Positions 1 through 64,000 of a stretch of DNA of 64,000 nucleotides are shown here, in pieces. The first letter of the stretch is position 1, and each line of letters begins with the position of its first letter. The stretch comes from Branchiostoma floridae (taxonomy: Eukaryota; Chordata; Leptocardii; Amphioxiformes; Branchiostomatidae): the NCBI RefSeq assembly GCF_000003815.2, contig NC_049986.1, positions 5,110,662-5,174,661 of the forward strand, given 5' to 3'. The notes under the pieces were generated by a model. It saw only the letters and a list, made by a program, of their open reading frames with translations, had not been told where the DNA came from and searched no databases. A program made the position numbers and the translations under genes.

Positions 1-327
1 CAGGTTTTCCAATTTGTATGGAACTTGCCCCAGATCAGGGGTGTGTACTTTAATTGGGGTGCATACTTAAATTGGGAAAATACGGTACATCACCAAAAAC
101 ATAACTTGATGAAGGTAACTATCAGAAAAGACATACAGGGGCATTGCAAATCTGTCTCATATTGCTGTAAGCAAGGATGTTATAGGGCCACAATACATGC
201 TACAGATGCTCGCGGCAGAGGATATCTGATACTTTGGTTTGGCCGTGATAGACCAGTCAACCATCCAAACCTGGTATCTATAGCAAAGAAACTGCCCATA
301 CTACATGTACAACTATCCAGTACTTAC

Positions 328-3300
328 ATGGACAAACTGCAGAGGGTCCTCCAAGTCTACAGCCTGCAGGAGTTCAAACAGTGCAGTTAAACACTTGGCT
401 AGCATCTGACTGCGGTCCAAGTACACCTGCAGAGCTGTCAGCACCTGCTGCTCAGTCATGTGACCTGCCACCTGTAGGGCGGGTTAACAAATTTCAATCC
501 TTCCGACTAAGTGTGGTACTTCATAATCTGATAAACTTTGTAAAGATGGACACTGTATGTAGCACAACCATTTCAAATTGGTCCAGTCCACAACTCTTTC
601 TCACTAAAGGTCGACTGTTCCAATATTACCCCATACTTTTTATATTATCATACTATAAAACAAAACTAGAGTTCCACGACCTCATACCTTTGCCAAATGA
701 TAAGCTTTTTGAGTGAAGGACATTTGTAAAGTGTTTCCCATTAATAATGCAAATAAGGTCCTTATTGGAATGAATTGTCTCAGTTGATCATTAATGCTGG
801 ACAGAAACGAGTGGAGACACAGGTGTCACCTCCAACAAGAGGATGAACTGAACAGAACTGATCATCTTCTACATCCACTCTTGGAGGGGAGTCCCAACCT
901 TAGGTGTGATGAAGATATCTCTAAAAGTTCCGCATTACTGATTATAGGACTTCCAGGGCTCGAAATACCACCTGCATATGCAGGTTAGTGCAGGTAAAAT
1001 TGGAGCTGTGCAGGTATTTTTGGTGTCTACCTGCACCTAACCTGCATTGGTCCATGTACTGGGTTTTATACATGAATGTCCTATGGTGTAGGTGTATATG
1101 GATTGTTATTAGCTGCATTGACTGTTACCACCTATAAAGTATAAAAGAAAAAAATATCAATGGTTCCTGAACAATTTTAGTATGATCCATACTGCCTAAA
1201 TTCAGAGTGGTGCAGGTAAAATTTGTCTGGTGCAGGTAATTTTCAATGTTACCGGCACCAGTGCAGGTATGCAGAAAAAAGTATTTTGAGCCCTGACTTC
1301 TCTATTCTGGGAATAGTTCTCTCTCAGGTCTCTACCAGGCAAGTCCTTTGTAACCTGTTGGCCGCTTGAGTACTCATAGAGGTACTCATAGAAGTGATAT
1401 TGTATTACTTTTTTTCTAGCATTTCGTCATAAATTATGTACATGAGACTCTGATTTGCATGATCTATGTCACATGATGTTCACATTTTATTTCCTTTGTA
1501 ATGCTTCAGGTATGACATTTCCATCATTTACCACAATGGAATTAGAATATTTTAATTATGCAAATGAGCTCTTTAATATTTGCATAATTGGTATCTATAG
1601 ACATTCCTCTTATTTATTTATTAATTATGCCAATTACTTCTTTCATGCATAACTAGTATGATAATCTTTATCATTTGTATCAACTTCATTTTAACTTGTC
1701 TACCTTCCTTTCCCATTGGACTACTAAAAATTGTCCTTATCTCCTTTGCATTTCAATTCACAGTTAGGATATAAAACCTGCTTTCAAACAAGATCATTCT
1801 CTTACGTGTCACTGACGAAAGATAACGGATGTTATCTGAAACGTCTGACCGTTTCCAAAGTCATATCCAGTTGCTTGAGTAATTGCTATTTGGTGTACAA
1901 TATGAGAGAAGTCTGACCCTGTGTGCAGGAATGTGCTCCGCCCCAGCAGCCCCTGTCTCAACTAGACCCAAGAAATCCAGCTTCTGTCTCAGTCCTCTCA
2001 GTCCAGCGATAGTACTGCGAACCCCCCCACCATCCTGGGAGCGGCGTACTTGAACTCTAGAAAAAAAGCAATCTTGAGGACCTGACAACTCTTTGTTTCT
2101 GTTTTTTGTTTGTTTGTTTGAAGAGTGCAACATAATAGTTGCAGAAGTTGGCCAAATGGACAGATAGCATGCCAGAGAAGTTAGCCAGCCTGTGATTACA
2201 GTCTGGCAGGACATGTACATGTAGCTACTAACCTTAAACAGTATAAAAGTAACAAACCTGGCATGGTCAGCCAACAACCTCCAGTCACAAATTACATTAA
2301 AACAGTCTACTAGTACTTGTATAGGACACTATTGTTCAGAGCAACCCGCAGTCATGAAGAAGTTTTCTTCAGTCACAAACTACGATTTTAAACTCGGCGT
2401 AGGGCGACATACTGCCGCCATATGGTCGCAATAGGCAGTGTTTCTGTATCTATGGGACCAGAAATCGTGTGGCCGTGGCCACGTTGGACAGGTGGCTGCT
2501 ATAGACTATTTCTTTGGTCAATGGGAAAAATCCAAGGGACCGACAAAAAGGGACCGTACTGGCCAGGTGGTCGCTATGAAAAGGCTACACAGGTTTGACT
2601 GTATTGTGATCTTCAAATGTACCTTACCCTGAGTCTGTGTCAGACATGTCGTCTGATCCGCTGTCACTGTCCACATCCCCCAGACTGGTCCCAGAGATGT
2701 CCAGGGAAGTCAGGGCTGGGAGGCTGGCAACCAGCTTAGATAACAGGTGACTCTTTCCTGGGGTCTTCCTCTCCGGGAGGACTGACATGTCCAGGTGTCT
2801 GTTTGAAAATGCATTGTAGAATGGACCATGACTTACACATGACCCCAACAGTCATCCTGTATACTGCTACTTTTACTTCTGCAACATGGGAACCCCTCTG
2901 CCTTCATATGCCATAACTATGGCCGGGACTGCCATGCGAGGATTGGCCTACAGAGCCACAGAAGATGCTGTCAAATGCCCTAATATACATTTCTACTAAA
3001 GATGAAAGGATGCCTATAACAACAACTACTTCTACTACATATATATTGTCCTGTTCTGATTAACCCAAAGGCAATTGAAAATGAGCTTGACTTGGCTGTA
3101 GTTTCCCTGAGCTTACCTGAGTGCCTTCATGCTCATGATCATCTGGTAAGCCTGGTCCTTCAGACTGCAGTTGTACAGGACCAGGGAGGACAGCTGGTGC
3201 TTTAGAGGTTCCAGAAAGGACAGGTCATCCACGTGTAACCCCGACACGTCCAGCGAGGTCAGGTTGGACAGACTCCTGGCCAGGCTCTCCAGGCTGGTCA

Positions 3301-4070
3301 GCGGAAGTCCGTGCAGGTTCCCGATGTTCAACACTCGCAGTCGGGGCAGGTCCAGGCGGATGTCTTGATGTGGCCATGGAAAGGACGCGTTGCCGCTGAT
3401 GTTGAGAGCCAGCAGTGTGTGTTTGGACTGGTGGAGATGTTGTAGACAGTCTGCATTGATGTTGGGGCAGCAGGACAGATCCAGCTCCACCAGATGGTGT
3501 TCCCGGAGAGCTGACAGGACTTGGTTGTTAATTTTCTCATTGCCGTGCAGGTGAACATGTCTCAGTCTGGTCTGCTGGGGGTCTGAGAAGACCCGGACAA
3601 ATGGTCCATCCGCATAACCTCTCTCATTGGACCTGGGATAACAAAAGAGCAGGACTGTTATAAAGGGTCCAGCCTAATTACTGTAAATGCATTTAAGTTT
3701 GGAGGATTTCATTTTGCGGTAGTCGGTAGAGTGTTTGTGGCGGTAGTGCCATATACTGTGGTCACTACAATGGAAAACGTTTGCAGTGATTTTGAGTTTG
3801 CGGTGAAGCAGCCACCACAGATTTTGGACCAAGCAGAAAATGAACAGATTATTGGCAGTATCTTCTGTACCAGTATCCATCCCTAATCAATAGACTAGTA
3901 TATTCTTACCAGTTGAGTAACTTGTCGCTATATTCACTGGGGATGCAGATGTCAGTTTTGATGGCCAGTGGAACCCCTGCTCCATCCAGCACACAGAAGG
4001 TGCCCAGGTTAGCCAGGCAGTAGTGCACACAGATGTCTCCTAGTGACTCAGGCTCCCCTGTCAGGCTCAT
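328..4070 (-). CDS. ZER1: ZER1-like CUL2 ligase substrate receptor, 5' coding exons (3' part outside window)
   Basis: ZER1/ZYG11 proteins are leucine-rich-repeat plus armadillo-repeat receptors of CUL2-RING ubiquitin ligases that bind proteins with an N-terminal glycine. Coding exons read on the minus strand are 4070-3910, 3632-3117, 2798-2628, 2056-1918 and 471-328; all borders are AG/GT, the phases join without shift, and the sum is 377 codons. The N-terminus (PESL..IC, then IPSEYSDKLLNW) is VHL-box-like and matches my recollection of human ZER1 (PESL..LC, LPSEICDRLVN). Then FSDPQQTRLRHVHL, LVELDLSCCPNI, LTSLDVSGL and LSSLVLYNCSL are LRR segments in the same order as ZER1; LDFLGL and EQQVLTALQVYL begin the linker to the ARM repeats. 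An acidic insert (DSDSGSDDMSD) ends exon 3. The start ATG lies one base inside an exon with a strong pyrimidine-tract acceptor, so a spliced 5'UTR is expected. The ARM repeats are not in the window. Assignment to ZER1 rather than ZYG11 is by alignment from memory. Confidence 0.88.
954..1295. mobile_element. hAT-like MITE with ends CAGGGCTCGAAATAC
   Basis: The left end is CAGGGCTCGAAATAC and the right end GTATTTTGAGCCCTG, an imperfect terminal inverted repeat. The interior carries many short GTGCAGGTA/TACCTGCAC motifs in both orientations. ACTTC flanks both sides, shorter than the 8-bp duplication usual for hAT. It lies in ZER1-like intron 4. A second, truncated copy starts at 4112. Confidence 0.6.
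1680..1917 (+). mobile_element. Solo Penelope-like terminal repeat abutting ZER1-like exon 4
   Basis: Same family as the element at 42934-45041: a CCATTGGAC box (1712-1720), TATAAAA near 1771, a hammerhead core (1812-1853), the segment ATCCAGTTGCTTGAGTAA, and an end that aligns with GTCTAACC seen in other copies. The left limit is approximate. The right limit coincides with the end of ZER1-like exon 4 at 1918. Confidence 0.65.
1812..1853 (+). ncRNA. Hammerhead ribozyme-like motif in Penelope terminal repeat
   Basis: CTGACGA (1812-1818), stem II AGATAAC/GTTATCT with loop GGAT, GAAA (1838-1841), then stem III ACG/CGT closing a TCTGAC loop, with putative cleavage after GUU. One extra A lies between CTGACGA and stem II. 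Stem I is not clear. Confidence 0.7.
3679..3808. mobile_element. MITE fragment, ACTGTAAATGCATTTAAG family
   Basis: The terminus ACTGTAAATGCATTTAAG is shared with elements at 7576, 9130-9318 and 26205-26326, and the interior carries the family's TTTGCGGT and AGTGTTTG-type motifs. It lies in intron 1 of the ZER1-like gene. The right end is not clean. Confidence 0.55.
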
Positions 4071-4111
4071 GCTGCTACAGACAGGAAAGGACAACAATTT
4101 AAAAACATACT

Positions 4112-4275
4112 CAGGGCTCGAAATACTTTTTCTGCCTACCTGCACTGGTGCAGGTAACATTGAAAATTATCTGCACCAGACAAAATTTACCTGCACCACT
4201 CTGAATTTAGGAAGTATGGGTCATACTGTACTAGAATTTTTTAGGAACTATTGCCATTTTTTCTTTATACTTAAT
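4112..4275. mobile_element. Truncated hAT-like MITE (left end only)
   Basis: Begins CAGGGCTCGAAATAC and contains the same GTGCAGGTAA blocks as the copy at 954-1295 in inverted order. It stops where the next foldback element begins and lies 41 bp upstream of the ZER1-like acceptor. Confidence 0.5.
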
Positions 4276-4282
4276 AAATAAT

Positions 4283-4970
4283 AGGGGGTCTGCATAAACA
4301 CAACAAAAGACCACAAACAACCACAAACGACTCTTATATGCAGTGTTTATGGGGCAACGACATTATGTACGCCCTGGAGACATTGTTTATACATTTATGA
4401 ATTAAAAAAACGCAGCAAGTTCTACGTATTCACGAGTTATTTTGAGTTAGTCCAGTTTCAAGATTAAAGCAATTCTTAGCTACCATGTTGGATCGAGCTT
4501 GCTTACATTGAGCCTTGCCGCGCTGCGTGCCTGCGAAGCTGGTGTGTTACGCCGAACGGCGGTTATACCGGCTATATAGATACAGATACAGATTGAGGCT
4601 GAAAAATACTTAGTATATATACAAGTTTTATAAGTTGACAATGATAGAATTACGGTATGTTATAATCTATGAACCAACAGCTTCCATAGTTCTATCGCCC
4701 TGTTGTCTATAGAACCGAGGAAGGTATGGAGAACTTCCCCATGCAGACTCCTAGCACGAGCAATCCAACATGGCGGCCAAGAATCGCTTCGATCTTGAAA
4801 CCAGTGGACTAACTCGAAATAACTCGTGAATACGTAGGAGTCGTTGCGTTTTTTAAATTCATAAATGTATAAACATTGTCTCCAGTGCACCACACAAGGT
4901 CGTTGCCCCATATACACTGCTTATTAGAGTCGTTTGTGGTGTTTAGGCAGACCGCTTAATAGGCATTTTT
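4283..4970. mobile_element. Foldback element with ~215-bp inverted arms
   Basis: 4283-4500 and 4755-4970 are inverted copies: GGTCTGCATAAACAC at the left is matched by GTGTTTAGGCAGACC at the right, and both contain ATTCACGAGTTATTT or its complement. The middle (~250 bp) is unrelated. No coding sequence is seen. Confidence 0.7.
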
Positions 4971-6850
4971 GTAGTATTTAGGTACAGGTATATTAACTTG
5001 TGCATAGGTAGTGTTAATAAGGCCACAGCAAGTAAATTTTATGGACGACATCCTCTGCGGACTGCAAAAATAGTGCGTTTGGGTGAGAGAAAAAAACAAG
5101 ATGGGTGAAAAAACAAGATGGCTACATTTTCAAAAATAGGCACCATAAAGTTGTGATGACTGTTGTAAAAAGAATTAAAGGGACAAATCATGGTATCAGA
5201 GTCAACAAGGCATTCATTCCTGTGACATGTACTGGTGTGGTAAAAGTGACACTAGTGTGGTAGACTGGCATCACCAACAAAGTTGGTAACCACACTCATA
5301 CTCATAGCTACCATATTGGTAACTATCCAATAAGTTTCAGTTCTACAACTACAGTCCTGGGTACCTCGCAAGTGTCACTTCTACAAATACAATTATTAGG
5401 CTACAACACAATATATTTGTTCATTTTGGTACTTTATCGTCATGTTGACCATCCCTGCAGAAGAAACAAGAGTTCGTAGACCTCAGGCCTGCATGAAATG
5501 TATTGGGTTTCTGTAGACCTATTGTGTATTTTTGCCTTTTTGTCTGTGGTACGTGGTTGGAAAAATGAGCTTTTTACCCTGTTGGTTGTGCACCATGCAA
5601 AAGTCTGAAATTCCATTTTCTGAATTTGTAAGTTTGGACATGGATGAACATTACTTATTTTGGATTTCTTAAGTATGTAACCAACCACAGTACCTTGAAG
5701 TTGTTGAGACACAACCTTTTTTTTGTCTCAGATGGCCCATGTACATGTAGTTACTCTGTCACATGATATATTCAGTACTTATATCTTCCTATTTCAATGT
5801 ACTGACCTAATGCAGCTGCTAAATCTCCTTGGTTTGTGTTCTTCCAATGATAGTCATTAAAGATTTATTTCTGGGGTGTTATTCACTTGACATCGGAAGG
5901 TTACTTGCATAATTTGACCAATGATACTTTTATAGTAGTTCCATAGACATTAGACAATATGAATAGTGCTGGCCCCCATGATGCAGCAGCAACAGTTAGT
6001 CCCCAGGGTGGTATGATATTTTTATTCAATCCATCCAACCCAAATCTAAATCTCCTGTAGTATCTAAGCCAAATTTAACAGCATAATTTACTATGAAAAA
6101 TGTCCTTGTCAATCCCATTTATAGATGGCAAGCTGCTGGCAATGGAAGCTTTGAAAACTTCAGAAGCTGTTGTAGTCAGAGCGAACACCCAGCAAACATC
6201 CCCCCAAACCAATGAGCAGTTGCTTAGAAGGGGAATTTCATCATATATTTGCCGCGACAAAATGCAACAAACGATACTGAATTTAAAACAGAACCAAGCT
6301 AAGCCTCCACCACTTAACCCTGCCTGTACTATAGATTAAGCAGGCCCAAAAACCAAGCGAATATGACTAGCCCAAAACTACAAATTACCTGTATACAGTA
6401 TGGAATTGGAAATGGCATTACCAAAGAAACAAAAAGAAACACAGGACAAATCATACACATACCTTTCTCTTATGCCCACACTCTATACAATTCTCCTCCA
6501 CATTAGAAAATTGCATCTTCTTCTGTTTAAGTTCAAGTTCAACCATGATTGCCAACAGGGTAAAGGAACTTGTACCAGAACTTTCAACTCAGTACTATAC
6601 AGCTCTAGAAACACCACAAAGAGTAATAAGCAAACTCCAATTATACCTGACCAACAGATATATCATCTGGTACACTCCCGTCATCTGGCACACCCGTCAG
6701 TGCCACTCAGACAGGGGATACAAAGTAACCTGATACATTGAAGGTTGCCCCAGGCCAGATGATGGTTCTACACCCAACCGTAATCTGTTTTCAGAACCAA
6801 GCAGATATTGGGAGGATGCCCCAACCACACCAAAACAGGGTCAACCTATA
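4971..6850. other. No gene found
   Basis: AT-rich sequence without convincing exons. The MITE end GGCCACAGCAAGTAAA occurs at about 5021-5036. Short open frames here lack codon bias or recognisable domains. Confidence 0.5.
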
Positions 6851-6854
6851 CAGT

Positions 6855-7425
6855 ATCAAGTTCAAGCACTAGGAGGCCCAAAATCAAACCTCACCACCAA
6901 GACACCACCAACAACTCACGTACCAAATAGCAACACAATGGCACCTTGCGTTCCGGAGATACAGCGCACGCCACGTGCCCGCACAAAAGGTAACCTAAAA
7001 TGTCAAGTTCAAGCACCAAGGGCGCCAAAATCAAAATTGAGAATTATTCAGCCACCGCCGACACATGTGCCAAATATCATCGCGCCCGCACCAACCGTTC
7101 AGAAGATATAACTCCGGAAATACCCCTCCCGGACACAAAATTCGACCTGCCGCGTCAAGTTCAAACGCGACAAGGCCCAAAGTCAATCCTAGGCAACAGG
7201 CAACAACTTCCCACCCATGCACCAAAAATCGTCGCAATGGTGCGTATCGTTCTGGACACACAGCGCCAAAAGTGCCCCAAAAACACCAAAAATGCCACCT
7301 GCAATGTCAAGTTCAAGCGCCAGGAGGCCCAAAATCAAACCTGAGTGTCAGGCCACCACCCCCAACCCACGTACCAAAAATCGTCGTGCTCGCACCATCC
7401 GTTCTCGAGATACAGTGCCCTAAAT
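6855..7425. repeat. Degenerate ~150-bp tandem repeat, four copies
   Basis: Units start at TCAAGTTCAAGC-like sites near 6858, 7001, 7157 and 7308; each continues with a GGCCCAAAATCAAA-like block, a CCACC run and ACGTACCAAA. Overlapping open frames in several phases are explained by the repeat and are not taken as genes. Confidence 0.7.
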
Positions 7426-7575
7426 CCCCAGCTTCCAAATTTTCCCACGCCCGTGAAAACCATACCTGCATACATGCAGGTAAAAAATTCTTGTTTTTTT
7501 TCTGAAATCAGGTGAAAATTAATGCACACGCTGATGTCATCCATAAAATTTACTTGCTGTGGCCTAATGAGAAAA

Positions 7576-9318
7576 TACTGTAAATGCATTTAACGCTAGT
7601 TAACCTTTATTCGTTGCGTTTTTTCACCAAGAGTCAGCTTATTCCAATCTGGCAGAAGAACAAAGCATAATTTCTGTATTCAACATGGTGATAATAATTG
7701 TTGTTTACCTTTGTCATTCATCCCGTCCACGATATATTTTCTCTCCTACCATGCTAATATGAAAATGTCTCAATTTGAAAACACCGTCGCGTTGCGTTGA
7801 GAACGACGGCGCTCCCGGAGGGCGTGACCTTTATTCGTTCTGACGAGACTCGTTATGTTTGTCCGCTGCTAATTACTTTATGCTGAAGCTATTGTTCCTT
7901 TCTTGACATGAGTGCTCTAGATTACAAACTTATTCAGGCAACAAAAAAATCCCGACAACTACCGCTGAGTATTTACCGTCACACGCAGTAGCGCGTTGGT
8001 AAAAAAAATGAGGTTGTTGGGTCAGTAGACCGTGACGTAAAATCGATCCTGGCGCCATGATCGTTCCATGAAACTTATGCACCTTTCGTTGCAACTTGAA
8101 CGGCGTGCTGTGGCTACTTCCAAGCGGGTAATCATCAGTTTGCAGTACAACAATCTGTACAGTGTTTTGCAGTGTTTTGCATCTTCCACGCGGCAAAATG
8201 TAACCCGATATATTTGTGTCAAAGGTCTATTCCGGCGGCCAACAACACTAAAGATGAAGGGGTGTGAAGTCTGATATGCCGCTGTTGTCAATGCCCTGGA
8301 TCAAAGAACGAAAGATTCCACAATAAATGATATAAAACATTGCTGTCAGACTTGTGGTCGACAAATATGCAGTGCAAATCTTGTTATCGGTGTACCATAC
8401 CCGTACTGAGACAGTTGGTATCGTCTTCAAGGCCGTATTTGCAACAGTTTACATGATCTGGCTTGGGACTTTCACATTTTAAAAAAAGGGGACCAGAGTA
8501 AAATCAATTAATTTGTCGATGTTCAATATCATTTCCATTTTTGGTGGTGCATAAATTGTTTAATAGATGGCTGCTTAATGATCTAAGAGAAAAAGGCGAG
8601 TTAGTGAGTTATTAAAGGTAAGTTTAATAAATACCTTTTAATGTCGTCATCCAATCTTTTTCCCGCGGTTGCGACCGTAGGTTTGTGGGGAAAAAAACAT
8701 GGCGACGTTCGATCGTGCGCCACAAGTGCGGGAGGTTGTGGCAACAAAGAGACGGTTTTCGACAATTGATCACACTTTGAGTCTAGTTACTGGTTAGCAA
8801 CACAAACTTTATTGAGTTGTCTTGTGCATGATAATTGTGAACTGGAAGCGAATGTGATAGATCTCTGCCATTCCGGCGAACAACACGGTGACGCAATCCT
8901 CCCATAGAGCGGTAGGCTATTACAATAAGGGACGGTACGTTTTTGACCTCGCTGTTTTCAAATGCGTGGTCATCGGATCCTTTTCATGAATATTCTGAAC
9001 ACTTAAGTCTCTTGGTTATGCATTCCTGTGGTTATTACTGATGTTGCATTTACCGTGTCTCCGTAGATTCCCTGTTTTTGAAAAAAACGACTTAAGGTAA
9101 CTGAACGAATAAAGGTTAACTAGCGTTAAGTTCGCGGGGATTTAATTTTGCGGTAGCGGGTAAAAGGACTTATCGCAGTGGTTTTACATGTAAGTTCGCG
9201 GTAGCACCATGCACTGCAGTCTCTTACTGCCATAGAAAAATGCTTGCAGTGGTTTTAAATTCCGCGAACATAAAAACCGCGAACATAACACCACCGCGAA
9301 CATTTCTGAATTTACAGT
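7576..9318. mobile_element. MITE (ACTGTAAATGCATTTAA family) interrupted by a TTAA element
   Basis: The left piece 7576-7593 ends in TTAA and the right piece resumes at 9126 with TTAAGTTCGCGG and runs to GAATTTACAGTGG near 9318. Joined, they restore the start of the MITE seen whole at 26205. Confidence 0.75.
7594..9125. mobile_element. Non-autonomous TTAA-target DNA transposon (piggyBac/Kolobok-like), 1532 bp
   Basis: Flanked by TTAA at 7590-7593 and 9126-9129, with terminal inverted repeats CGCTAGTTAACCTTTATTCG that match exactly. The TIR-like string ACCTTTATTCGTT recurs inside near 7828. No transposase reading frame is seen, so it needs a trans-acting enzyme. TTAA duplication is characteristic of piggyBac and Kolobok; which one is not decided. 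Confidence 0.8.
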
Positions 9319-9389
9319 GGTAACCGTTATTCACTTGTGTTTTTGTTACTGTGATACTGTGACATGTTGAAAACATGATATAGCTGACT

Positions 9390-9476
9390 TAGGCCACAGC
9401 AAGTAAATTATATGGCTGACATTTTTGCAGTCTGCAGAGGATGTCATCCATAAAGTGAACTTGCTGTGGCCTTATT
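9390..9476. mobile_element. Short palindromic MITE, ~87 bp
   Basis: GGCCACAGCAAGTAAA at the left and GAACTTGCTGTGGCC at the right form a terminal inverted repeat, with GACATTTTTG/GAGGATGTCAT inside. The same end occurs singly at about 5021 and 7546-7563. Confidence 0.65.
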
Positions 9477-9715
9477 TCATACAGTAGATGGTGTTGATTC
9501 AACTATACGAGGGGCCGAGATTGCTAACGTTACCGATTTCTTGGAAAGGGGTGGGCAAAAGAAGAAATCACTGGGGGGTCGACATCTCTAGAGGGGAGTG
9601 CGAAATATTTGGTCTGCAACATTGTAATGCGGGGACCAGGTAGAGCTGCTACAACGTTAATGTAAGTCCATTAGAATCAAAATCAAGTTCAGGAGTTCAG
9701 ACAAGCTTTACTTAC

Positions 9716-9835
9716 ACTCTGCCGTCCTCCTTGGTCAGACGTTACGAAGCTTCTCGATAACCTCCTTGAAGCTTGATCGATGCAGAGAAGTCGCTAGTCG
9801 CTGTCCGGACTATATTCCTTTCCCGCCGCTGTAGT
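9716..9835 (-). other. Possible non-coding first exon of the ZER1-like gene
   Basis: The ZER1-like start codon sits just after an acceptor, so an upstream 5'UTR exon must exist. On the minus strand the first convincing upstream donor is AGAGT|GTAAGTAAAG, with the exon edge at 9716, preceded by GC-richer, non-repetitive sequence. The transcription start is a guess, and the 5.6-kb intron this implies is filled with MITEs. Confidence 0.3.
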
Positions 9836-10490
9836 CATACAGACTTCAGGGCGCTGAAAAACATCTGTAAACACCACCTATGTCAGCCGAATGTCAGATT
9901 GGACTGGCAGTAACGTTACAGACCAGCTTGACACAAAATAGTTAGGCTAGCGCCAGCAAAGAGTTAAGAGGCTACAGCAAAGTACGCAAAACAACCTGAA
10001 GTGAGGATATTACATTCGATAAGATAGGGGTTTCCTCTCTATCAGTTTTCAATAGTCGCAAATAATACAGCTTGATGATACTTAATATGGCATTCAATAA
10101 ATATTAACTGTAAATTTTTATCGTACTTCTAGTTAATGTTTTTTCAAAAGAAACATAATTTGGATATGTTATATTAGCGAACTTGATAGTACTTCCCCCG
10201 ACTTTTCGGTGCTGAATGAAACCTTCCATATTCGATCTCACACCGCAGTTTGAGGTCACATTACTTCCTGACACCACCGCGAGCTTCCAGATTACTAAAC
10301 ATCAACTCAGAAAACTGGAGAAACGCCGTTGCAGCAACGCCATCGCTGTTTTCATAGTAACAGACAGACGTGCCAGCCATGGCTGTTCGTGTCCCAGCTA
10401 CTTTGCACAGAAAGCGTTGGCGACACCACCATGATGCCGCCCCCCTCCCCATCCCCATTGCTTCATTGACAGGAGTTGCAGCATCAGATG

Positions 10491-10590
10491 NNNNNNNNNN
10501 NNNNNNNNNNNNNNNNNNNNNNNNNNNNNNNNNNNNNNNNNNNNNNNNNNNNNNNNNNNNNNNNNNNNNNNNNNNNNNNNNNNNNNNNNN
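10491..10590. other. Assembly gap (100 N)
   Basis: A run of exactly 100 N, the conventional size for a gap of unknown length. Confidence 0.99.
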
Positions 10591-10674
10591 CTTTTGAGCG
10601 AGGTATCCTTGTTGGTCGTAAAGTGTAACATTGGTGTTCAGTACCGCCTATCGTCTTTGCCCAAGGGCACTAGT

Positions 10675-10860
10675 GCTTTTGTGGCGACGGTGATAGCGTT
10701 CGTGATTTGTGATCTGCCGACCCCGGTTCGATTCCGGGTAGGGGGCATGTTGTTTTCTTTCTGTTCTTACTCGCCCCTCTGGTTGTTTCATAATTATGGA
10801 AGGATTGCTAGTACTCTGCCGACCCGGGTTCGGGTTTGTTACAGGTTTGCGATAGCACAA
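10675..10860 (+). mobile_element. tRNA-derived SINE copy
   Basis: A pol III B-box, GGTTCGATTCC, sits in a tRNA-like 3' half, followed by TTCTTTCTGTTCTTACTCG, a block shared with the copy at 22208-22440. No full cloverleaf can be closed, so it is not called a tRNA gene. Confidence 0.6.
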
Positions 10861-10894
10861 CCTGTTTTGTTTTCGTTAGCGGAGAAGGGCGCCG

Positions 10895-11045
10895 CCATGT
10901 TGTATTATAGGGCGCCGCCATGTTGGATGATGTCAAGGGAGTGAGGCATGCTGGGAGTGAGGCATGCCGGGAGTGAGGCATGCCGGGAAAGTTTTTGCCA
11001 TGTTGGGAAAGGTGTCGCCATGTTTGGTGTGGGGCATGCTGGGCG
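10895..11045. repeat. Short tandem repeat, GAGTGAGGCATGCYGG units
   Basis: About five head-to-tail copies of a 16-17-bp unit plus degenerate GCCATGTTGG copies. Nothing coding. Confidence 0.75.
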
Positions 11046-11159
11046 TGAGGCATCTTGAGGAAGCTGTGGTTATGTTTTGAGCTTGTTGTTGCGGTCTTGT
11101 CGGAAGATATTGGGACCACAGTTTCACAGTTTGTTTGTAACAAGGACAACATAACAACA

Positions 11160-12960
11160 ACATGAGATGGTAGTTTCTAATGCGATTTTGATGTGTTAAC
11201 GGTGCTGTGGAATATTGTGAACTTGTTGTCACGGACTTGTCGGAAAGACATGTAGGGACGACAGCCGCACAACAGATGATTAGTCTGTATTAAACAAGGA
11301 CAACAAATCAACAACAATGGCCATGGGATGGTGGTTTTATATGCGATTTTGATGTGTTAACGATACTGTGGAATATGTGAACTTGTTGTGACGGACTTGT
11401 CGGAAAGACATGTAGGGACGACAGCCGCACAACAGATGATTAGTCTGTATTAAACAAGGACAACAAATCAACAACAACAATGGCCATGGGATGGTGGTTT
11501 TATATGCGATTTTGATGTGTTAACGATACTGTGGAATATGTGAACTTGTTGTGACGGACTTGTCGGAAAGACATGTAGGGACGACAGCCGCACAACAGAT
11601 GATTAGTCTGTATTAAACAAGGACAACAAATCAACAACAACAATGGCCATGGGATGGTGGTTTTATATGCGATTTTGATGTGTTAACGATACTGTGGAAT
11701 ATGTGAACTTGCTGTGACGGACTTGTCGGAAAGACATGTAGGGACGACAGCCGCACAACAGATGATTAGTCTGTATTAAACAAGGACAACAAATCAACAA
11801 CAACAATGGCCATGGGATGGTGGTTTTATATGCGATTTTGATGTGTTAACGATGCTGTGGAATATGTGAACTTGCTGTGACGGACTTGTCGGAAAGACAT
11901 GTAGGGACGACAGCCGCACAACAGATGATTAGTCGGTTTTCAAGAAGGACAACAAAAGAACAACAACAATGGCCATGGGGTGGTGGTTTTATATGCGATT
12001 TTGATGTGTTAACGATGCTGTGGAATATGTGAACTTGCTGTGACGGACTTGTCGGAAAGACATGTAGGGACGACAGCCGCACAACAGATGATTAGTCTGT
12101 TTTAAACAAGGACAACAAAACAACAATAATGTGATCGTGGATTTATGCGATTTTGATGTGTTAACGATGCTGTGGAATATTGTGAACTTGTTGTGACGGA
12201 CTTGTCGGAAAAACATGTAGGGACGACAGCCGCACAACAGATGATTAGTCTTTAATTAGGACAACAAAACAACAATGGGCTGGTGGTTTTGTATGCGATT
12301 TTGATGTGTTAACGATGCTGTGGCGCACAACAATGGATGACTAGTTTTGTATGCGATTTTGATGTGTTAACGATGCTGTGGAATGTTGTGAACTTGTTGT
12401 CACGGACTTGTCGGAAAGACATGTAGGGACGACAGCCGCACAACAGATGATTAGTCTGTATTAAACACTGGACAACAAATCAACAACAACAATGGCCATG
12501 GGATGGTGGTTTTATATGCGATTTTGATGTGTTAACGATACTGTGGAATATGTGAACTTGCTGTGACGGACTTGTCGGAAAGACATGTAGGGACGACAGC
12601 CGCACAACAGATGATTAGTCGGTTTTCAAGAAGGACAACAAAAGAACAACAACAATGGCCATGGGATGGTGGTTTTATATGCGATTTTGATGTGTTAACG
12701 ATGCTGTGGAATATGTGAACTTGCTGTGACGGACTTGTCGGAAAGACATGTAGGGACGACAGCCGCACAACAGATGATTAGTCTGTTTTAAACAAGGTCA
12801 ACAAAACAACAACAATGTGGTGGTGGTTTTTGTATTCGATTTTGATGTGTTAACGATGATGTGGAATGTTGTGAACTTGTTGTCATGGACTTGTCGGAAA
12901 GACATGTAGGGGCGAGAGCCACACAACAATGATGGTCAGTCAGTGTTATGGTGGGATAGT
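11160..12960. repeat. 163-bp minisatellite, about 11 copies
   Basis: The landmark ACAACAGATGAT ends at 11280, 11440, 11603, 11766, 11929, 12092, 12245, 12451, 12615 and 12778, giving a main period of 163 bp with variant steps of 160, 153 and 206. Each unit has TGCGATTTTGATGTGTTAAC and GACGGACTTGTCGGAAAGAC. The last unit is degenerate. Small minus-strand frames in several units are repeat by-products. Confidence 0.93.
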
Positions 12961-13179
12961 GGTTTTGTATGAGATTAAAATGTTATATGAGTCATAGCTG
13001 TTAATTTTTGTACATGAAGTTTTGCTTACAATATGGAATGATTTGCATTGACAGGGGCGTTTTGGAATTCAACAAGGTAGAATTCGATATGGTAGATGAT
13101 TCAGAATTGAAATACCTGTTTACCGATGTTTCTGACAACGTTTTCCTTTCTGTAATAATCAATGGCATGCTTGGACATG

Positions 13180-13729
13180 NNNNNNNNNNNNNNNNNNNNN
13201 NNNNNNNNNNNNNNNNNNNNNNNNNNNNNNNNNNNNNNNNNNNNNNNNNNNNNNNNNNNNNNNNNNNNNNNNNNNNNNNNNNNNNNNNNNNNNNNNNNNN
13301 NNNNNNNNNNNNNNNNNNNNNNNNNNNNNNNNNNNNNNNNNNNNNNNNNNNNNNNNNNNNNNNNNNNNNNNNNNNNNNNNNNNNNNNNNNNNNNNNNNNN
13401 NNNNNNNNNNNNNNNNNNNNNNNNNNNNNNNNNNNNNNNNNNNNNNNNNNNNNNNNNNNNNNNNNNNNNNNNNNNNNNNNNNNNNNNNNNNNNNNNNNNN
13501 NNNNNNNNNNNNNNNNNNNNNNNNNNNNNNNNNNNNNNNNNNNNNNNNNNNNNNNNNNNNNNNNNNNNNNNNNNNNNNNNNNNNNNNNNNNNNNNNNNNN
13601 NNNNNNNNNNNNNNNNNNNNNNNNNNNNNNNNNNNNNNNNNNNNNNNNNNNNNNNNNNNNNNNNNNNNNNNNNNNNNNNNNNNNNNNNNNNNNNNNNNNN
13701 NNNNNNNNNNNNNNNNNNNNNNNNNNNNN
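13180..13729. other. Assembly gap (550 N)
   Basis: Continuous N run; the flanks show no common repeat. Confidence 0.99.
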
Positions 13730-14472
13730 GTCTGGGTCGGAGGCACACAGTTCTGGGTTCTGTCTTCTGAGTTGTACGGTCGTAGCTAAAAAGTGCCCGC
13801 TCCGGTGCGTGCTAACTGCATATTCGGTCATAAAAAAGACTGAATGATTAGCTATTGCAATTGTCGTGAATTTGTTTACATGATAAATGGTAAATAAGCG
13901 CAACAAAGAAAGAATGGTATAAATATATTTCAAGTATGTGCATTATGTTCGCCACCATGTAAAACACGTATCTCTGCATTATTTCCAATGCAGTTAAAAA
14001 CTCATCAATGAGACCTTACGTACGTTTGTATCGTTTTCATTCGAAAATCCACCCTTAGTTTGATTTTGCCCGTCTTCGTCTGAGTCAATTACACTACTTG
14101 AATGTATATTCTTTGATACACATGATAGAATAGACAATACATATTCGTATAAGTCAAATAACGCAGACAACACGTGAACGTCAGTCCATGAATTCTCTAA
14201 CTGGTGTCATTTTTTCGATAGTTGTAGCAGTGCAATCGCTTGGCTGTACGTGGCTCTGCTCCGGTCTGGCACTTCCTTCTCATGGCCTTGTTCTGTAGGG
14301 CGACGTTGTTCCGGGTTTTGCACGGCCCCCACCTTCGGTCCCATCGTTGCAATTTGCACACGGACGTCGTTCCCTTCAGTGATACAGCTCGTCGTCCAGT
14401 GATAGGCATCAGCAACATCCCTTGCGGTGGTAGGAGCTGTGTGGATCGCTCTAGCCCGACCTGTGCAAAGGT

Positions 14473-14498
14473 CGAGACACACACACACACACACACAT
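14473..14498. repeat. (AC)n microsatellite
   Basis: A pure AC dinucleotide tract of about 24 bp. Confidence 0.9.
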
Positions 14499-16792
14499 CA
14501 ACCTGAACGCTCTAGCCGATCGAAATATTCAAACTATTCCAAAATGATTTGTTTTTTTAATAAGAATCAGGAGAATTAAAATGATAAGAGATATAAGAAG
14601 AAGAATGATAAGAAATATAATAATACACGTTTTTTGAAGTTATCAAATTGAAAATATATCTGTTTTAAAATAGGATATATCTTCTAATGTTACACACAAT
14701 GTCCTAAATCTGGGACGCAATCCTCTGATGACTGTTTTCCAGACACTGCATACGACAAGATATATTTCATTTTCAAAGCATCTTTACGGTCTTTGTGACA
14801 GTGTTTCTGCTTCGTACAGAAATAATTCTTTGGTGGAGCAAACTTTGACATTTGATTCAAGTCGAAGCGTCCGTGATGATGAAATTGTTCTTTTCCTTTT
14901 CTTTATGATAAGACCCTTCAACAACTCTGCCAAAAAGAACGGGTCAAGTGCATTTACCTATCGCTTCATCTCATATCCGCTCCTCGTCGTCCCTTCTTCA
15001 TGATAATCCTGCTCCTGACATCATCCTACAGCCCCGACCTCGTTTCTGCTAAGTTGACATGTAAAAAAAATCAGACCAATCTTGAATTCATGATAGCTTG
15101 GACATATTCTACAAGCATTCCTTAGGCTGTGGTGGGGACTGGGACAGACTAGGTGACATACATGTTTACAGTAAGCTACGACTTAATTTCCTGTCATTGA
15201 AACAGGCAGCTGCGTTCTGACAGTTCCAAAATTTTAGGAGACAGTTCGTTAAATCATTTACATTTGAAATTTCTTTGCTATGAAATGGAAAACGGTTGTG
15301 GTCACGCACTAACCCTTTAAATACACATATTAGAACACTTAGTGACTTGCGATAGTTAGACCTGACCAGAGCGTCAAATTAACCGTGAATCAAATTACGT
15401 CGCTACAGAAAAAAAAAACACAGACCAATGCGTTGGCTTACCGCAGCAGAATGTCCAGTTTCTATCCCTTGTTTTAGACATGCCATTGTCTTTTCATGTC
15501 AAGATATGTTTATATGTTTATATGGGTTTGGCAGGTTGCTCTGGAACTGCAAGGACTGTCAATGTTAGGACTTCTAATACCGACGAGGCGGGAGGCCGGC
15601 ACTCGCGATACACATACAATTATTCTGTCTTAGTACATCATATGGAACTTATCGGTCTGGCTTACTCTCAATCTTGATTCGGATTTTCACATTAAAAGAA
15701 AACACACATTTGTTGGTCATGGCTAATACGGTGGCGTACACTCGCCATTAGTCATAGGTGTCACGGACATGTTCGATAAAATCTCTTGGTGTACTGGAAA
15801 CAATAAATCATTTTTGCATACATTATTATTTTCAACGAGCCAGCCTTTTAACATGCACCTACTACTATGATCCTTCAAAATTCTAAGTGGAATACATTGT
15901 CATTTGGCCTTTTCTTTTGAGCTTAAAGTGGATCAAGAGTAACAGTTAGAACCTGTTAGTAGAAAACCCAACCAGAAGCTTTCAGTGCAGTTTTAAGTTT
16001 CTTTTTTATCAATTACAACTATTTCTGTTGTCCAATACAACAGCGTCATTAATTAATGAATCAAACATACCTGAAAACGACTATGTAAAACTATAGGCCT
16101 TTCCTTATCAACAGTTGTCATACAAGCACATCAGGAATCTTCAAGGGTCAGAAAATGAACACTTTTTCTGCCGCTTGTGATTTTCACGACATTTGACGTC
16201 ATTTGGACTAGTATTTATTATTTTTCAATTCTGGGTATATTTGTCATTTGTCTAACTTCCATAAAAAGCCCTAGCCCAAAAGAGACCACAATTCATCTAA
16301 ATATGACCAAGAGACACCGAGCTATCATTCAATGGTACTAGACTAAATTTTTATTTTGCGTTCAGGGTGCGTAACGTTTTTCATATTTTGATCGAAGCTA
16401 CTGGTTGTGCACAAATGGAATTTTGGGGCGATGCTAACTAGTACAACTTTGTCTGATGTCTGACAAAGACATAATTTGAGAAGGGAATCGTTGTTTTGAA
16501 TAGCAAAATTATGGGTAAACAGTGATGCTCCCAACAAAGGTCGAATCAGAGATCGAAACTCGAGGCAGAGATCTCGTATCATTTTATATCATGTATATCA
16601 TTTTGTAGAAAAATCCCCCCCAAGTGATAATAAAAATATAAAGATTGATGTGACTTACTCAGCGTCCACTGTTTGGGCGATCGTCCAGCGACATGACGAC
16701 GGTAGGAGCAGGCGGGCGCTGAGTTGAGTTACCTTACCTGGCCGGAGAAGTTAAGGATCGGTGGCCAGGTGGAGGCAATCATTCCTTGCTTC

Positions 16793-17313
16793 TCAGTCGT
16801 GCTTTCTGGACAGTATGTGTTTCAAACTGGATCGATAACTTGTGATGACCTTCCAGTCCCTTTTGTAGATGTCTTCGGACGACAACCTTACCAGTGACCC
16901 GACTTCTCCGTAGAGATTGTTTCGAGATTCAAAGAACGTGGCCTGGCCAGCGATGTCTGCGCTGTACTGTTTGGGAGGCCGGCACGGCACAACACTTAGT
17001 GTGTTCAGGATTTTTCCTTCCACCATATTCTCAGGAAACGGCAGATGCATCTCACGAGGAAGGCATTCATTCTATGAATTTCTCCTGCTTTGCACAGGTT
17101 TACAAAGTTCCACTCCTTCAGTGTGCCGATAACGCATGCAGCGTACCCCTCCATCTTCGTCTTGTTGTTGTTGTTGACGGACAATTTGCCAGAGTTCTCC
17201 AGCACTCGAGTCTTGCTACGTGAGCATGTGGCCTTTCCGATCCTCCTGTCAACCTTCATGTGGGAAAATCTGCCGCTGACGACGAACCCGAAGGCGGTTT
17301 TCTGTATCACCAC
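16793..17313 (-). pseudogene. Unrecognised frameshifted reading frame inside the 7.2-kb element
   Basis: Two overlapping minus-strand frames (17313-17005 and 17050-16793) read as one protein of about 170 aa if a single frameshift near 17050 is allowed. The first half includes KMEGYAACVIGTLKEWNF and the second MVEGKILNTLSVVPCRPP, ending ..LKHILSRKHD and a stop. Composition looks protein-like, with balanced charge and no low complexity. I recognise no domain. It is the only substantial coding candidate in the element and could be a decayed transposon protein, a captured host exon, or a pair of exons. Confidence 0.4.
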
Positions 17314-17439
17314 ATCCTAGTGACAGCCAATACGAGACTTAAAGAACCAGAGAGAAGAGAGAATCACGTGGAAATAATCCAATCACGAGCTTTCTTTGAA
17401 GACGTGAAAAACGTTACTCCTGCGATTTCTCCCCGGAAA

Positions 17440-17738
17440 TCCACACCGTGAGAAAGCCACCAGGTGCAATCCGAAGAAACAGTTGATTGACATTTGAATG
17501 ACAGGTCGTGACTCACTCGATATTGTCCGGATTAAGCTTAAGGTGCCCCAGAGAGACCCGGTCCGGGTCTGGGGGCACGTAGGGGTTACTATCTTTTCAA
17601 CCCCGTAGCGTAGGCATTTTTCATCCTACTACAACGAAACTTGGACACAACTTACAGAAGTATATGTACATAACAGCCATCAAGTTATATTTAAGGAAAT
17701 AGATCTAGTCAAAGGTTTGAATAAAATTACGGCCGAAT
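17440..17738. repeat. Inner inverted repeat, left arm
   Basis: Pairs with 20623-20932. Matching blocks include AGAAAGCCACCAGGTGCAAT, CGTAGGGGTTACTATCTTTT and GGTTTGAATAAAATTACGGC. The arms flank the AT-rich satellite. Confidence 0.9.
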
Positions 17739-17879
17739 CTCAACTTCCGGTTTCAAAGACTGCCGTCCGTTTGTCTGAAAGTTATTTAAAAACACATCAA
17801 AATATTGCCAAAATGATGGTCACAAGCAGTTATGTGAACACAAAGTTAACGTTGTTAAGAATATTTGTTCACAATTCAC

Positions 17880-19860
17880 ATATATGTAAGTAAAAAGATT
17901 TTAAAAAATATGTCGAAACCAATTAAAAATATTTTAGAAAATAAGTCGAAACCAAGTAAAAAGATTTTTTTTAAATAAGTCGAAACCAAGTAAAAAGATT
18001 TTTAAAAATAAGTCGAAACCGAGTAAAAAGATTTTTAAAAATAAGTCGAAACCAAGTAAAAAGATTTTTTATAGTTAAGATTTTAAAAAATAAGTCGAAA
18101 CCAAGTAAAAAGATTTTTAAAAATAAGTCGAAACCAAATAAAAAGATTTTAAAAAATAAGTCGAAAGTTTTTTTATAGTAAAAAGATTTTTTTAAAATAA
18201 GTCGAAACCAATTAAAAATATTTTAGAAAATTAGTCGAAACCAAGTAAAAAGATTTTTAAAAATAAGTCGAAAGTTAGTATAAAGATTTTAGCAAATAAG
18301 TCGAAACCAAGTAAAAAGATTTTTAAAAATAAGTCAAAAGTTTTTATAGTAAAAAGATTTAAAAAAATAAGTCGAAAGTTTTTTTATAGTAAAAATATTT
18401 TTAAAAATAAATCGAAACCAAGTAAAAACATTTTTAAAAATATGTCGAAATCAAGTAATAACATTTTTAAAGATAAGTCGAATTTTTTTTATAGTAAAAA
18501 GATTTTAGAAAATAAGTCGAAACCAAGTAAAAAGATTTTAAAAAATAAGTCGAAACCAAGTAAAAAGATTTTTAAAAATAAGTCGAAAGTTTTTTTTATG
18601 GTAAAAAGATTTTAAAAAATAAGTCAAAAGTTTTTTATAGTAAAAAGATTTTAAAAAATAAGTGGAAACCAAGTAAAAACATTTTTAAAATAAGTCGAAA
18701 CCAAGTAAAAAGATTTTTAAAAATAAGTCGAAATCAAGTAATAACATTTTTAAAAATAAATCGAATTTTTTTATAGTAAAAAGATTTTTAAAAATAAGTC
18801 GAAACCAAGTAAAAACATTTTTAAAATAAATCGGAACCAAGTAAAAAGATTTTTAAAAATAAGTCGAAAGTTTTTTTTATGGTAAAAAGATTTTGAAAAA
18901 TAAGTCAAAAGTTTTTTATAGTAAAAAGATTTTAAAAAATAAGTGGAAACCAAGTAAAAACATTTTTTTAAATAAGTCGAAAGTTTTTTTTTTGTAAAAA
19001 GATTTTAAAAAATAAGTCGAAAGTTTTTTTATAGTAAAAAGATTTTAAAAAATAAGTCGAAAGTTTTTTTATAGTAAAAAGATTTTTAAAAACAAGTCGA
19101 AACCAATTAAAAATATTTTAGAAAATTAGTCGAAACCAAGTAAAAAGATTTTAAAAGATAAGTCGAAAGTTTTTTTATAATAAAAAGATTTTAAAAAATA
19201 AGTCGAAAGTTAGTAAAAAGATTTTAGAAAATAGGTCGAAACCAAGTAAAAAGATTTTCAAAAATAAGTCGAAACCAAGTAAAAAGATTTTTAAAAATAT
19301 GTCGAAACCAATTAAAAATATTCTAGAAAATTAGTCGAAACCAAGTAAAAAGATTTTAAAGAATAAGTCGAAATTTTTTTTTATAGTGAAAAGATTTTAA
19401 AAAATAAGTCGAAACCAAGTAAAAAGATTTTTAAAAATAAGTCGAAACCAAGTTAAAAGATTTTTTAAAAAATAAGTCGAAACCAACTAAAAATATTTTT
19501 AAAAATAAGTCGAAACCAAGTAAAAAGATTAAAAAAAATAAGTCGAAACCAAGTAAAAAGATTTTAGAAAATTAGTCGAAACCAAGTAAAAACATTTTAA
19601 AAAATAAGTCGAAAGTTAGTAAAAAGATTTTAGCAAATAAGTCGAAACCAAGTAAAAAGATTTTTAAAAATAAGTCAAAAGTTTTTATAGTAAAAAGATT
19701 TTTAAAAATAAGTCGAAACCAAGTAAAAACATTTTTAAAAATAAATCGAAACCAAGTAAAAACATTTTTAAAAATAAGTCGAAACCAAGTAAAAACATTT
19801 TTAAAAATAAGTCGAATTTTTTTTATAGTAAAAAGATTTTAGAAAATAAGTCGAAACCAA
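17880..19860. repeat. AT-rich satellite, ~33-bp unit, more than 50 copies
   Basis: The repeated unit is approximately AAGTCGAAACCAAGTAAAAA followed by GATTTTTAAAAAT, with a common variant in which the middle becomes GTTTTTTTATAG. Two units in reverse orientation lie at 21029-21087, outside the right inner arm. Apparent small frames are simple-sequence artefacts. Confidence 0.95.
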
Positions 19861-20189
19861 TCATCCTGCTCCTGACAGCGTCCTACTGCCCTGACCTCGT
19901 TTCTGCCAAGTTGACAAAAAAATGTCAAAAAAAAAATTACACCAACCTCGAAAGCTTGGACATATTCTACAAACATTCCTTAGGCTGTGGTGGGGACTGG
20001 CGCTTGCTATACTAAATCTATCAGCCACAACTACATAACATGTATAAAACATACGTGGAAAACACGTATTGCATGAAAAGTCCGTTTTTGTAAATATCTC
20101 GACAAACTTAGAAAATGTTAAATCAGGGTTTAGTCAGTTGATTTTGTGGTCGCTTTTTTTCACAATTGAAACAAGGAGGCAGAGGAAAG

Positions 20190-20400
20190 AAAGTTCCACG
20201 TCACAAACACGGACAACTTTAGTGAGGGTTGACAAATGTCACTTTGTCAGAAAAACCATGTCAGAAACAGACAAGTTCAGCGAGGTTTCACAAATGTAGA
20301 ATATCCATGTTACAAAGTTTGTATACAAACAGACTATATCTGTGAAGGTTGACAAATATAGAAAGTCCATGTGACAAACGGACAATTTCCATGCGGATGA
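20190..20400. repeat. Degenerate ~55-70-bp tandem repeat
   Basis: Four variants of a unit containing ACAAAC(A)GGACAA, GTGAGGGTTGACAAAT and a CCATGTYA block, next to the right end of the satellite. Confidence 0.55.
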
Positions 20401-20622
20401 GATCACATCTTATATATGTATTAGCTTATTGATTATTTGACATTTCCTATTTTGTTGTGATATGAGCTGTTTCAAAAGTCCTAAGTATACCAGCAAGCCC
20501 AAAGACAACGAAAAGCCAACGAAAGTCTTCTTACCTTCCTTTGTTTCGAATGACATATTTCCATTTATATACATCATGCAATTTCAAAACGTTTTTCTAA
20601 CGGGCAAGTAACTGTTGGTGAT

Positions 20623-20932
20623 GGCCGTAATTTTATTCAAACCTTTGACCAGATCTATTTCCTTAAACTTTGAACTTTAAATATAACTTGATGGCTGTTA
20701 TGTACATATACTTCTGTAAGTTGTGTCCAAGTTTCGTTGTAGTAGGATGAAAAATGCCTACGTTACAGGGTTGAAAAGATAGTAACCCCTACGTGCCCCC
20801 AGACCCGCGCCGGGTCTCTCTGGGGGCACCTTAAGCTTAATCCGGGCAATATCGAGTAAGTCACGACCTGTCATTCAAATGTCAATCAACTGTTTCTTCG
20901 GATTGCACCTGGTGGCTTTCTCACGGTGTGGA
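20623..20932. repeat. Inner inverted repeat, right arm
   Basis: Inverted partner of 17440-17738 with roughly 90 percent identity by eye. GGGCAAGTAACTGTTGGTGA occurs just before it (20602) and just after it (20936). Confidence 0.9.
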
Positions 20933-22207
20933 TTAGGGCAAGTAACTGTTGGTGATCGAGATCTGTGTTATCCAAAACAGGGGAACAAGATTAGGGGATG
21001 CTGTTTTATATCAAAGTTACTCATGCAGGATGTTTTCGACTTATTTTTAAAAATCTTTTTACTTGGTTTCGACTTATTTTCTAAAATCATACAGAGGTGA
21101 CAGGGATGGTCACAGTTCCTCTTTCTCCTAGTTGTGGATCTGTGCAGCCACTGGCTTCATATCCCTAATGTGTACATAGTGATTCACCCCTGCACACAGT
21201 GGTGCCTAATTGACCAGCTTGACAGGGGTATTTATTGCCCAGCTGGTTTGCTCTAGAATTACCAGATAAACTAGGACCACTCTACTCCTGTCAAAAAGGG
21301 GTGTAAATATTTTTTTTTAAACAAACCACAAAACTGCTGCAAACTTCTAATGCGCGCTGTAGCACAATGACTCACAATATCTATCCCCATAGCAAAGGGA
21401 CGAAGAGGAGCGGATATATGAGATGAAGCGATAGGTAAATGCACTTTACCTGTCCTTTTTGGCCGGGTTGTTAAAGGGTCTTATCATAATGATATTCAAA
21501 AAAATTATTGCAACTAAGGCTTGCAGTAAAAAAAACAATTTCATCATCACGGACGCTTCTAGTTGAATCAAATGTCAAAGTTTGTGCTACCAAAGAATTA
21601 TTTCTGTACGAAGCAGAAACACTGTCACAACGATCGTACAGATACTTTGAAAATGGAATATATCTTGTCGTATGCAGTGTCTGGAAAAAGTGTTTGGGTT
21701 GTCTCCAGAGGATTGCGCCCCAGATTTAGGACTTTGTGTGTAACATTAGAAGGTACGGGTATATCTTATTTTAAAACAGATATAATTCCAATTTGATAAC
21801 TTCAAAAAACATGTATTATTGTAATTCTTTTCATTCTTATTACCTGTTTGAAAAAGCAGGTCTTGATTCTGGTCAATACACTAGTATACACATCGGGGAT
21901 ATGTGCCAGGTGCAGGTGTAACAATAGGAAATAAAAATGCAATGGTGAGGTACAAGAAGGTGTAGTTTTGGATCTCACTGTTTACCATAGGTAGATAATT
22001 TTTTTTATATAAGAACAATGATGGAATAATTTTGCCAAACGTCAAACCCTAACAACCTAACATGATAGTGCAAGAGTCTTTTCTTTGGCAGGTCTTTAGA
22101 AGTGTTTTTGAACGTCGATTTTAATTTTTATGTTAATTCCCTAACATGAGTTACTCACGCGCAAACCTGTTCTCGTATTTGCTGGAATAGCTAATATTAC
22201 ACTCTAG

Positions 22208-22440
22208 TTTCTTTCTGTTCTTACTCGACCATCTGAATTCTTTACAGTACTAAAGGAAGTGACCTGAAATGACAAGAGGGGCGAGTAGAACAGAAAGAAA
22301 CAGTATATACAAATATCCTGACTGACCCAGGAATCGAACCCGGGCCATTAGATCACAACCCTAGCAGCGTAACCGATCGAGCCAAATGCCTGAAAGGCAT
22401 TTGGCATGGTCGGTTGGCGCTACTTGAACCACCACTGTTA
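22208..22440 (-). mobile_element. tRNA-derived SINE copy, minus strand
   Basis: Read on the minus strand, GGCTCGATCGGTTACGCTG resembles an A-box arm and GGGTTCGATTCCTGGGTCAG a B-box/T-arm. TTTCTTTCTGTTCTTACTCG at 22209 and its complement near 22285-22304 form an inverted pair. Same family as 10675-10860. Confidence 0.6.
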
Positions 22441-23024
22441 CCCTTGAACTTCACTGAGCGACATCCATGGCATAGGTTGACCAAACTCGCCCCTCACTTA
22501 TCATTTCATCACAAATTTTTCCTTTCTAAGTTTTCATCAAGTGTTTCTATTTAGTGTGCAGCATTTCCTACCTACTGATGATGTGCAAGGTTCTGGCAGT
22601 AAACATTGCGAGACTGCCAGATTGCCCACAGAATTGATGGATAAAGCATGTCACAATGACGGGCGGGCTGTTTGGACACCACGCTGTGATAATGAATGTG
22701 TGATGTGAAGTCTTGAGGAAGGAATCCTCAAAAGTATGACCGCTGCCCTCCCTCTCATGGCTTCATTAACGGCAAGAAAATATCAGGAAAATTGATAACT
22801 TGTTAACTACAACATGCAATCTTTCAGAGATCAAAATCACAGGGTTTTATGTTGTACACATCACTGGTTTTGTAAAACACTAGAATTTAAAGTTTTTACT
22901 GACAGATTGGTGATGATAAGTTACGGATTAAAATGCTAACATATTAATATGAACTGCCGTTGATTTAGTTAACTTGAATTTGAAGTGAATTTAAATCATC
23001 ATCACCATCATCATCGGTCGACGT

Positions 23025-23110
23025 GATCACACATGTTCGCACATGTTTACACACGACGGGGTTATACCGCCCCTTACGGGGTGACATGCCCTTTCGCTGG
23101 CTAATTGAAT
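23025..23110 (-). mobile_element. SINE tail fragment
   Basis: The minus strand reads GGGCATGTCACCCCGTAAGG then GGCGGTATAACCCC, matching the 3' part of the full SINE at 48911-49449. Confidence 0.5.
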
Positions 23111-23582
23111 TAAGTTAATGGCTAATTAACAATTAAATAAATTACAAATGTAATTAGATAATTAAATGAATAAATAATTACTTCACAGAGGTTTGTGTCC
23201 TACGGACTCTTGTTGTTATTGTTATTAGGTGGACCAGCTGCTCTTCCTGCAGCCAGAGGCCGGATGGTGCTAAATCTAACTTAAGTGTCTAATGGCAGAA
23301 TCAGCACCTTGTGACCTCAATACAACAACAAGAGTTTGGAGACCTCATACCTCCATGAAATATTCCTAAATATCACAACCAAAATTTACTGGCTAACCAG
23401 CCTCACAGCTGTCACTTCAAGACATTTGAAGGATCATCACGAAGACTGGCATTCATAGTTTACAGTTAAATTAATTTTACAGAGAAATTAGTTTTATCGT
23501 CTTGTGGGATATTCTTTATATCTGTGGTAATGTACTTTAGAGCTTTGCGAGCTTTACATTAAGACATCATTTCTTTGTATAG

Positions 23583-26500
23583 GGAGATTCCTGGGAGACT
23601 GTGTCGTGGTCACTGATCTCAAAGAGATGACCATGCTTTACACCAATGGTTTCTTTGGGAAGGGTACAATGTCCAAGTGTGGCCCTGTCACAGATACATT
23701 CAACCAAGAGAAGAGGCAACCATCGCATCTTCAGCTGCCATTATCCTCAACTTTGTTCCAGTCTAGGAAAAGGGCAAGGTAATATCAGTTACTGTACATT
23801 AGATAAAACTATCTTTAAAAGAATAACTTTTAGTTTAACTGTACAATTAACAAAATTGAGTTTTTGTCATTATTTCCAGTGTCTTTTTCTGGCCCAACAG
23901 GTGGTGTATATGCTTATTTGCTGCATGCTATTTTTCTATAAAAAAAAGTCAACAGTAACAATTTACAACTTTCCTCATTATTTTTAACATTAATTAACAT
24001 TAATCACTATATCATGACTGATCAGCCTGAAAACAGATTTAACTGTACCACAGAGTTGAGGAGACATCTACAGCTGACGATGGCATGGAGGGAGGAACCT
24101 TGCAGCCTGGACAACTGGAACAGGTCGATGCACTATGGAATGATCCAAATGGCACAGATCATTATAGAACAGAACATTCCCAGACTCCTGTCACACAGGA
24201 CTGGGAGGGAGGGGACAGCAGTTGTTGGACAATGCACGGACAGTCTGGACAGTCTGGTCAGTCATCCTCACCGGTCAGGGAAGAACCAGAGGCTACAAGT
24301 GTGCTGTCATTTTCTACTCCCAAACAATCAACATCACAGAGAGAGCATTCCCATAACTATTTTGCTGGGAGGAAACCTGTCTTCATCAGTGGCTGTGAAC
24401 AGAAGTGTGAGACAGAGACAGGTCACTCAGACGCTGGGCTGAGGAACAGTCTGCCTGGTCAGGAAAACAAGGGTGTGATACCTAAAGATTGTGCCAGTCA
24501 AAAATACCATATCAGTGGCACATTAGACCAAAACAGGTAAGATGGTACATGATTCATAGATATCAGCCATTATTTTCAAATTCAAATGAGCCTCTTTTTT
24601 CCAAATATGACAGCAGTAAACTTGTACATAGTATTTTGTCTTACTTCGAAAACACTTTTTCGCAAATTCTTAGTATTCAATTATTTTAATGTATTGCTAT
24701 AAGGTACCATCAACTGAAGTTGCTTACAGGAAAAAGGAAAAGGTTCATGTCTTTTTTTCTGAAGAATGTATCTCATTCACCCTGGTTTGTGATGAGTTAT
24801 GATAAAGCAGATGATAAGTAACTGTAGCGGTCTAAGTCATCTGCTGTATTGTAAAGCCCAAGCAGTTTGACTTATTGGAAACAGGAACATCAGAGGGTGA
24901 ATCTTGTTTTACCTCAGAGTGGGAGAGTCCTTGCAGTTGAGTCTGGAGGAGGCATTTTTCCTGAGCTATGGTCTCGGGTGTTTGAGTGTTGTTGACGAGT
25001 CTGGCTGCCTAATGACACTGACGGACATGTGGCAGTCCTTCACCCAGACCCAGCACAACTTCCTCCCCAACTACATCGTGTACCACTACCTGCGCAGTAA
25101 AGGCTGGGTTCCTCGGGCTGGTGTCAAGTATGGAGCACCCTGGGGTGAGTACAACTTCCTAGCTACAGAGTCCAGCACTACAAGTACATGTGTACCAGTA
25201 AACCAGATCTGAAAATCAGTACGTACATATAGGTGACAGGAAAAAAATGAAGGGAGACCTGTGGGTCATGTGGGTCTGTTCTTGTCGTTTGTCATGCCAA
25301 CAAATGAAGGAGCGCCCTACTAGTAAATTTGACCCACACAGATTAGGTCTCAGCTCTGTTGTGCATATTTTTTTCCTTCTCTCTCATAGTCATATGTTTC
25401 TAATTTTGAAAAGGGCATCACTTGCAAAGCAATGATCACAGTGATTTGAGATTTGGAGGACATTAATAAAAGGCTTTGGTACATTTAGAGAAGACACATC
25501 AGGATTAAGACAGGATGCTGTGTAGTGAAGGGTTGAGTTTGTTTTGAAATGATACTCTGATGAGGACAGATACATACACACATACATCCATGATATACCC
25601 AGTAAAAGTTGGTTACCATTACTGCTTATGCCATATGGTGTGAAATATCATTTGAAGCACTAATTGCGTAATACACATACAATAAGTGCATGTTCCAAAA
25701 TATTGTCTGTTTGTTTCTGCATCATGTATTTGTGACTATACACTAAATGCAGGAGCTTTTGCGGTGGTTTAATGTTTGCAGTTTTCTCTGTGACTGCTTC
25801 ACGGTGAACTCAAAGCCACCGTGACCATTTTCCTCCTGTCTTCTACTAGCGCCACTTATGGCACCCCCTTTTCGCTACATGTACGTAGTATAACATTGTC
25901 AAAGTACTTAGATAATGAATGTTTGAGGTCCTTGCCAAGGTGAAGACATAGGAGTGCAGCATTTTTTTTAGTTCTCATATATTCATCTCTCCATACAACC
26001 TACTGTAAAGCACCATGGTAGAAAAGTGTAGCTACACTACGTATTCAGAGGGTAGATTCGGTTACAGTGACAATTGGTCACGCCAGAACTGTCAAAGTCA
26101 AAAGCGGACTGTTTTGTCCATTTGTAAGACCCTTGCTGAGTAAACAGTAAGTTTTTTCTGACTAGGCGCCAGGTTTTCCATTACACTATGTGAGGACAGT
26201 ACAGTACTGTAAATGCATTTAAGTTCGTGGGATGGCGCTACCGCAAATTCAAAACCGCTGCGAACACTCCATTTTCCCGGTACTACAAAAGTAAATCCCT
26301 GCAAACTTAAATGCATTTACTGTAAAATTTTTGCACCTCTTGTTTTGAGGACTGATCAGTCGACCTTCTTCATAATTTTTATGCTCTCCTTTTTTTTCTT
26401 GTCTGCAGTTTTGTACTGGAAAGGGCCCAGTTTCTACCATTCCAGCTACTCTGTAGTGGTGCAGACAGTGAGTGGAGACAGCCTGAAGCCTTCCCCTGGT

Positions 26501-29500
26501 CTGTCCTGCTGCCGGTCCTGGCTGCTGCTGGCAGGGATGGACAGAATCACACAGCATGTCGGCAAGGTGAATTCTCTTCCCTCTCCCATCCAGGGCCAGA
26601 TATATGGCTCGTTCTCATTTAAATGTCGAAATGCTGTCGCCTGACTTTACGCCTTGATATGGAGCAAATTATAGACAACATCACTGGTTCCTTCATTTTA
26701 CCACAACCCCTGTAATATTTTACAACAGATGCACCACAACATTCGTATTGGTCGATGGCTTAGAAGGTTTAGAATGATTGTTCGGCAGGTGAAACCAGCA
26801 ACCAAGGCCCTCTGCCCGATCACCTCAGATCGCTCCTGTCACTGATCTTGGAGGCTGTGTGAGGTGGTTTATGCCTGTCGCCAGATTCGGTAACAAACGT
26901 TACCACCACGGTCGATAAGGCGTCAGAAGGATGACGGCTGAGACACAACGGTTTACCGGTTTCGACCTTTTAATCAAAAGTCTTCATCAGAATGACAAGA
27001 GAGTGGTACCGCACTGGCTTTTATAGCTTCTACTCTAGTTAGGGCAGGGTGCCCTGAGCAGTTAGGGCAGGGGATAGCCAATCAGATTACAGGATATCAT
27101 ATTGCACTAGCTATGTGGCCAATCAGAGTATAGGGTTCAATGGCCAATCAGCTTACAGGATATCGTTATGCACTGGATAGATCTGGCCAATCAGAGCGTG
27201 GTCCATTGTTCTCCCGGCCAATCAGCTTATGGGATGTCATCTTGCACTGGCTGTATGGCCAATCAGAGTATTGGGTTCAGTGGCCAATCAGCTTACAGCA
27301 TATCGTTTTGCACTAACTAGATTTGGCCAATCAGAGCCTATGTCTAGTCAGGTCAGGGCGCTCTGAGCGTAGTCCATTGTTCTCCTGACCAATAAGGTAG
27401 TTCGTCTCATAGACGATTGTTCTACTGGCCAATCAGGTTACATTTAGTGCCCTATGCCCTTTGTTCTATGACATCATCCGTTAGGCGGGAGATACAGACA
27501 TGGAGTGCGGTACGGCTAACTATGAGCACTTGTACAGAGGTAAAAACAAGACTTGTCTATGCATACATGGCTGTGACTATTACAAAAGAGACAATAGTAA
27601 ATATGCTGTGGTCTTAGCTTGCCGTGTGGAGAGGAGTTGGCCCCAGTCGTCCTTTGTAGAGTTGTCCTCAGGTGGAGTCTGTCGCGTCTCGGATCCGTTC
27701 CATGTGGATGGTAGGATGCTAGTGACCGGCTAATGTGGCGATTGAGTGTTCATTGGGTGACGGTCACGACGAGATGCTGCTCTTCAAACCCTGGTGATCT
27801 CTAAGGACTCCTGGTTCAGGCCCTCTGGATGTAGTGTTCTGAGTTGATGAATCCAGTAGGACTCCCGTTGCAGGCGGCGTTGTCTTGTGGTGTCTTCATG
27901 TCCTGTGTAGCGTAGTTTTTCGATTCCAAGAACTTCAAGGTCTGCAAGGTTGTGATCTGTGAGGTTGAAGTGGGCTGATACCGGAGTGTCCTTCTTCGTG
28001 TTGATGGATGATCGATGGCCGTTCAGTCTATTGGCCAATGTTTGTTTGGTCTCGCCCACATATTGTAGCCCGCATTTCTTGCATTGGATGAGATAGACGA
28101 TGTTTCTGCTTTGGCAATTGATGTGGTTCCTGATGAGATGACGCTCTCCCGTGCGGTGGCTTGTGAAGTAGTTGATCTTCTTGATGTGGGTACAAGTGGA
28201 GCACTTGTTTCTTCCGCACGGAAGGACCCCGAAGGAGTGAATTTTTTCAGGAAGTTCTTGTCCTCCTTCGGGATCTGGGCTCTTACTAGGAGATCCTTTA
28301 TGTTTTTGTTGCGGCGATAGGCAAACAGTGGTGAATCTTTGAATATGTCCTTGGTTCTTGTGGAGAGTTGCAGAAGGTGCCAGTATTTTCTGATGATGGT
28401 TTGTAGTGGCGGAAGGTGTGGACTGTATGTGGTGACCAGGACTGTACGTTCTTGTGGTGGTGTCGGCCCCTTTTCCTTCAGTGTGTCTTCGCGGGGGCGT
28501 TCTTGTGCACGCGTGATGGCGTCGTCCAGTAGGGCTTCTTCATAGCCCCTTTGCTGGAAGTGTTGCCGGAATTCTGCAGCCTTTTCCTTGAATCTGGGTG
28601 TGCTTGAGCAGATGCGTCTTAGACGTAGGAACTGACCGTAGGGAATCCCCTGCTTGCAGTGTTTGGGATGGGAAGAGTTTCTGAGTAGGTACTGGTGCTT
28701 ATCTGTCGGTTTGGTGTAGAGGTCTGTTGTAATTTCCCCCTCCGAAATGATGACGGTGACGTCTAGGAAGTTGATCGAGGTTTTGGATGTTTCCACTGTG
28801 AACTTAATTGTCCTGTGGGCTTCGTTAAGGTCCTGGATGAAGGCCTTTAATTCTTCCTCTGATCTTGTCCAGACTGCGAAGATGTCATCGATGTACCTCC
28901 ACCATATCCATGGTCTTGGGGTTCTTTTGTAAACATGTCGTTCTTCGAAGTTCCCCATGAATATATTGGCGTAGGATGGGGCCACTCTTGTACCCATAGC
29001 CGTGCCTTGGATCTGGATGTAATGTTACCACCACGAGTACGATGGTTGCCACGGTTATATTATCCACGTATAAGACTAGAAATGACCGTTTTTGTGACGC
29101 TGTACAGTTTTTCTGGCTTCCTAAAGAAACAAGAAAGGGTTGTTGACTGCTATTTGTATCCCACCTTGCTCAACAAAATGTTGTACAGAAATGTCTGTAC
29201 CAAACGTTACCATTGTTCGATGCTGTCTAAGCTTTCTATCTGACCTGGTGTAAAAAAAGCTGCCCACTTTTCAAATGTCCCTTGGGAGATCCACTTATAC
29301 CTAAATGATGTAGTCAATAAGGTGAGTCCTTTAGAAGAAAACAGCGTTAAGTCAACAAACGTTACCGGTAACGTTTGTTACATGCCCTGTAATGCATTAC
29401 CAATGGGACCGAAAGTAATAAGTTGCCATTTTTTGGCTATGGTTGAAAGAGGAATCTTCCTAAAGAACCAGGTAGTTTTCACTGAAAATAAAGCCGATTT

Positions 29501-30595
29501 ATTTTTGCGACCAGAAAAATGCCATTTTCGACATTTCAATGAGAACGAGTGATATACATGTAGCATAGGATGTCAGTGTCTGTAGTGTGTGGGTACATAA
29601 ACTAGGGATGTGCACCAGTACCCAGTACTGGTGCAGTACCGTAAAACTCATCTAGGTACAGGTAGCGTCCTTTGTCCAATGTACTGGGACATCAAATTGT
29701 GTCGACACTGTACTTCAATGCAAATAACAAGGATAGGATAAGACAATACGGAAACATAGTAACTACATAAAGGCATGAGACATGAAATTTCGTGTATGTG
29801 TAAGTATAATGTATTTTTTGCATATACAAGGACAACTCAATGCAGCAAGGTCTTTGCTAGTTCATCGATCAGTCCCCACCTCCGCCATACCAGGCTCAAG
29901 TTCATTCCACTCCCTGATGGAATGAGGGAAGACTGAGAGCCTGTAGTAGTAGTTGGATTTTCTCGTCATGTATGTCAGGTCAAGGGACTAGGTAGGTAGG
30001 TAGGTAGGTATGTCAGGTTGAGAGTGTGCAGCAGGAGTTCCTGTGACCAGTCTGAAGGCAACCTTTGTACCTGGTACATGTACCTGTACCTGATGTACAT
30101 ATCCCATGTACAAACTGTCACATTCAATGTTGACAACTTTTCAAAGATTTGTGCAATGCTTCACATTAGACTTTTTTTGCTGTTAAACTATTCTAACTGT
30201 AATTAAATGTTGTGTCAGTACATACAGTCTCTGTGTATGTTACAGTAGACTGTTCTCATGAAGTGATGAGAATCGTGTAGTAAGATTGTGGGTGGCTGCC
30301 TGCATCATCACTGGCAGGTGAAGTGCAGGGCACATTTGGTTTCATATCGCAAATAAATCTGGCTAAATCTTTGTCACAATTGAGTTTTTATGACTTTGTC
30401 TGTATCCTGACAGTCCCTGTTGTTGTGCTGTCCTGCCTACAGGAGGTTGTGCTGTGTTTTGTGGTGAGACCAGCAGACATGACTGAGGAGGAGCAAACCT
30501 CTCCCAGCTGCATCTCCAGGTTCAGAGTTCAGGAGGTGGTGATGAAGCGATGGGTGTCATCTCAGGAGCGGGAAGAGCACCAAGATGACCACTGA
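23583..30595 (+). CDS. TSEN2: tRNA-splicing endonuclease catalytic subunit Sen2 (first exon not found)
   Basis: TSEN2 is one of two nuclease subunits of the nuclear tRNA-splicing endonuclease and cuts the 5' splice site of intron-containing pre-tRNAs. Exons: 23583-23778, 24054-24536, 24918-25144, 26409-26566 and 30443-30595; phases join, giving 404 residues plus one split codon. Exon 1 has VVVTDLKEMTMLYTNGFFGK, matching the N-terminal domain of human TSEN2. Exon 2 is a poorly conserved polar linker with a weak acceptor. Exons 3-5 carry the nuclease domain: LQLSLEEAFFLSYGLGCLS, YHYLRSKGWVP, VLYWKGPSFYHSSYSVVV, and RFRVQEVVMKRWVSSQERE before the stop. The catalytic triad is present: Tyr (26414), His (26438) and Lys (26564). 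A possible poly(A) signal ATTAAA is at 30703. The 3.9-kb last intron holds an antisense Penelope-like element. The initiator exon must lie upstream of 23.58 kb and was not identified. Confidence 0.92.
26205..26326. mobile_element. Complete palindromic MITE, ~122 bp, in a TSEN2 intron
   Basis: Left ACTGTAAATGCATTTAAG and right CTTAAATGCATTTACTGTAA form matching inverted ends; the interior is rich in CCGC/GCGG-type motifs of the family. It lies about 80 bp upstream of the TSEN2 exon at 26409. Confidence 0.8.
26947..26990 (-). ncRNA. Hammerhead ribozyme-like motif, Penelope element 1
   Basis: On the minus strand: CTGATGA (26990-26984), stem II GACTTTT/AAAAGGTC around a GATTA loop, GAAA (26963-26960), then CCGGTAAACCGTT as stem III region. 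An extra A separates CTGATGA from stem II, as in the other copies. TATAAAAG lies 27 nt upstream. Confidence 0.65.
27018..27440 (-). promoter_or_regulatory. CCAAT-box array and TATA box of the Penelope terminal repeat
   Basis: On the minus strand CTGATTGGCC-type motifs (the NF-Y consensus on the reverse strand) occur about ten times between 27076 and 27440, spaced roughly 24-68 bp, followed by TATAAAAG (27025-27018) and then the hammerhead core. This looks like a pol II promoter. NF-Y binding is inferred from the motif only. Confidence 0.6.
27784..28997 (-). pseudogene. Penelope-like RT / GIY-YIG polyprotein remnant
   Basis: The long frame 28997-28023 encodes the RT palm from GTRVAPSYANIFMG through WWRYIDDIF to FLDVTV and YLLRNSSHPKHC, then thumb and linker. 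A frameshift near 28220-28240 moves the C-terminus to another frame, where CSTCTHIKKINYFTSH, NIVYLIQCKKCGLQYVGETK and LANRLNGHRSSI give the zinc-knuckle and GIY-YIG nuclease region, ending at 27784 with HQLRTLHPEGLN. The N-terminal RT part is missing because the copy is 5'-truncated, so it is non-functional on its own. Confidence 0.9.
29605..30111. mobile_element. Probable MITE with GTACC-rich ends
   Basis: CTAGGGATGTGCACCAGTAC at the left is loosely mirrored by GTACCTGATGTACATATCCC at the right. It contains an AGGT microsatellite (29991-30009). Similar in style to 58146-58584. Confidence 0.4.
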
Positions 30596-33106
30596 TTGGA
30601 CCAGGGTTGCAGCTAGCACCCGTCCTTCCATCTGTTGAATTTTTCGGCTGGGGATGGAAAATTTCTTACCCATTCCATCCTCGGGGACAGGCAAAAGTTG
30701 ATATTAAAGCTCACTCACTCACTATCCGTCATTTGATTATCCTGCTGCTGGAATAAGATATAAAAAAATGAAAGTTTTCACCAGAACAGAAACTGCCGTT
30801 GAACTGCTTAGTCTACCAGCAAAATTTACATAGGAATACAGCATTTCAAACATACATCTTAAAAAGCAAGAAATAGCGTTTAAAGGGTCTAAATTTTTTG
30901 AGGGAGCATGTCCCCAGATCCCCCTAGGAACGTTGCGCCTTTGATAGAATTTGCATTCAAAATCGCGGAGACGGAAAATGATTTCAGGCTGGCTACAACC
31001 CTGGCCTGGATTGTCCTTACTATGCAGTTGTTTGCTGTCTAATAGATACTAGTATCACTCAGTCTTATGGATAGCTGAATCAAGTATCAGAATTGTCCGT
31101 GCCAAAAACACATCAACATCAAATCGTGAGGGCAAAAGTCAAGTGTATTTTGCAGCTTTATTTATGGACAATAATGAAGCTATGAGGTATCTATTATTGT
31201 TTATTTATAATATTGACTCCTGGATAGCCCGATTTAGTTTTGACAAACTGATTTTCATCGGGCCCAGGTACACATAGAAGGAAGTAAAATAGAAAATAAA
31301 TAGATATACACAACAGAACATATAAGTACAAATAAGACATGAAAGAAGGTGGACAAATCAAAATCATGGGACAATGCCAGGATATTTTATTAGATTGTTT
31401 AATCTGATATAAACAAGAGTTAGGAGACCTGCATAAGCTTAAATTTCATTTACATTTGATATGCAAATTAGTTAAGAGTTTGGAGACTTGGAGAGTTTAA
31501 ACCATAAGTTTAACATTCCTGCAATGCAACAACAACAAAAATATTAGTTGTGCTACATTCCTCAGAAAGCCCTGCCAGTCAATATGGCAGCAGCCTACGT
31601 ACATATGATGCAACATCTGTCATTATAGAACTTTGGTAATGGTAACATTCCTTTATGCTCACCACTGGATGCAGAAGTTGGGCAATGAGACACCTGTGCA
31701 CGCAGACTTTTCACTATAACGGCTACTGAAACTTACCACCAAGGAATTATGCCATTAAAGTTTATCAATGTTGCAAATTAGGACAATATTTGACATCTGT
31801 AAATGTCCTATCAGCCAAACATTACATCAGTTCTTTGCATTTGGTCAGATTATGGATAACAACAAAATTATAGACTTTCCTCATTAATCACGCAATGTAA
31901 GTCATAATTTGCATCTCATTACTGTTATACCTCACTTCACCCCCGGAAGGAAAACCCACTGGATTTCAAAAGTCAGAGACATTATCAACTACATGTTAAT
32001 TGGGCCTCTCATTTCTTTTGACGGGCTACAAATGTACCAAGGGTGTGGTCATCTTCAACTCAACTCAGTCACTCATAAAAACAAATTGAGATACACATCC
32101 GTATTTCAATCTCAGGAGGCTATATGCCTTTATCTTTGTGCCAGATTTCAACTCAATCGATGAATAAATGAGCCTGTTATAGAACCAATGGCATTACTGT
32201 TTGAAACCCCCTCGTATTTGCATGCCTAACACCATGAACATTTTCTTAACACATACAAAATATACCGTACAATCCATCCGGAGGGTCTAAAGTTTTCATT
32301 ACTACAAATATCGAGAGACACAGACAAACGAAAAACTATTCCTCCATTTTTCTTGGAGAATGAGATACAAAAAACGTTACCTGGCATACATGTATCAGTA
32401 ACATATCAACTCCCATAATTCCATAACACCGTCACATGAGATAACATACATAAATCTATAGTGTTTGAAAAATGCAGCATCAGTAATCCTAAAGTATATG
32501 TATATACTTTAGATATTTAGGTGTTTAGGACAATCTTGAGAGGGCCTCTATAAGACCTTTTTCATGTAGCGGTATTATGGCACCCGGTGGAATTATGCGA
32601 GTCAGATCAAAATTCAGAGAAAATACAGAGAAAAGAATTGCACTGTAGAGGGTGCCCTGCAAATCAAATCAAAGCTCTGCAAAGTCAGAATGTTTTCTGA
32701 AGGTTTAAAAATGTTGTTCCCAAAGGTTTGAGCGCACTTCCAGCTTTTGACAGTAGACTAAAAAATTGTGATGAAAAAACTGTGCAACTGCTACTCTAAG
32801 TAAAAGCGTTTTTCAACTGCTACTTCCAAAAGCGCGGAAACCACACAGGCCAAAGGCTTTCAGGGAAAAGTCGTTTGGAAATGGTCGCACAGATAATTAT
32901 ATCTGTCACTATCACACTCAGAAGTGTCCTTGCTAAAATGTACATAGAAGTACATGCTAGACTATGCGCCCCCTGTCCCTGGAAACAGTGTTTGGGCGTA
33001 TCAAGTTACCAGGTCTTTGTTCTACTGTAACTTGTACATGTAAGTGAAGGGTAACGTAAGAGACCGCTGCAGTAGGCCGGACCAGTCCGTATAACTGCGT
33101 CCAGTC
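30596..33106. other. Intergenic region between TSEN2 and calpain
   Basis: TSEN2 3'UTR with ATTAAA at 30703, then AT-rich sequence. 31880-32175 is a dispersed repeat also found at 47630-47765 (shared TTGAGATACACAT, TATATGCC and a GTGCCA-ATTTCAACTCA block). No exon was recognised. Confidence 0.5.
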
Positions 33107-36100
33107 ATGGGTTGTGGCGCGTCTGCTCCAGTCCGACGGGACCACTGGGCCCCCAATGCGGTGCATGGGAATAAAGCCCAGGGGAGAGCCAGCAGCTGGG
33201 CTCCCCCGCCCCCCGGGTACGCCCCTAACCAGGGGAACGTCCAGTACGTAAGATGGCAGCCCCAGGGCCACACAGCCCCTCCACCCCAGTGGCTACATGC
33301 AGGCATCGCTCCACCCAGGGGACGGCCCCAGGTAGGCCCGGGACAGCGACCTCCTTACGTGCCGTTCCCAAACTTTGTGGCACCCCGTCCACCCCCGGGC
33401 AGGAAGCCGTTAGACCACGGCGAAGTGTCGCCAGGTCACCTCCAACCTGGGCAGAAAATCCGCCCGCGGCCGCAGAAAATCCGCCCGCGGCCGAGGCCGC
33501 GTCCGCCGAGAAAAGAGAGATACTCACCGCCGAGAAAAGAGAGATACTCACCGCCGAGAAAAGAGAGATACTCACCGCCGAGAAAAGAGAGAGACACACC
33601 GCCGAGAAGAGACTCACCGCCGAGAAAAGAGAGAGACTCACCCCCTCCCTCACGGCCCGAAACCCCAGTGGTCGTAGAGGCTCCACCAGAGAGAGTACAC
33701 GTCAAAGCAGCCACACAGGTACGAATAGAAAGAAAAATCAGCATGTTCACGGTAATCATCAACCATTAACCTTGCTTCAACCCAATTAAAGAACGAATCA
33801 TTTTTTGCAATGTAACACAAGCAGGCCCTAGTGTTAACCTGGGCAGGTGTTTGTGTTGTTACTTAGGTGACAGCTGGTGTCACGTTTCACCACACCCATG
33901 TTTCTTATCCTTCAAACAATGTGAACCACAACCGATGATTGGATGTGTTATAACTGTTGCTGACTATCTATGACATCTAGTCAACAGAAAATCAAGTAAT
34001 CATTGTAAACAGTTGTGACGCCAACTAAGCAAAATCGTACCCCCCCCCCCCCAAAAAAAAAACAGTTACCAGTGGTCCGAACATAGACAGCAATAGGACT
34101 GGTATAGAATGATAATAATGTAGTCGGCCAGCCAAAGGAGTCAGTGCGCGACCGACTCCCTTAGCATACTACTCACTTTATTTGTCCAATTTCTACTATT
34201 TGGCCGCCGATCCGTGGAGCCTGGTAGAGACTACACAAAATGTATTTTACTAATACTAAAGCTTATTGACTGTCACGGGGGCGAGTCGAAAATCAACGTA
34301 AGTGGTTTTCTAAGTATGGCACAAAGGTAATGGATATAAAGTCAATATCATCGAGACTGAAATATCTTCATTAGTTGGTTTGTTCTTCTTACGAGCCACT
34401 GCCTTGATTTCAAGACGACCTCCCATTAGAAGTCCGCTGAAGCGAACAATATTACAATGGAGTGTCAATGAAAACTCCTTGACTCACTTACAACTATCAT
34501 ACTAGACAAACTACATATGTATCAAAATGCAGATCCTTAGAAGTCACATTTTTCATTTCTGAAATCCAGTCAGTTTCTTTTTTTCGTTGCTGGAGTGGAG
34601 TGAGTTATTGGTGAATTCATATCGGTCACCAGGGTCCTGAATGTGCGTTGTGTTCTTGAAGACTGCTTCCCTATAAACTGAGAGAAACGAAAAGAGGAAG
34701 TGTTGGTAGTTCAGAAATAAACATTGGCATTTAACCGACTTGTAATAGTAGCTGTTAAAGATGAATTTCGTTTTGTAATGTCTTGCCCTAAATTTGATAC
34801 ATATAGCGTAGTCAGAAAATCATAGATACACTCAATTGCGCCCAAGCATGCCAAGTGTCGCTTTTAAAATTACCTTGTACACTGACCGATATTTTTCGTA
34901 TGCTGTAATCACATCCGACTCCTACATATATATGTCTACCTACGTGCATGTGTGATAGAACTATTAATAGTTGACAATATCGTCAGGCTCAAAAACAAAA
35001 TTTTAGCATTCACACTAGCATTTCTTAAAAACATCCGCACCGCCGAGAAGCGTGGTGTTAGGTCAGTCCCAGAGCTAGAGCAGATGCAGGGGGAATGTGG
35101 GAAACCTTTGGGCACGAAATTCTGAGTGATTCGTCCACCGCCCGCCCCCTCCCTCAAATGGACTTTATGAAGCTAATTTACAGGGATCTGGCTTTACCAT
35201 GCGACTCGGGCACTTCCCCATAACTCCTGAAGGATGATCCAATGATTGCGCAGTGTAAATAGTACTAGCAGGACAATAACGGTTAACATATTTCTTTGAT
35301 ATAGTATTATTATTATTATAAAGTGGGCTGATCATCAGATTCAGTATTCTTTCTAATAGCAAAGCAGTCCTTGATATATTTGCCTACTAGTTGGGAGTTC
35401 TGACAAAGTGGTCAGTAGTTAACGTGAGCTGACGTTCTTTCCCCCCTTCGTGTAGGAGATGACAGATGTCATTCGGAGTTGCTTGAAGTCCGGTACGCCG
35501 TGGGACGACCCTGACTTCCCCGCAGCTCCAAAGACAATAGATCATCGCGGCAAGGCTAGCAACAAAATCGAATGGAAGCGACCACAGGTAGGCTGCAGGG
35601 ATTCGATATTTACCGTCAAGCCATAGACAGACTGGTAAAGCTAGGGGTACAACCCGGCGTACATGTAATTTGGTCGTACGTTTGTTTTTTGAGGCCACGT
35701 CTGAAAACGTTCAGGCAGTAAAGGGCAGGCACGTCGCCCATACTGGCACGTACGGGGGGGGGGGGGGTGTACGGGTGTGTGTGTATAGAATCCGCAGCCC
35801 GATGGCACACAAAGTTTTGCCTGCACGGAAAGTTCTACGGCGTGTCTGTGTGCTCCCAAATCCTTCGGATTCCCTACGAGTTCGTACGGAGGCGGTACTT
35901 ACCACTTACGCGGATCACAAAAGAGTGAAAGCGTTGTCCACTATTTATTGTACTGCCCTAACTACAACCAACTTAGAAAATCCCTTCTCTGCAATCTTCA
36001 AGACCTTTTAACCCTTGATTTGAAAACTTCGTCTGACCCAGTCTTAACTCAACTTTTACTCAGGGGTTCACCCACTTTACCAACAGAAACAAATACCCAT

Positions 36101-39100
36101 ATTATGCAGCTTACACAGACATACATACTCCAGACCAACCGTTTTCAATTTGATTGAACGTTTTCCTTTAAAATCTTGTATGTATATATATTTATTTGTT
36201 GGATCCGTCACCCCACTGCTGTACTACTATTTTATTTGATCTCACATTGTTTTGTCCTTTGTTTATTTCATTTTCAAATGTCCTAGTGGTAAAGTTAATA
36301 TTAGCTTTGCTAGAGCACATTTACCACTGTGTCTTGTCTTGTCTTATATGTTTACCAATAAAAAAAAGATTGACCACGTTTTGTCACATAGCACGCATTT
36401 GCACGTAGGGCGGGTTGTGCCCCTAGCTTTAGCTTGACGTTGCGTACGTAGGAAAACCGTGACCAAGTGGCCCTGAAAACGTGACCACATTCCCTCAAGA
36501 GTAATGAACTCCCGAGACTGACGTCTTACTCGTAATCTAAGAAATTGACCGTGTTCTTTCCTTTGTTGCAAGGCGCTGGTGGACAATCCGCGCCTTCTTG
36601 TGCACGGAGTCAGCACGGACGACGTGCGTCAGGGTACGCTGGGAGACTGCTGGTTCCTGTCCTCGTGCGCGGCTATAGCCAGAGAGAGTAAGCTGATGGC
36701 TAAGGTGAGTGGTTGGAGTGATAGTCTCCACAACGTACCATGTCTGTACCCTTAACGATGTTCTGATTGTCTGTTGATATGCGGCAAACTTCAGACAGTA
36801 TGGAAAAGGTCACAGTACCGTATGTAGGCGGTCTGAACCTCTAACTGTTTTTGCATATTTCTATTGTAGATGAGCATTTTCTCATTGTAACGGAGCATCC
36901 TTCGTAACGCTAGTGTGAAATTCTGAAATTGTGAACACAACGTCGATATTGGTTGGTAGTGATGTATGGATAAACCATACTTACTCTGGGGAAAGACTTG
37001 TGGAAGGCACTTTCCTTGATCATTGGGAATTGCTCATTGTAGTAAACTATACATGGGGCATTTCATTTTCAACTGTCTTCAAAGAAGAAGTCAAGCCCCG
37101 TAATAGTTACGTAGATTTAGTACCCTATTCTGTATCGTATGTACATTCGTCCACTTAATATTTGTAGATTAGAACTTAGATTATCTACATGTATTTAGAC
37201 CACATTCATTAATTTCATGTATCTAGTCTTTCTTCACTTGCAATTAGCCCCATGGGCATGAACTTGCAATAAAACATTGTTTATTATCCCCAAAGGTTAT
37301 TCCCAAAGACCAGTACCTGTGGAAGGGCGGAGGCCGGTATGCGGGCGTGGCTCACTTCCGGTTCTGGAGGTTCGGGGAGTGGCAGGACGTGTACGTGGAC
37401 GACAACCTGCCGACCGTATATGGCAACCTCACGTACGCCAGATGTAGCGATAAAAATGAGTTTTGGCTTCCTCTCATCGAAAAGGCATATGCAAAGTGAG
37501 TGTTTTCTATCAATAATCCGCAAACAAATTGTTTTTTTAAATGGGAGAAAAACTCATACATAGATAGAACTTGGTTTTACGAATAAATTTACAATAGTAT
37601 ATACTAGATTTATTTAGTACATATTATTATTATATATAGTATTTCAGTGTTTATAAGGTTTTATTGCTTTACATCCATTACCCCACGTGTGTTCATTTGT
37701 GCTTTTTCCCCCTTTGGGCATGAGAGGGGTTGATGACCCGCCCCGATGTAGGATGGTGGCATAACCCCTGGTTTGCTATAAACACAGAAGAAATCCACCG
37801 AGTGAAGCGAATGAGGTGGAACAATTCATATATCCGGACAATGCGCCAAAAAAGCAGTTACTGAAGCAACTGGATAAGATTTGAGAAACGGTTAGACGTT
37901 TCAGACAACCATCCGGGGTTTTTCGTCAGTGACACTGAAGAGATCTTGTTGGAGTTTTTATATCCTAGCTGTTATATGCAAAAGTGATCTAGCTGGAGAA
38001 CAGGTTTATCTTAACTATGAGTTATCAATTCACAATTTACAATTTGCATATCAAAGGTAGGATATGGAAACTCTCTCCAACAAGATTTCTTCAGTGTCAC
38101 TGACGAAAGACCCCGGATGGTTGTCTGAAACGTCTGACCGTTTCCAAAAATATCCAGTAGCTTGAGTAACTGATTTTTGGCGTATCTTATTACATGGGTG
38201 TCTAACCTTCATCGACGTATCCTGACAATGTGTGTGGACTATGGATAAGGTCATGTGAATTTCTCCTTACGGTCCTACCGTTCCCTCCCACAGACTGAAT
38301 GGATCCTACGCGGCGCTTATACAGGGCCATGCCAACGATGCCCTGACAGACCTGACTGGAGGAATATGTGAAAGATTCAAAACTGGAAGACATGAAGAAG
38401 AAGTTCTGTACAAAACATTGCTGAAAGCTCAGAAACGCGGTTCTTTCATGACGTGCTCCACACAGGTGACAATTTAATTTGCACTGCGCTTTGGGATGTA
38501 CATAATTTTGGGCCCCCTGGCATGTGACTTAAGTACTGCAGCAGAAATTCCGTTTTTTTGTTGTATCTTTTGACCTGGACGTGCCATGGTCTTGATTTTT
38601 GGTGGAGGTAGCTTGTGATGCAAGGAATACTTGATGTATGTTTGGGTGCCCTAGCAGGTTGTTCTTGAACTGTAGGGGCGTTTTTGTCAAAGTCGGTGCT
38701 TTTATAAGTGGCTTTTATGAGAGAACGAGCAGACAAACTTTAGCTCATTTTCATGTATTTTGTAGATTGTACCCGGAATTTTAACATATTCAATTCTTGT
38801 TAATTACTTTTGCACCCTGTTATACATTTTGAGGCATCGAACCTCCTCACTTCGGGGTCCTTAACAATGTAAATCCCCATAGATGAAAGACTGTGAGCTA
38901 CCTTGAGTGTTGGAAGACCAAGGTCAACTTGCACCCCCCCCTGCCTTGGTACTGCACCAGAACTTCCGCTTTTGTATCTTTTGTCGTACACATGCCGTGG
39001 TCTTGCTTTTTAGCAGCAGAGACTACAGTATAGACATGCAGTGAATGATACATGTAGATATGTCAGTTTTTTACTTTTGCCTCTTTGAACCGACGCAGAG

Positions 39101-42100
39101 CACGTTTGACGAGGGTAGTAATGAAGGGTTAGTGAGCGGCCATGCCTACACCATCACAGGAGTCGAGAAGGTATGTTATCGCTATTGAAACACTTTCAAG
39201 AGACTTGTCAATCTGTGGATAGTTTCATCAGTTTGGTGCGACACTGAATAAAGTGCTTCGGTGACCGTCTGTCGCTTTCCCCAGGGCGGTTCTGGCTGGT
39301 TCACATTGTACTGCAGCAGTAGGTGTCGCTGCTTACAGTTACAGATGCAGTCACGAAACAATTTGCATATGTACAATACTGCTTTTGACAATTGATGCAT
39401 TCTTAAGAAGTAGATTGACAATGTTGCATCGTTATTATTGTTTATTGACAACTGCTTGAATATATCACACTCCATTACGTTTCGGACCACATTTAAAAAA
39501 GGCAGTCACTGTATATTTGTAAATACTTTAAAATTTGTAACTGTAAACAGCAACTGTATCTGTAGCTGCATTTGGAACTGTATGCGGAGACACCTAGTGC
39601 CGTAACACAATGTGAACCAGTCAGAATTGCCCTTAAGGAAGGTAACAGACGGTCACCCAAACTTCGGCGTCGGTGTACATAAGATAACGGTTGTGTGAAA
39701 AGAGTGTCTTTATTGAAGATTTGCCAAGGGTCTTCTTTGAAAGCGTCTTGCGACCAGAGCATTTTCTTATAACTACATGTACGTTCTTGACGACATTAGA
39801 TAAGGAACTCTGGAAAGACCCACAACCTTCTCCGGATCAGGAACCCGTGGGGCCGCCAGGAGTGGAAGGGAGCGTGGAGTGACGGGTCAGTAGGCTTTCT
39901 CTCATGTGTCACTCACGACGTAAGGCCGGCAATGATGCTGTCTGATCATGTTTATCAATCCAGAGCACACACACACAGACACAGATACACACACACATTC
40001 ACACACACATACACACACACACGCACACAGGCGCGCGCGTGCACGCACACACACACAAGTATACACTAAAATACACACACAGGCACAGACACACACACAC
40101 ACACACACACACAGACATACACATACACACACACAAACATACATGCACACACAGACACGTACGCAGACATATATGAATAAGATATATTTACATATATGTA
40201 CATATGTACATACGCATATATATAGAGAGAAAAAGAGACTGAGAGAAAGAGAAGAAGTAATACCAGGATACCCCATAAGCCCCGGTCACAAAGCGCGTAC
40301 GATTTCTTGCGATGGTATATTCCGCATATCGTACGATGAGCGCAGTAAATCGCAACAAAATCGTAAGCAAAATCAGCCATCGCAGAGCATCGGATGATGT
40401 TCAAAATTTTTCCAGCGTCGTACGATTTTTCACTTGTGTTTCTTCTGAATAGCCGCCTGACCGCTTTTGCGCTTCTTTAACCAACCAGATGTGGACATAG
40501 CTGTTGAATACCTTCCTATAATATCTTTAACTGTAAAAATAAATTAAAAGAGACCATGACAACATGAGTATTACAAGCAAAGGTTCAAATCAAGGACAAG
40601 TACTGGTATGGTTATCTCGGCCTGTTTGCCGGCTCTTCGAGTCAAGCTTTTTCGAAGATCGTATTATGATATGCTATAAACAAAAATGCTATCAACAAAA
40701 ATGCTATCATACAAAAATCATATCATAAGCATTATATCACATATATTTTCGACTCATAGAGCCTGCCTTTCTGTTCGAGTTGTCCCTATGGTTATTACGA
40801 TCATGGTAAACTGACCCGAGGCAAACGAGAGCTGAGATTTGATCTAATTATGAACTCACGTGCATGTAGCGATATAACAATTGTCTGCATCACCTGTGCG
40901 TGATACTGAATCTGCCACGTGTAAAACATTGCCTTGAAGGTAGGCTCCTCAACGGGCGCGCTGTTCTCTGGTTGCTACTGTGGCAGTTGCGACTGATGTA
41001 GTTTCCCAGGCCTTTAGAATAGTATCTGCCATTTTTCTCCCAAACTAAATAATCCCCTTAACACTGCCTTTCGACTGCTGCTTTTTACCAATGTGCGGAT
41101 TTGCATGACCTCTTATGTACTAGAATGTAGAACTGCTATATCTTTGATCATGTAAGATATACGTTTCCAGGTCATCAGAGTGGCAGAGAATGCCAGAAAA
41201 CGTCCGACAGAGGCTTGGTTATGAGAACAAAGACGATGGAGAGTTCTGGTACGTAATGCGCTTGTGCGCCGAAGACACATCAAATACGTCACCCCGAATC
41301 AGCAGTAGAGTACAATTTTGTAGAATTGCATCAATGAACAGAAAACACGGCATGTATAAGATAGAAGAACTGTATTGCACAGCAATTGTGCGCAGTACAT
41401 GTATGGCAACAACTATTACACATGGTGCAAAATAGAACATATGACTAAATACAAGGCTCTACATACACAGCACGCAGACTTGAAGCAACTGTTTATTGCT
41501 ATCAGCATATCGCCAGCGAGCTATTCTTCACTGTATTATGCCACGTTATGCTATAGCTTTAGTCAATCATATCGACCCCGCGTCATGTATATAAGGTGAA
41601 TGATTGTTACAATAACACCATGTATGCCCCCCCCCCCCCCTGTGGTAGGATGGAATGCGGGGATTTTTGTGAGTTCTACAGAGAGGTCACCATCGCTTCG
41701 CTGGCAGAACACGAGGTTGTTAAAACTGGTAAGCTCTTCTGTTGTACTTGGGATTTTCAATCTGTATGATGCTTGTTTTTTATGCAAAATGCCCTGCCAT
41801 GGACTCCATGGCAGGGCATTTTGCATGGAGTGTTTTTTAAAAGACCCATGTCCACTTTTTTAAAAGACCCATGTCTACTAGAGGACGGGACCAAAAGTTT
41901 CATAGACCAATTCGAATTTCATACGTAATAACGAATATTTAACATTCCGTGTGTTTTGTTTTCTTCTAAATCATACTTACATATTGCACCATATTCCACT
42001 AATGAAATGAAGGGTCACATGAAACCAACTGGTCCCTGTACGGTCGGTCAGCGATCGCAGTCCAGTGGAATTCCTTATACCCCTGTCACATTGTCGACTT

Positions 42101-45100
42101 TAGCCGACTCTTAGCCGACCCAGGTCGGCAGTAGTTCGGGAGTTTGACGCTTATCTTTTAGTGCAGAACATGTACCAAACATGTCCTAACCATCTCCCGA
42201 CCAGTAAATGACTTACTACCGACTGTGTCCCGCATGTTATCTACCCTATTCCCAATCATCCCGACCTCTAGCTGCAGACTGCCAAATTCGGCTGTGTGTA
42301 ACTGGGGCTTGAGTCGACATGAAGCTTGAAGTGTGTTTCTGCCTTTATCAACAACAATAAGTGTTTTACACTTTCATAAAGACATTAGGGCAGACGCCAG
42401 AACCAAGGTTTCTTCCAGCCATAGCCTATAAGATGGTGTGTATTCTTTGGTATAACCGCTTTGATTCTGTAACAGATGTGAAGTCGAAGTGGGACGTTGC
42501 ACAGGAAATAGGAGAGTGGGAGAAGGGTGAAACCGCTGGAGGCTGCCGCAACCACATGAAAACCTACGCCAAAAACCCGCAGTACCTCTTCACACTGTCG
42601 TCTCCAGGTACGAAAATCCACAGTACCTTTTCTCACCATCGTCTGTAAGTATTAAAAAACACAGTACCTCATCACACTGTTTTCTGTAGGTTCTTAAAAT
42701 CCGCAGTACCTATTCACACTGTTGTCTGCAGGCACGAAAAACCCACCGTACCTTTTCTTACCATCGTCTGTAAGTATGAAAAACACAGTACCTCATCACA
42801 CTGTTTTCTGTAGGTTCTTAAAATCCGCAGTACCTCTTCATATTGTCGTCTGCAGGTACGAAAATCCACCGTACCTTTTCTCACCGTCGTATGTATGAAA
42901 AACACAGTACCTCATCAAACTATTTTCTGTAGGTACGTCGATGTAGGTTAGACATCCAGGTAATAAGATGCGCCAAAAATAGTTACTCAAGCAACTGGAT
43001 ATGGTTTTGAGCTAAAAGTAACTCGCGGCCAACAAGCCCAACACGATAAGGGGAAAGCCAGACAAAGGGACAAATTTGAACGTCTATTACAAAAAGAAGG
43101 GAACAGTCGTGCAGATAGGGACCCCAATTGGAGATCAAACAGTTCCAAAACCCCAGTTCAGACTAGAACAGACGAAAGGTGGATCAGGAATCTCAGTAGC
43201 CATACTCTTACAGAACCGAGAAATCGCTACTGTCTAAAGGCCTAAATTTTGCAGTAGCCCCTAACAAGATCCCCAGCATCGACATTGTCACAGAAACTGA
43301 GTCAGCAATCCACCGGGCCCGTTTGCCACAGAGACAGGCTGAAGCCTTACGCGCCAAAGTAGCTACCACTTTGAAAGTTTCAAAACCCCCTCCCAGCAAC
43401 ATCACTCGGGAAGAACAAACTGCTCTCAGAGATTTGGCCACCAATCAAGACATAGTAATTCTGCCGGCAGACAAGGGGAGATGCACAGTAGTCTTAGACA
43501 GGGAACAGTACGACAGAAAGGTACAAGATCTATTAGGGGACAAAAACACCTACGCGCCTTTGAAGAAGGACCCCACCTCCCAGTTTAAAGGGAAAATCAT
43601 CACGGCTCTCAAGGAATTGGAAGACAAGGAAAAAAAGATTGACCGTGCCACCTATCTAAAACTCTACCCCACTTCGGAACAACCCCCAACCTTCTACGGC
43701 CTCCCACAAACAGGATGTCCCCCTACGCCCCATTGTGTCCAGCATAGGTTCTGTCACGTACGAGTTAGCAAAATTTCTAGCTAAGATCCTGGGACCTTTA
43801 GTGGGGAAGTCTCAACATCACGTTCAGAATAGTGCAGACTTCGTTGACAAAATCAAAGATCTCCGGGTAGAAGAAGATGAAATCATCACTTCTTACGATG
43901 TCTGTTCGCTTTTCACTTGCATACCTCCTAAGGACGCAGTCTCGGTAGTCAAGGAAGCCCTGGAGGCTGACAACACACTAACAGACAGAACCAAGCTATC
44001 TCCAGACCAACTGTGCAAACTGCTAGACCTTTGCCTAGGGTGTATTTCTCTTTCAAAGGACAGTTCTACCAACAACTGCACGGCTGGAGGAACACAAACA
44101 CCTCCGAAGTGCATTGAACAAATGTGGTTACCAAAACTGGACTTTCAACAAAGCCCTCAAACCCTCGGACCACTCAAAGAAAACAGCCAAGTGCAAACCA
44201 TTGACCGACAGAAAGAAAGCCAACATTACCATCCCCTATGACCAAGGAGTTTCGGAAAAACTCAGACGGATCTTCCAAAACTTCAACATCGCCACTTACT
44301 TCAAACCTCACTCAACCCTCCGACACAAACTGGTACATCCAAAAGACAAACCACAGAAAGGTACTAAGGCCAATGTAATCTACAGACTCAAATGCGAGGA
44401 ACCCAACTGTAACAACACATACATTGGTGAGACTAGTCGTCCACTAAAAGCAAGGTACCAAGAACATTGCAAACCGAAGGCCAACGGCTACTCTTCTGCT
44501 ATTTTCAACCACCTAGAACACAACCAAGGACATTCCTTCAACCTCCAATCTACCGACATCCTAGACCGCGAAGCCCGCTGTTTTGAACGGGGAGTTAGAG
44601 AGGCCATATATGAGAGAATATACAATCCCACCCTCAACAAAAAAGGGGGGCTACGTATGGAACTTTCCGGCACTTGGGACATAGCACTGACCCCCCCCCC
44701 CCCGCCAACAAAACTTTAGCTCCTGTAACTAAAACAACAGGAGCTAATTGACTCATTTGCATTAACTGTGTCTTAGCCTTGCTATCCTTTGAAATCCAAG
44801 TTGTCTTCAGCTTGACTTTGGTTTAGCTTTGTTTTCTTTGGAATCCAAATTGTCTTCAGTCTGAATTGTCTTACAACCTTTCCTATTGGACATCTGAAAT
44901 TGTCTTCATTCATAGTTAGAGTATAAAAGACCTGTTTCTTCCAGATCTCTTCAGTGTCACTGACGAAGGATAGTGTATTCTATCCGAAACGTCTGACCGT
45001 TTCAAAACCATATCCAGTTGCTTGAGTAACTATTTTTGGCGTATTTTCTGTAGGGTCTTAAAAACCGCAGTACCTCTTCACATGTCGTAAGTACGAAAAA

Positions 45101-47922
45101 CCCACAGTACCTTTTCTCACCGTCATCTGTAAGTATGAAACAAGAAAGCTTCTGAAAATAGCTGGCCGGTGCGTATTTTGGAAATAGCCTGGATGGTAAA
45201 CAAAATCACACGAAAAAAGAGTTTTTAAACATCGAATTACTGAAATGGTCTTTCTTCTATTAAAAAAACACTACATGATATTTGTCTAACAAAGAAAAAA
45301 AAATTAGCAAGTGGGGTTCGAACCTACGATCTACGGCTGGAGAAGCCAACTAAGATAGGTTCCGTGCTCGGCCACGCTGGCTTGAATACGCAATAGCACG
45401 TATAGAAGGGCTATTTGGTTAAATTGACCGATCCATGCATCCATGGATCCATGCAACCGCTTCTCCCGTCTCACCGGCAAAAAGCCTTCACACTGTTTTC
45501 TAAAGGTTCGAAAGGTCACGCTTGCAACCGCCAATCGGGGTTCGCTTGCAACACCTCTAGGTTCCGTGAAGGTACATCTGCGTTATCGAACCCCACAGTG
45601 CCGCACCAATGCCCCAAGTGTAGTGGGATACAACCTTAAGCTGGGATTTTCCTACCTTACACTCAGGTTTGGGCGGATTCACAGAAGTTTAAGATTTCAA
45701 AATCTTGTTACGATACACAAATGTTAATCTTGAGAAATTCATGAAGGCTATATGCAGCCACTTTGTTTCCTTAATCGCTGCCTAATTTATTGTAACCAAC
45801 TCATTCACATACCAGATCACTTTGACCCTGAAGAGGACGATGAGGAAGACCGCGGCACATGTGATGTGTTGATTGGTCTCCATCAAGAGTTGCCGAAATT
45901 CAAAGGGAAACTCGAGCACATCGGTTTCCAAGTATACGAGGTAAGACAAAAAAGTCATTTGTAAAGCTAAGGGCACAACCCGCCGTACGTGCAATTTGTC
46001 CATACGTTTTTTTGGCGACGCCTCAGGGGCGAGCCAAATGGTATATATTATGTTCAGTCTGCAAAAATTCTAGGAATTGCACAGGCATGTTTCCACAGGC
46101 ATGGATGGAATAGCCTCAATGAATGTGAAATGGAATTTGGGTCATGTCCCAGGAAGCTGGGATCAGGGGGATGGTTGGGTCAGCTGATAGGGATAGCCAT
46201 TTACCATAGGTAGACAGGAAATGTTACATATGAAGGTCATAATCTTGAACACTGTTGTCTATATACATGTAGCTAGTAGTTGTTGTCATACATTGTCAGG
46301 GGTGCCTAAGCATCTGCACGAACCCTATGAGATTCGTAAGGACATTATGTGATACGCACGAATCACTATGTGAAAACGCACGATCCTTATGAAAATCACA
46401 CGAATCACTATGCGAAAACGTACGAACCTTATGTGATTCGCACGAATCACTATGTGACACACACGAACCTTATGCGATTTGCACGAATCGTATGCGAAAG
46501 CAAAAAAGTTCATTCCGCATGCACTACAGGTGTCGAGCCCAGACCGGGTAGTCAAGCTGTCCAAGTCCCAGCTGTGGAATGCTACACCCGTCTTCATGAC
46601 TGCGACTTACTACAACAACCGGGAGGTCACTCTGCGCATTCAGATGGAGCCCGGCACGTACGTCATCATCCCCACTACGTACCAGCCAAACAGAGAGGGC
46701 CCATTTCTTCTCAGAGTCTTCACTGAAAGACCAGTCCAGCTGCGAGAATTGGGGTAAGGTTTATCGTTGAAAAGATTCATTAGTCACGTATATACACAGT
46801 TAATAGGATTTTCATCAAGCAGTGACTACTTTTTAAATTTTCGATGGCTATCAGACCATCTTGATCATGGAGTTACCCAGTTCTCGTGAGAGTTGCGAGA
46901 ACTAGGTCAAGGCTTGCGTGGATCTTCTGCCCCTCACCCCGCCTCTTTGTGGAGTAAGGGTAAATAGGACTTGGGCAGCTCCCAGCCATCATCGCGAGAA
47001 CTGGGTCACTCCGTGATCAATATGGACTGATAGCCATCGAAAATTTGGAGGTTAGTGTGTTTACCTTTAAAAAGTAGTCATTGCTTGATGAAAATGGGGT
47101 AAGATTATTACGAGGCCGAGTCAAAAAGTAATGTATATGGTTTATAGCAACCTCACTTTTTTCATGAAATGAGTTGAAATTTGACCCTAAGGTAAAGCCA
47201 CATATGTTCTTGAGACTGTAATATCCCAATTTAGTGTAGTTCAGATTTCTCAGAGAGACTGAATTGATTTCCACACCCCTAGAGGTCTCTCAATGCTCAA
47301 TGCTAAATGTCTCTATAGGTTACAGGAAATGTTGATCCCTGAACTCACCGTGTTCACTCTTTAAAGCTGCTAGAATATGGTGAGTTGTTATATAAGAGGC
47401 AGTTGGATTCATAGCCGAATACGTCTTACATAACTCTCCACCCCAGCAGTATAAAAAGAAAAAATGATTGCATTTCAAAAGTGAAAATAAGCAAGTGGAT
47501 TATAGAGCTATGTACTTTGATACATGTGCGGTTTCAGTCTCCTACAATGGCTTAAAGTATGAGATTTTTTTATTGTACGTTACCCTGTACTGCTATGTGC
47601 TTCTGACGGACTTCCAAAGGTATGGTCAATTTGTAACTCATTCACTCGTAATATAAAGAAATTGAGATACACATGAAGTTGCAGCCTCAAGAAGATATAT
47701 GCCCTTACCATTGTGCCAAATGTCAACTCATTTGACGGAAAAATGAGATTGTTATGGCTATAAGATCACTTGCTCTTGTGCTTCCCATAAAATCCTTTAT
47801 CATCTCAGGCATGTTTTGATATGGCATTTAACGTGTCGTGATTTAGATGTCCGGTTCTTGTCTGATCTTGTGAAAAATGCCCACTGACGGATGTGATGTT
47901 TCCATGCAGAGAGCTTGAATGA
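33107..47922 (+). CDS. Atypical calpain cysteine protease with Pro/Arg-rich N-terminal extension
   Basis: Calpains are cytosolic calcium-regulated cysteine proteases. Exons: 33107-33718, 35456-35587, 36573-36704, 37296-37495, 38294-38465, 39099-39170, 39800-39885, 41171-41248, 41649-41728, 42476-42607, 45816-45940, 46530-46753 and 47910-47922; the sum is 2058 nt, 685 aa, phases consistent. An in-frame TAA 12 nt upstream supports the start. Residues 1-204 are a low-complexity extension beginning MGCGAS (possible myristoylation) with PPRKERYS repeats. The CysPc core has [12 protein letters not shown] (Cys274), [14 protein letters not shown] (His431) and [18 protein letters not shown] (Asn455), so the triad is intact. 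[13 protein letters not shown] and [20 protein letters not shown] are the C2-like domain III. It ends ..LRELGELE with no EF-hand or extra C2 domain. AATAAA lies at 48035. The last 13-nt coding exon is the least certain. Closest named member is unknown; domain order suggests an atypical, calpain-5/demi-calpain-like type. Confidence 0.9.
33500..33645 (+). repeat. 24-bp in-frame coding repeat in calpain exon 1
   Basis: Tandem CCGCCGAGAAAAGAGAGATA-type units encode PPRKERYS three times, then PPRKERDT, a shortened PPRRDS and PPRKERDS. The repeat opens long frames on both strands, which are ignored as shadows. Confidence 0.9.
35636..36432. mobile_element. TIR element (GGGCACAACCCGCC family) in calpain intron 2
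   Basis: Left AAGCTAGGGGTACAACCCGG and right GGGCGGGTTGTGCCCCTAGC are inverted. A further copy of the left end starts at about 45964 in intron 11. It contains a poly-G tract (35755-35767) and encloses the LINE fragment below, suggesting a nested insertion. Confidence 0.6.
35895..36372 (+). pseudogene. 3' end of a non-LTR (LINE) retrotransposon
   Basis: The frame through 35920-36157 reads [20 protein letters not shown], the zinc-finger-like tail typical of LINE reverse transcriptase ORFs, and ends ..LQTNRFQFD and a stop. An AT-rich 3'UTR follows, ending in AATAAAAAAAAG near 36357-36370. The upstream RT is missing, so it is a 5'-truncated copy. Confidence 0.7.
37887..37929 (-). ncRNA. Hammerhead ribozyme-like motif, left arm of mini-element
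   Basis: On the minus strand CTGACGA (37929-37923), a decayed stem II, GAAA (37902-37899) and stem III ACG/CGT. Its stem II is poorer than in the right arm. Confidence 0.5.
38100..38142 (+). ncRNA. Hammerhead ribozyme-like motif, right arm of mini-element
   Basis: CTGACGA (38100-38106), outer stem II AGAC/GTCT, GAAA (38127-38130), stem III ACG/CGT around TCTGAC. The inner part of stem II is mismatched compared with 1812 and 44960. Confidence 0.6.
38510..39060. repeat. Dispersed repeat, two segments in calpain intron 5
   Basis: 38510-38700 shares CCCCCTGGYATGTGACYTAA, AAGTACTGCAGC and GTTTGGGTSCCCTAGC with 56740-56900. 38930-39060 is a further diverged segment of the same family. Confidence 0.6.
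39225..39690. mobile_element. Inverted pair of diverged Penelope-like terminal repeats in calpain intron 6
   Basis: The left arm (CTGGCTGGTTCACATTGTAC) and right arm (CAATGTGAACCAGTCAGAAT) are inverted about a ~150-bp centre. Each has a degenerate GGTGACCGTCTGT block that corresponds to the hammerhead-like region at 48080-48113. Confidence 0.5.
39966..40160. repeat. (CA)n-rich microsatellite
   Basis: Imperfect CA repeat with CG- and TA-interrupted blocks over about 190 bp in calpain intron 7. Long open frames on both strands here are repeat artefacts. Confidence 0.95.
41782..41826. repeat. Near-perfect 45-bp palindrome in calpain intron 9
   Basis: ATGCAAAATGCCCTGCCATG plus GA (41782-41803), a single C, then the exact 22-nt reverse complement (41805-41826). 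It lies 54 nt after the exon 9 donor and is followed by two copies of TTTTAAAAGACCCATGTC. Confidence 0.95.
42567..42933 (+). repeat. ~42-bp minisatellite grown from the end of calpain exon 10
   Basis: The exon tail AACCCGCAGTACCTCTTCAC, its CTGTCGTCTCCAG and the donor GTACG are followed in the intron by about eight diverged copies (AAAATCCRCAGTACC..., ending GTCTGYAGGTACG or GTCTGTAAGTAT). Two more units lie beyond the Penelope element, at 45047-45135. Confidence 0.88.
43205..44719 (+). pseudogene. Penelope-like RT / GIY-YIG polyprotein, deleted and frameshifted
   Basis: The N-terminal part has [34 protein letters not shown] and [17 protein letters not shown], typical of Penelope RT. A small deletion near 43712 shifts frame before [20 protein letters not shown] and [17 protein letters not shown]. 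The middle of the RT, including the expected YxDD motif, is absent: sequence jumps from [12 protein letters not shown] to [19 protein letters not shown] near 44090. The C-terminus is intact: [20 protein letters not shown] begins the GIY-YIG domain, then [10 protein letters not shown], ending near 44719 after a poly-proline (C-run) stretch. Not functional as an RT. Confidence 0.9.
44960..45001 (+). ncRNA. Hammerhead ribozyme-like motif, Penelope element 2
   Basis: CTGACGA (44960-44966), stem II GGATAG/CTATCC (6 of 6 pairs) around TGTATT, GAAA (44986-44989), stem III ACG/CGT around TCTGAC, then UU. Stem II differs in sequence from the 1812 copy but keeps full pairing. Confidence 0.75.
45307..45382 (-). 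pseudogene. tRNA-Leu/Ser-like pseudogene or SINE head
   Basis: The minus strand reads GCCAGCGTGGCCGAG (A-box-like) and GGTTCGAACC (B-box-like). The acceptor stem does not close well and the anticodon arm is imperfect, so a functional tRNA is unlikely. Confidence 0.45.
46325..46500. repeat. Alternating short repeat before calpain exon 12
   Basis: CACGAATCACTATGTGA-type and CACGAACCTTATGTGATT-type words alternate, about eight copies of a ~20-24-bp unit. The array ends 30 bp before the exon 12 acceptor. Confidence 0.75.
46808..47096. mobile_element. Palindromic MITE in calpain intron 12
   Basis: Left ATTTTCATCAAGCAGTGACT and right GTCATTGCTTGATGAAAAT are inverted, as are TTTTCGATGGCTATCAG and CTGATAGCCATCGAAAA, with GAGAACTGGGT/ACCCAGTTCTC inside. 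Confidence 0.8.
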
Positions 47923-48034
47923 AGAGGTCAGTGACCCCATGGAGGACACGTTAAGTTGGGCTTTTTGCGACAATCGTACGGTTAGAACATTGCAGTGCAG
48001 CGGTGAATAGTTTCATCGGGTTGGTACGTCACTG

Positions 48035-48040
48035 AATAAA
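48035..48040 (+). terminator. Candidate calpain poly(A) signal
   Basis: AATAAA 113 nt after the calpain stop. It lies in a repeat (48000-48180) related to 39225-39690, so the signal would be transposon-derived. Confidence 0.45.
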
Positions 48041-48079
48041 AGAGGATGTTTTTGCACACCCGTTCCTTTAGTTTTATAC

Positions 48080-48113
48080 CTACGTTTCGGTGAATGTCTG
48101 TCACCATCCTCGG
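48080..48113 (-). ncRNA. Degenerate hammerhead-like motif in a third Penelope-type terminal repeat
   Basis: The minus strand reads CCGAGGA (48113-48107; CUGAGGA expected), stem II GGTGA/TCACC around CAGACAT, then GAAAC (48088-48085). GTATAAAAC follows at 48080-48072. The U-to-C change in the core would disable it. Confidence 0.4.
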
Positions 48114-48208
48114 GGCAATTCTGACTGGTTAATATTGTACAGCAGTTCTAGGTACAGATGTGGTTACAAACTTGCATCATGCTTTACTAATAAAGCGATG
48201 TCGAGGTG

Positions 48209-48268
<60 letters not shown>

Positions 48269-48275
48269 CACACAC

Positions 48276-48308
<33 letters not shown>

Positions 48309-48315
48309 TACACAC
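48209..48315. repeat. (CA)n microsatellite
   Basis: About 105 bp of nearly pure CA repeat. Confidence 0.97.
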
Positions 48316-48910
48316 AAAAGAGGGTCTGTCAGATTGATAAAACAATCTGTATTGAGTTAACATGTACGTATGTAAATAGTATTGAGTATGGTCTATGTTG
48401 CTTTTGTTGCGTGGATGAAAAGAGTAAAACCATATATAAAACAATGCTCACTAGATGTCCTGTTACCGTCCGGACATTTACGCTCACGATGTAATGTTTT
48501 ACAATGACAGTAACTAATTTGGTATTTGCTTTATCTACATAGCTTCAGTTGACGGATGGATGGCAGAATTAAAAATAAATTCAGTTGCCTCTTTAGTTCA
48601 TTCGTCGATTTAAACTTTTTTTCTTATTTGAAACAGTGACTGGAATTGACGTAACTACTTCGTTGAATTGTCCATGATCTGATGTGTCAATAAAAAGCTA
48701 TCTATATGACATATTTGATCTTGTTCTTTGATCTGAAGCAGAAACTGATACATTGCGCAAGGAGCTATGGTACTCTCAGTGTGGAATCTGGTCCTGTCCC
48801 TGGTGCTGAACTCACATTCACACTGATTATCCACCTACTGACTTCACACTGGTTCTGTCCCTGGTTCTGAACTCACATTCACATTGATTATCCTCCTACT
48901 GACTTCGCAC

Positions 48911-49449
48911 CTCGTGGCGCAGCGGCAGAATGTTCGGCCCATGACCGAAAGGTCGCGGGTTCGAATCCGACTGCCGTGGTACCGATCTTGTGCCCTTGTG
49001 AAAGGCACTTTACACAACTTTCCTCACTTTACTCAGGTGAAAATGAGTACCTAGCTTCGGGTAGGTCCGACCCTCGGATAGGACGTTAAATGGAGGTCCC
49101 GTGTATGGGGAGAGTCACACCCCATGCACGTTAATACATACCGTATCAGCCACATGGTGATTTACATCATTCACCCGGACGGGAGACCTGGCGCATCCCC
49201 GTCTTGTATTCAGCTAGAAGAAAGGGTATGCCACCCCGTAAGGGGCGGTATGACCCCAACGATGCTGTAATACACCGATGCACGTTAATACATACCGTAT
49301 CAGCCACATGGTGATTTACATCATTCACCCGGACGGGAGACCTGGCGCATCCCCGTCTTGTATTCAGCTAGAAGAAAGGGTATGCCGCCCCGTAAGGGAC
49401 GGTATAACCCCATCGGTACTGTAATACACCGTATGACTATGACTGACTG
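48911..49449 (+). mobile_element. tRNA-derived SINE inserted in the 61-bp minisatellite
   Basis: The head GTGGCGCAGCGGCAGAATG (A-box) and GGTTCGAATCC (B-box) is followed by a core (TTGTGCCCTTGTGAAAGGCA, GTACCTAGCTTCGGGTAGG), then a ~150-bp tail unit present twice (49129-49255 and 49279-49405), and a GACT microsatellite tail. The 13-bp flank ACTGACTTCGCAC is duplicated at 48898-48910 and 49450-49462. Confidence 0.85.
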
Positions 49450-49613
49450 ACTGACTTCGCACTGGTCCTGTCGCTGGTGCTAAACTGTGAAAGTCAGTAG
49501 GAGGATAATCAGTGTGAATGTGAGTTCAGCACCAGGGACAGGACTAGTGTGAAGTCAGTAGGAGGATAATCAGTGTGAATGGAGTTCAGCACCAGGGACA
49601 GGACTAGTGTGAA

Positions 49614-49957
49614 NNNNNNNNNNNNNNNNNNNNNNNNNNNNNNNNNNNNNNNNNNNNNNNNNNNNNNNNNNNNNNNNNNNNNNNNNNNNNNNNNNNNNNN
49701 NNNNNNNNNNNNNNNNNNNNNNNNNNNNNNNNNNNNNNNNNNNNNNNNNNNNNNNNNNNNNNNNNNNNNNNNNNNNNNNNNNNNNNNNNNNNNNNNNNNN
49801 NNNNNNNNNNNNNNNNNNNNNNNNNNNNNNNNNNNNNNNNNNNNNNNNNNNNNNNNNNNNNNNNNNNNNNNNNNNNNNNNNNNNNNNNNNNNNNNNNNNN
49901 NNNNNNNNNNNNNNNNNNNNNNNNNNNNNNNNNNNNNNNNNNNNNNNNNNNNNNNNN
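49614..49957. other. Assembly gap (344 N)
   Basis: N run inside the 61-bp minisatellite; probably a collapsed or unassembled part of the array. Confidence 0.99.
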
Positions 49958-50640
49958 CGCTGGTGCTAAACTGGGAAAGTCAGTAGGAGGATAATCAGTG
50001 TGAATGTGAGTTCAGCACCAGGGACAGGATCATTGTGAAGTCAGTAGGAGGATAATCAGTGTGAATGTGAGTTCAGCACCAGGGACAGGACCAGTGTGAA
50101 GTCAGTAGGAGGATAATCAGTGTGAATGTGAGTTCAGCACCAGGGACAGGACCAGTGTGAAGTCAGTAGGAGGATAATCAGTGTGAATGTGAGTTCAGCA
50201 CCAGGGACAGGACCAGTGTGAAGTCAGTAGGAGGATAATCAGTGTGAATGTGAGTTCAGCACCAGGGACAGGACCAGTGTGAAGTCAGTAGGAGGATAAT
50301 CAGTGTGAATGTGAGTTCAGCACCAGGGACAGGACCAGTGTGAAGTCAGTAGGAGGATAATCAGTGTGAATGTGAGTTCAGCACCAGGGACAGGACTAGT
50401 GTGAAGTCAGTAGGAGGATAATCAGTGTGAATGTGAGTTTCAGCACCAGGGACAGGACTAGTGTGAAGTCAGTAGGAGGATAATCAGTGTGAATGTGAGT
50501 TCAGCACCAGGGACAGGACTAGTGTGAAGTCAGTAGGAGGATAATCAGTGTGAATGTGAGTTCAGCACCAGGGACAGGACTAGTGTGAAGTCAGTAGGGG
50601 GATAATCAGTGTGAATATGTGAGTTCAGCATCAGGAAACC

Positions 50641-53577
50641 CAAATTTATCAAAATCAAATACTTTGGAATTTCGCTGCCTCTGACTGCAAAAAAAGACAC
50701 ATATACATTCTGACACCCAATTTGAGGCAAACTAGTCTGCAAAACGCAACATCCTCCATTCACAAACGATTAGGTCCAGGTTCAGGTCCGGACCTGATCC
50801 ACTGCACGGACCTGGAACGTACCTGGACCTGGATTTTCTGTTTGGTGTAGCCTTAGTCTCTAAGATCAACTATCGTATTGGCCTCCATAGCAGGTTGTCT
50901 GTGGGCCTTATAATTTTTTTTCTCGTAATACACTCTTCCTGACCTTTTCTTTTTGTACTGGGTCGTTTGTGCCTACTATGAAGGCTATATCGTGCATTAT
51001 TTTGTTTCTTTCTTTTCCAACAAAAAAGTATTCTTTAGGGTGACTCATGAGAATCGGCTGCCGTGAAAGAAATAAGAAAAGTAAAAGACACTAACGTACA
51101 CACGGACGCAAATACAAGAGTCTCGTCCCTTGTATCACTTAGGTAAAATTGTATGGACCTAAAATGCGCAAAATAAAACAACTGACAAGACAAGGTTTGA
51201 GTATTTTCCATGTTTTAAGCACATGTAATGTTCTTTCACACAAACAATTCTGTACAAGTAGGAAGAAGAAGACAATTAATGACAGATATCACGGCTAACA
51301 TCTACAGAATAGTTGTGTCTAATATGTTTGATTGTCAATGCTTAATTAGGCAGTGAATATCTTTGCTTATGTCATTCCCTAAAAAATTGAATAAACATTG
51401 AAAGAAATGAGAACCTGTGAAATGTTTGATTAGTTTCTAGCAGTGTTTGTTCCAACAATAACGTAAATAATGAAAACACCTTTTCATTTCCTAGACTGTA
51501 GCTGGCAGTCTTGAGTTGAGGTCTTGGAAGATTTCAACGCTATGATAAAATCTGTCAGACGCCAGTCTTTTTTAAAAAGAGAGTCTTTTGTATACTGATC
51601 ACTTGAAGGCATGCTTGCATCAGGTCTTGTTTAGCGGATCAGATGACAATAATGTTAACAGGCTTACTTTTACTACAAGTGCCAAAGTAGCTCTCATACA
51701 ATTCTCTCGACCATTAATACAATGGCAGCTAGTGGCCTTTCCAAACAAATGCAAACCTACAGCAATCCCACCTGTACATTCTTGCTATTGAATGCATACA
51801 ATGCCATGCACAGCTATAATGTACATCACGTAATGAAGCTAATTAAGACTTCAACCATTTATACAAAGATGTTCTATATGGGATATTAAAACAGGACAGC
51901 ATAGGATTAAAATTACACAGCCTTGGAGACCAGCTTGTCTGTAGTGTTTTGATGACAGTTTAAACATGATATCCAAAACAAAATAATCAAGACCCCAAAA
52001 ATGACCCACACATTAGAAATGTGACTGGAACAATAAGCTTGCTCACTGTTTGGAGTGCTCATGTTCAGTGTGGTACATTTCGGGAAATATATGAAAATTG
52101 AGGACCAAATGCTATTTTTTACATATATATATTGCCGCTATTGCTAGGGGCCTTGCTTACAGTATACTAGTAGCACACTGCACATGTGCACTTAAAACTA
52201 TGAACCAGCTTATAAAGGCATCCATTTACCTTTCACAATTCCTGCAGTGACATGTCCATTAGGTCAGGTGACAGTAGTTTGGTCAGTCTTCCAAAGACGG
52301 TCACAGGTTTTACCAAAATTTATTCCAAAGAAGGTTGTACATTCAGTATCTAGATGCAAAAATAGAAGGTTCATACCACATAAAGAAGCATAAGAATTTC
52401 TGTGTTTGAAATACTCTATCAATGTTTCAGAAAATGACACTTGACTATCGCCAGTTCTCCTTTATCCTTGAGGTACCTATATCTGTTGTATCTATAAACA
52501 GGTTATCATACAACACGGTGTATTCCGCATCACCCTTGTTCCCAGCCCTCCCTAGACTACGATATAAGTATACTACGATTGTTCTGTACGACAGTTTGAA
52601 CAGTCGATATTCTTAAACGCATGCCTTCCGAATCACGCACATGGACAAGATTGCCAATTTCAGTGTGTACCGTATAAAAAAGAATCACAAAGCGCACAAG
52701 ATGCTCAGTGTATATGTAACCATTTTACTTACAGTTGAGGCCGATGGAATGACTGAACTTTAGTCGAACTGATGCCTGAGGATGGAATATTCAGTATACC
52801 CGACGCCGCAGCGCTTGTTCCCTCCGATGTCTGAGGAAGGAATGAGACGTTCAAAGTAACACTGCTGAACTCGAATGCATTTGACCGTGACCTCGAAAGG
52901 TTGAGGACACCTGTTACCACGCAGCCACGCAGGCGCCAATAAACCATTCATTCATTCAGCCTACCACGTGGCTGTCACCCGATTGCCTTACACTACAGTA
53001 GGAATAAATGCCAGACCCTTATAGTACAATCATGCCTCATCGGGCTAGGTACAGGTTATCTATTTTATGACTTAACAAGCGTTCGCAGAACTCAACCTTC
53101 GTGAACTGGGTGATGGTGCGGTGTTGGAGGGTTTATATGTAGACGTGTCATTGGCTAGCTTAACAGTATATCATGTTGTTGGAATTATACATGGATTTTG
53201 ATGTGTTTGGTTGTGTTGCATGGTTTATTGGGAGTGGAATAATTGGTTTGGACAGATTGTGATGGTATTTGGGTGGTATGACGGCGAGGTTGTTTGATTT
53301 GGATGGTGAAAGTTTTGAGTGTGGTTTGTTAATGCGGTCGTTACGTTATTATGTGTGAGCTTCCTTTAGTTATGTGTCGTCCGCAGAGCGTCGCTTGTAA
53401 GTGGAAGTGTGAAGGCGAGGTGTTGAGAGGATGTTGTTGGTTTTAAATATGAAACTGTGAGGTGCATGTCAGGATGAGCGTATTCTACGTCAGGCCGACA
53501 TTATTGCAGACTTTTGTATGTCATTAAGAATCTAAACGGCAAGTTACTTGGAATCTTGGCAGTAGGTGGTCAATGTT
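50641..53577. other. No gene supported
   Basis: A GGTCCAGGTTCAGGTCCGGA repeat fragment lies at about 50773-50845 (same type as 58490). The rest is AT-rich and unassigned. Two weak minus-strand coding candidates, near 52947-52735 and 52310-52230, are described under rejected items. Confidence 0.5.
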
Positions 53578-54124
53578 ATCTGTGAAATGCATTGAGAAGT
53601 TGTAGAATATAATGCGAAGACACAGCGTTTGTGGTTTTTACTATGGAATGGAATGTATGTGTACGCTATGGCCTGCTACAAATTGTGTAAAATGAAACCG
53701 TGTCTCTACGATTTACGGGAGCTGAAGAAGGCCTGCTTACGCTTTTTGGGAGAAAGCATGGAGACCGTCACATAGGAAGGTGCGCCGAAAAAAGGGATTT
53801 AGGCAGTAGGCTGTATCTTAAAAGTATTCTATCATCCATCCTTTCTTGTCTGTGCACATGACACAAACTGTCCCTGTCCATTCATTTCCATGGACAAAGC
53901 AAATACCTTTCATGGTCTTTTGAAGATAAAGACTTATATTGACTGGGCTAAAATCGACTGTTGCATCAAAATATCAATAAAATAACACATGAAAGTTGAT
54001 GAAACAATAACGTTGACCACATCAACGCCGTCATTGGTGAGATCCACATAAATGATCTTTACATCCCCAGCGAACACGTCCAAAATGTGATGGCTGGTGT
54101 CGTCACGGAATGCTCCTCCTCAGG

Positions 54125-54530
54125 TACTTTTAAGTATAACTTCCATTTTGGGCTTGCGACTTGGAACTCATGGAACTTTTCAGATGACCCCTTTTCTCTT
54201 ACCCAATCGTTTTAGTAACCTATCAGTACAAATGACATGAATCTGCTAACTAGCACTTGTGACCTATATACTCTACATTACATCGCTTGGAAAACAAGAC
54301 ATAAAAGTATAATTTCCATTTTGGGCTTGCGACTTGGAACTCATTGAAATTCTGACATGACCCCGTGTCTCTTGCCCAAACGTTCTCGCCACATATCAGT
54401 ACAAATGGCGGGATTATGCTAATTGGCACTTGTGACCCACCTTTAATTAATCGCTGGGAAATCCAGACATGAAAGTACAAATAAGATATATGGGCTTGCG
54501 CCTTGCAACTCATGGAACTTATGAGATGAT
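54125..54530. repeat. ~175-bp tandem repeat, three copies
   Basis: Copies start near 54130, 54305 and 54482, with shared GGGCTTGCGACTTGGAACTC, ATCAGTACAAATG and GCACTTGTGACC. The copies are moderately diverged. Confidence 0.85.
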
Positions 54531-55207
54531 CCCGTGTCCCTTACACATGATCAAGAAAGGCGCCAATCTTCGAAGGGAAAAATTTGCCGCAAGGAAAGCC
54601 AATTTTTGAATCATCAGCGGATTTCTTTGGACATAGGAATGTTCAGAAGTCTCATAACTTTGACAAATTCTAGATAAAGTTCACCAACACGTTGCAAATG
54701 GACATAAAAACCAAATTGTGACTCACTTTGTTGTCAACAACATGGTGAAAACCGCATGACGCAACGCGCTGGTGTTTATTTTAGGCAAGTTGAAGAGTGA
54801 GGTCATACCTTCGTCATTCTCCCTTGATATAGGCCACACTGAGTTGATAAAATTTCAACTCTGAGATGTACATGGCATGTATTTGTCAAAGTATTGACTT
54901 CTCCGGGTAGAGTAGTTAATTTCCAACCATTTAGCCAGATTATGGGAGCCCTACTGACAACCATGACAAGCCGCGCGTCGCCCGGTAAATTCAGTCCAGC
55001 TGGCCCGCGCCGTGTCGTGGCGGGAACGCTTTATCCGCCCGCACGAGGCTTGTCAGTCAATAGGACTATACGCCTCGCGACACCTTTTCTGTCCGGGATA
55101 ACATACAGCATGCATAATTTCTTCCTTGGAAGAGAGACCAAATGCTTATCCCGACAAGAAATTTGTCCGATTTCAGATACACAATAGGTATGTGTAGTGT
55201 AGAACTT

Positions 55208-55298
55208 CCTGGTCCTTTGCTATAACCACCTCATAAAACCACCTCGTTCGCTTCGCTCACTCGGTGGTTTTATGAGGTGGTTATAGCAAAGGACCAGG
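55208..55298. repeat. Perfect 36-bp inverted repeat with 19-nt loop
   Basis: The arm 55208-55243 (starting CCTGGTCCTTTGCTATAACC) is the exact reverse complement of 55263-55298; the loop is TCGTTCGCTTCGCTCACTC. Confidence 0.97.
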
Positions 55299-55380
55299 CG
55301 TTATGACACCATATATACCGAGGAACAGGTGGGTCATTAACCCTATTATCATATAGCTTACCCACACTGACCCATTTAAG

Positions 55381-55402
55381 AGTAGAGTAGAGTAGAGTAG
55401 AG
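55381..55402. repeat. (AGAGT)n microsatellite
   Basis: Four to five copies of the AGAGT pentamer. Confidence 0.85.
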
Positions 55403-55641
55403 TTTCCGGTTGAGTAGGAGCGACAAATTCCTTTCTAAAACATACATCTTTTATTCAGTACATACGTTTGAACAGTGAATTTGAACAACATAAAACTTGT
55501 GCGTGAAATGTATTTCTGTTCCAAGGCTTAAAATAAGAACAAAGTCGATTCATTATGTTACAAACTGTTGCACGCTATCTGTGAAATGCATTGAGAAGTT
55601 GTAGAATATAATGCGAAGACACAGCGTTTGTGGTTTTTACT

Positions 55642-58145
55642 GCCGGCTTTCCTGAGGCATTCCGGGATCCCTGTGCTTCACAGCTCTTGAGAATCTCGTT
55701 CACTACGAACCCAGACACGACTTCTCCGAAGAAAGGTAGCATTTTGGTCCTCCAGCGCCATGACCGCTACTCAATGGCGGACAGTGGTGTTATTGTCTTC
55801 TGAACTTGAATGGGCGGGGGTGCAAATAATTTTATTTTCCATTTGCAGTTTAAATTGGACATGACTTGAAATATATTTTATTGTCTTAGATATTATAGGT
55901 AATTCAATGTTGTTTTAAGACGGCAAATGTTTTCTTTGAACAAAGAAACACGCACTACCGATGTTAATAGAGGGAGCCATCCCCCCTGCCATGCCTGTAC
56001 TTATTCCCCTATCTTGGCAGATGGACGATTCCTGGATATCTCTTTCTGATTGGCCAGCGTCCTGTTTGTCTGTCCTTCTGATTGGTTTAAACTTTCAAAA
56101 GTTTTTAATGCACACGTGCGATAATCAAAAATTTAATGCACGGCTGTTACGGCGTCATAACCAGCATGAAATGGGGCCTTCTGATTGGCCCACGTCCCCT
56201 GGCTATATGATAATAATGGTTAACTAGGTATCTGAATACCAAGAATTACGATGATCCCTTTATCCTTTCTTGAGTTCTCCTTCTGAAACTAAGCCGGCTC
56301 CTGCAGTTAAAAAAAGGCTGCTAGGGGGCCAAACATACACCACCCCAAGAGAGCGACTAGTGAAAAACAACAGCCAAAACACAACACCGACTGAGAAATA
56401 TCACTACGAAATCCGAGTGCACACTTTGATGTGAAATCCACTATTAGCGATGAAAAACTCGACAAACCGGCAAACCGCGATGGAAAGGCGTCATCCTGAC
56501 AAGAAACATCGTTAAATGCCGAGTAGTGAATACACCCCTCTTTATTATTATCTCCATGAAAAATGGAGATACAGTTTTGGGTGTGTCTGTGTGTGTGTCT
56601 GTGTGTGTGTGTCTGTGTGTCTGTGTTTCCTGATATTTGTAGTCAGCATAACTCAAGAGCCTCTGGATGGATTATAATGATATTTGGTATGTGGGTAGGT
56701 GTTAGGAAGACAAAGGTCAAGGTCAATTTTGAGCCCCCTGGTATGTGACCTAAGTACTGCAGCGAAAATTCGTTTTTTTATTATTTTGAACTGGATGTGC
56801 TGAGGTTTTGATGTTTTGGTGGCAGATAGCTTATGACGTAAGAAATAGGTGGTGTATGTTTGGGTCCCCTAGCCGGTTGCTCTGGAACTGCAGGGGCGTT
56901 TTTTAAAACTCTTTTTAGGAGGATAAGTGATTTAGATGATATTTGGTATGTAGGTAGCTTTGACAGAGATGTACATCCTAAAGTGAAGACTATGCAAACT
57001 GTCTCTTAATTTCCATAACTAATGAAGGAAATCTATATTTGTAGTGTTTTCAATTATAGGACTCAAATACCTGGAGTATATGTAGTTTGTGGCTGGTGAA
57101 ACATTAGCAGATTAGCAGATAACAATTATGCAAATTCGGAAGTAATTTACATGATCAGAATATTTCATGGACATATGAGGTCTCCGAACTTTTGTTTACC
57201 AGGTTTCTGTCATGTTTTCCTGAAATATTGTTGGCAACAATTTTACGAAGTTTGACAAATTTTCCATTTTTTCGTAATGCCATGGCAACCGTTTGTTGAC
57301 AGGCAGTTTTGCCAAAAATCACCATTTTTGGTTCAAACAATGTAGTTTTCACATTTATTTGCTATATTACTGCTATTTTGTTACATAAATAGAATCTTAT
57401 ATTATTAAGCATATCTTTCATAATTATATATGCATAAATTATGCTAATTTGATGACGTCATCAGCCCAAAATGGCTGACCGAATGGCCAGATCAAGAATA
57501 GCAAGCTAATTATCCCATAAAATTTGTAACTACCTGGTATTTTGTAATCAAAAACCATCTAAATGAATGAACTTAGTCTATTTCCATTGTCTTTTGTGAT
57601 TATTTGTTGCAAAAAAAGTATTTAAAAAAATTCAAGGTGGTGGATATAATATGGCGGAGCCCAACTCATATGTTAGATGTGCATGACGTCATCTTATGAC
57701 GTCATTTTGACGTTATTGATGTTGCTATTGGCAACGCAAGTCGTAATAAACATTATTATTCTATTATCTGCACTTGTTACATTTTCGTAGCATAACTTGA
57801 ATTTTTCTGAGAATACCCTTTTTTCATGGGTCCGGCCAATATAATCAAATTGATGACGTCATAATTACGTCATCTTACGTCAACGTAACGTCAAACGTCT
57901 AAAACTTGTCAGATATGTCGACATCTTGTCCTGAAAATTTCGTGGCCCTAAGGCACGTCGTGATAGAGTTATAGGACTTAGAAGTGGAGGGCCTCAAAAG
58001 CCCCCCCCCCCCCCCCCCCCGGTCCAGGGATGACCAAAAAAGCCCGGTCTGAATAGGGTTAAGTCGCAAACTATGAATGAACACTGGCTAGATAATCGGT
58101 GACTTATATAAAAAAAAGAATGGTTAAGCTCCGAGGCATCAGTCT
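55642..58145. other. Repeat-rich region without gene
   Basis: 56530-56900 is a dispersed repeat starting CTCCATGAAAAATGGAGATA with a TG-rich microsatellite (56578-56626) and the block shared with 38510-38700. 57440-57900 has many ATGACGTCAT-type palindromes in AT-rich sequence. A poly-C run lies at 58001-58020. No exon was found. Confidence 0.5.
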
Positions 58146-58584
58146 TAGGGCTGGGTATCGGTACAGCGTACCGTTACAAAACCAGTTTTTCTTATTGGAC
58201 CGGTCCAGAAAAACCGGACCTGAAAAAAATTGGGTGGACCGAATGTTGGACCGATTGGAAATTTAACAGATTATTTTATAAGGCATTCAAACGTTTTGGC
58301 GCTTGCAGGTGGAAAAAATAACAAGAGTGAAGTAGAGTAGAGTTTATAGTAATTTCTAACAAGTTTTACAGCCAATCGTACAGGTGCAGCTAGCGTTGTA
58401 GGATTTTAAAACGCCAGTGTAAGTCTAATACACCACCAAACAGATTTCTTTCTAGTGAAATGGACTATTGGTATGAGTCATACTGAAACAGGTCCAGGTT
58501 CAGGTCCGGACCTGGACCTGGACCTGATCCTTTGGACCTGAACCGGACCTGGACCTGAATTTTCTGTACCGGTACCCAGCCCTA
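58146..58584. mobile_element. MITE with ends TAGGGCTGGGTATCGGTAC
   Basis: Left TAGGGCTGGGTATCGGTAC (58146-58164) and right GTACCGGTACCCAGCCCTA (58566-58584) form an imperfect inverted repeat; near the right end is an array of GGACCTGGACCTG words. hAT-like by the look of the ends. Confidence 0.75.
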
Positions 58585-60422
58585 ATCAGTGTACATGTGC
58601 AAAGGAAGTTTCCAATCCCATAATGTGCTTATGGAATGATCGAACGTTACCGTAATGACGAAAAGGGCCCATACAACTTACCGCAGCAGTGCAACGTTTA
58701 TATCCAGCGCCGAAAATCCCATGAGGCGAAAATCCAAGTTTAATACGAGCGTCCAAGCAAATAGAGCGACCGTCTGAAAACTCGCTAACATTCGATTGTA
58801 CCGGGTGGTTCTGCTTGTCTACGTGCACACTGGAAGGTCAATTGTATTACATTATTAGCACATTCTTCTTTCCGCTTGCGAGCACAAATTCGTTTATATC
58901 AATGATTTTCAAACCAACTATTTTCGTGTAGCACAGGTGTCGTGTAGTTCGTCCTATATGACCCTTCTCTGCATCTCTTGTTTTGTCTGTTCCTTGTGCT
59001 GTTCTGAAACCAACATAAATTAGCTGATATTACAACATAAAAACGTTATTATGATCGATAGTTTCATTATATACCTGCTTTCGTCCACTTTGTGTAGTAT
59101 TAAAAACGTTATCGTCAGAAATAAAGAATCACTTAAGTATGGTCTCTTGTCATGACTGTCTTGAAATAAGCATTTTCTCCAGCGACAGAAAAAATAACTC
59201 GTGATTTAGGGTGTTGACAGCGTACTGGTCAGGTGGCGTATTTCATTAAAGTCTGTGGTTCACTTACTGACCAAGCGTGTTTTAATCTTGGCCCTTTCCC
59301 GGCATGTTAACTGTGGCTCTATTTAACCAGCATCGTACCGATAAGGTTGATGGTTGTTGTTACACTCCTGTCACACTATGTTCGATCTTCGGACGTACTT
59401 CACGATCGCTTGAAGGTCGGCCAATTTTAGATCTTAAGAGGGTTGCGCGTATTTTTCGCCTCAAAACTGTCCCTGTCACATATACGCGAGGCTCGTGCGA
59501 TCGCCTGTGAACAAATCTATGATAATGAACCTCCCATGACCACTTGCACGCGGACAAGGTAACAAAAAAAGTTCCTCACATAAAGACATAAATATAGAGA
59601 TAAATAAATGTTGATTTGTTTGCTGTAGGAATCTTTTTGAACAATCAATGGAATGCGTGGGCATAATAGAAATGATGAAAAAAGAAATTGTGTCACAAAG
59701 CCAGTCTACATACTACCACAGGGGCCACAATGTCAAGAATTACCCTCAAGTTTCGGGAAAGTCAATAGTTGCAAACAAATGGAAGTCGGATGAACGTCGC
59801 CCGACTGACAGGCGTTCGCCATCCAATTTGCGGTCGATGATCAGACTGTGCTCGCCTATCACCTGGAGAATGATTGATCATAGTTATGTGTACGCATGTG
59901 TGTACATAGTGAAAACTGGCGCCGAGGAAGAAGGGCAAAAAGGTTACCGAGACTAAGGTGCCAGAAGAGCGCGGCTTCGGAGACATAGAAGCCCAGGAAG
60001 ATGAGATGGTAAGGAGGAACAGGAAGAAGAACATGACCGACCAACGTACAAAGTGCCATAGCATAGTTCTACGACAGGGGTCAACATGACTAGAACATTT
60101 CCCGACACAAGCAGGATGCGCGTAGGAAACACGCCCGACTTCACTGACTTTGCACAAGTCGAGCGAGATGTGGAGGAAGGTCGTCAGAGTTTTGTACGAT
60201 ACTCTTGTGGGGCCGTCTCAGTTTTAGCGAGAATCGTCAGATTTTTTTAGGTTAAATCGGTCTTCAATCGTTAGATTGACGTCCGACTATCAATCGAATG
60301 TCGCCGATACCTAGACAAGGTACGGACGACCTGCAGGCGACTCGGCAACGAGCTGTGTGAACTCAGAGATCACCGCGACCATCATACGACCCCAGAAAGT
60401 CGCCGCCGATCCCTAAATATCG

Positions 60423-60855
60423 TAGTCTGGGTACCATCCGGATAGTACTTCGCTCCTATGGTCGCTTCTGCTATCCGTCTGGAGACCTGCACACTCAAAC
60501 CGTTTGGTGCTAACGTCATTAACGTAATGAGCGAATCAAGGAATAGGTTCTAGAGCGCTCGTTAGTTGACAACAGACCCTCCCGCAAGTACGGAGGGCTT
60601 GTCCGGTGTTGGAACGCCTGTTCGAACGATCGCTTGAACATCTTCCATAATTCGCTTATATGTGGGGACCAATAATCGCCTGCGTCTAAAATTTTGATGA
60701 TTCCAGACGTTAAGATGGTCCGCGTTCTCAGACGGAAACACCGGGAAGCGACTGTCTAAATATATAGTGTATAATGAATGTCAGAGCTAGAAGCAACTGT
60801 CTATACTATATAATGAACGCCGGAGCGAACTACTTTCCGGATGGTACCCAGGCTA
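60423..60855. mobile_element. Mutator-like MITE with 9-bp target duplication
   Basis: The ends read TAGTCTGGGTACCATCCGGA (left) and TCCGGATGGTACCCAGGCTA (right), and TAAATATCG is present at both flanks (60414-60422 and 60856-60864). A 9-bp duplication is characteristic of Mutator-like transposons. No transposase. Confidence 0.75.
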
Positions 60856-61224
60856 TAAATATCGCAAATGATTGATAGAACGCCAGAAGAAAAACTTTTT
60901 AAAATTGCGCGACAATTGTAAAGGTACAATGTATTACAAACTGTGTATACAATGGAGTTGAACTATTGCGAGTGTCTCTCAACTTAACTAATCTAATCTA
61001 ATGTAACATCATAAACAATCTAGTTAATATTATACAAGCTATACACTTCAGAACAGTATATCAATATTGCATTATCTCGTTTTTGCAAGGAGTGGTAAAT
61101 GAATTGGACAGGACATGATGATAACACATTGAATATCTCTGTCTTAGCATGTGGTAGTACATTGTATCTGACTTACATACAATACTGACTTACATACAAT
61201 ACACCGGACGTCTTACTGTCGAAA

Positions 61225-61539
61225 ATGTCATTTAGAGCTCGCAGATTCGTCGTCCGATCGATATTGGGAGTCAGACTAGACTCGGATTTGGCAAATGCGA
61301 AGATAATAAGCTTAAAAGATTTGGGTCTCAGCTTTAGCTATAGCTCTAAACAACATATTGTAGACATGAAGTTTCTGACTGCTGTCTGTATGCGTATCGT
61401 GTATCACTTTTTCAACAGGCGGAGAAAAACCAAGGAAAGACCGCCGGATGTTGGCACCAGGACATGCTGGTCGCACGTCCGCATCGACCTAGTGCGAAAG
61501 AGCCGGGGTCTGGGGCCGTCTGAGCGCCTGGAGAGGTGA
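61225..61539 (+). CDS. Uncertain reading frame running into the 366-bp satellite
   Basis: 104 codons from ATG to a TGA that lies in the first satellite unit. The first ~65 residues (MSFRARRFVVRSILGVRL..., VVYHFF-like end) are single-copy; the last ~37 (TCWSHVRIDLVRKSRGLGPS) come from the satellite. No domain recognised. It may be a shadow frame. Confidence 0.25.
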   Translation: MSFRARRFVVRSILGVRLDSDLANAKIISLKDLGLSFSYSSKQHIVDMKFLTAVCMRIVYHFFNRRRKTKERPPDVGTRTCWSHVRIDLVRKSRGLGPSERLER

Positions 61540-64000
61540 AAGTGGGTCTTTACCTGGCCAGGGTGATGACGTCACGCCTGCCTGTTGAGCCGCGGAATGT
61601 ATCATGGCAATATATGTCGAGATAGAGACATCTATGCCCCAGACTACGGTGCCCGTCCGGAGCGCCTACGCCAGGCGCACGGCTGGGCACCCATGGCGAT
61701 CGCGTATCGCGTCGCGGCTCTTAAGGGCCCTTAAATTACCCTGGGCCCCATTGGAATGCATTACGCCAGGGTAATTTACGCCTATTTTTTTTAGACCAAG
61801 GAAAGACCGCCAGATGTTAGCACCAGGACATGCTGGTCGCACGTCCGCATCGACCTAGTGCGAAAGAGCCGGGGTCTGGGGCCGTCTGAGCGCCTGGAGA
61901 GGTGAAAGTGGGTCTTTACCTGGCCAGGGTGATGACGTCACGCCTGCCTGTTGAGCCGCGGAATGTATCATGGCAATATATGTCGAGATAGAGACATCTA
62001 TGCCCCAGACTACGGTGCCCGTCCGGAGCGCCTACGCCAGGCGCACGGCTGGGCACCCATGGCGATCGCGTATCGCGTCGCGGCTCTTAAGGGCCCTTAA
62101 ATTACCCTGGGCCCCATTGGAATGCATTACGCCAGGGTAATTTACGCCTATTTTTTTTAGACCAAGGAAAGACCGCCAGAATGCATTACGCCAGGGTAAT
62201 TTACGCCTATTTTTTTATATATGTCGAGATAGAGACATCTATGCCCCAGACTACGGTGCCCGTCCGGAGCGCCTACGCCAGGCGCACGGCTGGGCACCCA
62301 TGGCGATCGCGTATCGCGTCGCGGCTCTTAAGGGCCCTTAAATTACCCTGGGCCCCATTGGAATGCATTACGCCAGGGTAATTTACGCCTATTTTTTTTA
62401 GACCAAGGAAAGACCGCCAGATGTTAGCACCAGGACATGCTGGTCGCACGTCCGCATCGACCTAGTGCGAAAGAGCCGGGGTCTGGGGCCGTTTGAGCGC
62501 CTGGCGAGGTGAAAGTGGGTCTTTACCTGGCCAGGCTGATGACGTCACGCCTGCCTGTTGAGCCGCGGAATGTATCATGGCAATATATGTCGAGATAGAG
62601 ACATCTATGCCCCAGACTACGGTGCCCGTCCGGAGCGCCTACGCCAGGCGCACGGCTGGGCACCCATGGCGATCGCGTATCGCGTCGCGGCTCTTAAGGG
62701 CCCTTAAATTACCCTGGGCCCCATTGGAATGCATTACGCCAGGGTAATTTACGCCTATTTTTTTTAGACCAAGGAAAGACCGCCAGATGTTAGCACCAGG
62801 ACATGCTGGTCGCACGTCCGCATCGACCTAGTGCGAAAGAGCCGGGGTCTGGGGCCGTTTGAGCGCCTGGCGAGGTGAAAGTGGGTCTTTACCTGGCCAG
62901 GCTGATGACGTCACGCCTGCCTGTTGAGCCGCGGAATGTATCATGGCAATATATGTCGAGATAGAGACATCTATGCCCCAGACTACGGTGCCCGTCCGGA
63001 GCGCCTACGCCAGGCGCACGGCTGGGCACCCATGGCGATCGCGTATCGCGTCGCGGCTCTTAAGGGCCCTTAAATTACCCTGGGCCCCATTGGAATGCAT
63101 TACGCCAGGGTAATTTACGCCTATTTTTTTTAGACCAAGGAAAGACCGCCAGATGTTAGCACCAGGACATGCTGGTCGCACGTCCGCATCGACCTAGTGC
63201 GAAAGAGCCGGGGTCTGGGGCCGTTTGAGCGCCTGGCGAGGTGAAAGTGGGTCTTTACCTGGCCAGGCTGATGACGTCACGCCTGCCTGTTGAGCCGCGG
63301 AATGTATCATGGCAATATATGTCGAGATAGAGACATCTATGCCCCAGACTACGGTGCCCGTCCGGAGCGCCTACGCCAGGCGCACGGCTGGGCACCCATG
63401 GCGATCGCGTATCGCGTCGCGGCTCTTAAGGGCCCTTAAATTACCCTGGGCCCCATTGGAATGCATTACGCCAGGGTAATTTACGCCTATTTTTTTTTAG
63501 ACCAAGGAAAGACCGCCAGATGTTAGCACCAGGACATGCTGGTCGCACGTCCGCATCGACCTAGTGCGAAAGAGCCGGGGTCTGGGGCCGTTTGAGCGCC
63601 TGGCGAGGTGAAAGTGGGTCTTTACCTGGCCAGGCTGATGACGTCACGCCTGCCTGTTGAGCCGCGGAATGTATCATGGCAATATATGTCGAGATAGAGA
63701 CATCTATGCCCCAGACTACGGTGCCCGTCCGGAGCGCCTACGCCAGGCGCACGGCTGGGCACCCATGGCGATCGCGTATCGCGTCGCGGCTCTTAAGGGC
63801 CCTTAAATTACCCTGGGCCCCATTGGAATGCATTACGCCAGGGTAATTTACGCCTATTTTTTTTTAGACCAAGGAAAGACCGCCAGATGTTAGCACCAGG
63901 ACATGCTGGTCGCACGTCCGCATCGACCTAGTGCGAAAGAGCCGGGGTCTGGGGCCGTCTGAGCGCCTGGAGAGGTGAAAGTGGGTCTTTACCTGCCAGG
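61429..64000. repeat. 366-bp satellite, about 7.5 units, running off the window
   Basis: ACCAAGGAAAGACCGCC starts units at 61429, 61795, 62161, 62402, 62768, 63134, 63501 and 63868. The period is 366-367 bp, except the 62161 unit, which is shortened to 241 bp by deletion. Units are nearly identical. Each full unit contains TGACGTCA, the palindrome AAGGGCCCTT, and the inverted pair TAAATTACCCTGG/CCAGGGTAATTTA. It is GC-richer than its surroundings. Confidence 0.95.

Follow-up and report, generated by a model that had tools for sequence, protein, structure and literature searches.

Results

Hammerhead cores of two families

The window, a 64,000-nt stretch of Branchiostoma floridae DNA, contains cores that are very probably minimal type I hammerhead ribozymes of Penelope-like retrotransposons (PLEs), with predicted cleavage, and selection for this fold in the source elements is well supported by stem II covariation across the genome. 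The literature already describes minimal hammerheads of Penelope elements as well as their pLTRs, tails and inverted arrangement, and what is new here is further copies of a known kind.

A sequence-only reading had grouped five hammerhead cores as one set. The catalytic letters CUGANGA...GAAA...UH are indeed present in all five, and four copies (1812+, 38100+, 44960+ and 26990-) are intact and pass a strict descriptor; the fifth (37929-) is decayed, stem I having one mismatch and stem II a broken pair near its base, and 26990- belongs to another family. The letters common to these two families, whose stem II sequences are unrelated, are the hammerhead catalytic ones, and the base at H17 is not G. 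As that reading had observed, stem II is paired though different in sequence at 1812 (7 bp), 44960 (6 bp) and 26990 (7 bp, one G-U). Its stem III, ACG/CGT followed by UU, was placed in the wrong register, which leaves a stem I of 1 bp, and the ACG/CGT columns are uninformative because they never vary. Stem I, which it had called unclear, is a 4-bp GTCA/TGAC (RNA GUCA/UGAC) in the three plus-strand copies at 1812, 38100 and 44960, and 2 bp in 26990-. The cut in these three copies is predicted after ACGUC, in which ACGU is a palindrome without a loop; a helix III hairpin is absent from the window cores, being reduced to a loopless palindrome, ACGT or ACCGGT (Table 1).

In 300 dinucleotide shuffles of the window, the strict descriptor is expected to find 0.12 cores per shuffled window with any stem I, 0.03 with a stem I of at least 2 bp and 0.0033 with at least 4 bp, the three 4-bp matches being homologous copies and hence not independent events. 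A relaxed scan was less clean, scores of at least 8 being seen 10 times in 60 shuffles versus 4 times in the window, and its candidate at 48113- (U4 to C) was dropped, scores of at least 7 appearing 17 times in 60 shuffles. Rfam covariance models gave 18 matches on the window up to E=10, none of them to a hammerhead family, an outcome that the sequence-only reading had named beforehand as counting against it; the canonical type I hammerhead of Rfam has a stable helix III hairpin, unlike the window cores. A model (R1) trained on the four family-1 copies of the window did not recover 26990- at E<=10, and its sole non-training match in the window (39902+, E=2.5) was taken as chance. The family-1 pattern had no match in IMG/VR or in GTDB, and none of six matches to an RT protein pattern was confirmed. 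As a negative control, a looser pattern returned 13 viral stretches, all 13 with a stem I of 0-1 bp, with stem II of 1-5 bp and a best R1 score of 13.6 bits. A 3' hairpin, AGUUGC/GUAACU, had z-scores from -0.08 to -1.77 over five cut-to-end stretches, singly non-significant.

Table 1. Hammerhead copies and their host insertions, in positions of the window (TSD, target duplication).
Feature	Span	Strand	Details
Solo pLTR fragment with copy A	1756..1895	+	TATAAAA 1770-1776; end GGTG 1892-1895 by alignment, 50 nt past predicted cut; no TSD found
Hammerhead copy A	1808..1849	+	minimal; CTGACGA 1812-1818; extra A 1819; stem I GTCA 1808-1811/TGAC 1846-1849; stem II AGATAAC/GTTATCT, 7 bp, 1820-1826/1831-1837; GAAA 1838-1841; ACGT palindrome 1841-1844; C17 1845; predicted cut 1845^1846
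5'-truncated Penelope-like insertion with copy E	26911..29023	-	12-bp TSD 26899-26910, 29024-29035
Hammerhead-like copy E, second family	26946..26996	-	core 26990-26984; extra A 26983; stem II GACTTTT/AAAAGGTC, 7 bp including one G-U, 26982-26976/26971-26964; GAAA 26963-26960; ACCGGT palindrome 26960-26955; A17 26954; stem I just 2 bp
RT end and GIY-YIG domain of minus element	27784..29024	-	Pfam, two frames
Two inverted pLTRs (copies C and B), ORF-less insertion	37844..38217	.	TSD TATCC[G/T]GACAATG, 37831-37843 and 38218-38230, 12/13 identical; 35-nt tail 38183-38217
Hammerhead copy C	37891..37933	-	decayed; core 37929-37923, core letters present
Hammerhead copy B	38096..38138	+	minimal; core 38100-38106; stem I 38096-38099/38135-38138; stem II AGAC/GTCT, 4 bp, 38108-38111/38123-38126, with imperfect CC/GG extension; predicted cut 38134^38135
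Penelope-like insertion with copy D	42934..45041	+	13-bp TSD TATTTTCTGTAGG at 42921-42933, 45042-45054; 5' end inverted tail and pLTR piece, 42934-43010
Penelope-like ORF of plus element	43200..44719	+	broken, three overlapping frames
Hammerhead copy D	44956..44997	+	minimal; core 44960-44966; extra A 44967; stem I 44956-44959/44994-44997; stem II GGATAG/CTATCC, 6 bp, 44968-44973/44980-44985; GAAA 44986-44989; C17 44993; predicted cut 44993^44994

Host insertions

The placement of the cores in Penelope-like terminal repeats was borne out by pLTRs, TSDs, a tail and a GIY-YIG domain, and the window insertions carry the pLTRs, optional tail and TSDs by which PLEs are recognized. Three insertions have TSDs of 12-13 bp, a score as high occurring in 1 of 1861 random flank pairs. 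From the predicted cut to the pLTR end of the insertion there are 43-51 nt, or 83 nt where a tail follows. The minus-strand element matches RVT_1 in frame 28023-29024 (E=4.9e-06; 26.8 bits, below the curated cut-off of 29.6) and GIY-YIG in frame 27784-28539 (E=2.9e-08; 34.3 bits, above the cut-off of 22.6). The ORF of the plus element has no Pfam match to any PLE domain, and BLASTP aligns its last piece with the end of the minus-strand element that bears GIY-YIG (2e-05, 27% over 73 aa); the target of this insertion is a 124-bp tandem array.

Family-1 copies across the genome

A search of the 513-Mb source genome in which the pattern fixed the core letters but not stem II found 1262 cores, against 0 in a reversed control, the constancy of the letters among copies being set by the pattern and thus no outcome of the search. 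The extra A after CUGANGA noticed in the window, and confirmed there in all four intact copies, is the rule in family 1, where 1262 of 1304 places have A after CUGACGA and 42 have another base, some of these by chance (control 6). The plus-strand hammerhead of chrysanthemum chlorotic mottle viroid, which belongs to an unrelated element, is of type III. There, too, a natural variant has an additional A (A10) after A9 and ahead of stem II, which is reported to slow cleavage moderately (PMC3705267).

Covariation was assessed in family 1 only, in 96 of 100 copies read, four of other insert length having been dropped. Stem II pairs 1-6 were standard in 88-93 of the 96 copies, and across 59 distinct cores 324 of 354 cells were paired, compared with a mean of 246 and a maximum of 270 in 2000 shuffles; slid registers were paired at 0.32-0.52 versus 0.915 for the true one. 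An excess of paired substitutions, whose absence the sequence-only reading had also named as counting against it, is present in the genomic copies. Stem II types that recur were fully paired in 10 of 11 cases and stems seen once in 8 of 34, indicating that selection acted on the source elements and not on these copies, to which the earlier claim of selection for the fold had assigned it. Stem I, left free by the pattern, had the exact sequence GTCA/TGAC in 62 of the 100 copies and at least 4 consecutive bp in 67; in 19 it had 0-1 bp, as expected of truncated or decayed copies.

Transcript starts and predicted cleavage

Upstream of copy D, a TATAAAA (44922-44928) is followed by an initiator-like TTCAGTG, whose A at 44953 lies 31 nt from the TATA box and 7 nt before the core, and we infer that 44922..44956 (+) is a promoter. 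In copy E, TATAAAA (27025-27019) stands 32 nt before the A at 26993 on the minus strand. TATAAA occurs 20-50 nt upstream in 46 of 100 family-1 copies, in 33 of the 46 exactly 38 nt before the core. Short family-1 copies, with junctions looked for no more than 4 nt from where homology ends, had a TSD in 10 of 38 cases (control 18/400), and those with a TSD had 5' junctions at -5 to -11 and 3' ends at +45-54 or +82-91; short family-2 insertions had a TSD in 4 of 16 (control 0/240), with junctions at 0 to -6. Together, TATA-box placement and the 5' junctions of these short copies suggest an RNA start 0-11 nt before the core in both families.

We propose that transcription from the pLTR promoter would begin a few nucleotides upstream of the ribozyme, which would then form the 5' end of the element transcript. 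In family 1 this RNA would be cut after ACGUC, as a dimer via the palindromic helix III or with help from the element's protein, and would lose about 40 nt of leader. Reverse transcription would begin beyond the site of cleavage, at about +48 or +83 nt downstream, in which case inserted copies with a whole ribozyme would derive from RNA uncut there. Same-orientation pairs, which cis dimers need, were absent within ~1.5 kb in 30 loci of one family-1 subfamily; a second core was present in 11 of the 30, in opposite orientation every time, and in a family-1 copy whose open frame spans 769 aa the upstream pLTR is inverted. Family 2 had two same-orientation pairs among 32 places, and this family may not cut in cis, since stem I was 1 bp in two, 2 bp in 10 and 3 bp in four of 16 relatives of 26990- that were read.

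Genomic copies showed no clear cleavage footprint at the predicted site. The base before TGACCG was not C in 110 family places (among 100 listed, 68 T, 24 A and 8 G, by eye), 44 places were changed one base further upstream (23 C, 15 A, 6 G, by eye), and the excess of changes before TGACCG was mostly C-to-T. Among 20 A/G copies read of 32 listed, five had unrelated and five inverted sequence there (by eye). For recombination at the cut site, the upstream/downstream correlation was 0.14, and the stem II/flank correlations were likewise low.

In nearest-neighbour folding, which leaves the core itself unscored, other hairpins beat the hammerhead by 5.6-7.5 kcal/mol per monomer, and in family 1 the alternative hairpins GACG/CGUC and GAAACG/CGUUUC can bury the core with better energy. 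These hairpins would suit a different reading, possible although less probable than not, in which an ex-hammerhead is kept as a structured hairpin for recognition by a protein or RT, as a mark of the RNA start or the template, and cutting no longer matters. The second family, which retains the core despite a stem I of 1-3 bp in all 16 read copies, fits this reading, as does the ribozyme-dead RNA of an anole PLE, which inserts as well as wild type (PMC11167929). However, two families with unrelated stem II share precisely the catalytic letters, with H17 not G, and stem I is intact in most family-1 copies, both of which argue for a ribozyme. A rather unlikely elaboration of the ribozyme reading is that cleavage at the RNA 5' end is a gated cap-removal, in which cut RNA would lose its capped ~40-nt leader, uncut RNA would serve as mRNA and template, and the competing hairpins would block cutting until protein binds.

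Common descent and retrozymes

Plain common descent of the pLTR copies, with no selection on the fold, is very improbable, although within the window there is something to be said for it. Three of the four strong matches are homologous, and among the four homologous window copies both sides of stem II have changed in just 3 of 7 pairs; the 1812/44960 pattern has P of 0.003-0.18 in a simple model, depending on substitution bias and G-U counting; on a flank tree, moreover, pairs 4 and 5 are no better than non-partner positions. The compensatory changes claimed from the window are thus suggestive only when taken from it alone, and it is the genome-wide test that carries the claim. Both the paired cells and the recurrent stems of that test speak against mere descent, as does the flank tree, which, weak as it is, requires for each stem II pair a minimum of 7 to 24 changes from one Watson-Crick pair to another. 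Canonical hammerhead retrozymes (small tandem non-autonomous circular-RNA elements) are equally improbable in place of PLE ribozymes, for although some insertions of ~95-130 nt are little beyond ribozyme and 3' end, the helix III hairpin is missing, pLTRs flank PLE-type ORFs and close same-orientation neighbours are lacking in the window as in the 30 subfamily loci.

Discussion

As described in excerpts of later papers, the minimal type I hammerheads of PLEs (Cervera and De la Pena 2014; Lunse et al. 2017; via PMC6155905, PMC7761336, PMC6466107) resemble the present cores in lacking helix III (PMC6155905, PMC7761336), in lying in pLTRs, in their possible action as dimers and in their many genomic copies. 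In PAc, the Poseidon PLE of Anolis carolinensis, RT also starts downstream of the cut, which is at +26 with RT starts at +111-118, a distance of 85-92 nt compared with 83 nt for the tailed end here, and in both a tail lies between two RT starts (PMC11167929). The PAc ORF begins at stem II, whereas no ORF start was located in the present elements; the anole ribozyme has been shown to cut only with protein, and its mutation leaves insertion intact, whereas cleavage here is predicted from sequence (PMC11167929). The Penelope families of Adineta vaga, in the parts of the report cited here, share inverted pLTRs, TSDs and a TATA box with initiator-like pLTR sequence, and have a 31-bp tail, but their TSDs are 8-10 bp compared with 12-13 bp here (PMC3846280); the words 'hammerhead' and 'ribozyme' do not occur in the main text of that paper.

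The role of PLE hammerheads is called unknown in an excerpt of one review (PMC7761336). The 1262 cores of a single family, together with their strong covariation and the many TSD-flanked insertions, make it possible to ask which RNAs were copied, whether cut or uncut, and where they start. That in two families the ribozyme sits where transcription is inferred to begin gives this question a concrete lead that can be tested.

Hammerhead cores and their fold

Four hammerhead cores, 1812+, 38100+, 44960+ and 26990- (named by start position and strand), were identified in the window by a strict descriptor that requires, in this order, CUGANGA, 0-1 nt, a stem II no shorter than 4 bp, GAAA, a helix III of two or more pairs with an optional loop, U, a base other than G, and stem I. 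The first three cores are homologous to one another. In 300 dinucleotide shuffles, chance matches occurred at 0.12 per window with any stem I, 0.03 with a stem I of at least 2 bp and 0.0033 with at least 4 bp. The sequence-only reading had placed cores at five positions; the strict descriptor recovers four, whereas the fifth, 37929-, keeps the core letters but carries a mismatch in stem I and another close to the base of stem II. When substitutions were permitted, scores of at least 8 were reached 10 times in 60 shuffles versus 4 times in the window. A further hammerhead-like core (48113-), with U4 changed to C, an extra base U, a 5-bp stem II, an ACGT palindrome and a 4-bp stem I, may be a chance match or a decayed third family; equal or better scores occurred 17 times in 60 shuffles. 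The Rfam search suggested as a check returned no hammerhead match in Rfam 15 up to E=10, probably because these models expect helix III.

Stem I pairs GUCA with UGAC in 1812+, 38100+ and 44960+; helix III of these copies is formed by ACGU, a palindrome without a loop, and cleavage is predicted after ACGUC. This fold replaces the previously proposed ACG/CGT stem III, which would shrink stem I to 1 bp, and it defines the stem I that had seemed unclear; in 26990-, stem I is 2 bp, the palindrome is ACCGGU and H17 is A. The extra A, noted earlier, does lie between CUGANGA and stem II in 5/5 window copies, and the same insertion (A10) in a viroid hammerhead goes with a moderate drop in rate (PMC3705267). 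Folding of single copies favors hairpins that bury the core; a requirement for protein or a partner would agree with this preference but is not proven by it.

Covariation of stem II across the genome

A pattern with the core fixed and stem II free matched 1262 places (657+605) in the genome (513 Mb, 431 contigs) and its reverse matched 0; any base except A followed CTGACGA at 42 places (control 6). We analyzed 100 of the 1262 places (30 loci and 70 regions, all on contig C1 or the first part of C2) as copies of family 1, to which 1812+, 38100+, 44960+ and 37929- belong. Among the 96 copies with an 18-nt insert, pairs 1-6 were standard in 88-93 and pair 7 in 52. Over pairs 1-6, 324/354 cells were standard in the 59 distinct cores, compared to a mean of 246 and a maximum of 270 in 2000 re-pairings, which ignore the relatedness of copies. 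This excess bears out, for family 1, the compensatory changes proposed for stem II. Pairing was 0.915 in the true register versus 0.32-0.52 in slid registers. Stem types seen at least twice were fully paired in 10/11 cases and those seen once in 8/34, a difference consistent with source elements being under selection and their copies then decaying neutrally. Stem I was exactly GTCA/TGAC in 62/100 copies, had at least 4 consecutive bp in 67/100 and 0-1 bp in 19/100. In one copy (L049, near 1501), a 10-nt insertion lies exactly at the predicted cut (GAAACGTC, extra bases, TGACCG).

A tree built from the flanks (105 columns) gave at least 12, 24, 24, 7, 8 and 17 Watson-Crick to Watson-Crick changes for pairs 1-6, respectively, but its signal is low, the distances upstream and those downstream having a correlation of only 0.14. 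Pairs 4 and 5, which were matched by 9/30 and 7/30 non-partners, are not distinct from these. Because of these weaknesses, the fold claim rests on the re-pairing test. Covariation support for a Penelope-type hammerhead fold in B. floridae is thus strong for family 1.

The second family, that of 26990-, was represented by CTGATGAA, 19 nt and GAAACCGG at 32 genomic places (control 1), 22 of which are identical by eye. In the 16 of these copies that were read, stem I is mostly 2 bp long (10 copies), with 3 bp in four and 1 bp in two. Same-orientation neighbors occur twice among the 32 places, at distances of 5045 and 4088 bp.

The cores lie in Penelope-like insertions

Core 26990- lies behind a truncated ORF of the Penelope-like element (PLE) type with a reverse transcriptase (RT) end, matching below the Pfam cut-off, and a GIY-YIG domain. 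The ORF preceding 44960+ is split over three frames and has no Pfam match to any PLE domain, but aligns to the GIY-YIG end of the 26990- element. Three insertions are bounded by target-site duplications (TSDs) of 12-13 bp, scores as high being found in 1/1861 random flank pairs. The element carrying 44960+ opens with an inverted tail and a piece of terminal repeat (pLTR), and is inserted into a 124-bp tandem array. A second core was present in 11/30 family-1 loci, in opposite orientation in all 11, with three elements counted from both ends.

Cores, insertions and neighboring features in the window
Feature	Position (strand)	Predicted cut	Cut to pLTR end (nt)	TSD identity	Remarks
Core, family 1	1812 (+)	1845^1846	50
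Core, family 1	38100 (+)	38134^38135	48		83 nt to the end where a 35-nt tail follows
Core, family 1	44960 (+)	44993^44994	48
Core, family 1	37929 (-)		51
Core, second family	26990 (-)		43
Insertion	37844-38217			12/13	two inverted pLTRs, no ORF
Insertion	42934-45041			13/13	carries 44960+
Insertion	26911-29023			12/12	carries 26990-
Hammerhead-like candidate	48120-48075 (-)				48113-
124-bp tandem array	42572-42937, 45044-45140				divided by the 42934-45041 insertion
140-bp unit x1.9	27077-27337				between GIY-YIG ORF and ribozyme of the minus-strand element
24-bp tandem repeat	33503-33642				12-residue peptide, within an open frame
Coding piece	3113-3673 (-)				Zer-1-like leucine-rich repeat

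Putative RNA start and ends of short insertions

Upstream of 44960+, the A of TTCAGTG sits 31 nt after TATAAAA and 7 nt before the core; for 26990-, TATAAAA precedes by 32 nt an A that lies 3 nt upstream of the core. TATAAA was present 20-50 nt upstream in 46/100 family-1 copies, 33 of which have it 38 nt before the core. Homology was lost within 14 nt of the core in 38/100 copies, 10 of which have a TSD (control 18/400). In these TSD-bearing short copies, the 5' end falls between -5 and -11, and the 3' end at either +45-54 or +82-91. In the second family, 4/16 copies have a TSD (control 0/240), with 5' ends at 0 to -6. Some short insertions thus span the interval from the putative transcript start to the putative start of reverse transcription and carry an uncut ribozyme. 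In addition, three short copies (L145, L113 and L073) have an inverted 3' end seemingly joined, by eye, straight to the ribozyme region, and look as if the same RNA region primed both strands.

Relation to known Penelope-like elements

Rotifer Penelope elements are described with pLTRs in inverted arrangement, a tail of 31 bp, TSDs and a TATA box paired with an initiator (PMC3846280); the words 'hammerhead' and 'ribozyme' are absent from the main text of that paper, and the link between hammerhead and putative transcript start may already be in print. In anatomy, the lancelet copies are similar to the anole PLE, whose ribozyme cleaves only upon protein addition, whose catalytic mutants still insert normally, and whose cut site (+26) precedes an internal start of reverse transcription at +111-118 (PMC11167929). 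The position of the ribozyme, the conservation of its fold in family 1 and the insertion ends are read directly from the lancelet copies; in the cycle that we propose, the pLTR would be used as a promoter, the ribozyme would cut at the predicted site, and this cutting would have a role in the life of the element.
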